64,000 nucleotides of DNA, from the NCBI RefSeq assembly GCF_032854445.1, contig NC_088304.1:28835732-28899731 (forward strand), written 5' to 3'. Both the position numbers and the translations under genes were made by a program. Below the pieces are notes generated by a model. The model ran no database searches. It saw nothing but the letters and a program-made list of their open reading frames with translations, and was not told where the DNA came from. Below are positions 1 through 64,000 of the stretch, piece after piece. Each line of letters starts with the position of its first letter. Position 1 is the stretch's first letter. The DNA is from Liolophura sinensis. Lineage: Eukaryota > Mollusca > Polyplacophora > Chitonida > Chitonidae.

Positions 1-245
1 TTTGTGTCAAAATTCATACAACAGGATTTGGTGTCAAGATTCATACAACAGAGTTTGGTGTCAAAATTCATACCACAGCGTTTGTTGTCAAAATTCGCGT
101 AACAGAAGTTAGTGTCAAAAGCCATACGGCAGAATTTCTTATCAAAATCCACAGAACAGAATTTGTTGTGAAAATTTGCACAACAGAATTTGGTGTCAAA
201 ATTCATGTAACGGAATTTAATGTCAAAAGTCATTCAACAAGTTTC
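1..245. repeat. Minisatellite, ~30-bp unit (array cut by window edge)
   Basis: Degenerate repeats of 'tttggtgtcaaaattcatac' plus 'aacagaa', about eight copies, diverging toward 245. The array begins outside the window. Confidence 0.9.
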
Positions 246-918
246 TTTGTATACTGTCTAGAGTTCTGTCTGGCTAAATGTCAGTAAAAAAAAACATGGC
301 AATTTAGAGGTCAGAGCAAACCCCTCCACCAGTTCTCATGTTTAAGGTTGAGGATGTGTAGTGCGTGTATATCCAGGGCCGGTGAATGGAGACTGCTGAC
401 AGTTTTTAGGGCAAACCTGCACATGTATGTCCTCAAGACATCTGGAGGATCTGTCAGCAGTACACAGTATCACTTACGAGTAGACTTGATAAGTTTCCCA
501 GCTCAGTGGGTTCTTGTAGTTTCATACCGTACACATATGACCATTAACACTTACATTCACATCTTAATTAGCCTGTATCAGACACATGCTGTCTTGCAAT
601 GGCAAAAGGAAGGAAGTGATACTCAGATTTTGGATGCGCAACACTTATTATTTGACTGAAGAAAGCAAATTACATGTAGGTCAAGTATAAACCTGAAAAA
701 TATTTTTCACTGCAAAATAATCTATGTTAAAAGAAAAACACACTAAAAGATCCAAATTTGGAAAATATTTTCTGGTGTCGCATGCTCCCCTTAGTTATTG
801 CACAGCAGTATATTTCCATAGGGGCCCTCGTTGGCTCAGCAGTTAACCAAAGCGTTACCACATTAACATATGTCTGCAGATGAATGGACGCTTGATGAAT
901 CTGTCATTTCTTGTACAA

Positions 919-1153
919 TACCATTGCCTTAGTTCCTCAACCTTTTCGCATATAAAAGAGCAACTTTCTGTGCAATTTGTGCACATTTTCCAAAAGTTGA
1001 TTTTGGAGACAAAACTACATTGGTTGGATTGGCCAATTTCAGGGCTTTACAAAGAGTGTAGTTTTATCAGTCTACACAGAATGCCTTCAGAATATTAAAC
1101 ACCATATAAACAAACACCTTGAAAGCATGCGAAAAGGTTGAAGAATTACTGTA
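919..1153 (-). mobile_element. Inverted-repeat element, family A, copy 1
   Basis: About 235 bp bounded by 'cctcaaccttttcgcat' and 'gcgaaaaggttgaagaatta' as inverted termini. The interior (caatgtagttttgt and 'aattgcactgaaagtt' in other copies) is in the opposite orientation to copy 2. No coding capacity: MITE-like. Confidence 0.75.
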
Positions 1154-1388
1154 TATGCTGTGTTGACTGAAAAGGGTCACATGTTATAACATTAGAATCA
1201 TTTGTTTCTACTTCACGATGTGAAAAAACAACGTTACCTGTGATTACTATGATGCTGGTATAATATCATCTTTTTGTGTGAATTAATTGATTTTAATACC
1301 GTAAATGTCTTCTCCACCTATTTTATTCTCTTGTACATGAACTTGGTTATATTCTGTCAGTACAAAGCTCTCAGTACTTAGATAATGT

Positions 1389-1606
1389 TACTGTAATTTT
1401 TCAACCTTTTCGCATGTTTACAAGATATTGTTTCAAGCATGTTCTAAAGGCATTATTCCGTTATGAGATAAATTTATACTTTTTGTGAAGCCCTGAAAGG
1501 GGCCAATCCCAACAATGTAGTTTTGTGTCTAAAAGCAAATTAGTAATGTGCATAAATTGCACTGAAAGTTGATTTTTCATATGTGAAAAGGTTGAGGAAT
1601 TAGGGT
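1389..1606 (+). mobile_element. Inverted-repeat element, family A, copy 2
   Basis: 218 bp from 'tactgtaatttttcaacc' to 'ggttgaggaattagggta', near-complete. It shares the interior landmarks 'tttttgtgaagccctgaaa' and 'caatgtagttttgt' with copies 4 and 5. Confidence 0.8.
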
Positions 1607-1751
1607 AGATTTCATGATTCAACTTATTGTGAAGAAATCATTTTTAATTGCTGAAGTGATTTACCAAATTGTGGACAAATCTTTTGACCGCTGGATGGGA
1701 GTTTTTTTTTGTTTGTCTCACATCTTAATAACTTTGTGTTGTCTGTTTCAG

Positions 1752-2037
1752 GTACTTTGCCAAGTTTGAGATTACTGATGTGAAACACGGGTGTAATGTG
1801 ACGGCCTTCCCTTGGGTGCAGGCGCTAAGGACTGGCCAAACAGTCTGCGTTGAGTGTCAACCGACCATTATGAAAAAAGAGCTGGGAACACGCTGTGAAG
1901 GACATGGAGTGTGGCGGCAAGAAACAAGATGGCGGGCTGTTCATGTCCACGGTTGCCATGGCAAATGGGTGATGCAGACGAAACACGACGAAGGAACATG
2001 CGACATCAATGGCAACAGTGACTTTATTCTTATATAA
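1752..2037 (+). CDS. Candidate terminal exon of an unrecognised cysteine-rich protein
   Basis: After an acceptor-like TGTCTGTTTCAG (1740-1751), a frame of 94 codons runs to TAA at 2035-2037: YFAKFEITDVKHGCNV near the start, then CVECQ, CEGHGVWRQETRWR, GCHGKW and CDINGN. Six to seven spaced Cys and many Trp/His/Gly suggest a folded, probably extracellular domain. I do not recognise the family. No upstream exon is visible to position 1, where a minisatellite lies, so the gene would extend off the window. It is also possible that this is a chance frame. Confidence 0.45.
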
Positions 2038-5000
2038 AATGAGAACTTTATGCAAATTAAGAACTTGATGAGCTCTGCTATTGGTGGGATATAAGTTTCA
2101 TTGGTCTCAATCTCTTTAGGCCAGGCAACTTTCCTTCTCAAATCTAGGAGAAAATATGTCTCTTCTTGCTTTTCTTTGAGGTGAAATTTTGTCTCCCAAC
2201 AAAGAATTGGTACTTCCTGCCGTCTACGTAAATGAATAATCAGAGAGCCCCTTTTTTCAGATAGTCAAAACTTGACTGCAGTTGTCAGTTTTAAAAATAC
2301 ATATAGCTGTGTACATGTACATTTTTTGACTAGGATAGTGTGTTCTTGTGCAGTTGATTTGAGTAAATATAAAACTTATTGTGCTGCAGATTACATGTAC
2401 TTCTTAAACACCAGTAAGTATAAATGGTATTTGATATAATCAGGGAAAAGATGGTCAGAAATTAATATGTTTACCGCAAAAATAAATTTAAGATTTGAGT
2501 ATTTGAGACTCTTCAAAGATGCAAATTGTCACACAACGTTTATTATTAAGGAGGGGGTGGGGTGGGGTGGGGGTGAATGGCTAGCCATAGTTATATACTA
2601 CATAAAAATTCCAGATGGGTTCCAGTTTCACATATTTCCATATGAGTGTCGCTTCTTGAGATGAAATGTGGATGAAAATTCTTCAGAACCCATAATTTTG
2701 CATTTCATAGAACGCTAAGCCCTGTAGCCTAATGGTGCTAGAATTCATTTTCATCAAACAATGAGCATTCAGTTGTGCATTTGAAAAGCATTTTACTGGA
2801 ACTAAACGCAGAAAATTTTATGAAAACGAGTTCATGTGAAGGCTCATTGTTTAAAAGAGATAAATATTGTATTTGTGTGTGTGTTTTTTATTGTATAAAA
2901 TACATTTACCATTAAAGTTTACTACATGCTAACTCACTTTGCTGGAATTAGCTGCTTGTGTAATCTGAACTATCACTTTGTTGCTATTGGATTCTGTGTG
3001 ACCAATCAGCTTTATGAATTCAGCAGAAGATTATTATTGTGATGTTTATTGGACAATACTAATGTCAGCGGTTTGCCTTTGGCAACACGCACCTGTAACC
3101 CATACTTTGATCAGATTGTGCATTTAAATGTAGTTTTATGATATTTTACATTTCATTTATACTGTTCTTGTAAACCATACTTCTAGTAAATAGTCCATCA
3201 GGGTCCATTTTTCTAAAACACTGTAAATCGATTTTTCGAAATATTTTCTTTCAAATCAGGTGCTTTTACAACAGTTAAGTCCAGATGTGGTCATTTCTGT
3301 TGAAATAAAGAACTTACTTGTAATTTACGGTGTTTTATGACAGTGGTCCCAATACCCCAAGGCATAATTGCTTAATATACCTCATGATTATTCATGTTCT
3401 TGCATTTGGTCATGAATATTTATGATCTGCAAAGACTTCAGGTAGTGATGCGTCTTGGATTCCGTGATAGTTCCCTAGGAGTTCTGTTTCCTGCTGTTTT
3501 CAGGAAGAACTGCTCAACAGTTTCACGTTTTCATGTGCATCTAAATTCCCCATACCTCACCACTAATCCGCTGTGCCACAGGAAATCTTTATTTAGCTCA
3601 ATACAACACGATACATACCCACAGAGTTTAATGAGATGTCAAAACATGTCTTGTGTGGTTTTTTGTTTGTTTGCTTTGGCAGGGAAGCAGTGCACCTATT
3701 CTTGCATACAGCAGGCTAAAAGGCAGGTATTCTGTCTTCACGGTGACAGATTTGGACGTGACTTTAGTCTCTTGCAGAATTAGGTGTCCATGAATAGTGC
3801 TTGATTTGTTTGTAACTGCACATTAATTTTAAGATCTACATAGGTCTGTTGTATACACTGATAGATTATTCATGTGTACAGGCATGTTATATCCCTTGAC
3901 CAGATGTTAGCATGCATGGTCAGTAGACACTTTCATGTCGCATTGCTTTTGTCAGATAAATGGAATCTTGTCTGAAACTGTTGATCTTTGAATTACAATG
4001 ACAGAATAGACTGACAGGCATTTGAACAGCAGGCCTTTAAGGGCTATAGTTTCTGGGATTTTGTAACAGATTTTAATGACCCATCGTGTTTCGAAGGCCG
4101 TGCTTTGTGTGGTCGCATGCAAATGCATCTAAATTCAAACTGAACATCGGCCATATTGACCAGAGTTAAAATGACCATTAGACCCCATTGAGTATGTTGT
4201 GATCATCGAAGGATGCTTATACCTCCATTGTGTGTTCTAAACTGGCGATCGTTGTGGGCCTACATGCGGAACTTGGGCCCAGTATCCTGCGAACAGATAA
4301 GCATACAAGTTAGGGGAGTGGAGGTCGTGTGCATACACTGATTATTTGCTAATATACTCGCCTCTTACATGTACTTTATATAAACCCACGCAATCTCTCA
4401 TTGAGTTCTCTTTTGTACCCTTGTGTTTTCAGTTTATCCGTCATATGTAGTATGCTCAAATGACCTACTTACAGGAGGCAGGTAAAGGACGTTTTGGAAA
4501 ACGAAAGTGAAACTTTTCTGGATGCTTGCATTGGTCGTCGGAAGACAATACTGAGAAATGGCCTCCGTATTAAACTGTAGTTCTCATGAAGTCTTAGCTC
4601 ACTTTAGAATAGTCCAGTATTAAATCTGCTCTTTTGTAAAGACAATGGATCGGTGTTCAGATATATATTTTCAATGTTGTTCAGCGTTTTTCGGGGTTAT
4701 TGTCTGGATAAACTGTGTTGTTGTAGTGATCACGTGGTACCACTTAGCACTTATCTCACCTGTTCGTCTAAGCCTTGTCAAAGTCTACTGTATCACCTGT
4801 ACAAATGTTTTAGTGACCGCTCACTTTGTAAAAATATGGTCAGGTAGAAAAGTCTTATTTACCAATAAAAACGAGATCTTTTACAACACATGTTGTTCAG
4901 TCTGCGATTTCATTAATTTGATTAAGATATGTTTGATGCCAATAGTTATCTTTTTCCCAAGGGTTATTTAGCAGATTGACGAGTGGTATACACTGTACTT

Positions 5001-5615
5001 ATCAGCGACCTTTCGCAAGCTTCCAAGCTTCTTGCATGAAACTTCCGAAAAAGCTAGGTAAAATTCATGGCAAGCAAATGGAAGTCACGCCACACTTTTG
5101 GGGCCGTACCATTGCGGACCCTCTAGTTTTAACAGACAGTGGCGTAGTGTGTTCGAATCCATTACTCGCTCTATTTTTTTGTCGAAATTTTTAGGAAATG
5201 TTATTAACAGAGATTCTACAGTTTCAATATGGCTATGTCTGATGTCCTTTACAAAGTCGGATCTAAATGCTAGTTTTTGTTAAAATTTATGTCGTGTGTA
5301 CAGTGCAGCTGCTTAGATTTTGACCGTCGTGCAATTTTAGATGTTTTCATTTATCGTGTCGAAAGCTATAACATATTTCTGGTTTTAAGATGTTCTCGCG
5401 ACGGAGGAAGCTAAACGACTGTCATTGTGAACGTCAATCATTCGTTCATCCATTCTTTGCCCTTGCTGCCTACATTCTTCCACACACCACTATCATAATT
5501 CCATTGATGGGCAAAAATACTGAGTTAATATAAAAAAAATATTTGGAGAAACCTGCATTGTATTTCAGAATCTCAAATTACCTATTAATTATTTATTCAA
5601 CCTTTTTCATGTCGC
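2038..5615. other. No gene recognised (possible 3'UTR of the 1752 exon, then intergenic)
   Basis: AATAAA occurs near 2482 and 3305, which could end the upstream transcript. A G-rich stretch lies at 2552-2576. The open frames (for example 3394-3783 and 4645-4971) show no family resemblance or splice logic. I see nothing else. Confidence 0.5.
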
Positions 5616-5619
5616 TGTG

Positions 5620-5781
5620 TTTGTATTTCACCTAAATATAAGCGTTTTACTCGTGACAGACCTTGCCCTGTTATGAATTATGATTCGTTCACCAGGAAAA
5701 CAAGTGTTGGTGTCAAAAGTATCCGTTTAAGGCCTTCAGAATGTGCATTTGTAAAAGCCAAAGTTTAGGTGAAATACGTAG
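5620..5781 (+). mobile_element. Inverted-repeat element, family B, copy 1 (shortened)
   Basis: Begins 'gtatttcacctaaatata', ends 'agtttaggtgaaatacgta', with the internal 'caagtgttggtgtcaaaa' and 'aaggccttcagaatgtgcat' shared with other family B copies. About 50 bp shorter than the full length. Confidence 0.65.
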
Positions 5782-7940
5782 TTAATAAGCAAGAATCTTC
5801 CAATTAGATGACTGCATAGATGTGTATTTACATATAGGAAGCCAGAGTAGTGAAAACCAACCAGCCTTAACTACAAGGCAAACTTTCTTACCAGTGGAAG
5901 TTTGATTGGCACACGGAACCTCAGTTGTAAAGAATCATAGCTGTCTCTAGCTTAGTATGTGTGGCCTATTTCACAAAGCCATCTCTGACATTAGAAACTA
6001 TTTTAGTGGTTAAATTGTACTTTCTAGCCCTAGAATTAAAGTTTTTTTGACCACGTCTTAACTGTGATCTAAAGACAACAGGCGAAAATTTCGGCCTCAA
6101 GTACCGTAAAAGAAAGTATTCTTAATAGGTTTTAAATTTTGACATCAGTCAGAAATGTCATTACGGAATCGGACCCTTGTATCGTGTCGAAATATAATTT
6201 CATTCTCGCTCCGTTCTAGTTTAACTGACACGACCGGAATTCGTGCTCGATATTTGTTCTTTTCAGCTTAAACAGCTCTACATATGGCTTGTACATTTCT
6301 CACATCTGGTTTAATATTATAACAAAATACCGATAATATCTGCGAAGCGCCTCACAGTTTCCTGTTCGTATCTGCGATATCTAAGACGACATCACGTGCC
6401 AGTCGCCGACTAAAGCTTGTTGCCTTGTGACAGTGTAACTATGGGGGCAACAGGAGGTCAGCTGACATACGTTAGGTCGTGTGTACCCTGGAGGAATTCC
6501 TTCCTGATTTGTGTGAGAGAGCTTCAGTGTAGAAATTGAAAAAGTCTGTCTTGCAATTTTAAACCATAGGTTCACATTCCCTGGCCAAAACTAGAACGGA
6601 AGTCAAACAGTCTGGTATATCAGCGTAACGGGCCAGATGCTATTATTTCTTAATAAAACGCCAACGATTAAGTGTACCACTGTGCTTAGGATTTCGCTGG
6701 AGCAAGATCACATTGTACCTTAGTTTTGCTGCTAAATACTTTAATAAGATTTAAGGGTCGCCTTCTTCAGCATTCAATGCTGGGCCACTTTCAGAAGTTG
6801 TTGTCAGTGCCACTGGACGGTAAATTAACGTACTGTCACAATGGCTTGTACAACCTGCACATACTGGGACAGGTTTTATTATTATTGGAAATTATCATAA
6901 ACTGGATATTTTCCTTAGAGCCCTATAAATGAAACCAATTCATGAAAGCGTATAAGATAAATCCTTTGTAGCAACTGTTGCCTCAAAGATCAGAGAGCCG
7001 TATCAGTTTTTCTGAAATAAAAGACGAGAATTTGAAGTCTTTTATTTGGGTATATCTATATTTCCGTATACATTTATGGCATCCCAATCTTTCCAGAAGT
7101 TGGCATAAGTGTGAGTCGAAACATATATTTACCAACCTTGACATCCTGTATTTGCAGTCTCCTGCCAGAAACACATTGTTGATTCGATATACGTCTGGGT
7201 AAGCCGTGGTGCGGTAGTAGGTTAACTGGGTTAAATTATTCACGTCATTTTGACAGGAATTTATGGACGGCACAAATTCATAGTATTGTAGTGATGTCAT
7301 AGCTCCTCTGAGCCAATCAGCAATATACGCTTTGACCACGTGACTACAGTACTGGAGGCGAAAGCAAAGCGAACTTAACCCAGCTAGGATATAGCACTGA
7401 AGAAGATTTTACCACAAAAATTGAAAAATATAAGCCTAATATCTTTTAGGTTAAACATTCTGTCTAGAAAATTAACGAGAGTGTGTCAAGTCTTCAATGT
7501 TTCAGTGGCATGTAGTACATTGAACGTTAGGAATGGGCAAAAATCAGCCTTTCCCCCATCTGACTCCATGTTATTTATCACCTCCTGCTCCTTGTCAGGA
7601 AGCCCGGGTGCTCGAAACTATGAATAGGGATACTCGAGAGGGTGGAGGAGATGCCAGCTGCTCCAGCCGCAGACAAACTAGCCATAGTTAACCCATTCCC
7701 ATTTATTCTCAGTGACAAGACATGATTGTGTGTTTTCTCCTTAGGCGTCAAAAGGGGTTTTAACCAGCAGATCGACTATCCCAGCCGAATAAGATACCCT
7801 GGGCCCCTGGAAGTCTAAGACTTATGTCTGCCTTTGTCTTAATTTCAAAATAATTTATTGCGCTAAAATTTTGACTTAGGTTAGGAATTTTTATTTTCAC
7901 AATTAGAGTTGAATATTAGCATTTAAGTTTAAATATAAGC
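5782..7940. other. No gene recognised
   Basis: Unique-looking intergenic sequence. Frames of 60-118 codons here have no homology I can name. No repeats or RNA genes were seen. Confidence 0.5.
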
Positions 7941-7954
7941 TCAGGATTATTACA

Positions 7955-8345
7955 AGAATAGACAAAGTCTGGCTTAAGTATAACACAGCTTTACGATCCT
8001 GGGACCAAAGTTTAGACAAAGTTTGGCTTTAGTGTAAGACAGCTTCACGATCCTGGGGCCAAAGTCTGGCTTAAGTGTAAGACAGCTTTACGATCCTGGG
8101 ACCAAAGTTTAGACAAAGTCTGCCTTAAGTGTAGCACAGTTTTACGATCCTGGGACCAAAGTTTAGGCAAAGTCTAGCTTAAGTGTAAGACAGCTTCATG
8201 ATCCTGGGGCCAAAATCTGGCTTAAGTGTAAGACAGCTTCACGATCCTGGAGCCAAAGTTTAGACAACGTCTGGCTTAAGTGTAACACAGCTTCACGATC
8301 CTGGGCCAAAGTTTAGACAAAGTCTGGCTTAAGTGCAAGACAGCA
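7955..8345. repeat. Minisatellite, ~58-70-bp unit
   Basis: Six to seven copies built on 'gacaaagtctggcttaagtg', 'taagacagcttcacgatcct' and 'gggaccaaagttta'. Copies with and without the 'tttagacaaagt' segment alternate, giving two unit lengths. Confidence 0.9.
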
Positions 8346-8460
8346 ATATTATGTTGAATATGACACAATATTATGTTACAATAGCAGAATACATTCTAGC
8401 ATCACTCATACAACAGACCTTCTGTTAAAATTAACAGTTTTTTTTTTCAGTGTAGTTACC
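8338..8460 (-). mobile_element. Inverted-repeat element, family C, copy 1 (partial)
   Basis: Contains 'gcagaatacattctagcatc' and 'ttctgttaaaattaacag' followed by poly-T and 'cagtgta', the shared terminal block of family C. The rest of the element is replaced by the preceding array. Confidence 0.6.
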
Positions 8461-9430
8461 GTATATTCAAACTATTCAACTCGTATTTCATCGCAGAGAC
8501 CAGTTTCCAAGGCCAAACTTTGAGGAGGGGGCGAAATGTATTATTACTGTCTTCCCAGGTGCAGATCGGGTGATGTGGGGCGGGGGAAAGTGGACAGCGC
8601 TCCCTGTGCCATATAGGTTCCGATGCCTATGTTTAGGCAAACGTTCAGTTAAATGTTCAGTCAAACATTACAATAGGCCTATTTACATCATCGACCACGT
8701 TGCCCCCTGATTAACTCACTTCCACGAGTTCTTTCTTCTGCCATCCAACACTGGGGCTGTTCAGAATTCCCCAAATAAACCAATGGCTACCATCTGTGGC
8801 AGAGACTGTTGCCTTCGCGGCAGCCACGCTTCACTCTGAAGCGTTTCCAGGTTCATTCCGAACCATTCCAGTGTGGCCTGTACCGAAAAGCTCAAGTGCC
8901 TAACCCGAATTATTGTTTTCATTGGGCATATTAACTCCTTACGAATAACCACTGATCCCATAAATCTTGTATATCGTCCATATTCCTCCACTTCTGTGCA
9001 AGCACGATGATATTTAGGGAACTCTCCGTTTTTCCATATGGTCCGTCTGGAGCACAAAGTACACCTAGTATTAACAAGCAATGAGTCTGGGAGGGTAAGC
9101 ATTTACACGTGTGGTTTCAGTTGTTAGATTGGTGGGATACCGCGTCCACTAACTGTACAGCAAAAGCACATTACACTCTGTGCTACTTTTAACGTTATTT
9201 GAAAGCATTATTAGCATTGAAAATGATTTTTAAATCTCTGAAAATGAATTTTACGCCTTAAAAATTATCGTAATTTTTAAAGCTTTGAATAACGTTTGTA
9301 AAGCCTTAATTGTTATTTGTAAAGATATGGAAATGATTTTTAAAGCTTTAAAACGGTAGGTGAGAACATTTCCCAGCTGAAAATCAACCGTCTGAACCGT
9401 ATATATTGTGAGCCTTGAGACAGATTTTAC

Positions 9431-9967
9431 TGACTCGTATATAGCAGCATCCGAGATGTTATGCGACATGTTGCCGAACTGGCTCGTGTATAGAAGCATC
9501 CGAGATGTTATGCGACATGTTGCCGAACTGACTCGTATATAGCAGCATCCGAGATGTTATGCGACATGTTGCCGAACTGGCTCGTGTATAGAAGCATCCG
9601 GGATGTTATGCGACATGTTGCCGAACTGACTCGTGTATAGAAGCATCCGAGATGTTATGCGACATGTTACCGAACTGGCTCGTGTATAGCAGCATCCGAG
9701 ATGTTATGCGACATGTTACCGAACTGGCTCATGTATAGCAGCATCCGGGATGTTATGCGACATGTTGCCGAACTGACTCGTGTATAGCAGCATCCGAAAT
9801 GTTATGCGACATGTTGCCGAACTGGCTCGTGTATAGCAGCATCCGAGATGTTATGCGACATGTTACCGAACTGGCTCGTGTATAGCAGCATCCGGGATTT
9901 TATGCGACATGTTGCCGAACTGGCTCGTGTATAGCAGCGTCCGAGATGTTATGCGACTTGTTGCCGA
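9431..9967. repeat. Minisatellite, 49-bp unit, 11 copies
   Basis: The unit includes 'gttatgcgacatgttgccga', 'actggctcgtgtatagcagc' and 'atccgagat'. Spacing between successive 'tatgcgacatgtt' is 49 bp. Copies differ at a few fixed variant sites (gaag/gcag, gccg/accg). Confidence 0.95.
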
Positions 9968-10462
9968 AAAAAGTTTCGAAAAGAACGGTTTCACAGGCAC
10001 ATTAACCCTTTAGGTCCACACGATCATCTGATTGGATGCTTCAGGTAATCACTTATACCTAATTATGATAGAGGAGTGTGGGCATTTGTTACTTACACAC
10101 ACGCACGCAAAACTGCATGACAAATTTTGATCTGGTGTGTAGCTTTAGATAAACCCAACGAAGCGTAATATATAGGCCTATTAGCTGTACTGGTAATTGA
10201 GATTCTTTAGTTTTTCGTTTCTTCTTTTTTTTCTCATATGATAGATCGCATACTGCTTAAGGGAGCTGAAAAATGGAAAGGACTAAACAAGTGCGAAACT
10301 CTAAAAAAGCGTTAAAGCTGTCAAGCTAAAGAAGAAAAAAAAGTATGTTTTTTATCCTGCTAAATCCTTAAACATCTCGAGGTTCATAAGCTACTACGTC
10401 TGAAGTACGCCCTGAAACTTTCGCCACATACATGTAGTATCATATATATGTACACAATCAAT

Positions 10463-11290
10463 GAGCTTTAGTTAAAGGGACAATTTGTTGTCTGAGTGAT
10501 GCCAAAATGTATTTTGTTATTGCAGTACAGACTGTTCTGTAAAGTATACCACACAGATTCTTTTAATTCACCACAAAAACTGTGTTAACTCACATATTCT
10601 TTTAATTTAACATAAACATTGTATTAATTCACATATTCTACCAATTCAGCATAAACACTGTGTTAAGTCACATATTCTGCCAATTCAACATAAACACTGT
10701 ATTAATTCACATATTCTACCAATTCAGCATAAACACTGTGTTAAGTCACATATTCTGCTAATTCAACATAAACATTGTATTATTTCACATATTCTACCAA
10801 TTCAACATAAACACTGTGTTAAGTCACATATTCTGCCAATTCAATATAAACACTGTATTAATTCACATATTCTGCCAATTCAGCATGAACACTGTATTAA
10901 TTCAACATTCTGCCAATTCAACATCAACACCATTAAGCCATATATTCTTTAAATTCATCAAAAACACTGTATTAATTCACATATTCCTTTTATTCAACAT
11001 GAACACTGTATTAAGTCACATACTAGTAGTCTGCCAATTCAACATGAACATTATATAAATTCACATATTCTGCCAATTTAACATGAACACTGTATTAATT
11101 CACATATTCTGCCAATTTAACATGAACACTGAATTAGAATATATTTAACAGGATATTACATGTATCTTGAATATGGCACGGTATTCTGTTATGATAACAT
11201 TCCAGAATGCATTCTAGCATCATTTAAACAGCCGACTTTCTGTTAAATTAACAGACAATGTTCTGGAATGTATGACATTTATTTTTGTAG
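10463..11290 (+). mobile_element. Inverted-repeat element, family C, copy 2, swollen by an internal array
   Basis: The left terminus 'gtctgagtgatgccaaaatg' and the right terminus 'cattctagcatcatttaaac' then 'ctgttaaattaacag' are inverted copies. Between them lie about 15 tandem 39-bp units, so the element is ~830 bp rather than ~200-350 bp. Confidence 0.8.
10540..11130. repeat. 39-bp tandem array inside family C copy 2
   Basis: Unit 'cacatattctgccaattcaa' plus 'cataaacactgtattaatt', about 15 copies. The same segment is present once in family C copies near 12430, 16480 and 18900. Confidence 0.93.
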
Positions 11291-11767
11291 CTGGTTGTTC
11301 AAAGGCATAGACGAACTGCTCCACGAACATACCAAATAAGATTACCACGTTGGAGATACGAACAGTGGAAGCGTTTATGTGTAAGAATTCCTCACTATTT
11401 ATCTACAAGGTTTTCTCTGGAATTTTGATGAAATATTTAAGGTTCAAATTGGACTGGTCCAAGAATGAGCCTATATAGATATAGGAGAAGTAGCTTATAG
11501 TCTTTAGTCCGAGATTGCTCCAACGTTAGGCTGGGCAAAATATGTTCGACCTACGATGTCCCTAATCCAATTCATTTGTGTGACTGCAAACTTACGGCCA
11601 TGAAGGCGTATTTTGCGGGTATTTTTTTGTCACAAACGACAAAATTGCTAAGGGAAACAAGATCAGATTTTCAAACTTTGCCAAACTTAACCTCAGCACA
11701 ATTGCAGACTACCTTTATAGCCTTGGACATCTCTGTGCTGAGATAACATTCACTTCGAATTAATCTT

Positions 11768-12106
11768 TAAAGTGAGTGAGAGCTTAGGGTTTAATGTCGC
11801 ACTTAAACGACGACGAAAGATTCCTTAGAGTGCATGTAATGTGCCACATGTAATTGTTGCAGAACAGCACTTTTATCTAGTGCTGCTTCACTGAAACGAC
11901 TTACTAAAAGCAAGTACGCTGCCCCACCCGAGCGATTATACTGATACGGGTCAACCAGCCATTGCACTATCCCCTAAATGCTCAACGCGAGGCGAGGAAG
12001 CTACAACTTCCTCTTTTAAGATTATAGGTGTGAAAGGAACACATGATTGACCGTGGATTTAGCACCCACGAAGCGGACGCTCTACCAACAGAGCCATCGG
12101 GGCAGG
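11768..12106 (-). mobile_element. tRNA-derived SINE, 'acgttaaaccc' tail family
   Basis: Read on the minus strand it starts with a tRNA-like head, gccccgatggctctgttggt then agagcgtccgcttcgtgg, and ends near 'taaaccctaagctctcac'. It shares this tail with the elements at 32168 and 58680. The head resembles a Pol III A box; it is not an intact tRNA. Confidence 0.7.
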
Positions 12107-12364
12107 TCCTACTCTTTAGAAAAGTACACAGCTATCTTTGAATACCGAAGAAACCTCGAGTGAACACAAATAAGCAAACAATCTACTCGGATCTTGATGA
12201 AGTGTAATCTGATGACAGTACCGCATGTAAATGTAAATCTTTCAGGGACCGCTTCCACACAACGATCGTAGCCAAAAGTTGATTGTAATTACCATGGCAA
12301 CATACATATATCTTCAACACTCTCAAAAATTGATTTGTTAAATTCAGTAGAAAGTTTCATGAGT

Positions 12365-12560
12365 GAGTAGGCCCCTAATGCTAGAATGTATTCTGTTATT
12401 GCAGCGTATTATTCCGTTAGATATAGCATATATTCTGTTGATTGAACACAAACATTGTATTCCACTTACAGGATATTATGTTGAACATTAGACAGTTAGA
12501 CAACATAATTTCTGCTGACATGAACAAATTATTACCATTATTTTTTTTTAGTGTATGTGT
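12365..12560 (+). mobile_element. Inverted-repeat element, family C, copy 3
   Basis: 'taatgctagaatgtattctg', 'ttattgcag', then a single 'atattctgttgattgaacac' unit and 'acaggatattatgttgaaca'; ends in poly-T and 'agtgta'. This is a one-unit version of the segment amplified in copy 2. Confidence 0.7.
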
Positions 12561-13189
12561 GACCGAAATATAATTACAACCATCTTATTCCACGATCCTT
12601 TTCTTCAATTAAGCGGACCCGTGTGTGTGTACCAAATACGTCCGTCTGCGTTGTTTGAACAGCATCTGTAGAGCTTCCTAAAAGGCTGTCTTTTTTATCT
12701 GTTGTCTATATCTTACGTAACAAGTACTTGTAGGTAAAGCCTATTTGCGATAGTATGAACAGTAGACATGCGTCGCTGGTAATTTCAGAGACTAGATCTG
12801 ACATCATACCGTTGCTCACCCGACTGTGTTCCATTGGTTTTCTGTTTGAGGACTTCCGCGCTGGCAAATGGTATACCACTAGCCAGTGTTCGTGGATTCC
12901 ACGACTCATTATGTCACACCAAATGCCTACTTTTATTTCTTGTATTACCACAACGATGTTGACAACCATCACTAGGGAATAGGGCCGTTTCCGTGACTTC
13001 CAACAGTGAAACTGACCATCAGGAAGCTGTTCTATATGCATGGCATGTATATGGACATGAACAGCATTTTTCACGATCTACGCAAAAAGATGAGCACTTC
13101 TGTTTTACAAGATACCGATGTTCCAACTTACTTTAGAGCTTTAGTGGATGGGTTACCAAGCATGCAAGATAGAAATGTCTGGCCTATAG

Positions 13190-13425
13190 TGATTAGCGTG
13201 CTAGCGCGCCACATTGGCCCAAGAGCCTCTCACAAATACGATCGCTGTGAGTTCATGTCCAGCTCATGCTGACTTCCTCTCCTCTCCAGAAATCTGCGGA
13301 TGGTCGTGTTTTTCCGCCAGGCTCTGCCTGGTTTCCCCACCATAATGCTGGTCGCCGTCGTATATAAGTGAAATATTGTTGAGTACGGCATAAAACTTTA
13401 ATCCAACAAATAGATAGAGAAAAAC
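13190..13425 (+). mobile_element. tRNA-derived SINE, 'aaacaccaatc' tail family
   Basis: Contains 'gatcgctgtgagttcatgtc' (B-box area), 'ctgcggatggtcgtg', 'ccaccataatgctggtcgcc' and 'aagtgaaatattgttgagta'. The 5' head is degraded. Confidence 0.85.
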
Positions 13426-13429
13426 ACCT

Positions 13430-16380
13430 TAATTTGCCAACACTTGCATACGTTGAACCATTTTCATTTAAATCTTCATATATACTGACATTTATTTTCC
13501 ATTACGAATAGCTGGAATTTTTATACCTATAGGTTTTTGCAGAGCACATTCCGTTAAATGTCCGGTTTATACGACGAAAAATCGTTGAAAGAAATGACTG
13601 TCTGATAAAATGTATATCGTATTTTCTCTTATAAACTTACAGATTTTAAGATTTGGATCAATGTTTAAAAACATCATTTGTCTATCGAGCGTAACTGTAC
13701 TTTCACATATAATCTCATCTTACTGAACAAGGTTTTCAGTCACATCATGATATGACGACGAATTCATCTTACTGAAAACGATATCTAAATCCACACAATA
13801 TACACTTGCCAATTTTTTATAATATGGTGTGTTGTTTACAAAACAAACCGAGGGTTCACACAGAGGTAATGTTCTATTTTACTAATTATGGTTGACATGA
13901 TAATAAAACATATTATGCGTGTTAATTGTATCTGCTGATATAGGTGCTCATGCACTTTCCTTCTACAGTGCTGTTCCAAAAGCAATTACGCTCCATTGTT
14001 CAACATTTTTTTCTCACGGTTACCGGGTCAATTTTAACACTATTTTTTGTGTACTTATGTGTAGAAGCTAATGGCTCTTGTCTACCATTATGCCATCTAG
14101 TTGTCATCATTCTGGGGCTGTCATTGGGGTTTATGGTACCGCTAGATATAATGCCCTGAGAGATAATCAGTGACTGTGGTGATGGCGTTGGTCCCTATTA
14201 TAACATTACAGCCCAATACACGTATGTGACAATTGTACATGTGGCTTTAATTTACGCATAAAAGTCACACAACGTGCATAATTAAGAACCGTATAATGGC
14301 ACAACATGCAAATGCAGAGCCTGGCAGAAAACCCATCTGCCCGGCAGGTCTCTAACCATAGAACATCATGCAATTGACGTTCATTTGATGCGTTTTACAA
14401 AATTTACAAACAATACCTCTTTCACGTAAATGAGGGTGGCCTGAGTTATATTTCTTATATGTACTAGATTTAAGGATGCTTGTATTTATTCTTTCATGGA
14501 AAAGACAAGTTTCGGTACGTGTCCCGTTTGGTGTCTTCGACATGGTATTGCTGTTGTATTGTGAATGTTAGCAGGCCTTACACATAATCTGTTTTAATCT
14601 GGTCTTGCAGTGGAACTGTAGGCTTGGTGACCACCTACTGTTTTAATCCACCGCAACGCTGCATATCAGGACCAGTAATGTACGTTATTGTTAGAATTTT
14701 ATGTCTGCAAACCTTATTAAAACTTGTTTGTTACTATGCTGTATGTTTTTGTATAAAAATGTACTGTCACTTGTCAAGGAAACCCAGAGCCCCGGAACCA
14801 CCGTCTCTGCGATGCAATTGTGCCACAGCTGAAGTTACACCAGCTAGTGTGAATCTGTCTAATTTATATGTGCATGTTTTCCTATCGTTCATAAAGTGTT
14901 CAGTACATAAGTAAATCCTGCCTTGAGTGTTCCTGATTACAAATTGTGACCAGCATCACAATATTGCAATCAGGCATGCAGCCCCATGTACAAGTATGCC
15001 AAGAGATACTATCGCGACATGCCTGATCAGAAATTTAAAACTGAATGTGGCGATAAAGAAAACTCCTTGAGTGTTTCATCATTTTGGTTTTAACTTTAGA
15101 CTTCATATTCAACATAACTTAAGAGTCGTTATCAAATATGATGCATATTTGTACATTTATCCATTAGATTGAAGGTTTATGCTGTACTTATATGACGGCG
15201 GCCAGCATTATGGTGGGAGGAAACCGGGCACTCCCTGCATGGAGGAGACACACGACCATCCGCAGGCTGTCGCCAGATTTTCCCACAATCCAGATTTAAT
15301 GTTTTCACCTGTTTTGTTGTTCATGATATAATTCAGCAGTTCTACGACAATTTACAGCGACTACTTTCACAACTGGACATTTAATCAAACTCAGCGCAAG
15401 AACTTTCAAACAGCAGCTTTCTCGATTTGAATTAAAGTTTCGATTTGAAAAAAACAACTTATGTACTAACGTTGTATATGGCTGAAAAACTGCCGGTGTG
15501 GCGTTAAGCCATAATCATAATTAATAATTCATTCATTAATTCATTCTTTTCATTCGTCTAGTACAACGTCCTCCCAACATCATTGAACACTGCCTCTTTT
15601 TTGCATGATTCTGACCTATTTTCTATAATTTCTTAGTTCTTTAGTTTTTTGTGCTAAACGTACGAATTTTGTTAACTGGTCTTGTGATTATCAACTCGGA
15701 TCGTCCAATATGTTTGACGGCTGGTTTATGAATGTGAGTTTCGACAAATATATTGTTATTTTGCCATAGAAAAGACACAGTGTTTTCTTCTTGAATTCAA
15801 AATGACCGGCGATTAAGGCCACGACCTACTGTACTCCAGCACGGACAATCGTCAGTTGATATCACTTGTATTGACCGCATTTCACGGGACTATATATCAC
15901 AGTTTCCCCTCATTGATACGTTGGTTGGGTTTTGCATTACAGCTTTGACCGAGCTAATACTACAGGTCTATCGTAGGCGGCTATTTTACACGCAGGACAA
16001 CAGCCGTTTAAAAACAGAAGGCGAAACTGTGTATTGGTGCAAAGACGAAGACAGTTCTTTGGAAACAACGCGATGTAGTAACGCGATTCTCGTCTATTAT
16101 AAATCAAAATAATGCTGTGTCAACTGCAATTTTCCCCTAAGCCATTGATCCTAAACACAGGACGTGAAGTCTGACAATGCTACACTTGATCCCCGGGCAC
16201 CTATCCCGCAGATTTCTGGAGCAAACTCTCTCAAGATCACGCACTACACGTCACACGAGAACATGCGAGGCTTTGTGTCAGTTACAACCGCGATACTAAT
16301 AACAAGTCTGAAAGTGTGGCCCACGATAGGATCAAAGACCTCTATTTTGAAATTTGGAAACACAACACTAACAGCATGTG
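13430..16380. other. No gene recognised; one SINE fragment
   Basis: Holds an antisense SINE piece at 15180-15290 ('ccagcattatggtgggagga', 'acgaccatccgcagg'). Reading frames at 13944-14159, 14624-14914 and 15921-16112 are short and unsupported. Otherwise unremarkable. Confidence 0.5.
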
Positions 16381-16384
16381 TTTG

Positions 16385-16570
16385 AATATCATAATACAAT
16401 GTCCTGTCACATTAAATATAATATCCTGTTAGTCCAATAGAATCTTTAATATTAAACGTTGAATTAATAGAATATGTGTGTTACAGAAAAATATACTGCA
16501 ATAACAGAATACATTCTAGCATCACTCAGACTTTCTACTAAAATTAACGCATTAATTGTTTTAGTGTATA
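16385..16570 (-). mobile_element. Inverted-repeat element, family C, copy 4
   Basis: On the minus strand: 'gagtgatgctagaatgtatt', 'ctgttattgcag', one 'cacatattctattaattcaa' unit, then 'ctaacaggatattat'. Same order as copies 3 and 5. Confidence 0.7.
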
Positions 16571-16965
16571 GATGTTCACAGTAGATTCGGGTCAATTCAC
16601 ACAACAACTTGTAGAACTCCTTTACCAAGTCCATATTTTGCACAGAATTTACAAATCGCCGAGGAAGTCTATACGATATCAAAAGAAGCCAGATATGCAT
16701 ATGAGTAAGAGGAGCTGAGACGCATCCAAATGTAGCGAGAAACCATAAAAACGTGAGTGCCAAATATTCCCCTGTGCAACTGTCTGAGTTCTCCGATCAA
16801 TGAATTGTGGTGCTGGTATTTTCTTTTGTAGCAAAGAAAAGATAGTCGCTTAGAAAGATGTCTGTATGGTTACACTAGCCCAGATTAATTTTGCTCCAGT
16901 ATATAGCTGACAATTCCTTGTTCTAGTACAATGCGCTTAAAGAATAATGTAAACAAATCAAATGG

Positions 16966-16967
<2 letters not shown>

Positions 16968-17037
<70 letters not shown>
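16968..17037. repeat. (TA)n microsatellite, about 35 repeats
   Basis: Uninterrupted TA dinucleotides for about 70 bp. Confidence 0.98.
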
Positions 17038-17043
<6 letters not shown>

Positions 17044-17530
17044 GAAAATGGATGTAAATAGGGAAGTCTCGCGGATAAACTTATCTTTCACATGAGGTCG
17101 AGGGCCAAATGTCAAATTTACACTATAGCTGACTGACCGCACATATACAATCTTGTGGTTTCGTGATTACTTTGGACATGTCGATTGTCATTAGTGTCAA
17201 GAGCTTAAATGTCTTTGACAGGAATGAACCAAACAAAGGTGACACTTTTGCTATACGGAAAGCACGTGATTTGAAGAGTGACGGGTTAAGTGGTACAAAG
17301 TGCACGCAAAGCCATGTATATGTGCCCAACAGCTTGTCAGTTCAAAATAGCCTTGTTGTTCTTTAACATTTTTGTTAAAAAAATACAATAAAGCGACTTC
17401 AGGATCTATATATACAATGATTCAGAAAAAAAGGTTGCGATTGTCACTGTTGAATAATTATAACACCACCCGAGGCAATGAGTTTTTGCCGCCAAACCCA
17501 GCTTATGCAGTTTAACATTATACAGATAGC

Positions 17531-17635
17531 GCATGCTGTGGGGTGGGACATCAGGAAATGTCAGCTCGAGAGAAACGATATTGAATATGACTTGTGGAGA
17601 GCTGACAATTCCTGATATCCCACCCGACAGCATGC
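17531..17635. repeat. Imperfect inverted repeat, 37-bp arms
   Basis: Arms 17531-17567 and 17599-17635 pair with about three mismatches (gcatgctgtggggtggg against its reverse complement cccacccgacagcatgc), separated by a 31-bp spacer. Not clearly part of families A-C. Confidence 0.85.
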
Positions 17636-17639
17636 ACCA

Positions 17640-18790
17640 TATGTTTTATTATACCGAAAAAACAGTGTACCTTTTCAAGTTGTGTACTTTAAATCGCCGA
17701 AGTCGTACGTCGATAACGGAGCTATAATCACCGTCCGGACGTTTAGGAACAAACAGACGTCAGAGAGCTCCGAAAGGGAGAAACTGCTGTGGAATAAACT
17801 CACGTGATCGTTGGATATTAGCACGAGATCGTTGGAAATTGCCTTGTGAAGGTGGGATAATACTTCGTGAGCGTAACGTTGTAGGTCACGTCTTGCGGAA
17901 TATCATGTGACCGTCTCTGGACCAGTGGAAACGGAGAATAACCCTGTGACGTATAATAAAGTGAGATGTTTTGCGAAAAGGGATTCACTGAGCCTCCAGC
18001 GGGGAGAATAGTTGAAAGCAGGAGTGCCAAGATCCACGCACGTCTTGTCATGATGGTACATTGTAACCATTTCAATTAACCTCCGTTGGTCCCTCGCTGG
18101 TTTGCTGCAATAATCAGGCTCTTGTGCCAATGAGGCCGCGTGTTCGAATCCAGCTCTCGCTGCTTTCAGTTTCTTCTGCGGCTTTAGGCCAGGAGGTTTA
18201 TCAAGTACATAACAAAGGAGAGCGGCTTACTCGTTTTACAAAGGCTTAACCTAGCCTTTGTCGAATTTGAAACTTTGTGTTAACCGACATGAAATGTGTT
18301 GTTTAACATGGACATTGCCATTATACTAGTAGTACTTAAATTAACAACTGTTTCACAATCTTTGTGTATAGATTAAGATTTGTAACGCCAATTAAACCAC
18401 GCGGAATGCGAGTGTCAACAGTCGGCTTCCATATTACATGCATATACTAGAAGCACCAAGATTGGCAATTAGAAAGTTTACATGCAGGTAATACAAATTC
18501 AAGTAAACGGAAAGTAGTGAGTTGTCTGCTTGACTGATATCAGGAAGAACTTGCCGCCAATCCCGGCGAAGAATGCAACTCATATATCACACACGTGGCC
18601 CCAAAATACAAATACAGGTCAAATAAAAACAGATATATGCAGGCCTATACCGGTATGTACAGTGTGTATCGCTGTGATATCAACTGTACGTGCAAATAAA
18701 CACAGTGTAGGCGTGCATTACGCTGTGATGTTTCTCTACATTTCGTGCCATGACACGATTATGCTGACAAATACACATGTATATCTATAC
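17640..18790. other. No gene recognised; possible SINE head
   Basis: At about 18065-18210 a tRNA-like B box ('gtgttcgaatccagctctcg') is followed by 'ctgcggctttaggccaggag', resembling 34690-34790 and 58225-58290, so a third, degraded SINE family is likely. Overlapping frames at 17818-18130 are unsupported. Confidence 0.4.
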
Positions 18791-18792
18791 TC

Positions 18793-19145
18793 TAAAAAAG
18801 ATATTCCGTTATAATTAACAGAAAGTCTGTTGTTTGAGTGATGCTAGAATGTTTGTGTTAATGTGGCAGATTATTCTGTTAAATGTATAACACACACATT
18901 CTAATAAATCAGCCCAAAGACTGTATTCGACTAACAGGATAATATGATTCCAGAGCGTATTCTGTTATGACATAATCCAGTAATACATCAATAAAAATGC
19001 AATTTTTATGTTGAAATAATAATAATAATAATAATAATATGTATATATGTACCTGTATCTCTCAGAATAATCTACAGCAATGACACAATACATTGTAGCA
19101 TCACTTAAACGACAGGTTTTCTGTTAAATTTAACTCATTTTTTAC
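18793..19145 (+). mobile_element. Inverted-repeat element, family C, copy 5 (most complete)
   Basis: Left 'ctgttgtttgagtgatgcta', right 'tgtagcatcacttaaacgac', with 'attaacagaaagtctgttg' inverted at the far end. The interior has a single 'cattctaataaatcagcc' unit and 'ctaacaggata'. An (ATA)n stretch sits at about 19014-19039. Confidence 0.75.
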
Positions 19146-19339
19146 TTCATTTATTTTTTTTTAAATTCATAATGACTGTTTTAAAGACCCACACAATCTG
19201 TAATTCTTACATCTCTGCATAAGGCCATTACAGAGTATAAGTGTTTAGCATTTACAGTCAGCGAAGGATTGATGGAGACTAGGGGTAGCCATGAAGCAAA
19301 GTCTATGTGATAATCAAGAAGTTATTTACGCCCTTTTTT

Positions 19340-19605
19340 TTTTTTTTTTTTTTTGATTGGTGTTTTACGCCGTGCTCAAGAATATTTCACTTATACGACG
19401 GCGACCAGCATTATGGTGGGTGGAAACCGGGCACAGCCCGGGGGAAACCCACGACCATCCGCAGGTTTCTGCAAGACCTTCCCACTTACGGCCGAGGAGG
19501 AAGCCAGCATGAGCTGGACTTGAACTCACAGCGACCGCATTGGTGAGAGGCTCCTGGGCCATTACGCTGCGCTAGCGGGCTAACCGACTGAGCCACGGAG
19601 GCCCC
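19340..19605 (-). mobile_element. Complete tRNA-derived SINE with target-site duplication
   Basis: Minus strand: head 'ggggcctccgtggctcagtc' and 'ggttagcccgctagcgcagc' (A box), 'gtgagttcaagtccagctca' (B box), 'ccaccataatgctggtcgcc', 'aagtgaaatattcttgagca' and a poly-A end. The 12-bp acgccctttttt flanks it at 19328-19339 and 19606-19617, a clear retroposition footprint. Confidence 0.92.
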
Positions 19606-19649
19606 ACGCCCTTTTTTGGAACTCTCCTAACTTACGTCTAACTTAAGAA

Positions 19650-19845
19650 AATTTAACTCATACGACGGCGGCTAGTATTATGGTGGGAGGAAACAGGGTA
19701 GAGCCCGGGGAAACCCATAGCCATCCAAAGGCCACTGGCAGACCTTCCCAACTGAAGAGGAAGCCAACACGAGCTAGACTTGAACTCACAGCGATCGCAC
19801 TGGCGGGAGATTCCTGGGTCTTTCTGCGCCGCTAGCACAAAGGCC
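19650..19845 (-). mobile_element. SINE of the same family, degraded
   Basis: Antisense copy 45 bp beyond the complete one: 'ggcggctagtattatggtgg', 'gagctagacttgaactcaca', 'gcgatcgcactgg'. About 15-20% diverged and lacking a clean tail. Confidence 0.8.
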
Positions 19846-19849
19846 CCCT

Positions 19850-21110
19850 GTACGTCCTGTATCTATAAGGGTGATAATACTGAAAGCATGTAGCGCAGCA
19901 TGTGTTAGTGCTTGGCCCAAAATTCACGGTAGTTAAGCCACAGTGTGATCCCTGAAGTATTGCAAATCCCCAGGATTTCGCTGTAAATTGTCATGGGAGA
20001 GAGGCATAGGCTTGACAGTATTGTATATGTAAACTGTTCGCTGCGAGTTAGATACGAAAGGATGCGCAAAGCATTTCATTTTCAACAGTTGCATATATTT
20101 AAGCCATTAACATTCGTGATTGCTATTCCAGTTACCACAACAACAAGACTTCAAGAAAATTAGAGATCAGTATTTAATGGGACCCGGTTCTCTGCAATTT
20201 GTTAGTCGGCATTTGTGGAATTATTTTCTTTGGGCAACTCGTAGATGGTTTAGACATTTCCCTCCAACCGTGAAGTAGTGATGACCCACTGTTAAGTCTC
20301 TGGAGTATACGGCGATAGCTTTAACAGCTGTTTGTACGAGTTGGCGCCTGAAACAGACAAACCCTGAATGTCAATCAAGTGACGTCTTCCAACAGCTGGG
20401 GTTGACAAGGTCACGTGATTCCACTAGTTAGTCGTCTGCTTTTAGCATGGTTCGGTAAGGTTCTTCGTCACGTTCTCACTCGGATAGGAAACATTTGGAG
20501 CCGTAAAGAAAACAACTTACTTCATTAAATACGCCGCGAAAGAACACTAACTGTTCAATTCTGTCTATGATAAAGAGCTCAACGAGGGAAAAGTTTCACA
20601 AAACGATTTCGGTCCATATTAAACCAAGTTTCGGCAACAAGCTTTTGTAAAGAAGCCCAAAATGAAACAGGCCCCCAAAGCATGAGTGCCATGTGTTGTA
20701 ATCAAACTACCAGTTATCAGAAATCTTATTTAGGCATACTGTGACAATAACACGGAAAGTGGCATTTGTTGGTCTCTCATTTCGACCCGCCAAAACATTG
20801 CCCTAAATAAGAAATATACTGAATCGCCCGTTTTTCTCCGCTGTTTTACCAGGCAGTAGAAATTTGGTTAGCCTAAACTTGATATATTTCCTTGTACCAT
20901 TTTGTCTTCTATAGTATCGTGATTAGGTTTTTACTTTTGTACTTACTTTTTTTCCTTAGTTTTTTTTTCGAAACTTTGAACAGTTACAGAGTAAAATAAA
21001 CGCTACATAATCCATGACAAATCTGCTTTGCTTGTATCAAACTCAAATACTATGACTGACCGATTGATATATTGTAGGATTGACTGGCGTTAATGTGGCA
21101 ATATTTCACT
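19850..21110. other. No gene recognised
   Basis: Intergenic sequence. I found no convincing exon, RNA gene or repeat in this stretch. Confidence 0.5.
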
Positions 21111-21117
21111 TATGAAA

Positions 21118-21832
21118 GGGAGGGTGTAGGAAACTGGAAGAAATGAGAGAGCATAGAGAGGACTGGAGCGCCTGGAGGGAACTGTAGAGGATTGAGAATA
21201 CTGGAGGACACTGGGGACACTGGGGAGCCTGGAGGAAACCGGTGGACATTGGAGAACCTGGAGGAAACTGGCACAGAGGAGCCTGGAGGAAACTGGAAAG
21301 CCAGGAGAGCCTGGAGGAAACTGGTGAGACTGGGGAAAACTGGTGGACACTGGAGAGCCTAGAGGAAACTGGTGGACACTGGAGAGCCTAAAAGAAACTG
21401 GTGGACACTAGGGAGTCCGGAGGAAACTGGTGAGCCTGGGGGAAACTGGAGAGTCTGGAGGAAACTGATGGACACTGGAGAGCCTGGAGGAAACTGGTGA
21501 GCGTGGCGGGAACTGGAAAGCTTGAAGGACACTGGTGGACACTGGAGAGGCTGGAGGAAAATGGTGGACACTGGAGAGTCTGGAGGAAACTGGTGAGCCT
21601 GGGGGGAACTGGAGAGTCTGGAGGAAACTGATGAACATTGGAGAGCCTGAAGGAAACTGGTGGACATTGGAGAACCTGGAGGAAACTGGCAGACACAGAG
21701 GAGCCTGGAGGAAACTGGAAAGCCTGGAGGAAACTGGAAAGCCAGGAGAGCCTGGAGGAAACTGGTGAGCCAGGGGGAAACTGGTGGACACTGGAGAGCC
21801 TGGAGGAAACTGGTGGACACTGGAGAGCTTTT
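21118..21832. repeat. G-rich minisatellite, ~27-30-bp units
   Basis: Irregular copies of 'gagcctggaggaaactggtg' plus 'gacactgga', about 25 in all. Purine-rich on the plus strand. Open frames on both strands (up to 182 codons, 'SSFLQALQCPPVS' type) are by-products of the repeat. Confidence 0.93.
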
Positions 21833-22682
21833 CAAAAGTTTTTCAAAAGTATGAACATTCCCACCTGCGACACAGATTTTCATCTGCTGAGGGAGCTCAC
21901 TATGCATTCCAAGCTGCTGGAAGACTGAAAGACAAGCGATCTCTAATGAACTCCATGTAAGATGATACCAGGGCCCATTTGTTCAAAACTGTTTCAAGAC
22001 CTAATACCAGATTTAAGTCTTCAATTTTGTACATAACCCAAAAATCATTGTGTAACAGTATATTAAATATGAACTGCTGCTGCTGATGTTATACTTTGAC
22101 TTTGGACAACTGTATTACCTGCAGAATTGGGCTAAAATGTTAAATATAAAATATGATTTAGTACCAGCATTTGCTAATACACTTTCGAAAAATGGGACCC
22201 TGAGCCGTGCTGGTAAGAACCACTCTAATGACATGAATGAAGAGATATGGGTGGAAACTGGTAAATACCATGAGGTCAATGGGTTTTCCAAGTAATTACA
22301 TGAATTTTAGGTTACAATTATATATATATATATACATGCTTATATATGCATATATACATATATATATTTATGCTTGGAAGAGATGGGGCAAACACACCGC
22401 TCTGTAGATCAAGCATTCAACCTCAACCTGGATGGTGCAGGATTCTGGGACACCCTGTATATTAAGAGGTTGTAATGCTGATTTTATTAATGTAACGTTA
22501 TGAGCTCGCAACTACCATGGTGATGTTATGCCTACAGTACTGGTTTCCATAACTTTAGGAGTGCTTTGTGAAACCTGGCCTTGGTCTTTAGAAATTTGAC
22601 TTTGAAATTTTTGTTTACAAGTTCATGGCCTGAACTGAATACTTCACTTAGTATTACATAAATTTAACTAATGCTGTGACTA

Positions 22683-24155
22683 GGAATGAGTGAATAATTG
22701 AAGACAGTCCTCATTATATACTACCAATGAGTTAATAATTGAAGACACAGTCCTCATTATATACTACCAGTGAGTGAATAATTGAAGACAGTCCTCATTA
22801 TATACTACCAATGATTGAATAACTGAAGACACAGTCCTCATTATATACTACCGATGAGTGAATAACTGAAGACACAGTCCTCATTATATACTACCAATGA
22901 GAGAATAATTGAAGACAGTCCTCATTATATACTACCAATGAGTGAATAATTGAAGACACAGTCCTCATTATATACTACCAATGAGTGAATAACTGAAGAC
23001 ACAGTCCTCATTATATACTACCAGTGAGTGAATAATTGAAGACAGTCCTCATTATATACTACCAATGAGTGAATACTTGAAGACACAGTCCTCATTATAT
23101 ACTACCAATGAGAGAATACTTGAAGACACAGTCCTCATTATATACTACCAATGAGTGAATACTTGAAGACACAGTCCTCATTATATACTACCAATGAGTG
23201 AATACTTGAAGACACAGTCCTCATTATATACTACCAATGAGTGAATACTTGAAGACAGTCATCATTATATACTACCAATGAGTGAATAATTGAAGACACA
23301 GTCCTCATTATATACTACCAGTGAGTGAATAATTGAAGACAGTCCTCATTATATACTACCAATGATTGAATAACTGAAGACACAGTCCTCATTATATACT
23401 ACCAATGAGAGAATAATTGAAGACAGTCCTCATTATATACTACCAATGAGTGAATAATTGAAGACACAGTCCTCATTATATACCACCGATGAGTGAATAA
23501 CTGAAGACACAGTCCTCATTATATACTACCAATGAGAGAATAATTGAAGACAGTCCTCATTATATACTACCAATGAGTTAATAATTGAAGACAGTCCTCA
23601 TTATATACTACCAGTGAGTGAATAACTGAAGACACAGTCCTCATTATATACTACCAATGATTGAATAACTGAAGACACAGTCCTCATTATATACTACCAA
23701 TGAGTGAATAACTGAAGACAGAGTCCTCATTATATACTACCAATGAGAGAATAATTGAAGACAGTCCTCATTATATACTACCAATGAGTGAATAACTGAA
23801 GACACAGTCCTCATTATATACTACCAATGAGAGAATACTTGAAGACACAGTCCTCATTATATACTACCAATGAGTGAATACTTGAAGACACAGTCCTCAT
23901 TATATACTACCTATGAGTGAATACTTGAAGACACAGTCCTCATTATATACTACCAATGAGTGAATAATTGAAGACAGTCCTCATTATATACTACCAATGA
24001 GTTAATAATTGAAGGCAGTCCTCATTATATACTACCGATGAGTTAATAATTGAAGACAGTCCTCATTATATACTACCAATGAGTGAATACTTGAAGACAC
24101 AGTCCTCATTATATACTACCAATGAGTGAATAATTGAAAACACAGTCCTCATTAT
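22683..24155. repeat. Minisatellite with 43- and 41-bp unit variants, ~35 copies
   Basis: The unit includes 'accaatgagtgaataattga', 'agacacagtcctcattatat' and 'act'. Two classes differ by 'gacacagtcc' versus 'gacagtcc' (2 bp). Secondary variants gag-agaata, gag-ttaata and atactt/ataact recur in blocks. Confidence 0.96.
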
Positions 24156-24159
24156 ATTT

Positions 24160-25500
24160 TATTTAGTCTTTAATCTCGTATTGCATTTACCTGTATAGGT
24201 ACATGCCCAATGCTGATGTTCTGAACTACACCAAGGATTGATTGACTCTAACTGCTGACTGAGAGAAACACTTTCTTACATTTCCGTTTCTATGAATCTG
24301 AACCTTAAAAGCTACGAACACTATTTATTAACACTAACTACAAGATCGCTATATTCCACCGTGATCTGTGATCTGTTAGAAGTTACATCACAAAATGCTT
24401 CTGGGAGTTGTGCTTTTGCAATACATGTACATCTCCGCCCCCAATCAGTTGGAGACATGAGGTTAATAGCAATGTCAAAAGTCTGCTACACAACAAAATG
24501 GCTAATAATTTTGCTACCATCAGTTCAAAGTTGAACTTGGTGTTTACGCTGTCTTTTGTGAACCTATGTGCAGAGTCTCATTTCTGAATATCTTTTTTTT
24601 TTAAAAAGTAAAAGTTTAAAATAAGTTTTTGTAAAAAAAAAATATAATAAAGGAAAAACAGGAAAATACAGGAATTTAACAGGAAAAAATTTAACAAAAT
24701 GCTGCAAATCTTCAACTTGAACTGTAACTTGGAAGCTATGTCGTTTCTTTCAAAATTGATACTTGCAAATCTAAGTTAATTTTTGCTGTTATTTTAGAAT
24801 TACATTTCACGAAATATCCGACAAATCTATATGGCCCAAATAATTACATTTTACAACATATCAGCCTTGTCTGGACATGTGTTACCATTCAAAATTGATA
24901 ACAAAGTTTTTAAAGTTTTTAACTTTTCTAAATTTCTAAATTTTAAGACCATAAATAGTTTAAGTATGAATATGATATTTACCAAAACTTAATTATATGA
25001 GCTATTCTTCGTGAATAAACATACAGAAAATTTGATACCATTAGGAAATATGTATATTTTACCAAAAATCTTCAGTATAAACTCTTCATCTAATACATGT
25101 GGGTTTCAAATTTTGCAAACACCTATACCCGATTGCACATGGCTCAAAAAAAAAGTCAATATTTAAGCAATGCTTTCTGTTACAAGTACAAATTGTATAA
25201 TACTTGTGTGTTGAAGACTTAGAACACCACCAACACCTCAGCTAAACTGATCAGCTGTATCAACACCGAGGGTCATTCCAGGATAACTTTATATCAAAAT
25301 CTCCAGAATATAAGACCTATATACACAACTGAATAATATACACACACATTAAATGAAAACACTACAAGACTTAACGCATGTAAAACCTATCATGGCGATT
25401 TTTGGTAAACAATAATAGAATGCATGAGCCAATATAATGTTACAGCTCCATGACTCTTGAATTTCTACAACTTTTCACCTCCTACAGCTAAATCCACTAT
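24160..25500. other. No gene recognised (downstream of MMAB)
   Basis: Very AT-rich, with many short A and T runs. No exon candidate was seen. It probably separates MMAB from the next locus. Confidence 0.5.
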
Positions 25501-25520
25501 TATAATAAACAAAATGATCC

Positions 25521-25526
25521 TTTATT
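25521..25526 (-). terminator. Candidate poly(A) signal of MMAB
   Basis: TTTATT on the plus strand is AATAAA on the minus strand, about 390 bp past the MMAB stop codon. This would give a 3'UTR of roughly 400 nt. No transcript evidence is available. Confidence 0.45.
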
Positions 25527-25915
25527 TCTCTCCAGAACTTTCAAGTAAATCACAGACCAAATTTAGGGGTTTTACCGTAGTTCTTCTCATTTTTAGGACA
25601 TATTAGTAACGTTGAACGTTCTCCCACTTTCTTGTAAAGTGAAGATATGTATATGTTATTCATTAGATGGACTAACCACCTGAAAAAATAAAGAAACTAT
25701 TCCTTCTACAATTACACGTATACTGATTAAAAAGGGCAGTGTTCCCAAAACTAGAAGGATTAGGTAATTGTCATGTTTACATTTTCATATACACCCCAGA
25801 CAATGCAATCTGATCTCTGTACAACGTTTCTTTTTCCATCTCCAAAATCCATTTTTTACTTGTAGATTTGGTGTTTTTATCTCTTCAAAATTAAACTGAG
25901 GTAAAGCCTGTGATG

Positions 25916-26036
25916 TCATGTGTCCTCATCGCTGTCAGGATGGAGATCTTCCCGTGAGATCCGTTTGTAGATCTTCTCCTGTCTGCCTTCCATCATGGCC
26001 GCATACCTCGCTACTGTGAATAGGTAGTCGCTCAGC
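25916..26036 (-). CDS. MMAB: MMAB exon 9: C-terminus and stop
   Basis: 121 bp, residues 195-234 and TGA at 25918-25916. [14 protein letters not shown] is the last conserved family block; the end (HPDSDEDT) is acidic, as in human. Acceptor TTGCAG. Confidence 0.96.
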
Positions 26037-29000
26037 CTGCAACAAGCAAACACAAGACTGACTGATTATTGGGGAACTTGTTCAACTTCTTCCTGCCTGT
26101 ATCAAGATGATCAAAAGCTGTAAGCCCATTTGTTGTTTCCTTTTTTACGTCGCAATTATCCATGTGCACGTAAATGTGTTCATAAAACATATATGAAGTA
26201 CACAAGCACTGCAACGTCTGAAAAGAAAATGATGCAAATCAGCTATCACTTGGACAGTCTTTGTAGCTCGTACTTGAGTCTCTCATTGGTCTTTAATGCT
26301 GTGCTTAACAAGTTTTCACTGAGATGATGGCTGTCAGGTTTGTGGGTGGAGTACCCAGCGTAAAGTACTGACAGTCGCAATGAGCCACTGAGGCAGTGAG
26401 ACCTTAGCAAGAGATTAAGGAACAAGTATGAAGTAATACATTACGGACGGCATCACATACAGACGGCATCACACACAGACCGCAGTCTGGACATAATGGC
26501 CTATCAAACAGTTCAAGTTTATATGTACCCTATTACAATGTATAGTACATGTACACTATAACAATGTAAATGTACACTATTACAACATATATGTACACTA
26601 TTACAATGTATATGTACACTATTACAATGTATATGTACACTATTACAATGTAAATGTACACGATTAAAATGTATATGTACACTATTACAATGTAAATGTA
26701 CACAATCAAAATGTATATGTACACTATTACAATGTAAATGTACATGATCAAAATGTAAATGTACACTATTACAATGTGTATTCAACAAAAATATAAATGC
26801 ATGCACCAATTTTATATTGTTTTCTCTCTGTCCTCAATTTTCATAAGATTTTCACATTTTAGGGCAATAATCCAAGCATTAATTCAAGTGTAATTCAGTA
26901 ATCACAGTTACTTGTAATCACAATACTTTGTTTTCATAATAGTGTCACTCGTATATTAAAAAGAATGCAGTTCTAAAATAGAATACCTATATCAAATACA
27001 CTGAAGGTGAGGGGTCAAGTGTGGTGAAAGAAGGTGGGGTTAAGTGTGGTTGAAGAAGGTGGGGTCAAGTGTGATGGAAGAAGGTAAGGGGTCAAGTGTG
27101 ATGGAAGAAGGTAAGGGGTCAAGTGGGGTGGAAAAAGGTGAAGGTCCAATGTTGTGGTTCAAGGTGTGGGAAGAAGGAGGGTGGTCAAAGTGAGGTGGAA
27201 GAAGGCGGGTGGTCAAGTATGGAGGAAAAAGGTGGGTGGTCAAGTGTAGTGGACGAAGGTGGGTAGTCAAGTGTGGTGGAAGAAGGTGGGTAGTCAAGTA
27301 TGGTGGAAGAAGATGGGTAGTCAAGTGAGGTGGAAGAAGGTGGAGGTCCAATGTTGTGGAACAAGGTGGGGACCAAGCGTTATGGAGAGTGACAAGTTCG
27401 GTGCGAAAAGGTGGAGGCTAAATGTTTTAGACGTAGGAGGCCAAATGTTGTGAAGAAGTTAGGGGTCATGTGAGGCAGAAGGTGGGGGTCAAGCTATGTT
27501 GAAGAAGGTGGGGTCAATTGTTGTCAAAGAAGAAGTGAATCGACTGGTGTAGAAGGTGGTGGTCAAGTGTAGTGGAAGAAGATGGTGGTCAAGTGTAGTG
27601 GAAGAAGGTGGTGGTCAAGTATGTTGGAAGGTGGGTGGTCAAGTGTAGTGGAAGAAGGTGAGTGGTCAAGTGTAGTGGAAGAAGGTGAGTAGTTAAGTGT
27701 AGTGGAAGAAGGTGAGTGGTCAAGTGTAGTGGAAGAAGGTGAGTGGTCAAGTGTAGTGGAAGAAGGTTGGTGGTTAAGTGTGGTGGAAGAAGGTGAGTGG
27801 TCAAGTGTGGTGGAAGAAGGTGAGTGGTCAAGCGTAGTGGAAGAAGGTGAGTGGTCAAGTGTAGTGGAAGAAGGTTGGTGGTTAAGTGTGGTGGAAGAAG
27901 GTGAGTGGTCAAGTGTAGTGGAAGAAGGTGGTGGTTAAGTGTCGTGGAAGAAGGCAGGTTGTAAAGTGTAGTGGAAGAAGGTGGGTGGTCAAGCATGGAC
28001 GAAAACAGTGGGGGGTAAAGTATGTCAGAAGAGGGTTGGAGGTTGTGCAGTTTAAAAAGGTGGGTGGTCAAGTGTGGTGGAAGAAGGTGAGTGGTCAAGT
28101 GTGGTGGAAGAAGGTGAGTGGTCAAGTGTGGTGGAAGAAGGTGGGTGGTCACGTATGGAGAAAAAAGGTGGGGGGTAAAGTGTGGCAGAAGACGGTGGGG
28201 GTCAAGTGGGGTGGAAGATGGTGGGTAGTCAAGTGTGGTGGAAGAACGTGAGATTGGTGAAAAAATGTGCGTGGTCAAGTGTGGCAGTAGATGGTGGTTG
28301 GTTAAGTGTGGAGGAAAAAGGTAAAGCGTGGCAGAAGATGGGAGTCAAGTGAAAAAGGTAAAAAGGTAAAAGAAGATGTGGAAGACTTGTATCAGTGAAT
28401 CACACAACCTGTTCAACCTTACAGATATCGACTTTGTATTTATTTCACTCTACTGAAACTGGTTAGAGCCCAGTGTAAAATCATCACCCCTGTTACACAG
28501 CTCATCAACTCTGGTGAGAACATCAACTTTTGTAATTGCACATTAAATCAGCCTCGTGGGCCAATGTGGTTCAGTAATAAAATCTGCTCGTCTGTTTACA
28601 TGGCATTTGGTGAAGCATTACAACAGTTGTGAATCACTCTAAAAAGGTTTTCTAGACAAGGCAGGCTGGAGAAATGTTTTAGGGCTAGAGGCAGAGGAAA
28701 TGCCACACATCATCTGTCTGCCACCCTTCTCCTGGCACCCACCCTCCATGAGGGGTAAGGCATTTCCTGTTGGTTTCCCCTGTCTCTCTGATGTGGGTTG
28801 TTAACTATTAAGCATTAATGAAACTTTCACGGTTGAATTTCTGATTATTTGAAAAAAGCAGCTTTGAATATAAGTTTGCAATGCTATAATTCAAAATCAG
28901 GGAGAAAACTACATCGTTATGGTTGGCATGATGCCTCTAGTCTGTTTCAAGTGTGAAGTGTTATCCTCCTAGAAAATGGGGAAACAAAAACTCCGCAACA

Positions 29001-32000
29001 GTTACACAAATGCACGAAATGGCAGCAGTAAAATAATCCATGTTTGAGACCAAAGTTATATGTACCTAGAACCATGTATCAGCCTTATCACACGGACAAT
29101 TCCTGGGGAGATGAGATATCAACACTGCCTTATTATCTTGGGTGTTTGATAGCTTTGATATACACCTATTTCTGTACATTAAAATCAAACACACTGACAG
29201 TCTTAGTGTATTTTTTTCACAAAAACAAACAACGTAGTATTCAAGAATATCTTCTACAGCGGAAATTGCTCACTCAATCATTCACCAATAATGAATCTGA
29301 GAGGAAATTCTGACAGGATTATCTGGACATTCCTTTACCTGTGGACATTCCTTACGGATTTCTTTACCTGTGGACATTCCTTACAAATTTCTTAGGTCCT
29401 TGAGGACTGAAATTTCTTCATTTTAACGAATAAACCCAATAAGCTGTGCACACTGTTTTCACACCTGCCCAGCTAAGAACTATAGACCTCCAAATATGTT
29501 TATCACCACACAGACTAATCCCCTTGGGAATTTTTGATACCCCGAAGAACTATAATTAAAACTCTTGTGGAGATAGCCACATACATTTATGGCCACTTGG
29601 AATAATGCAAATATTTATATGAAGAGGAAGATTCTGTTTACACCTGAAGAAGCTCAAAATCTACACCTGAAAAGCCACGGGTTCAGTAAGACACTTGATT
29701 AAATATTTCTCTCACCTGCATGGCATTTCCCCTGACCATACAGGTGCACTATAATAGTTTCAGGTAAACACTCACATTAAAAGGCGCTCTGCTGAGCAGG
29801 GGTGTAGCTCTTGGGGTGAGATAGGGCAATGTTTATTGTTTCTGGCACAAAGGCTACATCCTGTAGATACATGTACTGACTATAGACTGACCAGTAAGCA
29901 GTATGGTCACCATTAAACATACATGTACCTGAGCTTTAAGTCAACAACAAGCTCACATACTGGACATTGGTCAAGGTTATACAGTATCAGTGATTGACCG
30001 CTCTAAGAATTGGGCGTATCAGGTGAGGGGGGTGTATTCTTGGTAGACATTTACCTGTACTGGTCAGGTCACACTATAAACAATGTTACACAAGGCCATA
30101 TTACCTGTACTGGTCAGGTCACACTATAAACAATGTTAAACAAGGCCATATTACCTGTACTGGTCAGGTCACACTATAAACAATGTTACACAAGGCCACA
30201 TTACCTGTACTGGTCAGGTCACACTATAAACAATGTTAAACAAGGCCATATTACCTGTTCTGGTCAGGTCATACTATAAACAATGTTAAACAAGGCCATA
30301 TTACCTGTACTGGTCAGGTCACACTATGAACAATGTTACACAAGGCCATATTACCTGTACTGGTCAGGTCACACTATAAACAATGTTAAACAAGGCCATA
30401 TTACCTGTACTGGTCAGGTCACACTATAAACAATGTTAAACAAGGCCATATTACCTGTACTGGTCAGGTCACACTATAAACAATGTTACACAAGGCCATA
30501 TTACCTGTACTGGTCAGTTCACACTATAAACAATGTTAAACAAGGCCATATTACCTGTACTGGTCAGGTCACACTATAAACAATGTTAAACAAGGCCATA
30601 TTACCTGTACTGGTCAGGTCACACTATGAACAATGTTACACAAGGCCATATTACCTGTACTGGTCAGGTCACACTATAAACAATGTTACACAAGGCCACA
30701 TTACCTGTACTGGTCAGGTCACACTATGAACAATGTTACACAAGGCCATATTACCTGTACTGGTCAGGTCACACTATGAACAATGTTACACAAGGCCATA
30801 TTACCTGTACTGGTCAGGTCACACTATGAACAATGTTACACAAGGCCATATTACCTGTACTGGTCAGGTCACACTATAAACAATGTTACACAAGGCCATA
30901 TTACCTGTACTGGTCAGGTCACACTATGAACAATGTTACACAAGGCCATATTACCTGTACTGGTCAGGTCACACTATGAACAATGTTACACAAGGCCATA
31001 TTACCTGTACTGGTCAGGTCACACTATAAACAATGTTACACAAGGCCATATTACCTGTCCTGTCATGTCACATTATAAACAATGTTACACAAGGCCATAT
31101 TACCTGTACTGGTCAGGTCACACTATAAACAATGTTAAACAAGGCCATACCAATTCAATTTCTTGTTTTCTGGGTAGAATGAATCCTTTTTTCAATGTCG
31201 TCAGAGGGTATAAAAATAAAATTGAAAAATCATCTTATTTGTGGCAAAGGATTGACTTGCGTCAGCAGTTAATCCTGATAAAAACACATTAATGAGATTG
31301 GAAAGAATTAAAAAATAGAAAAAGCTTTAAAAATATTAAGATATGAGATGATATAAAGGCGGATTTTCAACTTTATTTTTATTCCATTTTTGAATTTTTA
31401 GTAGTAACAAAATAAAACTGGTTTTACCTAAGCCTATAGCAGGTGAGCAGGAGACTAACTGAGTTGAAGCAGCAGTTGTGAGGGAATTCTAGCTAATGAA
31501 ATCCACCTTTTATTCACATGTCTTTTCAAAAAGCAGCAAATAGGCGAAGCTATCGGTGTAATTATGCAAATGTATAGCACAGAGGGTACACATTTCTTGT
31601 ATTAAAACAGTCAACAAAACGTCACAGCGGTCCTTAAATAATCTCATCCAACCAATGTAGTTTTGTCTCCAAAATCAACATAAACATGTCCATAAATTGC
31701 GCTGAAAGTTGTTTTTCATAAGGTTGCAAAACGGTTGAGAAATTAGGGTATATACTTTCCTTCACAAGTTTCACTAAAGAAAACATACTTATAATTATGC
31801 AAATAAGTAGTATTGAGGGTACACATCTCCCTCACGAAAACAGTCAAAAATGTCATACAAATTTTTGTCACACAATTGTTGTTGTGAACACATGTACATT
31901 CTTTCAGAAGTTTCATTGAAGGACAGATAAGATATATATGGGTCACAACTTCTGTTTATTTACACAGGATGCGATTCATATATATCTTATGTTACCCGAA

Positions 32001-35000
32001 CGAGCTTCAAAATGCCGTTAGATGAAGTCAGTGAAGAAAACATTCCAATTTTCTGTTCACTCGCACATGTAGGTGCTTGGTTATAAGTAAAACAAAAGCC
32101 ATCAATGCTGGATTAAATTACTTTAACATCCAGCAGAACAATGTGTCCTATCCCATGCATATATAGACTGCTGCGGTGCGTCTAATGGTTAGAGTGTCCG
32201 CGTTGATGCCGGCAGACTTGGGATCAAACCGGGTCAGGTCATACCAAAGATTTAAAAACGGTACCCATTGCTGCCTCACTTGGCACTCAGCACTGTTTCC
32301 TTGCTGAGAGGGTATAGCAAGGAAATAAGCTTGGTTGGCCTGTGTCAGTATAATGTGTCTGGGTGGGGTGTCATCTAATCTGGTGTCTTCGGCATGATAC
32401 TTCAGTGGAGGTAGCACATTGGCGGCATGGACTTGCCCTGCCACAAGAAGACACAGTATATGTATACACACACACACTGACTTCTCGTCCTCACGTCTGA
32501 AAATTATTAAGTACGACATTAAACCCTGAGCATGCATTCATTCATTCATTCACTCATTTGCATGTTCATACAAGTCACACGCTATCATTGGCTAACAAAC
32601 GTCATACAAACATACATGTACCAATATGCATATTTTGTAGGCACATTCCACTTCTCCCCCAACATCAGCATTTTACTGAGGTGAGGTGTTCTGAACTAAA
32701 TGAAATGAAGTTAATATAGGCCCACTGGTACTTCAGGTTGATACAAGGAAACCCTTGATAATTATGTCAAACAATTCAGATGGTTAGCGTTGAAGTCTTG
32801 CCAAATACATTTAGCATGGCTAGAATTTGGAAAATCTGTAGATGTAGACCTGAACTACGCAGGCAGAAAACTTCTCATCTTCAGTCAGAACTAGAGAGTT
32901 ATCTAAACACATGGCCCCCTTACAGTTTCTCAGGTGAGGCTGGTTACATAATGTTTACAAACGCATGCACACCTGGATTTGATCAGCCTGCAACCGAAGT
33001 GCTGTAGGAACTCAGTGCTTGATCCTCATGATCGTTTTGTGCTAGGATAGAGGAGGGTGCTGCAGACAGTCTGACATGTCCATCAGCTGAGCGGTAATCA
33101 ATGTTACTGTGGCATTCAGGACGGCGGGAAACCAAACAACTGTCACTACATTCTCCTCACATTTTATAGGTTAAATGGAGCATTTTGATAGAAAGTTTGG
33201 CAAAAGGCCGGCGGGCAGGAGGGCAGGCGAGCTGCGCAATTTCTCTGCCCATGCATCCAGGCGGAATTCTGCATGTTGTACTAAGACAATAACCACCAAG
33301 AAGGAGGCTGGGATGCAGGTCTTGCAACGTCGAATTTTACTTGATTCCTCTGAATCAACAGTTTTAATCATCTAACGTCTCAATGATTCATGGTTTCTGT
33401 CTCCACTCAAATTGATCACAATGCCTCAAAACAGAAAACAAAGCATACAGTGATCACTGCATACTTGGTCAAGGCATACTAGATAAGAGAATACTTAATC
33501 AGTAAATACATGCACCTACATGTCCATAGCAAGGTACATGCCTGATCAAAGCTTACCTGATCAAAGCATACATGCACTTACCAGAATACATACTTGATCA
33601 AAGCATACTTGATTACTGCATACTTGTCCATATCAGTGTACACACCTGCTCAAAGAATACCAGTTCAGTGCTTACTTGATCAATGCATACCTGAATAGTC
33701 CATACATGTACTGAACAGATTACATATCTGATCAAAGCATACCAGATACATGAATACTTGATCAAAGCATACCAGTTAGGTGCACACTTGATCAAACCAT
33801 ACAAGATAAGTGCACAATTGATCAAAGCATACGAGATAAGTGTATACAAAATGTACTCAATAAAGGCATACTGGTACATGTATGTATGGTTGAACGTAGC
33901 TTAATTTCTGCAAAACACTAACCTGTCCCAGAAATATCCACACTAGAACACTAAAACACATAAATCTGTGTTTGTTTAATAAAATGCCTTGTTTCAGATA
34001 ATGTTCAGCATTATGTGAAGTCAAAATATTTCTTATATGTACAAATGTATGTAGCTTAAGTATATATATATAGTAGGCCTATACAGTGTACATAGACAGC
34101 GTCCAGTGTATGTATTTTTAGTTGTTTTACGGTACCCAGTTTTAAGTTCCATGCCAACAGGCAGCCAGGTCAATGTCAGTGTCCAGTAGAAGATTTGACC
34201 ATGGTGCCACAGACTTGACCGTAAGTGGACACTTGATGTGGAAACATGTCCATAGGACTTGACCACTGTGTATACCATCTCTCTGGGCAGGATAAACACA
34301 GCTTTTGGCCTAATCCACTCAAGGCAGGGGATTACAGGGGGCAGATTTTGGACTGACAAACAAGGATCCTGTCAGACTGGAGAGTGGGGGGTGAGGGTAG
34401 GGGTGGGGAGATGTGAAGATGGTAATAATCAGGGCTTATCTGTCCAGCATAGCTCTGACCACTTCCAGCTGACCAGTCATTATCAAACAGGTGTTTGGAG
34501 GAAATGAAGGGTAAACAAGGCCCTTGGTGGACTGCTGGGGGAAGAAGTGCAGAAGTTGTAAACATAACACTTGTGTTGGTTAAATACCTGAGGGAATATA
34601 AGTCGGGCATTTAAACAAGGTCTGACCCATCAACTGAGTTATCCAACATGTAGTAGACAACTATAGCCTTTCCTCAATGAAGCCATGAGTTCAAATCCAG
34701 ATCCTAGGTTTGGCTGTGGCTTTATGTCAGGATGTTTGCCAGGCACTTGTAAAGGGGTGGTGGTTTCTTCCAAACATTTCCAGCTTTCTTCAATCCTTAT
34801 GTTACGGGGCAATAAGTGATATACATGTATTTTTCAAAACAGCAAATACTAACTGTGTGAATTACTACTTTCCAACATGTGATATACAGCACCATACTAC
34901 ACTGGAAGATATTAAAGTGGTCAGTGCAAATGGCCATGTACATCGGTGCCTTTGACCGTTTATTGTCACCAAGGCCCCCAAAACAGTCCAAGGACATAAA

Positions 35001-38000
35001 TCACAAAATCAAATAGTTACTCAATGTACATGCATGTTGTGGAAAACACAAACAAGAACCAATTTTTGAGAAGAATTTCAGAACTTGATATATTTTACAT
35101 CAGCTGTATATCATTATGCTAGTGACCAATGCTACACAACTGTAAGTTTTAGTAGTTTGCTTCTGAGAAAGTGTGTATTCGAAATTTACTGTAATAAAAA
35201 AGGTTTAAGCATGTAAGCATTGACACACGGGCTGTGTTCAAGACGTTTTTCCTTGTCCCACATTTAAATATGAACATTATTGCAGTTGACCTTTAATGTT
35301 TCAAATTTGACACTGGTATTAAGAATTAAACAATGTAATATGTTAGCAGAGGAACAGAGAAAATGAGGGTTTCGTTTGTCCATCATCGTTTTAAGTCCAC
35401 TGATGATCCAAACTGATTTGTATGAAATCAATTACTTGACAGACAGACAGACCAAATATGACCATAGGAGCCAGGTAACTGGTCCATGGGATGTTACTGT
35501 ACATACATGCCCCATAAACCCCTTCTCTCACAGCACTCCCCACTTCTCCCCCTCTCTCAACCAAACATGACCTGCACTAAGGCCTGTCACTTATGCACAC
35601 TAATTGGAGTTAACAGCTGCCAGGACGGAGAGGTGTGTCTCGATACCTGGTGGTGGCCAGTCATATGGCAGGTCCCTGACGTAGGTGAAATTTCGGGTGG
35701 AAATAATCTCCTTAGTTGGGCAGGGATCAGATAACTTTACCTGGGGGACACAGGTGAGGGATACAGGGGCTGGGGTAGACTCCTCCTATAATGTCAACAT
35801 GCTATCAGCACACGTATTAGCACACATCCTGAAGGATAATGATACAGTGGACACCTTGCCATATGTCCAGGCTGATGAAACTTGAACTGATGAAACAGGG
35901 ATCAGATAACTTTACCTGGGGACACAGGTGAGGGATACAGGGGCTAGGGTAGACTCCTCCTATAATGTCAACATGCTATCAGCACACGTATTAGCACACA
36001 TCCTGAAGGATAATGATACAGTGGACACCTTGCCATATGTCCAGGCTGATGAAACTTGAACTGATGAAACAGGGATCAGATAACTTTACCTGGGGACACA
36101 GGTGAGGGATACAGGGGCTAGGGTAGACTCCTCCTATAATGTCAACATGCTATCAGCACACGTATCAGCACACATCCTGAAGGATAATGATACAGTGGAC
36201 ACCTTGCCATATGTCCAGACTGATGAAACTTGAACTGATGAAACAGGGATCAGATAACTTTACCTGGGGACACAGGTGAGGGATACAGGGGCTAGGGTAG
36301 ACTCCTCCTATAATGTCAACACGCTAACAGCACAAGTATCAGCACACATCCTGAAGGATAATGATACAGTGGACACCTTGCCATATGTCCAGGCTGATGA
36401 AACTTGAACTGATGAAACAGGGATCAGATAACTTTACCTGGGGACACAGGTGAGGGATACAGGGGCTAGGGTAGACTCCTCCTATAATGTCAACATGCTA
36501 TCAGCACACGTATCAGCACACATCCTGAAGGATAATGATACAGTGGACACCTTGCCATATGTCCAGGCTGATGAAACTTGAACTGTACTAAATTCATCAA
36601 CAAGTGGTAGTACTGTATTTTACCTAAAGTTTTGCAGTTTTCAGTTCATAAATTTTGCTTGATTCCGACTGATTCTTCCACTTTTTGGGGCTACTTAAGG
36701 ATTTGTTCGTGAAGTTTGATATATTTATTATCAAAAAAACTTGAGTGTTGGCATAACTGGTATGATTTTAAGGTCTTTCTGCGATTCTGAAAGTGCATTT
36801 CTACATACCAAACTTTACGTGAAATACAGTGTCTCTATAATTATAGATGTTAAGAGCTTACACATATAGCTGAAGTGTATGACAAAGTGTAGGACAATGT
36901 GTAGGACAATGTGCATGACAAATCGTAGGACAAAGGATAGGACAAACTGTAAGACAAACTGTACAACAGAGTACAACAAATGTACAACAAAGGGTACAAC
37001 AAAGTGTATGACAAAGTGTATGACAAAGTGTATGACAAAGTGTAGGACAAAGTGTAGGACAATGTGCATGACAAAGGGTAGGACAAACTGTAAGACAAAC
37101 TGTACAACAGTGTACGACAAAGTGTAGGACAAAGCAACATTACATTTCACAGTTTTGACTGCATAATAAAAAAAACTGTTTAAACACAATATTGTAACAC
37201 AGTGTGGCTTACAAAGATAAACCACACTGTGTTACAATATTGTGTTTAAAGATAAACTAAAGATAAACCACAGTTATCATTAGTGACTGCTGAACAGCCA
37301 GATTTACATCAATATGTATGTAAGTATGTATGCTTTGGATTTCATGTCATACATTATAACAACTGTTCAATCATATGATGAGGAGTCATTAGGCATGGGT
37401 ACATACATGTATACTGTGTCTTCTTGTAGTATTGCGAGTCCATGCCACCAAAGTGCTGCCTCCACTGAAGGATCATGCTAATGACACCAGACATTACACC
37501 CTCACCGTTTCACATTAAACTGACACTGGGCAAACCAGCCCTGTTTCCTTGTTCTAACCTCCCTGAGTGATGAGTGAAACAAATTATTACTGTAATTCTT
37601 CAACCATTTCATATGTTCGCAAGGTGTTCATTCAAGCATACTTTGCAAGAATTATTCTGTGTTGACTGATAAAATTATACTTTTTGTGAAGCCCTGAAAC
37701 AGGCTAATCCAAACAATGTAGTTTTGTTTCCAAACATGAACCAAAAATGTCCATAAATTGCATTGAAAAGTGCACTTTCAAACATGAATCGGCTGAGGAA
37801 TAAGGGTGCCATTTAATTTTGAAGTCTTTAGTATGACCCGACCTGGGTTTGATCCTAAATGGGAAATGTGGACATTTTGTGAAGTTTGGAGCTTGGAATT
37901 TTGTCTGCCTGCATGTGAATGAAGACTTCAACCTAAGTTACAAACTAAACAACACTTGAGTGCAAACCCACAACGCAGACAAAGTTAACCTGGTGAAGTA

Positions 38001-41000
38001 TTCAGTAATTGGATTTTAATGGTAATTTACAGCAGGTTACCTTTGAAGTGGCTCAAGTTGGGAAGGCTCCAGTAAACACAGACAGACAAATGAGACAATG
38101 CTAGACTATAGCAGTTGGCATCAGATTATCAGTGGACTTTAAACTACAATGGACAAATTAAACACTGCCAGCTCCTCTGTTGCTAAGCTCTCACTTATAC
38201 TCTGAAAGTTTGGTGTACAGTTGTATGTTTAACTGTTAACACTGTAGAATTTGAGAAATTAAAGGTGAACTGCAATAATGTTTATACTGCAAGGGGGGGG
38301 GGGGGGGGGGGGAGAATGTCTTGAATATACATGTTCTTCAATGCTTATATGTATACTAATTTATTTACTTATTTTTAATATTTAACCTATTTTATTATGG
38401 CAAATTTTGAATAATGTACACAGTAGTGAACAAAAACTCTCTAATTATCTGTTTTGATGGTAATTTGTAGAGTCACTGAGCTCTATTTACCCTAATGTAC
38501 TTGTGTCTTCCCTAACTTCCACAATCTATTTACTCCCTTACCATAATGACTCCAAGTGAAATTTGAAAAAATATACTTGAAGCTTTCAAAACAATTTATG
38601 TTACCACAAAGTTTGTTATCAGAGCAGCAACGGAAAAATATGAGAGAAAAAAGTTGAAAGCAGTTAGACCCAGTTATCAAAGAAAAAAGTTGCAGGAGGG
38701 TATATTGAAGTAATTAACGAAAAAAGTTATTTGAGAAGGTATGTATGTAGATTATGATTCGCAATGTTGAAGGAGGGTAAATAACTGAAATAGACAGGCC
38801 TAAAGCCAGAGCTTCTATAAGAGAATGAGTGTGTTTCTGTAGGAAAATGCCAAACTGCACTCTATGTTTATAAAATGCTAAGCATTCAATGTCACTGATT
38901 TCTGTAGCTGATTAAAGAAAAATAACAAAGAAAGAGGTGGCAAAGAGAATACAAAACTAAAACAAGCAAACATTTCTTCTATACAACACAGATGTTCACT
39001 GGGTTTTTTTCCTAAGTGGACAATCTTCGCTTCCAGTGAACGTATCAGAACCATCTGCATCTAGCTCAACCTTAAAACAATATCAATTACGTAAAGGAAT
39101 AGGCAGAATTCGCACCACAACAACGGTGTGTTTGGTCTGCTTTGTAAGAAAAACACGCTCCTTGCCACACAGCTGTACCTGTGACACACACACGTGCACA
39201 TGTGCATTAAAAATCCATCACAGAGACACTACAATCCAACTGAGTTTTTCAGTTTGCAGGCATTTCTGTCTGTGAAAGAATTCAAGATTTAAAGGTCTGA
39301 CATCTGGATTCTTTTTTTTCCCCATCAAGATGTTGCACCTATGTTTTGTAATGTATAGCAAAACTTGTAATTTAATTTAAACAAAAACAAAAAAAAAATG
39401 CGCAAAATGAACTTGTGAAAGCATGGAAGCACACAGAAAGATCACCATTTCATTTGGCCCAAGTTCTTTCCAATCACATAAAGATCACCATTTCATCTGG
39501 CCCAAGTTATTTCCCACCACAGAAAGATCACTATTTCATCTGGCCCAAGTTCTTTCCCACCACATAAAAATCACAATTTCATCTGGCCCAAGTTCTTTCC
39601 CACCACATAAAGACCACCATTTCATTTGGCCCAAGTTCTTTCCCACCACATAAAGACCACCATTTTATCTGGCCCAAGTTATTTCCCACTGATAAAGATC
39701 ACCATTTCATCTGGCAGAATTCTTTCCCACCACATAAAGATCACCATTTCATCTGGCCCAAATTCTTTCCAACCACATACAGATCACCATTTCATTTGGT
39801 CCAAGTTCTTTCCCACTGCATAAAGATCACTATTTCATCTGGCCCAAGTTCTTTCCCACCGCATAAAGAGCACCATTTCATCTGGCCCAAGTTCTTTCCC
39901 ACCACATAAAGATCACCATTTCAACTGGCTCAAGTTTTTTCCCACCACATAAAGATCACCATTTCATCTGGCTCAAATTCTTTCCAACCACATACAGATC
40001 ACCATTTCATTTGGTCCAAGTTCTTTCCCACTGCATAAAGATCACCATTTCATCTGGCCCAAGTTCTTTCCCACCGCATAAAGATCACCATTTCATTTGG
40101 CCCAAGTTCTTTCCCACCACATAAAGATCACCATTTCAACTGGCTCAAGTTCTTTCCCACCACATAAAGATCACCATTTCATCTGGCTCAAGTTCTTTCC
40201 AACTACATAAAGATCACCATTTCATTTGGCCCAAGTTTGTTCCCACTGCATAAAGATCACCATTTCATCTGGCCCCAGTTCTTTCCCACTGCATAAAGAT
40301 CACCATTCCATCTGGCCCAAGTTATTTCCCACTGATAAAGAGCACCATTCCATCTGGCCCAAGTTCTTTCCCACCACATAAAGATCACCATTTCATCTGG
40401 CCCAAATTCTTTCTTTCCCACTGCATAACTGAAGGCAAAATAACCATAGTTACTTCTGAATCCTGGGCCACAAAAAGTTTTGTTAAAATTAAATCCAATA
40501 TATTTCTCTTTTAAAAATAAACAAATAATTGTTTACCTGTTTAAAAATTTGAGTACTTCTGCGTCTGTCTCTGCACCTCGGACCAATGGGGCCACACTGA
40601 AAGTAACAATGAAATAATATTAATAAAACGTCTTTTTTCTGCATGAAAACCCACACTGAAGAATATTCAGTGAAAGAAATAAAAAGGGTTGTAAAATATC
40701 AGATGCTAAATATCAGCTCAATTTTGTTTGATTCCTTCAGTTCTTTTAGACAAAATTTTCTAATTTTCTGCTTTAATTCTGATGGTGAAAGAATACAAAA
40801 CGTTGTAATCAAATTTATCCAACGCAGATAAAATCTCCAGCCAGCTTACGCTTTGGATTGGCCTTGGTTCATGCATCTGACTGAGATGTGAGTGAGAAAA
40901 TCCAGCAGTTCTATCATGTCACTACTAGAAAAAAAAACATGTTGTGCAAAGAAAAATAAAAAAATAGAAGTCTTATTTATATGTACTCACTTCCTCTCTG

Positions 41001-44000
41001 CTCTGCGACAGATGGATCTGGCTAAGTGCAGGGAGCAGGCAGCCTTTCCTCCTGACTGGTAAAATAAAAAATATAAAAAAAACTATCATTTTCAGATCAC
41101 GATGACATTGGAGATTTCTTTTTCTTTTTTTTTTTTGTTTATTCTCTGTGTGAATTTGGGTTAGGAAGAAGGCAGAAATGTCACAGTAGCATGTAGACTT
41201 GGTGTACAGCTTGGTATGTAATATGGGACTGTGCTTCCATCAGTGTGTCAGTCCTGCTAGACTTGGTGTACAGATTGGTATGTAATATGGCACTGTGCTT
41301 CCATCAGTGTGTCAGTCCTGCTAGACTTGGTGTACAGCATGGTATGTAATATGGCACTGTGCTTCCATCAGTGTGTCTGTCCTGCTAGACTTGGTGTACA
41401 ACATGGTATCTAATATGGCACTGTGCTTCCATCAGTGTGTCAGTCCTGCTGGACTTGGTGTACAGCATGGTATGTAATATGGGACTGTGCTTCCATCAGT
41501 GTGTCAGTCCTGCTAGACTTAGTGTACAGCATGGTATGTAATATGGCACTGTGCTTCCATCAGTGTGTCTGTCCTGCTAGACTTGGTGTACAGCATGGTG
41601 TACAGCATGGTATGTAATATGGGACTGTGCTTCCATCAATGTGTCAGTCCTGCTAGACTTGTTGTAAAGCATGGCATGTAATATGGGACTGTGCTTCCAT
41701 CAGTGTGTCAGTCCTGCTAGACTTGGTGTACAGCATGGCATGTAATATGGGACTGTGCTTCCATCAGTGTGTCAGTCCTGCTAGACTTAGTGTATAGCAT
41801 GGCATGTAATATGGGACTGTGCTTCCATCAGCGTGTCAGTCCCACTAGACTTGGTGTACAGCATGGCATGTAATATGGGACTGTGCTTCCATCAGTGTGT
41901 CAGTCCTGCTAGACTTGGTGTACAGCATGGCATGTAATATGGGACTGTGCTTCCATCAGTGTGTCAGTCCCGCTAGACTTGGTGTATAGCATGGCATGTA
42001 ATATGGGACAGTGCTTCCATCAGTGTGTCAGTCCTGCTAAAATTGGTGTACAGCATGGTATGTAATATGGCACTGTGCTTCCATCAGTGCCTCAGTTCTG
42101 CTGGACTTGGTGTACTATCACCTAATCCAACTCTACAATGTGTATGTTTTATGTAAAATGTTAGCATGCGTTTTCCCAGCTTCAAACTTTTCAGCCATTC
42201 AGGTAATAAATCACAGGTTTGAAGCCAATTTAATAGACGTGCAGCTTCATTAGTTTGAGGACCCAAACAGTTTCAAGAAATAAAATTACTCAAGATATAG
42301 CACCATATAGCAAAGTTTAGCAGTGGCACACTCTGCTTGATTCTGATTGATTGATACACCTTATAGGGGCACTTATAAGTTAATATCAAGTTTGATTAAT
42401 TTATGGTGAGAAAACCTGAAGTTTTGGAAACATAAGTACCTGTGTCATTTTAAGGACTCTATGTATGAGATGAACGTACCCTATGTATCGTTTTATGAAA
42501 TGCCGACTTTCATTTTAAGTGTTTTTTTCAAGTGACACCCTTGTCTTGATTCCAACAGATTTAACTCTCACGTATCTTGTCACATACAAGCCAAATTTTT
42601 TTTCTAAATTTAAATTTTTTTATCAGAAAGACTTTAGTGTCATAATAAAGTATCAATTTCAGGCCTTTATGTGCTTGAATTATGTATTTAGGTGCATTTT
42701 AAAAGGCAAAACTTCAGGTGAAATACAATTACTGTCAATTTGTAAAAAGAGTTTTATGGTGAGAGGCTTGTGTTATAATTACAAGTAAGGCACATACATT
42801 TTTTCCAAAAAAAAAGTCTTGGTGAATATAATGTCAGATTTGACAACTTGTAATGTCAGATTAGACACCTTGTAATGTTACATAAGACACCTTGTATCAT
42901 TAGACACCTTGTACTGTTTACATTACACACCTTGTAATGTCAGATTAGACACCTTGTAATGTCAGATTTGACACCTTGTAATGTCAGAATAGACACCGTG
43001 TAATGTCAGATTAGACACCTTGTATTGTTACATTAGACACCTTGTATCGTTAGATTAGACACCTTGTACTGTTTACATTACACACCTTGTAATGTCAGAT
43101 TAGACACCATGTACTGTTAGATTAGACACCTTGTAATGTTAGATTAGACACCTTGTAATGTTACATCACACACCTTGTAATGTTAGATTAGACACCTTGT
43201 ACTGTTTACATTACACACCTTGTACTGTTTACATTACACACCTTGTAACGTTAGATTACACACCTTGTAATGTTAGATTAGACACCTTGTACTGTTTACA
43301 TTACACACCTTGTTATGTCAGATTAGACACCTTGTAATGTTAGATTAGACACCTTGTAATGTTACATTAGACACCGTGTACTGTTACATTAGACACCTTG
43401 TACTGTTACATTAGACACCTTGTAATGTTAGATTAGACAGCTTGTACTGTTTACATTACACACCTTGTACTGTTTACATTACACACCTTGTAATGTCAGA
43501 TTAGACACCTTGTAATGTTAGATTAGACACCTTGTAATGTTAGATTAGACACCTTGTGATGTTTACATTACACACCTTGTAATGTCAGATTAGACCCCTT
43601 GTAATGTTAGATTAGGCACTTTGTACTGTTTACATTACACACCTTGTACTGTCAGATTAGACACCTTGTACTGTTAGATTAGACACCTTGTACTGTTACA
43701 TTAGACACCTTGTACTGTTACATTAGACACCTTGTATTGTTACATTAGACACCTTGTATTGTTACATTAGGCACCTTGTCTTGTTAGATTAGACACCTTG
43801 TAATGTCAGATTAGACACCTTGTACTGTTACATTAGACACCTTGTAATGTCAGATTAGACACCTTGTAATGTTAGATTAGACACCTTGTACTGCTTACAT
43901 TACACACCTTGTAATGTCAGATTAGACACCTTGAAATGTTACATTAGACACCTTGTAACGTTAGATTAGACACTTTGTAATGTTACATTAGACACCTTGT

Positions 44001-47000
44001 ACTGTTACATTAGACACCTTGTATTGTTACATTAGACACCTTACAACGTAAAGTGTTGAAGTCAGATGTGGTACCTTAACATGTCAATGATCTCAAATAT
44101 CGCATTTTACTTCACTTTTAGAGGCAGACAAATGTTATAAAGTGCTTATTTTGGTGCTGAAACTTACAATTTTCCTCTGGGACATCATTCTCAAATAAAC
44201 TTAAAATCAAGTGTAAAATCAATAAAACTTTCAAAATCAGGCAAAATGAGCAGGTTTGTCTTGGCAGAATTTTATGTGATTTAGGGGATGTATAAATACT
44301 GTATGGTTTTAGCTGTCTTCATCTTTTTATCACATTTGCATCTTATGATGCTTTATAATTTACCTGTAAATCATACAAGTACATTCAAATGAAATTAGTT
44401 AAATAAGAAAATGAACTGTTTTTTTTTTATATTTCTAAAAGAAATATTTCCTTGTGTGAAGTGCATCTGATGTTAAATGAAATCATCCTACTGGTGTCTA
44501 CATGTGCGTGTACCAATATAACTTTTCCACGCCGTGACGGCTATAATTGGAATGAAACGGGACTCTGACATTTACACTGCCTAGAATCAAGGATTGTTGA
44601 TGACTGCTAACCTTCAGGAACAAAGTCCCAGACCGTTTGTAGAGTAAATACCGACCTCGTTAAGGAAGTTAATGAATCCCTACATTACAGACCTGCCCGA
44701 GTGTGGTATGTAGGACTTTCTGGGACATGGGCAGTGGCTGACAGGAAGTGATTTGTGACAACTACTGATTTGGAATACTGTACACTGCACAAATGTGCAC
44801 ATTTGCCAACTAAGTTCATGAAAATAAATGAAAACTGGAAAAATTCCCTTAAAACTTATAGTACTGTGTTTCACCTAAAGATTAGTGTGTAAAATGCACT
44901 TTCAGAAGTTTACAAAGGCCTTAAAATATGCCAACACTTGGGTTTTCTGATAAGAAATTGAACAAAAAAAATATACATAAAGTTGCCTTGTATGAAGGTG
45001 GACGAATAAAATAGAATAAATCAAAATGCGTTACTTTACAAATCCTAAACTTTAAGTAAAACACAGTAAATGCAACACTGAACAAAGATCATGACTAGAA
45101 AACAGATGGTGTAATAAGGTGAGAAAATGGTGTAGTCTGAAGATCTTGGGTTTGACAAAATGAGCAAGCAACGCCCTTAATTTTGAATCACCAAAACTGA
45201 CATCTTCTCCATGAGCCCTATGTAAGCATGTACACTGTTTCAGAAATGTACACTGTTTCAGAAATCTACACTTACACATCTGAACTACCGAGCCCTACTA
45301 TATTTAGATGTATTAACATTTCATTTATATAAAAAAAATCTTTCATAGCTATTTTCCTTGCTGTTATTTCATTCTGGTAAAATTCACAAAATTATGTATT
45401 TATTAATTGGACTGATATGTTTATTAAGCTGTGCTCAAGAATATTTTGCTTATACTCTAAATGACAGCTAGGGAGGAAACCCACGACCATCCGCATATCA
45501 CCTTCGGCTCCTGAGCCACTAAACTGGGCATGCACTCTAATCACTTGGCCACTAAGGCTGCTGGGAGACTTAAGCCTAATGGATAATGAGCCTCTGTACG
45601 CAACAAACAAGACAGGGTTTTCACCATATGCTACACAGCAACTATCGGCTGATTACAAACAGAAAATTCTGACTGAAGTCAAAATTTAATAGCGTCACAA
45701 TGCTTAGTATACGGTAATGGAAGTTGTGACACATGTCTTATGGCAATGCTGATGAGGTATTCAGAACTTTAAATTAAGCTCCAAAACCTTATTTCAGATT
45801 CTGGATTGAAGTCAAACTGACTGTGTGGAATTGACCCTTATTTACAGCCAGAGGATCACTTCCCTGTTTTCAGTCTGATGCTTCAGTGTATGGCCTGCCT
45901 GTTTTCTTCATCTAAAACTTGATATTAATGAAAATCTTGCGAGAGAAAAAGCGCGTCTTTTTAGTTGAATGACAAGACTCATCATGAATCCAATTAATGG
46001 CCCTGAATGAAATGACATCAAGACAAACATTGATCGATAAAATTACCACCGAAGAAGTCTGAATGCATTTCGTCCCTTGCGTCTACTGCCAGAAACCTTG
46101 GAGGTGCTTTCTAGAGCTTTTCTCCTTACTCTGCCGTTCAAATCTGTCATACTGCGATTCTATGTTAAGCACTAGACTTATATTCCAACCGCCTTTTTAA
46201 TGCTTGCACATTTATTCAGAATTTATCAAGGATGTTGGATAAAAATGTGACATTATGATACATTATTTACCACAAATATCGTCAAAAACAAAACATGCCT
46301 CAAGGGAGATAGCCACACAAATTACTGGTACCTAAACATGCATGAAGAGTTATCTCCCATGAAACTACCTCATACTTTGTAATAACAGGAACTGGTCCTT
46401 GCATGTGACCCTTTTGTTATCTTGTCACTGTAACACACAATGTTAAGCTTTTATTCTTGAGCCTCTAAGTATTTTGTAACAATGTACCTTGACTAAAATT
46501 CAGTGACCGAGGTAACTCCGAGAAACAAATGCCTCAATTTTAGCTGATATCTGAGAACTCTATTTTGCTCTCGTCACGTGCCAGAACTACAGAGAAAATT
46601 TTGATTGACAGAATTTTAAGAAAAGAATTGAAAGATCACTCACGGGAAGAATAAACTCGGAAAGCTCAGGTAGTTCCTCTGTGTATTGGTCCACCCAGTT
46701 TTCTAGCTCTGACACATACATCTTGTCAAACACTGCACGGTCTGCAGAAAGAAATAAACAACACTTTTTGTAAACTTGTACATCACTTGGGTTACAGCCA
46801 TGCTCAAACATAATCGTTAAGGTAGCTCAGCTTTGCCACAGTTACTCTAAACAGACGTGAGTGAATGTAGTTTCTGGTCTTTTCACTGCAGTTTTATGTT
46901 AGGATGTTTGACACCTATAGGTGTCTTCGGGGTCTCTGTGGCTCAGTTGGTGACGCAGGAGCCTCTCACCAATGCAGTCGCTGTGAGTTCAAGTCCAGCT

Positions 47001-50000
47001 CATGCTTGCTTCCTCTCCGGCCGTATGTGGGAAGGTCGGAGGGTTTCCCCCTGGCTCTGCCCGATTTCCACCCACCATAATGCTGGCCACCGTCGTATAA
47101 GTTAAATATTCTTGAGTACTGCGTAAAACACCAATCAAATAAATAAATAAATATATGTGTCTTCATCAGCTTAAGCAGGTTTGTGACATTCACTGTTGAT
47201 TGCATGAAGTACTTCTCAGTGCTGCATACAGATATATAGACCCACATCACAAAAACTGAGTCAGAAATGTCTGGCTTACTGAGATGAGCTTCCCTGGCAC
47301 TGCTGGCTGGAGTAGCTATACTGGAGCCTACGTCCTGTAAGATACACTGGATCTGAGAGAGAAAAAGATGACAAAGAGTTACAGTAAAGGGTAGCAAACA
47401 TGTAGCAGAATACTGTATAAATCGCCAAACCTAGAGTTCTTGTAAAAAGGTCTGCCACCCCGCTCCCATGGGCCCTCTGTTTCCTCTCACTATAATGGGT
47501 GCTGCGGTTGTATAAATGAAATATTCTTGAGTACGGCGTAAACCACCAATCAAATAAATAAATTAACAAATGAAGTCCCTGTGACTTAATTCCACACATT
47601 TTTTCAAAGAGATATGAAAAGTTGCTATCCACCCCCCCCCACACCCCGACCCCCAAAGAAAACAAAATAAAACACCAAAAAACACCCCTACATTTATATT
47701 AACATTTGATATGTAAAAATGCTTTTTCAGACGTATGTTGGGAATCGTCATATGATTCTTTTTATCACAAAAACTTTGCCATATAAGGTGAACGGATAAA
47801 TCAGAGTCAATCAATATGTGCGACTTGAAAAATGCTAAAGTAAATTTCAGGTGAAATATAGTGAAATTAACAAAAAAAGTAATAAAATAAAACTAAAACA
47901 ATAACATTAACTACAAAAGAAGAATAGTTTTAGAGACTTTCTGCTGTCTTCAAAATGATAATGACTTCACTCACTTCTGTCATAAAGTTATATCTAGCTA
48001 AAAGATAATAATATTACAGTGGTTGAGCATTTCCATGAGAAGATTGAGATGAAAGTCTGCTGCGAGTCTGTACCTACTGTTTCCAGCTGATCCACAAACA
48101 TGTGACCTGCCTCAGCCGAGAATTCCCGCGCCAAGCTGAAACAAACACAGGGCATTTAGAGGATACCGGCAGCACTTTGATACATGGAGAGAATCTGAAT
48201 CAAATTTGGAATGTTAATTATACTGACAAACTTTTCCAAGTGTGGCATACATACTTGTATGCATAGGTTAAGCCAGGGGATTGTCTCAGTGTCTTTGGAA
48301 GAGAAAAAGGGAAAATTGGAATTAAGACGTCCTGGTTTCAAATTCTGGCTAAATCTATGTTTGCATATCATATTGTTGGAAGTCAATAAAACTGCCAGAA
48401 TGACCTTAGGAGTGCTGTTGAGCCAGGCCCCACCTACAATAAGGCGGGAAGAATAAAACAAATTCCTGGCCCAAGGCTGGGGTTGAACCTGTACCTTGAG
48501 CACCTTGTTGTTCCTGAATCTTGAACTTTACCCCAGAACCATGTGTCACTCTCTCAACAAAGAAAACACAATGCTTGATGCCCTTTTTTGTGATGTTCTT
48601 TTTTTTTGTTTGTTTTGTTTTGTGATAAGACTTGTTTTGTGCATATCAAGAATAATAAGCACATCATCCCCATAAACAACAACAACAGCGCTGCCGTCCT
48701 CCAACACTGCTGCTAGACGCAGGAAACAAAGAAGATACCATGAATCCAGATAAGTCACAGATTCATGACTGATTAATAAAGTAATAAAAAAAAGACTTTC
48801 AAAATTGGCTGTCCTTCAAAACTTCAAAAATTGAGGGCAAAAAAAGATAAAACAAAGAAAAATAATCTATGAGCATTTTTTCATTTAAAGTCCACTAGAC
48901 TGCATTTTAATAGAGATGCCTTAAAATGGTCAATTAGGTAACTCTTTTGAACAGAAACTACTGAAAATAAGTTTCAGCAAAGGTCGACAACATGTTGAAA
49001 GGAGCTAGAATTCATTTGGGTACATTCAGGGCAATGGTAAAATCAAGAATGCACCCAATCCGCATCTGCAGTAATGAATTGTCAAAAAGCACTCTTGGCT
49101 TTATTTACATAAATATATCTGCCAACTGTGACACAGTGAACTACCTTGAGTATGAAAAATAAAAGTATACAATCAAAATACTCTATTTCACCAAAGAATG
49201 GTATCCAGAAAACACTTTTTTAGAGCCACATAGAGGCCTTAAAATGACACCTTTGATGGCAACACTAAGTTTTTCTGTTAAGAAGTAAATCTAACTTCAC
49301 TAGAAACCGTTAAGTGGCCATATAAAATGGATGGATCAGTCTAAATCAGGCAAATGTGTCACTTGAAACATGTTAAACTTTTGGTGAAATAAAGTCAGCA
49401 GCAATGTTACCTCAGAGCAGAAGTAAGCTCGTCTGTTGTACCAAGAGCCTCAAATACTTGGTCATCTTTGTGACGTCTCTCCCCAGTAAACAACGCCGAT
49501 GTGCCTGTTTAATGAAAAACAACAACAACAAATCTTAATGCCACTAAAGATTTCAGGAGGTCAAAAAAAAAAGTAAATAACTAGAAGGCACGCTGACACT
49601 GCAAAACCATGGCCACACTAAAGGTACAAATTCCCACACTACAGCCAACTCACACTCTCTTTTTCTGTCCTAAAATATGTCAGTGGTGAAGGTAAAAATA
49701 CAAAAGTGACCAGACATAAGCTAAGGGAAACATGCTAGCCAAAAGAATGAAATAATAACAATAGGTACATAAGCAAGATCATGGAATAAACTCCTTAAAA
49801 TAAACATATGTACTGTACATTGTGAAATTCTATTTGTGAGACTCTACTCAAAGCCTTAAAAAAAAAAACTGAATCCAATTTTGAAGTCATTTTATTAGAC
49901 TTGATTTAACTGCATGTTTTTATTATTATCCTTAAAATAAAGATGGCAAGATAAGAAATGTCCACTCACCTCTGTCACCTGTCTTTGTGTAGATTTTGGG

Positions 50001-51323
50001 TCCTGCTCTGACATTTGTCTTTTCCCTGGTATTTAGAATAAAGTGAGCATCACAAAAAAGTCATCAAAACAACAATATTTATGACTGACACCACAACACA
50101 GACCTGATGGACCCTCCAGTTGTTCCCTACTCTACTTTTTTTTATTTTGGGTTTTTGAACAGGAATTTTTAAAAAATATTTTTGGTACAGTATTAATTTA
50201 TTTAAAATACTATGTTATCCAACAAGGAATTTTTCACAGAAGGCCTTACAGAATTCTTCTAAAATATCCCCTAAAGCAACTCTTGATACATACTCCTAGC
50301 TCTGTCATGCATCACTGAGCTATTTGCCACTGGCCATCATGCATGACTGAACTGTGACCTTTGTACATTTTATGTTTTACAGTAGTTCACAGGGACATGT
50401 TAACCTGAGATCAGCCAGCAAACTTTCAGCATGCAAGGTTTTCATTACAACTTATGCATAAAAAAAAATCGTCAGAAATGAAAAGTAGTTGATGGACTTG
50501 AATGCTATTTTATGTATATGGGTGGGAGGAAAGGCAAAGGGAGCGATCTCTTCAAAAAAATTCTCCCTGTTTTGACTATTAAATGTGCCAGTGACTCTGA
50601 ACTGGCTCAATGTTCAATATTTCACATTCTGAGCTTTCACAATACCATGGTGACATTTGCCAATGCTGATACAACTTCCAGTTTCATTTATTTGATTAGA
50701 GTTTTACGCCATACTCAAGAATATTTCACTTAAATAGAGGTGGCCAGCATTATGGTGGGAGTAAACAGAACAGAGTCAGGAAGAACACCACGACCATCCC
50801 CAGGTTGCTGAAGGACCTTCCCATGTATGGCCAGGGAATTACAGCATTAGCAAAAGGAGATAAGACTTCCATTATAGTTCAATGCAATACTTCTTGGGGC
50901 CAAAAAGTAAAAACACAGAGGTAAGTAAATAAAACTATCTCATCTTTTAATTTACATTTAACTAGTTTCACTCGTGTATTCTTAACTGGTTCTAAACCAT
51001 TACTGCCAGTAACAACCTTTCTGTTAAGAGCTGTCTGCCACGAACCAACTTAAAAATACACCATTGGCTTGTAAAGAACATCTTTCAACAAGTGATTGCA
51101 GTCAGACACAACCGCTGATCTTTCCTCAAAATCTGACAGATAAACTGATAAACCCCAGAGTATCGAAATCTGAGCCTAAAACAACTCCTCCGTCTGTGAA
51201 AATACTGGAATTAAATTATATATGCTTGCAAGTAAAAACTTACGCTTGACACCTTATGGCACTGCACGAATAGCATGCCGAAGTCTTTAAAAGTTGTGAC
51301 CCTGTCCTACGTAGGACAAACAT
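25916..51323 (-). CDS. MMAB: Cob(I)alamin adenosyltransferase, mitochondrial (whole gene, 9 coding exons)
   Basis: Transfers the 5'-deoxyadenosyl group of ATP to cob(I)alamin, making adenosylcobalamin for mitochondrial methylmalonyl-CoA mutase. Joined exons on the minus strand are 51323-51244, 50025-49970, 49504-49411, 48135-48078, 47352-47280, 46741-46644, 41055-40991, 40596-40537 and 26036-25916: 705 bp, 234 residues plus stop; the human protein has 250. All eight introns are GT-AG and phases match at every junction (2,1,2,0,1,0,2,2). Visible motifs: basic, Ser/Cys-rich N-terminus without early acidic residues, typical of a mitochondrial presequence (1-27); ATP-site TKTGDRG (40-46); [10 protein letters not shown] (51-60); GTTDEL (67-72); SSAREAHL (113-120); FILPSGGK (150-157); the catalytic CRRAER (169-174), whose human counterparts R190, R191 and E193 are disease sites; NRLSDYLF (194-201). 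It is divergent from MVK. The intron total is about 24.7 kb, unusually repeat-laden. Confidence 0.96.
26520..26780. repeat. Minisatellite, ~20-bp unit, MMAB intron 8
   Basis: Copies of 'atgtacactattacaatgta', about 12. The unit contains the palindrome TGTACA. Long His/Val or Tyr/Ile frames across it are artefacts. Confidence 0.93.
27002..28370. repeat. Minisatellite, 27-bp unit, MMAB intron 8
   Basis: The unit is 'gtggtcaagtgtagtggaag' plus 'aaggtga', about 50 degenerate copies, purine-rich on the plus strand. Because 27 is a multiple of three, the minus strand stays open for 229 codons as a 9-residue LLPPHLTTH repeat. Confidence 0.95.
30049..31149. repeat. Minisatellite, 50-bp unit, ~22 copies, MMAB intron 8
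   Basis: The unit is 'tattacctgtactggtcagg', 'tcacactataaacaatgtta' and 'cacaaggcca'. Very regular, with few variant sites (tataaac/tatgaac, ttaca/ttaaa), pointing to recent homogenisation. Confidence 0.97.
31650..31757 (+). mobile_element. Inverted-repeat element, family A, copy 3 (half)
   Basis: Only the 3' half: 'caatgtagttttgtctccaa', 'cataaattgcgctgaaagtt' and 'acggttgagaaattagggta'. It lies between two related ~65-bp direct repeats (31560-31627, 31791-31858). Confidence 0.65.
32168..32566 (+). mobile_element. Full-length tRNA-derived SINE, 'acgttaaaccc' tail family
   Basis: Head 'ggtgcgtctaatggttagag' (A box) and 'cttgggatcaaaccgggtca' (B box), a ~250-bp body, then 'attaagtacgacattaaacc' and a (CATT)n tail. 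It lies in MMAB intron 8, antisense to that gene. Confidence 0.8.
33440..33880. repeat. Degenerate tandem repeat, MMAB intron 8
   Basis: Irregular spacing of 'cttgatcaaagcatacc' with 'gataagtgcacacttgat', units about 25-35 bp. More decayed than the other arrays. Confidence 0.75.
34670..34800 (+). mobile_element. Degraded SINE fragment (third family)
   Basis: 'gagttcaaatccagatccta' (B box) followed by 'ggctgtggctttatgtcagg' and 'atgtttgccaggcacttgta'. The same string occurs in part at 46880-46915, 18115-18205 and 58225-58290. Confidence 0.5.
35723..36585. repeat. Five near-identical 174-bp tandem repeats, MMAB intron 8
   Basis: Copies start at about 35723, 35898, 36072, 36246 and 36420 with 'gggatcagataactttacct'. 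Only a handful of differences separate copies (for example cgtattag/cgtatcag). The largest unit in the window. Confidence 0.96.
36611..36830 (+). mobile_element. Inverted-repeat element, family B, copy 2 (complete)
   Basis: 220 bp with termini 'tactgtattttacctaaagt' and 'aactttacgtgaaatacagt', inverted. It directly abuts the 174-bp array on the left. Interior 'acttgagtgttggcat' and 'tctgaaagtgcatttct' define the family. Confidence 0.82.
36870..37135. repeat. Minisatellite, 12-bp unit, MMAB intron 8
   Basis: Copies of tgtatgacaaag / tgtaggacaaag / tgtaagacaaac, about 22. Frames of 82-136 codons across it are periodicity artefacts. Confidence 0.95.
37179..37250. repeat. Perfect inverted repeat, 29-bp arms, 14-bp loop
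   Basis: Left arm 37179-37207 (tttaaacacaatattgtaac, then acagtgtgg) is the exact reverse complement of 37222-37250. The loop is cttacaaagataaa. Every base pair was checked by eye. In MMAB intron RNA it would form a long perfect stem. Confidence 0.97.
37588..37807 (+). mobile_element. Inverted-repeat element, family A, copy 4
   Basis: 220 bp from 'tactgtaattcttcaaccat' to 'cggctgaggaataagggtg'. Interior 'tttttgtgaagccctgaaac', 'caatgtagttttgt', 'ccataaattgcattgaaaa'. Confidence 0.78.
38293..38312. repeat. Homopolymer run of 20 G
   Basis: Uninterrupted G20 on the plus strand, C20 in the MMAB pre-mRNA. Its exact length in an assembly should be treated with caution. Confidence 0.9.
39430..40425. 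repeat. Minisatellite, 43-bp unit, ~23 copies, MMAB intron 8
   Basis: The unit is 'cataaagatcaccatttcat', 'ctggcccaagttctttccca' and 'cca', with a shorter variant 'ccactgataaag'. It ends about 110 bp from MMAB exon 8. Confidence 0.95.
40537..40596 (-). CDS. MMAB: MMAB exon 8
   Basis: 60 bp, residues 176-194 with split ends: [19 protein letters not shown]. Matches human VVPLVQMGETDANVAKFLN. Acceptor TTTCAG, donor GTAAAC. The next exon lies 14.5 kb away. Confidence 0.96.
40991..41055 (-). CDS. MMAB: MMAB exon 7: catalytic arginine motif
   Basis: 65 bp, residues 154-175, [20 protein letters not shown] and onward. Holds the CRRAER signature plus the upstream Arg equivalent to human R186. Acceptor ACCAG, donor GTGAGT. 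Confidence 0.97.
41195..42115. repeat. Minisatellite, 64-bp unit, ~14 copies, MMAB intron 6
   Basis: The unit is 'cttggtgtacagcatggtat', 'gtaatatgggactgtgcttc', 'catcagtgtgtcagtcctgc' and 'taga'. One copy carries an internal duplication of 'tacagcatggtg' near 41590. Confidence 0.96.
42300..42734 (+). mobile_element. Family B remnants, about two partial copies
   Basis: Ends with 'aacttcaggtgaaatacaat' plus family B interior motifs ('cttgattctgattgattgat', 'aggcctttatgtgc'). The boundaries are blurred, apparently one copy inside or beside another. Confidence 0.5.
42835..44045. repeat. Minisatellite, 22-24-bp units, ~53 copies, MMAB intron 6
   Basis: Two interspersed unit types: 'ttagattagacaccttgtaa' with tg, and 'tttacattacacaccttgta' with ctg. 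The order of types repeats in blocks, implying multi-unit duplications. Confidence 0.95.
44862..45068 (-). mobile_element. Inverted-repeat element, family B, copy 5
   Basis: Termini 'tactgtgtttcacctaaaga' and 'actttaagtaaaacacagta'. Contains 'atgcactttcagaagtttac' and 'ccaacacttgggtttt' in reversed order relative to copy 2. Located in MMAB intron 6. Confidence 0.75.
45415..45565 (-). mobile_element. SINE fragment
   Basis: 'gtgctcaagaatattttgct' and 'aaacccacgaccatccgcat' match the antisense tail and body of the complete SINE at 19340, followed by a tRNA-like segment. Internally deleted. Confidence 0.6.
46644..46741 (-). CDS. MMAB: MMAB exon 6
   Basis: 98 bp, residues 121-153, ending [24 protein letters not shown] matches human ELEQWIDKYTSQLPPL. 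Acceptor CTGCAG, donor GTGAGT, phase 1 in and 0 out. Confidence 0.96.
46929..47156 (+). mobile_element. tRNA-derived SINE with 8-bp flanking repeat, MMAB intron 5
   Basis: 'ggggtctctgtggctcagtt', 'gctgtgagttcaagtccagc', 'ccaccataatgctggccacc', 'cttgagtactgcgtaaaaca' and an (AAAT)n tail. GTGTCTTC occurs at both edges (46921-46928, 47157-47164), consistent with a target-site duplication. Lies between MMAB exons 5 and 6. Confidence 0.9.
47280..47352 (-). CDS. MMAB: MMAB exon 5
   Basis: 73 bp, residues 97-120 plus one base. Reads [15 protein letters not shown], then ASSAREAHL, matching human IQCTLQDVGSALATP and CSSAREAHL. Acceptor CTCTCAG, donor GTAAGC. Confidence 0.97.
47447..47568 (+). mobile_element. 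5'-truncated SINE, MMAB intron 4
   Basis: 3' half only: 'tcctctcactataatgggtg', 'aatgaaatattcttgagtac', 'ggcgtaaaccaccaatcaaa', and an (AAAT)n tail. Confidence 0.85.
47700..47863 (+). mobile_element. Inverted-repeat element, family B, copy 6 (partial)
   Basis: The right terminus 'aatttcaggtgaaatatagt' and interior 'cacaaaaactttgccatata' and 'gataaatcagagtcaatca' match family B. The left end is unclear, next to the C-rich stretch 47629-47660. Confidence 0.55.
48078..48135 (-). CDS. MMAB: MMAB exon 4
   Basis: 58 bp, residues 78-96 ([19 protein letters not shown]), a helical segment less conserved than its neighbours but of the same length as in human. Acceptor TTTCAG, donor GTAGGT, phase 2 in and 0 out. 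Confidence 0.92.
49179..49395 (-). mobile_element. Inverted-repeat element, family B, copy 7
   Basis: From 'tactctatttcaccaaagaa' to 'aaacttttggtgaaataaag', with 'aggccttaaaatgacacctt' and 'ttgatggcaacactaagttt'. It ends 16 bp before MMAB exon 3 (49411), inside its donor-side intron. Confidence 0.7.
49411..49504 (-). CDS. MMAB: MMAB exon 3
   Basis: 94 bp, residues 46-77 with split ends. Carries [20 protein letters not shown], nearly identical to the family core. The position equivalent to human GDKGFSS reads GDRGTSA. Donor GTAACA, a somewhat weak match. Confidence 0.96.
49970..50025 (-). CDS. MMAB: MMAB exon 2
   Basis: 56 bp, residues 28-45, phase 2 in and 1 out. Contains [11 protein letters not shown], the N-terminal ATP-binding segment of PduO-type adenosyltransferases. 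Acceptor CCAG and donor GTGAGT. Confidence 0.95.
50685..50840 (-). mobile_element. SINE fragment, MMAB intron 1
   Basis: Antisense 3' part: 'agttttacgccatactcaag', 'aatatttcactta', 'ggccagcattatggtgggag', 'cacgaccatccccaggttgc'. Confidence 0.8.
51244..51323 (-). CDS. MMAB: MMAB exon 1: start codon and mitochondrial presequence
   Basis: Codons 1-26 plus two bases of codon 27. It begins [16 protein letters not shown] and continues Cys/Ser-rich with no acidic residue, as expected of a mitochondrial targeting peptide. The donor is GC|GTAAGT, phase 2, which matches exon 2. The ATG has A at -3. Homology is not expected here; the start rests on frame, phase, splice donor and targeting-peptide character. 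Confidence 0.85.
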
Positions 51324-51612
51324 TTTTAACGGACAGGTTTGAGACGGCTATTTAGATGTCAATAAGTTTGTCCACAGAGCCAATCTATGGGCGCCGCCAT
51401 GTTTAACCTCACACGCGCACTCCTTTACTTCCGAGAAGCTGTCAATGTTTTGATTGGCGCCCCGCCCACGTGCGAGGATCATGCGACAGATGCCGCGTGT
51501 TTTCACAAGCCGTACCCCCTTCGTTAGAAATGTTGAATTACATCGAGATAGATAGTTTTACCTGACGAGTGTGATGCGGTGAACGTGGTTGCTTTGGATC
51601 GTCACTTTTAAA
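51324..51612. promoter_or_regulatory. Shared bidirectional MMAB/MVK promoter region
   Basis: 289 bp between the two start codons, with many CpGs in 51390-51500 unlike the flanks. Seen motifs: CCAAT at 51380-51384; inverted CCAAT (ATTGG) at 51453-51457; GC box GCCCCGCCC at 51459-51467, running into E-box CACGTG at 51467-51472; ETS-like ACTTCCG at 51427-51433; YY1-like CCGCCATGTT at 51394-51403. ATCATGCGAC at 51478-51487 matches the classic SRE-1 (ATCACCCCAC) at 7 of 10 bases. In mammals this pair shares an SREBP-2-driven promoter; SREBP use here is inference. No TATA box is evident. Confidence 0.8.
51359..51400 (-). other. Candidate upstream ORF on the MMAB side
   Basis: ATGGCGGCG in strong Kozak context (A at -3, G at +4) opens a 13-codon frame ending in TGA, 35 bp before the MMAB ATG and in a different frame. 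It matters only if transcription starts above 51400. The same bases form the YY1-like motif, so the ATG may instead be part of an initiator. Confidence 0.4.
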
Positions 51613-51684
51613 ATGAAGGAGATTATAGTTTCGGCGCCTGGCAAGGTCATACTTCACGGCGAACACTCTGTTGTGTATGGGAAA
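51613..51684 (+). CDS. MVK: MVK exon 1: start codon and motif 1
   Basis: 24 codons, [20 protein letters not shown] and onward. Donor AAA|GTGAGT, phase 0. The ATG at 51613 (AAAATGA) is the first in-frame ATG and puts motif 1 two residues nearer the N-terminus than in human. A minimal ATG-CGG-TGA lies upstream at 51574-51582. Confidence 0.95.
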
Positions 51685-54600
51685 GTGAGTGACTATCAAA
51701 ACAACTCCACGTGTGTGTTTGTGATGTTGAACTTAATAACAATAACAAAATATGACTATTTATCAATACATATTAGTCTCATCTCTGACAGAGTTATACT
51801 GTATGAAGAGGACCTGTTTTAGTCTCATTAGCTCAATTTCTTGACCACATACAAAATATGTACACGTGTCTTAATTTTCAACTTATACAAAGGCCGAGAG
51901 AGTTTCTGAAATTTTAATTGCAATAAAAACACATTTACTAATTGATATATGTGTATGGATGTATGTCCGTACATAGAAGACATGGGGCCAGACCTTGTCA
52001 AATGTTAATGTTAAGCCAGACCTAAATCTTAAGACTACTATAAATAATTCTTTAACCTTTTCGTATGTTTGCAAGGTGTTTATTCAAACATATTCTGAAG
52101 GCATTTTTCTGTGTTGACTGATAAAATTTTGGTGCTGCCCTGAAATTAGCCAGTCTAAGCCCTTGTTGTTTTGTCTCTAAGATTCAATTCAAAATGTGCA
52201 TACATTGCACTGAAAGTTTCTCTGTCATATGTGAAAAGGTTGAGGAATTAGTTCAGTCTCATCTGATCTTATTTTAAATTTATAAATGGCACTTAATAGT
52301 CCAGGCCAAAGTTAATACGGAGATGAACTGCTTATACACTTCTGGACAACTGAAAGGGTCCGGGGCAGTTTCAGTGCTGTGAAACGTGTAGTATGTTAAC
52401 ATGGTATATACAACCCGAGACGAGTATTTTGTATCAGTGAGTTTACATCATGACATATACAACCTGGAGATGAGTCTAATACTTATAGGGTCACAAAAGT
52501 AATGAATTTTACCCAGTCTTATTGGAATGCTGTTGATATTAGTTTTCCAATATATTCAGTTCAATAAACCTAAGTCAGAGTCTATTATCGGGTACATGAA
52601 TGAACTTTTAAGGTTTCATGTTAGTTTACTCCTTAATTCATGTTAATTTTGACCCCTGCTGTATATTCTACTGAGTGAGGAAAGGGAAGTAAAACAGTTG
52701 ACCCTAGTTTCCTTAATAAGGGTGACACAGGCTCTGATCTGACTTATTGGACACATCCCAACCTCACAATCAAAAAAGAGAAAAGCCCCAAATACAGATG
52801 TGCAACCTGGGTGCAATTTTAGTAGATTTATTTGGGCTAAAATATTTCAGATATTATTAAGAAACCTGGGATTAATGCTGTATACAAAAATCTTAGTGTT
52901 AAACATATTAATTTTTTTAGATTTACAATTTTGACATTTTTTTTTTTATTTCTCCTTAAATTGCCTACAAAACTGTAAATTTTTCAAGTCCATAGCTCTG
53001 TGTAATCTTCCACACAAGATACATGTGCTTCTTCAGGATTGTATAAGATATGGTTGTTGATGTTTCAGTTGGCTGTGGCAGCAGGAGTTAACCTGAGAAC
53101 TTTCCTGCGTCTCAGAGAAGACAGTTTAGGTGAAGTACGACTACACCTGCCTGATGTTGGTCTGGATCGCTCCTGGAAAACTGAAGATCTACAACATTTC
53201 TTCAGCGAAAGACTCTGTAAGCGTTTACGGTCTAGTAAACATGATTACTAGCCATGATAGCTGTAAAGATAACATTAAAGTAGAGAGAATGACTGGTATT
53301 TTATTTATTTACTTGTTTGATTGTTGTTTAATGCCATATTGAAGAATTTTTTTGTTTTATATAAGATGGGGCATTTTTTTACGGGTGGAGAAAACAGGAG
53401 TGCCTGGAGGTGAACCACCAGCCTTTGGCAAGTTAATAATAAACTTTCCCATGTGCGTACAGATATGAACACCACATTAGTGCACAACAGGTGGTCCTAA
53501 ATGATGGGTGGACTGGGAAAAAGGGTCACACAAGCGTCGGCAGTAATAGCTTTGTTAGACTGGGAAAAGGGTCACACAAGCGTCGGCAGTAATAGCTTTG
53601 TTAGACTAGGAAAAGGGTCACACAAGCGTCAGCGGTAGTAGGTTTTTGACGCCAAGACCCCACAAGTAGTTCGATAAGGGGCGAGAACTAGTGGTAGCCA
53701 TTGACCGTGGTTTATTGCAGTGAAGTGTCCAGATGGCATAACTAGCATCAACAGGTTTCATAAGATTTGCAGTGCTACAGGATTCTGTTGAGCATGTTTA
53801 CATATCTGCTCTCTGCTTCAAATCCTTTGCTGTTTTACTTTTTGCTTTTTCTGTACACTTTGAGATGTGTTTTGCTTTAATATTTATTTTGAACTTAAAA
53901 TATGCTTGGAAGTCAGCAGCGGAAGTAATATTTTATGACATTTGTTCGTGTCTGAAGATGCACCTTATAGGCCAAAATTTTAGGTAATCTACCATAGGGA
54001 CAGTTTTACTCCAGACACTATTTATAAATTTAAGCTATCCTTCATAGAGATTCTATGTGGGACATGACTTTTCCCTCTTGGAAAAAAGGATAGGTCAGTA
54101 GACAGCTAGCCACAGGGTGTCAGCATGTTGTCTATAAAAAGATAGGTCAGTAGACAGCTAGCCACAGGGTGTCAACGTGTTTGCCTATAAAAGGATAGGT
54201 CAGTAGACAGCTAGCCACAGAGTGTCAACGTGTTGGCCTATAAAAGGATAGGTCAGTAGACAGCTAGCCACAGGGTGTCAACGTGTTGCCTATAAAAGGA
54301 TAGGTCAGTAGACAGCTAGCCACAGGGTGTCAACGTGTTGCCTATAAAAGGATAGGTCAGTGGACAGCTAGCCACAGGGTGTCAGCATGTTGTCTATAAA
54401 AAGATAGGTCAGTAGACAGCTAGCCACAGGGTTGTCAACGTGTTGCCTATAAAAGGATAGGTCAGTAGACAGCTAGCCACAGCGTGTCAACGTGTTGTCT
54501 ATAACAAGGTAGGTCAGTAGACAGCTAGCCACAGGGTGTCAACATGTTGTCTATGATGACCCTAGATAAGAAATCTAGTAGGTATCATTACTTTGTTTAA

Positions 54601-57600
54601 AAAATACATGTAATGATGTTAAACTGGCAGTTAGCATGCACAAAAGTATTAGCTTTCAATCCTCATATTGGGTATTTTGCTGAAATTTTTTGCACTCAAA
54701 GAAATATAAGTGCGATTTACAAAATAGTTTACGCTTATTTTTCCTACGCAGTAATCTACATAAGATGTCACAAACGATTATCAAATTTTGTTGAAATTCT
54801 AGTCAGTGATAACCTTGAACTTCAGTTAGGTCAAACACCACCATGTATCTTCCTGTCTTCAGGCAACCCTTTGAGTCCGAGCCAAATCAGCGATGACCTT
54901 ATGGATCGTCTAAAGGAATTCTCAGGGATAAGTCTGGATTCCAGTAACACAGGACACTTGGCCATTATTGCTTTCCTGTACCTGTATGGTAGTCTGGCAT
55001 GGAAAAATGGGTAAGATGATTGAACAACTGTGAGAAAGATTGATTTGGAAATTTTGGAGAAGTGCACTCAAGGGGAAGTAATTTATTAGACGTGAATGGG
55101 TCAAGGGAGATAATCCTGGCTTAGACAGTCGCTAGGGGTCGGAGAGTCCTTCAGTTGAGGAGTATATGTTCTGTTAATTAATTGTTGAAGTAAAACGAAA
55201 CTTTTATTGTGATTCAGCATTCAGATGGTTACGAATAGCAGTTTTTACAATGACCAGGGCTATATTTTAATTTTACTGATTGCATTTCAAGAAACTCTGC
55301 ACTCATGGCCCCCAGAACTTGGTGCTCCCAGCTGTCAAGGGAACACTCTGTGTTGAGTGCTTTGAGCTCAAACAGATTTGGATTTCTTTCTTTTCCTTTT
55401 TTTTTTTTTGTTTTTTTTTTAATAAGACCCCCATGGGCTGTCTTTCAGTCAGAATGTCAGAATGGGGTAGTTTAGGCTTCAAAGTCTTTTGTCACCAAAG
55501 GTAAAAAATAGTGCTTCTGTATTCTATGGCTTGTCAAAAGTGTTATTGAACTTTTTTGGCAACAATTTACCCATTACCTTCATTGCCATGTTCATCTACT
55601 CTAAAAAACACTTTCAGTAAATTTTTTTTCAGGTGCCAATGTTACATCATCGTAAATAGTTGCCTGAAAGGTCACATGGTACATGAGGATTTTTCTTTTT
55701 ACCAGTGATGAAAGAGCTCTAGTTCAAAACTCACCTGTTAATGAGCAAGGAAAGAAATGTTATGTTTTTTGCACAGATGCGATTGGTTCTCAGGTTTGAC
55801 TAGCTTTTGGCTTATGGCTCAAATTTGCTAGGACATTTAAGCTTTGCAGGTAGATGATACAATGTCAGAAGTTCTAATTCCTAGAAATTTGACAGGATTT
55901 TGCATCAGAATTGGTACTGGTCCAGTAGAGTCCAACAATTAATCGATTGTTATCTGTTGAAGGAAATGCATATCTATGGATGTCGCTGTCAGTTCCACTC
56001 AGCCGGTTGGAGCTGGTTTGGGGTCGTCTGCCAGCTTTTCTGTTTGTCTCGCAGCGGGTCTTCTCAGCTCAGTGGCACTGATCAGCCCAAAACAGCCTCT
56101 GAATGGAGAGAACACCATGGGGACGTGGTCTGAGAAAGACAAAGAGCTGATCAACTCATGGGCATTTGAAGGAGAGCGAGTCATCCATGGCAAACCATCT
56201 GGCATCGATAACTCCATGGCAACCTATGGTAGGGTAATTCAGGAAGAGTTATTGAAAACGAATTGGTGCAACTACAAGACTATAGCGTTGTGATATAACT
56301 ATAATAATGATTGGAACATAACATTGAAATCTGAGAAGCAAACCAATGGTAATGATGTTGTCTTGTTTGTCAAAGGTTGCTGGTTTCCTCTATGCAATTG
56401 AGTTTCGCCCGCCCATACATGTAGATCTGACCAAAGTTGTTTCAGCCAAAAAATTGTTGAGTATTCACAATCAGGTAAAAATAAATAAATAAATCAGCCT
56501 TAATCGGTGAAGTTGAGCTTGATACCTATTGATTTTTATACGTAACATTGCTGTGTTTGAGATAAGTTTACCCAAGGCACCTGGGTTTCCTCTAACATGA
56601 AATTTACAACTATCGTAGAAGTGTGAAATTCTGGAATATATATTCATAATCAAATAAATAAATACCATATTTCACCTAAAGTTTAGCTTTTTTCAAGTGA
56701 CGCATGTTGCTTAATTGTTATTGATTTATCTGCCTTATCAGGCCACTGAACATTTTTTGTGGAGTTTGATTAATTTCTTGTCATAAAAAGTATTGGCCTG
56801 AAACAGATCATTTTAAGCCCTATATTTGCTTCTAAAAGTGCATTTTTACAGCACAAACTTCAGGTGAAATACACTAAATATATTTCTCCTAGAAACAAGA
56901 AGTTTACTTTTGTGCTTTTTGCGTTTTTTCTACATACATGTCCGATCGTTGTGTTTCGGTTTGAAATGAATATACTGCAACTGTAACTTTGTTCACCAAT
57001 TTGTAGCAAAGTGTGTTTTACCTGTCAGATGTTACTCTCTGCTTATATATGCAGATTTAACTGAGGCAACCAGTCAATCCTGTAATGTTAAACCCCTTCT
57101 TACCTGTCTAATATCATTTTATTTTTACCCCATACAGGTGGTGCTTTGACATTCCAAAGTGGTAAAATTGTTCAACTGAAGAAAATGCCACGACTGAAGA
57201 TTTTATTGACCAACACCAAAGTCCCACGAAGCACAAAAGTCTTGGTGGCTGGAGTCCGAACTAACTATGAGAAAGTAAGCTGAGATTTTATAGTGGAAAA
57301 CTTGTACATTAGCAGAGCTTAATGACTGGTTGTGTGAAGTTAGTGTTTCAGTAGTACTTTCAATAGAGATTTTAAGCCTGAGTTGACAGATTCATGAAAC
57401 TTGTTCATCAAGCTGAGAGTACTTCTTGTCATAATAATAATTAGGCGAGCGTAATCCTTGACTTGATGTTAAATACATCGAGTCAAGGATTTGACTGCAC
57501 ATTTGATGGGGCACATTTGTCAGGTATCAGTATACTGCACTGTGTCATATGGTGTCCTCAGCATGGCATTTTACTGAGGCAGCACTAGATATATATGATA

Positions 57601-59899
57601 CACAGCAGACACACTACCGTTTGAAAAGTGGCGAATATCCAGAAACACATCCATTGGATAGGTTAGACCTGACACTACCAGTGGTTTATATGATTATACT
57701 GTAATATTTGAGTGGTCTGGCCAGAATATTTTTCCTGTGGATAGCCCACACACTAGTTGGGTACAATGTACATGTAAAGCAAGTGTTATTTGTCTGAACT
57801 TCCCATAACACGGTGTGTTTCTTGATATATCCCATTTTCAAAGGTAAGTGCACTCAGGGGAGATAATCTCCTAGAGGTTAACGGCTTAAGGGAGATAATT
57901 CCATGTTAAATAACGCATTAATTGGACCAGTGAATATTATGATATCGTGATATGACTGAAATCTTGTTGAAAATAATGTTAAATGCCAAACAACCAAAAT
58001 CTCTGGTCACATTTCAGTTCCCTGGAGTGTTTGGTCCGGTGTTTGAAGCCATGCACGGTTTATCTGTCAGGAGTGTAGAGACCTACAATCAAATGGCTGA
58101 CAAAGCTGACCTGGAGCATTACTCTACATTACAGGTACAGATTACCTATCACCTACCTAAAACATTATCATACGTTACAGTTAAGCTAAGGCCTTCTCTG
58201 TCTGCCAGGTCCTTGACCAAGGAGGTTGCATGTTCAATTCCAGCTCTGGCTGCTTTGGCTGTGAAGAGCAGGGTTTTACTTTGGTTTTCTCTGGTAACCA
58301 ACAAACCTGATCACCATCATAAAAGTTTGAAATTGTTCAGTATGACATAAAACACCAATTAATTAAACAAGTGAAATACAGGTAAAATACAGGTAAGGTA
58401 CATCTTTTTTTACACCTGCTCCAGGGTTGTCATGCACTACAGGTAACTGTAAGCTCATGTTTAAAAATGCCATGTTTAAAAATGCCATTTTAAAAATATA
58501 TTTAAAAATACTAGAAATTATGTTAGGCTTCTTGTAAAATAGCTAAGGTTTTGGAGCGGAAATTTGGTGCATGCGAATGTCGTATTTTGAAACATTGCCA
58601 AACTTACCTATTCATTTACCATTCATCTTAGTAGAAGTTGTAACTTCCTCTCTTGGCGTTTAGCATGAAGGGGATGGTGCAACGACTGGTTGACCCCTAT
58701 CAGTATAATGGCTTGGGCGGGGCGGCTTACTTGGCTTCGGTAATTTGTCTCGGTAGAGCAGCACTAGATATAAGAGCAGTGGAAATCCGTCCTGCAACAA
58801 GGAGGCACATTAAACACACCCTAAGGATTCCTTCGTCATCTTATGACTGAAAAATTGTTGAGTACGACGTTAAACCCCAAGCACTCACTCACTCACTCAC
58901 ACAGCTTTACCCACCACCCCATCACTGAAAAACCGTTCATCTTTCTGACATTTTCAGGATCTGATTGACATCAATCATCAGCTATTAAGGCTGATTGGTG
59001 TGAGTCACCCAGTGCTGGAGACCCTTGTACAGGAGTCGTCTGCTCTTGGCGTACACACCAAGTTGACAGGTGCAGGAGGCGGGGGATGTGCCTTGTCACT
59101 TATATCACCAGGTAAGCATTACACAGTTAAGATTTAATACCGAAAAATTTTGCCGAAAAAATTGATCGGTGCAAATCCAACTGAATTGTTAACATTTTTA
59201 TGAGAATGGCACAAGTGATTACTTTTCTCATCATGCCTAATATGAATGTGATATTCTGGTGCTGAGCTAACCAAGTTATAAGTCTGCAGGTGTGCAGTGT
59301 ACATCTATCGAAGGGCAGTTGTGTGCTGTAGTTTCCTCTTTATACTGTGGTTTCCTCTTTACACTGTGGTTTCCTCTTTATACTGTGGTTTCCTTGTTGG
59401 GTATTCAGATCAATCCCGGCTTTTTATTGGGAATTTCTGGACTCCCCTTCTGTCAGTCTCCCTGGGGCCTTCATTACAAGCTTGTGTTTATTGGAAACCA
59501 AGGGTTTTACGCCAAATATAGTGCGCAGGTCTTTGCATTCTTGAGTATGGCGTACACATATACCGTAATTCTTCTAATTTGCGGGACACTTGATCTGCAC
59601 TTTTTATAGCCAATGTGAATGTAACTGTAGCAGGAATATTTAGTTTCTTTTTTCTCGCATGGTTAGAACATCTCATGATACTTGTATCGTGTAAAACCTT
59701 GAAATGTTGCATTGATGTGTAATGAAATGTGTGTTATATTGCAGATGTTAAGGATGATGTGATAGAGAAGCTGAAGACTGTGTTCAGGGAGAAAGGTTTC
59801 GACTGCTGGGAGACATCAGTCGGTGGAGACGGAGTTCTGTTACATTCCAACTTCAACACTATATTTACAGTCCCTAAAACCTTCCGAGAATCTCTCTGA
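51613..59899 (+). CDS. MVK: Mevalonate kinase (whole gene, 8 coding exons)
   Basis: ATP-dependent phosphorylation of mevalonate to 5-phosphomevalonate in the isoprenoid/sterol pathway; GHMP kinase family, cytosolic or peroxisomal. Joined exons are 51613-51684, 53069-53216, 54863-55010, 55963-56228, 57138-57274, 58018-58134, 58958-59111 and 59745-59899: 1197 bp, 398 residues plus stop (human 396). All introns are GT-AG with matching phases (0,1,2,1,0,0,1). Motif 1 [12 protein letters not shown] (7-18) includes the Lys equivalent to human K13. The GHMP phosphate loop [11 protein letters not shown] spans 137-147. Glu194 and catalytic Asp205, in HGKPSGIDN, match human E193 and D204. Motif 3 [10 protein letters not shown] spans 331-340. 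No key residue is missing, so an active enzyme is expected. Confidence 0.97.
52036..52250 (+). mobile_element. Inverted-repeat element, family A, copy 5, MVK intron 1
   Basis: 'aattctttaaccttttcgta' to 'atgtgaaaaggttgaggaat', with 'ctgtgttgactgataaaatt' and 'cattgcactgaaagttt' inside. Confidence 0.75.
53069..53216 (+). CDS. MVK: MVK exon 2
   Basis: 148 bp, residues 25-73 plus one base. [18 protein letters not shown] aligns without gaps to human [18 protein letters not shown]. Acceptor TTTCAG, donor GTAAGC. Confidence 0.96.
53300..53470 (-). mobile_element. Divergent SINE fragment, MVK intron 2
   Basis: 'ttatttacttgtttgattgt', 'tgtttaatgccatattgaag' then 'aatttttttgtttta' resembles an old antisense copy of the 'aaacaccaatc'-tail SINE. 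Heavily mutated. Confidence 0.5.
53515..53640. repeat. Three 46-bp tandem repeats, MVK intron 2
   Basis: 'gactgggaaaagggtcacac', 'aagcgtcggcagtaatagct' and 'ttgtta', two nearly perfect copies and a third diverging. Confidence 0.9.
54085..54555. repeat. Minisatellite, ~52-bp unit, 9 copies, MVK intron 2
   Basis: The unit is 'gataggtcagtagacagcta', 'gccacagggtgtcaacgtgt' and 'tgcctataaaag'. Ends about 310 bp before MVK exon 3. Confidence 0.95.
54863..55010 (+). CDS. MVK: MVK exon 3
   Basis: 148 bp, residues 74-122 plus two bases. Ends with [18 protein letters not shown], equivalent to human RLAVLAFLYLYLSICRKQ. Acceptor CTTCAG, donor GTAAGA. Confidence 0.96.
55963..56228 (+). CDS. MVK: MVK exon 4: phosphate loop and catalytic Asp
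   Basis: 266 bp, residues 123-211 plus one base. Contains [20 protein letters not shown] and HGKPSGIDN. The acceptor (GTTGAAG|G) has a poor pyrimidine tract but is the only AG that keeps frame and homology. Donor TATG|GTAGGG. Confidence 0.95.
56663..56876 (+). mobile_element. Inverted-repeat element, family B, copy 8, MVK intron 4
   Basis: 'taccatatttcacctaaagt' to 'cttcaggtgaaatacacta', about 214 bp. Interior 'cttgtcataaaaagtattgg' and 'tctaaaagtgcatttttaca'. Confidence 0.78.
57138..57274 (+). CDS. MVK: MVK exon 5
   Basis: 137 bp, residues 212-257. [20 protein letters not shown] matches human [20 protein letters not shown]. Acceptor TACAG, donor GTAAGC. Confidence 0.97.
58018..58134 (+). 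CDS. MVK: MVK exon 6
   Basis: 117 bp, 39 codons, residues 258-296, phase 0 at both ends. [12 protein letters not shown] begins the helical segment equivalent to human KFPEIVAPLLTSID. Acceptor TTTCAG, donor CAG|GTACAG. Confidence 0.95.
58185..58370 (+). mobile_element. SINE, degraded, MVK intron 6
   Basis: 'ttgcatgttcaattccagct' (B box), 'ctggctgctttggctgtgaa', then 'tcagtatgacataaaacacc' and 'aattaattaaac'. A head like the third family joined to the 'aaacaccaat' tail. Confidence 0.65.
58680..58903 (+). mobile_element. SINE, 'acgttaaaccc' tail family, MVK intron 6
   Basis: 'cagcactagatataagagca', 'cctgcaacaaggaggcacat', 'aaaaattgttgagtacgacg', 'ttaaaccccaagc' and a (CACT)n tail. Ends about 55 bp before MVK exon 7. 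Confidence 0.8.
58958..59111 (+). CDS. MVK: MVK exon 7: motif 3
   Basis: 154 bp, residues 297-347 plus one base. Contains [17 protein letters not shown] and the glycine-rich [12 protein letters not shown]. Acceptor TTTCAG, donor GTAAGC. Confidence 0.97.
59745..59899 (+). CDS. MVK: MVK exon 8: C-terminus and stop
   Basis: 155 bp, residues 348-398 and TGA at 59897-59899. [18 protein letters not shown] parallels human GFDCLETSIGAPGVSIHS. Acceptor TTGCAG. Confidence 0.96.
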
Positions 59900-60320
59900 T
59901 TATATAGAGTATCCCAAAAACCTTCAAATTTGAGAAAACAGACATTGGTGAGAATTTATCAAGAAGACTTTTTATGCTTGAAAAGACCCATTGTGGTTAG
60001 AGTGAAGAAATACCTCCCTATTTGAGAACTGGGATAATCTTCACATTTGAGAACATGACATTCATATTTCAGAATGCCAACATTTAGTGAGAATGTATGC
60101 TGAAGACATTTCACATGTGAAAACACTGACATGGGCTAAACTGCTCAAAGCCTTCTTTTATCCTGAGAACACCATCATTGGTCAAACGGTTCAAAATCTT
60201 CATTTTTGAGAAATCTGAAAACTTTCTTATTTGAAAACACTAGCATTGATAAAAAGCTCAAAACCTTCTTATTTGAGAACACTAGCATTGATTAAATGCT
60301 CAAAACCTTCACACTGTATT
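59900..60320 (+). other. MVK 3'UTR candidate with degenerate repeats
   Basis: After the stop, variants of 'atttgagaacactagcattg' and 'gctcaaaaccttctta' recur at 40-60 bp spacing, the clearest pair at 60210-60310. ATTAAA at 60291-60296 could be a weak poly(A) signal. Confidence 0.5.
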
Positions 60321-60779
60321 GTTGCATTGAAAACGATTTATATGCAGAGGGGAAAGAAACAAACTGATACAAGCCACTCTTGTCAGAAGAGTTACATACC
60401 AAGGGCCGATTTAGTGAAGGGATTTTTTGACTGAAGTCAAAATTTTGAACTTTTGATCACCCAGATTATAATGTTTTTGGGTCAGAGGCAGCTAAAATTA
60501 CATGTACATGTACCTTACGTGTACCTCAGGTGTACTTTACATGTACCTTACATGTAGTTTGAGTCGAACTGCCAAGTTTTCAATGTTTAGAAAAATTATG
60601 GACAGCAGGCTCCTTCTGTTATTATGTAAGACTGAAGATTTCTTGAGAGAATAGTTTAGTAAGCATTTTTAATATAAATCTTTACAGGAGCCCAATGTAA
60701 TGTTGTATGGAAAATACCCATCCCTTCTCTCCCTTTGTTGTAAGAATGTGGCCATATCATTGGTGGTGCCTATCATTCA

Positions 60780-63352
60780 ATGTTTATGTGACGTTGTTGA
60801 CAGCAATGTGAATGAACCAGGGTCATTTTGATGTCTCATTCATGTTTATGTGATGTTGTTGACAGCGATGTGAATGAACCAGGGCCATTTTGACGTCTCA
60901 TTCATGTTTATGTGATGTTGTTGACAGCAATGTGAATGAACCAGGGCCACTATGATGTCTCATTCATGTTTATGTGACATTGTTGACAGCAATGTGAATG
61001 AACCAGGGCCACTTTGATGTCTCATTCATGTTTATGTGACGTTGTTGACAGCGATGTGAATGAACCAGGGTCATTTTGATGTCTCATTCATGTTTATGTG
61101 ATGTTGTTGACAGCGATGTGAATGAACCAGGGCCATTTTGATGTCTCATTCGTGTTTATGTGATGTTGTTGACAGCGATGTGAATGAACCAGGGCCATTT
61201 TGAAGTCTCATTCATGTTTATGTGATGTTGTTGACAGCAATGTGAATGAACCAGGGCCACTATGATGTCTCATTCATGTTTATGTGACGTTGTTGACAGC
61301 GATGTGCATGAACCAGGGCCATTTTGATGTCTCATTCATGTTTATGTGACGTTGTTGACAGCGATGTGAATGAACCAGGGCCACTATGATGTCTCATTCA
61401 TGTTTATGTGATGTTGTTGACAGCAATGTGAATGAACCAGGACCATTTTGATGTCTCATTCATGTTTAAGTGATGTTGACAGCGATGTGAATGAACCAGG
61501 GCCACTTTGATGTCTCATTCATGTTTATGTGATGTTGACAGCGATGTGAATGAACTAGGGCCACTTTGATGTCTCATTCATGTTTATGTGACATTGTTGA
61601 CAGCAATGTGAATGAACCAGGGCCATTTTGATGTCTCATTCATGTTTATGTGACGTTGTTGACAGCAATGTGAATGAACCAGGGCCACTATGATGTCTCA
61701 TTCATGTTTATGTGACGTTGTTGACAGCGATGTGAATGTACCAGAGCCACTATGATGTCTCATTCATGTTTATGTGACGTTGACAGCAATGTGAATGAAC
61801 CAGGGCCATTTTGATGTCTCATTCATGTTTATGTGACGTTGTTGACAGCGATGTGAATGAACCAGGGCCATTTTGATGTCTCATTCATGTTTATGTGACG
61901 TTGTTGACAGCAATGTGAATGAACCAGGGCCATTTTGATGTCTCATTCATGTTTATGTGACGTTGTTGACAGCGATGTGAATGAACCAGGGCCACTATGA
62001 TGTCTCATTCATGTTTATGTGATGTTGACAGTGATGTGAATGAACCAGGGCCACTATGATGTCTCATTCATGTTTATGTGACGTTGTTGACAGCGATGTG
62101 CATGAACCAGGGCCATTTTGATGTCTCATTCATGTTTATGTGACGTCGTTGACAGCGATGTGAATGAACCAGGGCCATTTTGATGTCTCATTCATGTTTA
62201 TGTGATGTTGTTGACAGCAATGTGAATGAACCAGGACCATTTTGATGTCTCATTCATGTTTAAGTGATGTTGACAGCGATGTGAATGAACCAGGGCCACT
62301 TTGATGTCTCATTCATGTTTATGTGATGTTGACAGCGATGTGAATGAACTAGGGCCACTTTGATGTCTCATTCATGTTTATGTGACATTGTTGACAGCAG
62401 TGTGAATGAACCAGGGCCATTTGATGTCTCATTCATGTTTATGTGATGTTGTTGACAGCAATGTGAATGAACCAGGGCCACTATGATGTCTCATTCATGT
62501 TTATGTGACGTTGTTGACAGCGATGTGAATGAACCAGGGCCACTATGATGTCTCATTCATGTTTATGTGACATTTTTACAGCAATGTGAATGAACCAGGG
62601 CCACTATGATGTCTCATTCATGTTTATGTGACGTTGTTGACAGCAATGTGAATGAACCAGGACCATTTTGATGTCTCATTCATGTTTATGTGATGTTGTT
62701 GACAGCAATGTGAATGAACCAGGGGCCACTTCGATGTCTCATTCATGTTTATTTGATGTTGTTGACAGCAATGTGAATGAACCAGGACCATTTTGATGTC
62801 TCATTCATGTTTAAGTGATGTTGACAGTGATGTGAATGAACCAGGGCCACTTTGATGTCTCATTCATGTTTATGTGATGTTGACAGCGATGTGAATGAAC
62901 TAGGGCCACTTTGATGTCTCATTCATGTTTATGTGACATTGTTGACAGCAGTGTGAATGAACCAGGGCCATTTTGATGTCTCATTCATGTTTATGTGACA
63001 TTGTTGACAGCGATGTGAATGAACCAGGGCCACTATGATGTCTCATTCATGTTTATGTGACATTTTTAACAGCAATGTGAATGAACCAGGGCCGCTATGA
63101 TGTCTCATTCATGTTTATGTGACATTGTTGACGGCGATGTGAATGAACCAGGGTCATTTTGATGTCTCATTCATGTTTATGTGACATTGTTGACAGCAAT
63201 GTGAATGAACCAGGGCCGCTATGATGTCTCATTCATGTTTATGTGACATTGTTGACGGCGATGTGAATGAACCAGGGTCATTTTGATGTCTCATTCATGT
63301 TTATGTGAGGTTGTTGACAGCAATGTGAATGAACCAGGGCCACTTTGATGTC
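60780..63352. repeat. Minisatellite, 62-bp unit, ~42 copies, 3' of MVK
   Basis: The unit is 'tcattcatgtttatgtgacg', 'ttgttgacagcgatgtgaat', 'gaaccagggccattttgatg' and 'tc'. 59-bp variants lack 'ttg'. Recurring variant combinations reveal multi-unit duplication blocks. The largest array in the window. Confidence 0.97.
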
Positions 63353-63919
63353 ACTACGTTCCACAATCCAAGGGGAACAAGCCTTTTGAGCAAATTATAG
63401 ACTTTTGCAGTTCACTTTTAATAGAGTTTCAGATATATAGGCTTCATCATGGCCAGTTCATCAGCTGTTTCACTGTATATTGACAAATAGAAGCATTTTG
63501 TGTAGTTTGCACTTAATATGCAAGCACATGACTTAGAGATGTTCAGAGTCTAAATCTACATGTATATGGTAATTTTATAATCATTCTCTATACATTTATA
63601 AAGTACATTTTTGCTACCTTTGTATATTTGAAAAACAGAGGTATTGTTAAAGAATGTCTTGTCTGATTTTCCCACTATCACCTACCGATACAGCATGGTC
63701 AGTTAATTTACTTGTTTATTGGTGATGGTATGGATTTTAATCAGTAAAACGTTTGAAAGTTTTCAATAGAGATAACATGTATGTGCTACAGTGTTGTATG
63801 AATTCATGCAAGAGGCGTTATTTTTGTGTAGTAATGAAATTATTTATTGTTGTAAAAGTAAATGTATGTGTAGTTTTTTTTAAAATTTTTTTAAAATAGA
63901 CAGTAAATCTATTACAGGC

Positions 63920-63925
63920 AATAAA
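63920..63925 (+). terminator. Candidate distal poly(A) signal for MVK
   Basis: I see no clear AATAAA between the MVK stop and here; only an ATTAAA variant at 60291-60296. If the variant is not used, the 3'UTR would run about 4 kb and include the whole 62-bp array. It could also belong to unrelated sequence. Confidence 0.3.
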
Positions 63926-64000
63926 CAGTTACTGCGTCAAATTTTCAACTATTGCTTGTACACAGTGTATGAATCTTTGTATAAATTGCATGTACAAGTT

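What the first reader, a model, noticed from the sequence alone, without database searches (positions are those of the whole stretch)
25916..59899. Head-to-head MMAB/MVK pair in an invertebrate genome
Two full-length genes of unrelated pathways (cobalamin and mevalonate) stand divergently with start codons 289 bp apart. Mammals have the same pair under one SREBP-2-responsive promoter. Finding it beside invertebrate-type SINEs implies the linkage predates vertebrates, although many protostomes do not make sterols, so sterol feedback may not be the original reason for the pairing.
Basis: partly seen in the sequence, partly recalled or inferred. Interest (0 to 1): 0.75.

Follow-up and report, generated by a model that had tools for sequence, protein, structure and literature searches.

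The report
Chiton head-to-head MMAB–MVK gene pair
In a chiton, a marine mollusc, the vitamin-B12 gene MMAB and the cholesterol-pathway gene MVK sit back to back around one short stretch that looks like a shared promoter, as in mammals, which suggests the pairing is older than vertebrates; it is a good new example of a known kind of arrangement, not a new kind of system.

Summary
Hand-built models give an intact MMAB (9 coding exons, 234 aa, minus strand, 51323–25916) and MVK (8 coding exons, 398 aa, plus strand, 51613–59899), 289 bp between start codons. The source fits the published assembly of the chiton Liolophura sinensis (first named L. japonica), a protostome. Human MMAB and MVK are head to head, and both genes lie in one region in the gnathostomes studied. 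Chance divergent adjacency of a named pair is about 2 in 100,000, so inheritance from a bilaterian ancestor is the best reading; no second invertebrate could be examined. The 289 bp look like a CpG-rich, TATA-less housekeeping promoter (YY1-, ETS-, Sp1-, CCAAT- and CACGTG-type sites), without a consensus sterol-response element. The two vertebrate neighbours that could be tested (UBE3B by its HECT domain, GLTP) were not found beside the pair. Most likely a shared promoter holds the pair together; SREBP input may be ancestral or later. New member of a known kind; moderate interest.

The parts
25916..51323 (-). MMAB (cob(I)yrinic acid a,c-diamide adenosyltransferase), 9 coding exons: 51323-51244, 50025-49970, 49504-49411, 48135-48078, 47352-47280, 46741-46644, 41055-40991, 40596-40537, 26036-25916
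   Evidence: open 234-aa frame with GT..AG introns; PDB 2idx E 2e-78; TIGR00636
51613..59899 (+). MVK (mevalonate kinase), 8 coding exons: 51613-51684, 53069-53216, 54863-55010, 55963-56228, 57138-57274, 58018-58134, 58958-59111, 59745-59899
   Evidence: open 398-aa frame with GT..AG introns; PDB 1kvk E 5e-109; TIGR00549
51324..51612 (.). Putative shared bidirectional promoter, 289 bp: CpG observed/expected 1.28 and GC 0.48 against 0.46 and 0.386 for the window; no TATAWAW match
51393..51403 (-). YY1-type site AANATGGCGGC, on the MMAB sense strand
   Evidence: 1 found, 0.001 expected in 1000 order-1 Markov sequences; motif recalled
51359..51400 (-). 13-codon upstream reading frame before the MMAB start, beginning inside the YY1-type site
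   Evidence: read from the sequence and translation
51427..51433 (-). ETS/GABP-type core CGGAAGT
   Evidence: 1 found, 0.026 expected; motif recalled
51380..51384 (+). CCAAT box (NF-Y-type core; longer consensus RRCCAATSR not met)
   Evidence: 2 CCAAT found, 0.545 expected
51453..51457 (-). second CCAAT box
51462..51472 (.). Sp1-type GGGCGG (minus strand, 51462-51467) overlapping by one base the E-box CACGTG (51467-51472)
   Evidence: 1 each, 0.130 and 0.092 expected

Best explanation
These are the MMAB and the MVK of a chiton, one copy of each found, standing head to head on one CpG-rich, TATA-less promoter of under 300 bp, and inherited in that arrangement from the common ancestor of protostomes and vertebrates. 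The promoter most likely fires in both directions from a shared nucleosome-free stretch, under general activators of housekeeping genes (YY1-, ETS-, Sp1-, CCAAT- and E-box-type sites), so that both enzymes are made in most cells. The pair has stayed together mainly because a break in the shared stretch would damage both genes. Shown here: the genes, their homology, orientation, spacing, base composition, motif matches, and the sterol and SREBP genes elsewhere in the genome. Inferred: common descent of the pairing (one protostome, literature for vertebrates), promoter activity and co-expression, which proteins bind, and the reason for retention.
For: Intact gene models and spacing. The 289 bp has CpG o/e 1.275 and GC 0.478; of 1275 windows of 289 bp (step 50), 31 reach that CpG value and 8 reach both, seven of them starting in one minisatellite and the eighth, at 51351, overlapping this interval. 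YY1-type 11-mer found where 0.001 is expected, plus ETS, Sp1, E-box and two CCAAT cores. In amphioxus, bidirectional promoters are commonest among ubiquitous promoters, and 372 putatively ancestral ones were traced (PMC6292497, passages). A YY1-like motif about 10 bp after the start site, Sp1-like boxes and E-boxes are enriched in sponge promoters (PMC4773876, passages). MMAB and MVK are head to head in human (PMC8575900, passages), lie in the TRPV4 region of the gnathostomes studied, and are both single in all teleosts studied (PMC9664204, section 20). All 7 chiton MVK intron positions map, by the alignment, onto rat codons 26, 76, 124, 211, 256, 295 and 347, which agree with human exon ends as I recall them from variant names (c.78, c.226, c.371, c.631, c.768, c.885, c.1039; not checked by a call).
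Against: Only one invertebrate was examined, so inheritance versus a second origin rests on improbability. No transcript, CAGE or chromatin data: start sites and co-expression are unknown. Of 16 patterns tried, the short ones other than the YY1-type are only mildly unexpected, and some fell at or below expectation (initiator 6 found, 7.3 expected). PMC3403606 (passages) states that bidirectional pairs are shuffled between invertebrates and vertebrates and that co-regulation does not keep them; the invertebrates in its pathway table are fly and C. elegans. PMC6292497 found most of its 372 ancestral pairs lost in vertebrates, so survival is not the rule.
Confidence: 0.7

Rival explanations
1. 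Sterol feedback is the original reason: the pair was already an SREBP target in the bilaterian ancestor, raising mevalonate flux and adenosylcobalamin supply together, with divergent SREBP sites in the chiton.
For: In human cells the two genes share a promoter raised by nuclear SREBP2 and by statin (PMC8575900, passages). The chiton genome has SREBP (PDB match SREBP-1A; EKRYRLSIN with the tyrosine I recall as distinctive), INSIG, squalene epoxidase, lanosterol synthase and methylmalonyl-CoA mutase. The CACGTG box beside an Sp1-type box and two CCAAT boxes would suit SREBP with Sp1/NF-Y helpers.
Against: No match to TCACNCCAC, ATCACCCCAC or ATCACGTGAY in the 289 bp; the best match to ATCACCCCAC there has 3 mismatches, equalled or bettered in 252 of 300 random sequences. 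In the whole window the exact TCACNCCAC occurs once, at 5085, and ATCACCCCAC with up to one mismatch twice, at 29502 and 34403, all far away. Limit of this test: 1215 bp upstream of the chiton lanosterol synthase frame also lacks these, so the consensus may not suit chitons.
Confidence: 0.2
2. The pair is inherited but neutral: two separate promoters happen to lie close, and retention is inertia in slowly rearranging genomes, without co-regulation.
For: The products act in different pathways. PMC3403606 (passages) argues against co-regulation as the force. No expression data here.
Against: 289 bp leaves little room for two independent promoters. The neighbours recognised here are not the vertebrate ones, and the HECT and GLTP genes were not found nearby, although the pair itself is kept; the neighbour search misses short exons.
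Confidence: 0.2
3. Coincidence: the chiton and the vertebrate pairings arose separately.
For: The finding was picked because it resembles a known mammalian pair, and no other invertebrate was checked.
Against: Chance for a named pair about 1.8e-5; even over the 876 mouse promoter pairs of PMC6292497 about 0.016 such coincidences are expected, before asking for a gap under 300 bp (my sums).
Confidence: 0.05
4. Assembly error joining two loci.
For: HiFi coverage of the published assembly was 14X, with 1,110 gaps (PMC11068029); contig C99 holds seven tandem mitochondrial COX1 matches, so some joins in this assembly are odd.
Against: No N in the window; one CpG-rich stretch spans both starts; the result equals an arrangement known from human, which a random error would hardly produce.
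Confidence: 0.02

Closest known systems
Mammalian MMAB-MVK bidirectional promoter, SREBP-2 regulated (PMC8575900, passages; Murphy et al. 2007 seen only in its reference list)
   Same: Homologues of the same two genes, same divergent orientation, CpG-rich shared interval with Sp1- and CCAAT-type sites
   Different: No consensus sterol-response element in the chiton interval; different neighbouring genes as far as tested; no evidence yet of sterol response
Ancient metazoan bidirectional gene pairs (e.g. 372 putatively ancestral promoters, PMC6292497, passages)
   Same: Head to head, under 1 kb, housekeeping-type promoter, apparently kept across phyla
   Different: Whether MMAB-MVK is in that list could not be checked (supplements not available)

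Membership tests
MMAB / PduO-type cobalamin adenosyltransferase | Full-length match above curated cut-off, closest to the animal enzyme | tested here: met
   TIGR00636 160 bits, cut-off 108; 2idx E 2e-78, then 7ruv and 7rut E about 1e-77 (which I take for forms of the same human protein), then 2nt8 E 3e-33
MMAB / PduO-type cobalamin adenosyltransferase | Mitochondrial targeting peptide and adenosyltransferase activity | not testable with these tools
   35 residues precede the aligned domain; no targeting predictor or assay
Mevalonate kinase (GHMP kinases) | Full-length match above the mevalonate-kinase cut-off, with the three GHMP motifs | tested here: met
   TIGR00549 234 bits, cut-off 163; [25 protein letters not shown] and [10 protein letters not shown] present (motif roles recalled)
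Bidirectional (head-to-head) gene pair, under 1 kb | Divergent neighbours with starts under 1 kb apart | tested here: met
   289 bp between start codons; transcription starts not mapped
Bidirectional (head-to-head) gene pair, under 1 kb | Both directions driven by the shared interval; co-expression | not testable with these tools
   No transcript data held
SREBP-2-regulated MMAB-MVK locus | SREBP binding site in the shared interval | tested here: inconclusive
   No consensus SRE or SREBP E-box, but such sites are degenerate and 1215 bp upstream of the chiton lanosterol synthase also lack the consensus
SREBP-2-regulated MMAB-MVK locus | SREBP, INSIG and sterol synthesis genes present in the organism | tested here: met
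   SREBP, INSIG, squalene epoxidase, lanosterol synthase; SCAP not resolved among 17 sterol-sensing matches
Ancestral bilaterian pair | Same pairing in other invertebrate phyla | not tested
   No other animal genome is searchable here

The most novel reading that the evidence does not exclude
MMAB-MVK is a bilaterian-age regulatory module that ties adenosylcobalamin supply (and so propionate and odd-chain or cholesterol breakdown) to mevalonate flux under SREBP, working in a protostome that makes its own sterols.
Probability: 0.18. Interest if true: 0.6.

Novelty: new member of a known kind. Interest (0 to 1): 0.38.

Why it matters
A link between vitamin B12 and cholesterol metabolism is usually told as a mammalian story. 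If the same promoter pairing is over 500 million years old (age recalled), one can ask in a mollusc with its own sterol genes whether the pairing came before or after sterol control. It also adds an example to the debate on whether bidirectional pairs survive between invertebrates and vertebrates.

Tried and rejected
Vertebrate source: rejected. COX1 has 6 and nad5 many in-frame stops under the vertebrate mitochondrial code, none under the invertebrate code, and the assembly matches a chiton. Retrocopies or pseudogenes: rejected, both genes keep introns and open frames. Second copies: none found (best candidates only). Wider vertebrate neighbourhood: a human list reads MYO1H, KCTD10, UBE3B, MMAB, MVK (PMC3608171, passage). 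0 of 62 HECT matches (for UBE3B) lie within C10:28.7–29.0 Mb; the six on C10 are near 4.2 and 10.4 Mb. 0 of 6 GLTP matches lie there, one being on C10 at 19.1 Mb. FAM222A gave no match here or in the controls, so it says nothing. Flanks of 40 kb on each side (8 pieces): 35 frames of 100 aa or more listed, 6 of them given to Pfam, one with a match, a TSP1 domain; another of the six matches clathrin heavy chain in the PDB over 58 residues, 44.7 bits. Short exons would be missed, so absence of other genes is not shown. Ten long frames of the window given to Pfam: no match over cut-off, one below it. Rfam: no match in the window. ARAGORN: no tRNA. Inverted repeats and bacterial-type promoter scan: nothing useful. 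Literature: full-text searches (open-access library; listings only, and 20 of 58 listed) showed no title or abstract that places MMAB beside MVK in an invertebrate. Of the papers listed I looked inside PMC8575900, PMC9664204, PMC3815023, PMC6292497, PMC4773876, PMC3403606 and PMC3608171 (passages; section 20 of PMC9664204). Irimia et al. 2012 is not held; supplements could not be opened. Sterol synthesis in chitons: searches (13 listed; 10 of 62 listed) showed no title on it, and passages of PMC10692144 and PMC12965858 gave nothing on chiton sterol genes; older biochemical reports of sterol synthesis in chitons are recalled only.
Full report
What is there. The window lies at C10:28,835,732–28,899,731 of a 609-Mb genome in 632 contigs. 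Hand-built exon models give a 234-aa MMAB on the minus strand (nine coding exons, 51323 to 25916) and a 398-aa MVK on the plus strand (eight coding exons, 51613 to 59899), each a single open frame with GT..AG introns. Between the start codons lie 289 bases. The proteins match PDB 2idx (E 2e-78, 122 of 185 aligned residues identical) and 1kvk (E 5e-109, 177 of 377 identical), which I recall as human MMAB and rat MVK, and pass the curated NCBIfam cut-offs TIGR00636 and TIGR00549. The genome search found one adenosyltransferase match, here, and two GHMP-kinase matches, one here and one a galactokinase on C1; only best candidates are scored in such searches.

Whose genome. The published assembly of the chiton 'Liolophura japonica' is 609,495,693 bp in 632 scaffolds (PMC11068029, passages and section 11); G000 is 609,464,459 bases in 632 contigs. 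A correction renames the species L. sinensis (PMC12441733, whole text). The longest scaffolds of the paper (96.4, 82.5, 60.4 and 58.4 Mb) fit G000 contigs C1, C6, C7 and C8, on which matches lie as far out as 84.6, 75.6, 54.1 and 57.5 Mb, as if contigs were numbered by alphabetic order of scaffold names. On that order C10 would be scaffold_6, 36,638,032 bp; C10 is 36,632,598 bp. The small length differences, 31 kb in all and 5.4 kb on C10, are not explained. Independently, the mitochondrial contig has cox1, cox2, atp6, cox3, nad3 and nad2 on one strand and nad5, nad4, nad4L, cob, nad6, nad1 and the large rRNA on the other (protein genes named by eye), an order I recall as ancestral for molluscs. 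COX1 has 6 in-frame stops under the vertebrate code and none under the invertebrate code. So the source is a protostome.

Is the pairing inherited? With 28,233 gene models (PMC11068029), the chance that a named gene is another's divergent 5' neighbour is about 1.8e-5. Allowing for all 876 mouse promoter pairs (PMC6292497) the expected number of such coincidences is about 0.016, before the short distance is counted; these are my sums. Human MMAB and MVK are head to head (PMC8575900, passages). Both lie in the TRPV4 region of the gnathostomes studied, and both are single in all teleosts studied (PMC9664204, section 20); that paper does not state their orientation in the section I read. One protostome and the vertebrates together favour a bilaterian origin. 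I could not look in any other invertebrate. The wider vertebrate neighbourhood was not seen: no HECT match (0 of 62) or GLTP match (0 of 6) lies near, and FAM222A could not be judged. In 40 kb on either side I recognised only a thrombospondin type 1 exon to the left and a clathrin-heavy-chain-like exon to the right, by a method that misses short exons. If that holds, the pair outlived its surroundings.

The MVK introns speak for old orthologues. All seven chiton intron positions map through the alignment to rat codons 26, 76, 124, 211, 256, 295 and 347, with phases 0, 1, 2, 1, 0, 0, 1. These agree with human exon ends as I recall them from names of disease variants; the human positions were not checked by a call.

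The interval. Its CpG observed/expected is 1.28 and its GC 0.48, against 0.46 and 0.386 in the whole window. Of 1275 windows of 289 bp, 31 reach the CpG value and 8 reach both: seven starting in the minisatellite at 9429–9968 and one that overlaps this interval. It holds a YY1-type AANATGGCGGC (1 found, 0.001 expected), an ETS core (0.026 expected), an Sp1 core (0.130), a CACGTG box (0.092) and two CCAAT boxes (0.545 expected). It has no TATAWAW, NRF1 or full CRE match and no RRCCAATSR; two CRE half-sites (0.78 expected) and six initiator matches (7.3 expected) are unremarkable (expectations from 1000 order-1 Markov sequences of the interval; 16 patterns, chosen from memory). The YY1-type site is on the MMAB sense strand 70 to 80 bases before its start codon. 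In sponge promoters such a motif peaks about 10 bp after the start site (PMC4773876, passage), so MMAB transcription may begin near 51400–51415; this is inference.

Sterol control. In human cells nuclear SREBP2 raises activity of both promoter directions, statin raises it too, and the locus has NF-Y and SREBP2 sites (PMC8575900, passages). In the chiton interval there is no match to TCACNCCAC, ATCACCCCAC or ATCACGTGAY; the best match to ATCACCCCAC has three mismatches, which 252 of 300 random sequences equal or better. The whole window has one TCACNCCAC, at 5085, where 2.2 are expected, and two ATCACCCCAC with up to one mismatch, at 29502 and 34403, where 3.5 are expected. As a yardstick I looked 1215 bp upstream of the chiton lanosterol synthase frame: no consensus there either, so absence of the consensus is weak evidence. 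The genome has a lanosterol synthase frame of 744 aa (best PDB match 1w6k, lanosterol synthase, 841 bits), squalene epoxidase exons (PDB squalene monooxygenase E 4e-35), INSIG exons and an SREBP (two adjoining exons, 86 and 83% identical to the recalled query; PDB SREBP-1A E 1e-14; a membrane-like segment follows, by eye). The squalene-epoxidase family model also rings in E. coli and Caulobacter, so one search is the better support. The genome also has methylmalonyl-CoA mutase, the user of MMAB's product (10 exon matches, all on C11). SCAP was not resolved (17 sterol-sensing matches). Genes present do not show that sterol is made or sensed.

Verdict. The best account is an old, inherited bidirectional promoter of housekeeping type; SREBP control may be ancestral or a later layer, and the chiton is a fair place to test it. 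As a kind of system this is known: putatively ancestral bidirectional promoters have been traced, most of them lost in vertebrates (PMC6292497), while another study states that such pairs are shuffled between invertebrates and vertebrates (PMC3403606). My full-text searches showed no paper reporting this pair in an invertebrate, but they cover only an open-access library without supplements, and I saw listings.

Noticed in passing
L004:364-2598 (-), G000 C6 about 75.64 Mb: Lanosterol synthase is one uninterrupted frame of 744 aa and the only match of its family among 4 candidates scored. Animal lanosterol synthase genes usually have many introns (recalled), so this looks like a retrogene that replaced its parent.
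   Followed up: partly
G000 contigs C99 and C632: C99 (108,685 bases) holds seven tandem COX1 matches about 15.5 kb apart, one of them shorter, and C632 one more: a mitochondrial concatemer in the assembly.
   Followed up: no
window 22685-24157, 27011-28250, 30051-31149, 35721-36585, 39432-40413, 41194-42115, 42829-44042, 60773-63352: Many long minisatellites, several inside MMAB introns; MMAB intron 8 is 14.5 kb.
   Followed up: no
window 51359-51400 (-): A 13-codon upstream frame before the MMAB start begins inside the YY1-type site, a possible translational brake.
   Followed up: no
window 50685-50850, 47476-47559, 47029-47144 (MMAB introns 1, 4 and 5); 13284-13411, 15186-15224, 19348-19493, 19632-19750 (left of MMAB): Copies of one SINE-like dispersed repeat, 70-85% identical to the first over 39 to 146 bases; also an 18-base match at 59537-59554.
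   Followed up: partly
L020:1790-2305 (+) and L016:665-1093 (+): Neighbouring genes: a clathrin-heavy-chain-like exon about 32 kb right of the window and a spondin-like TSP1 exon about 9 kb left of it.
   Followed up: partly
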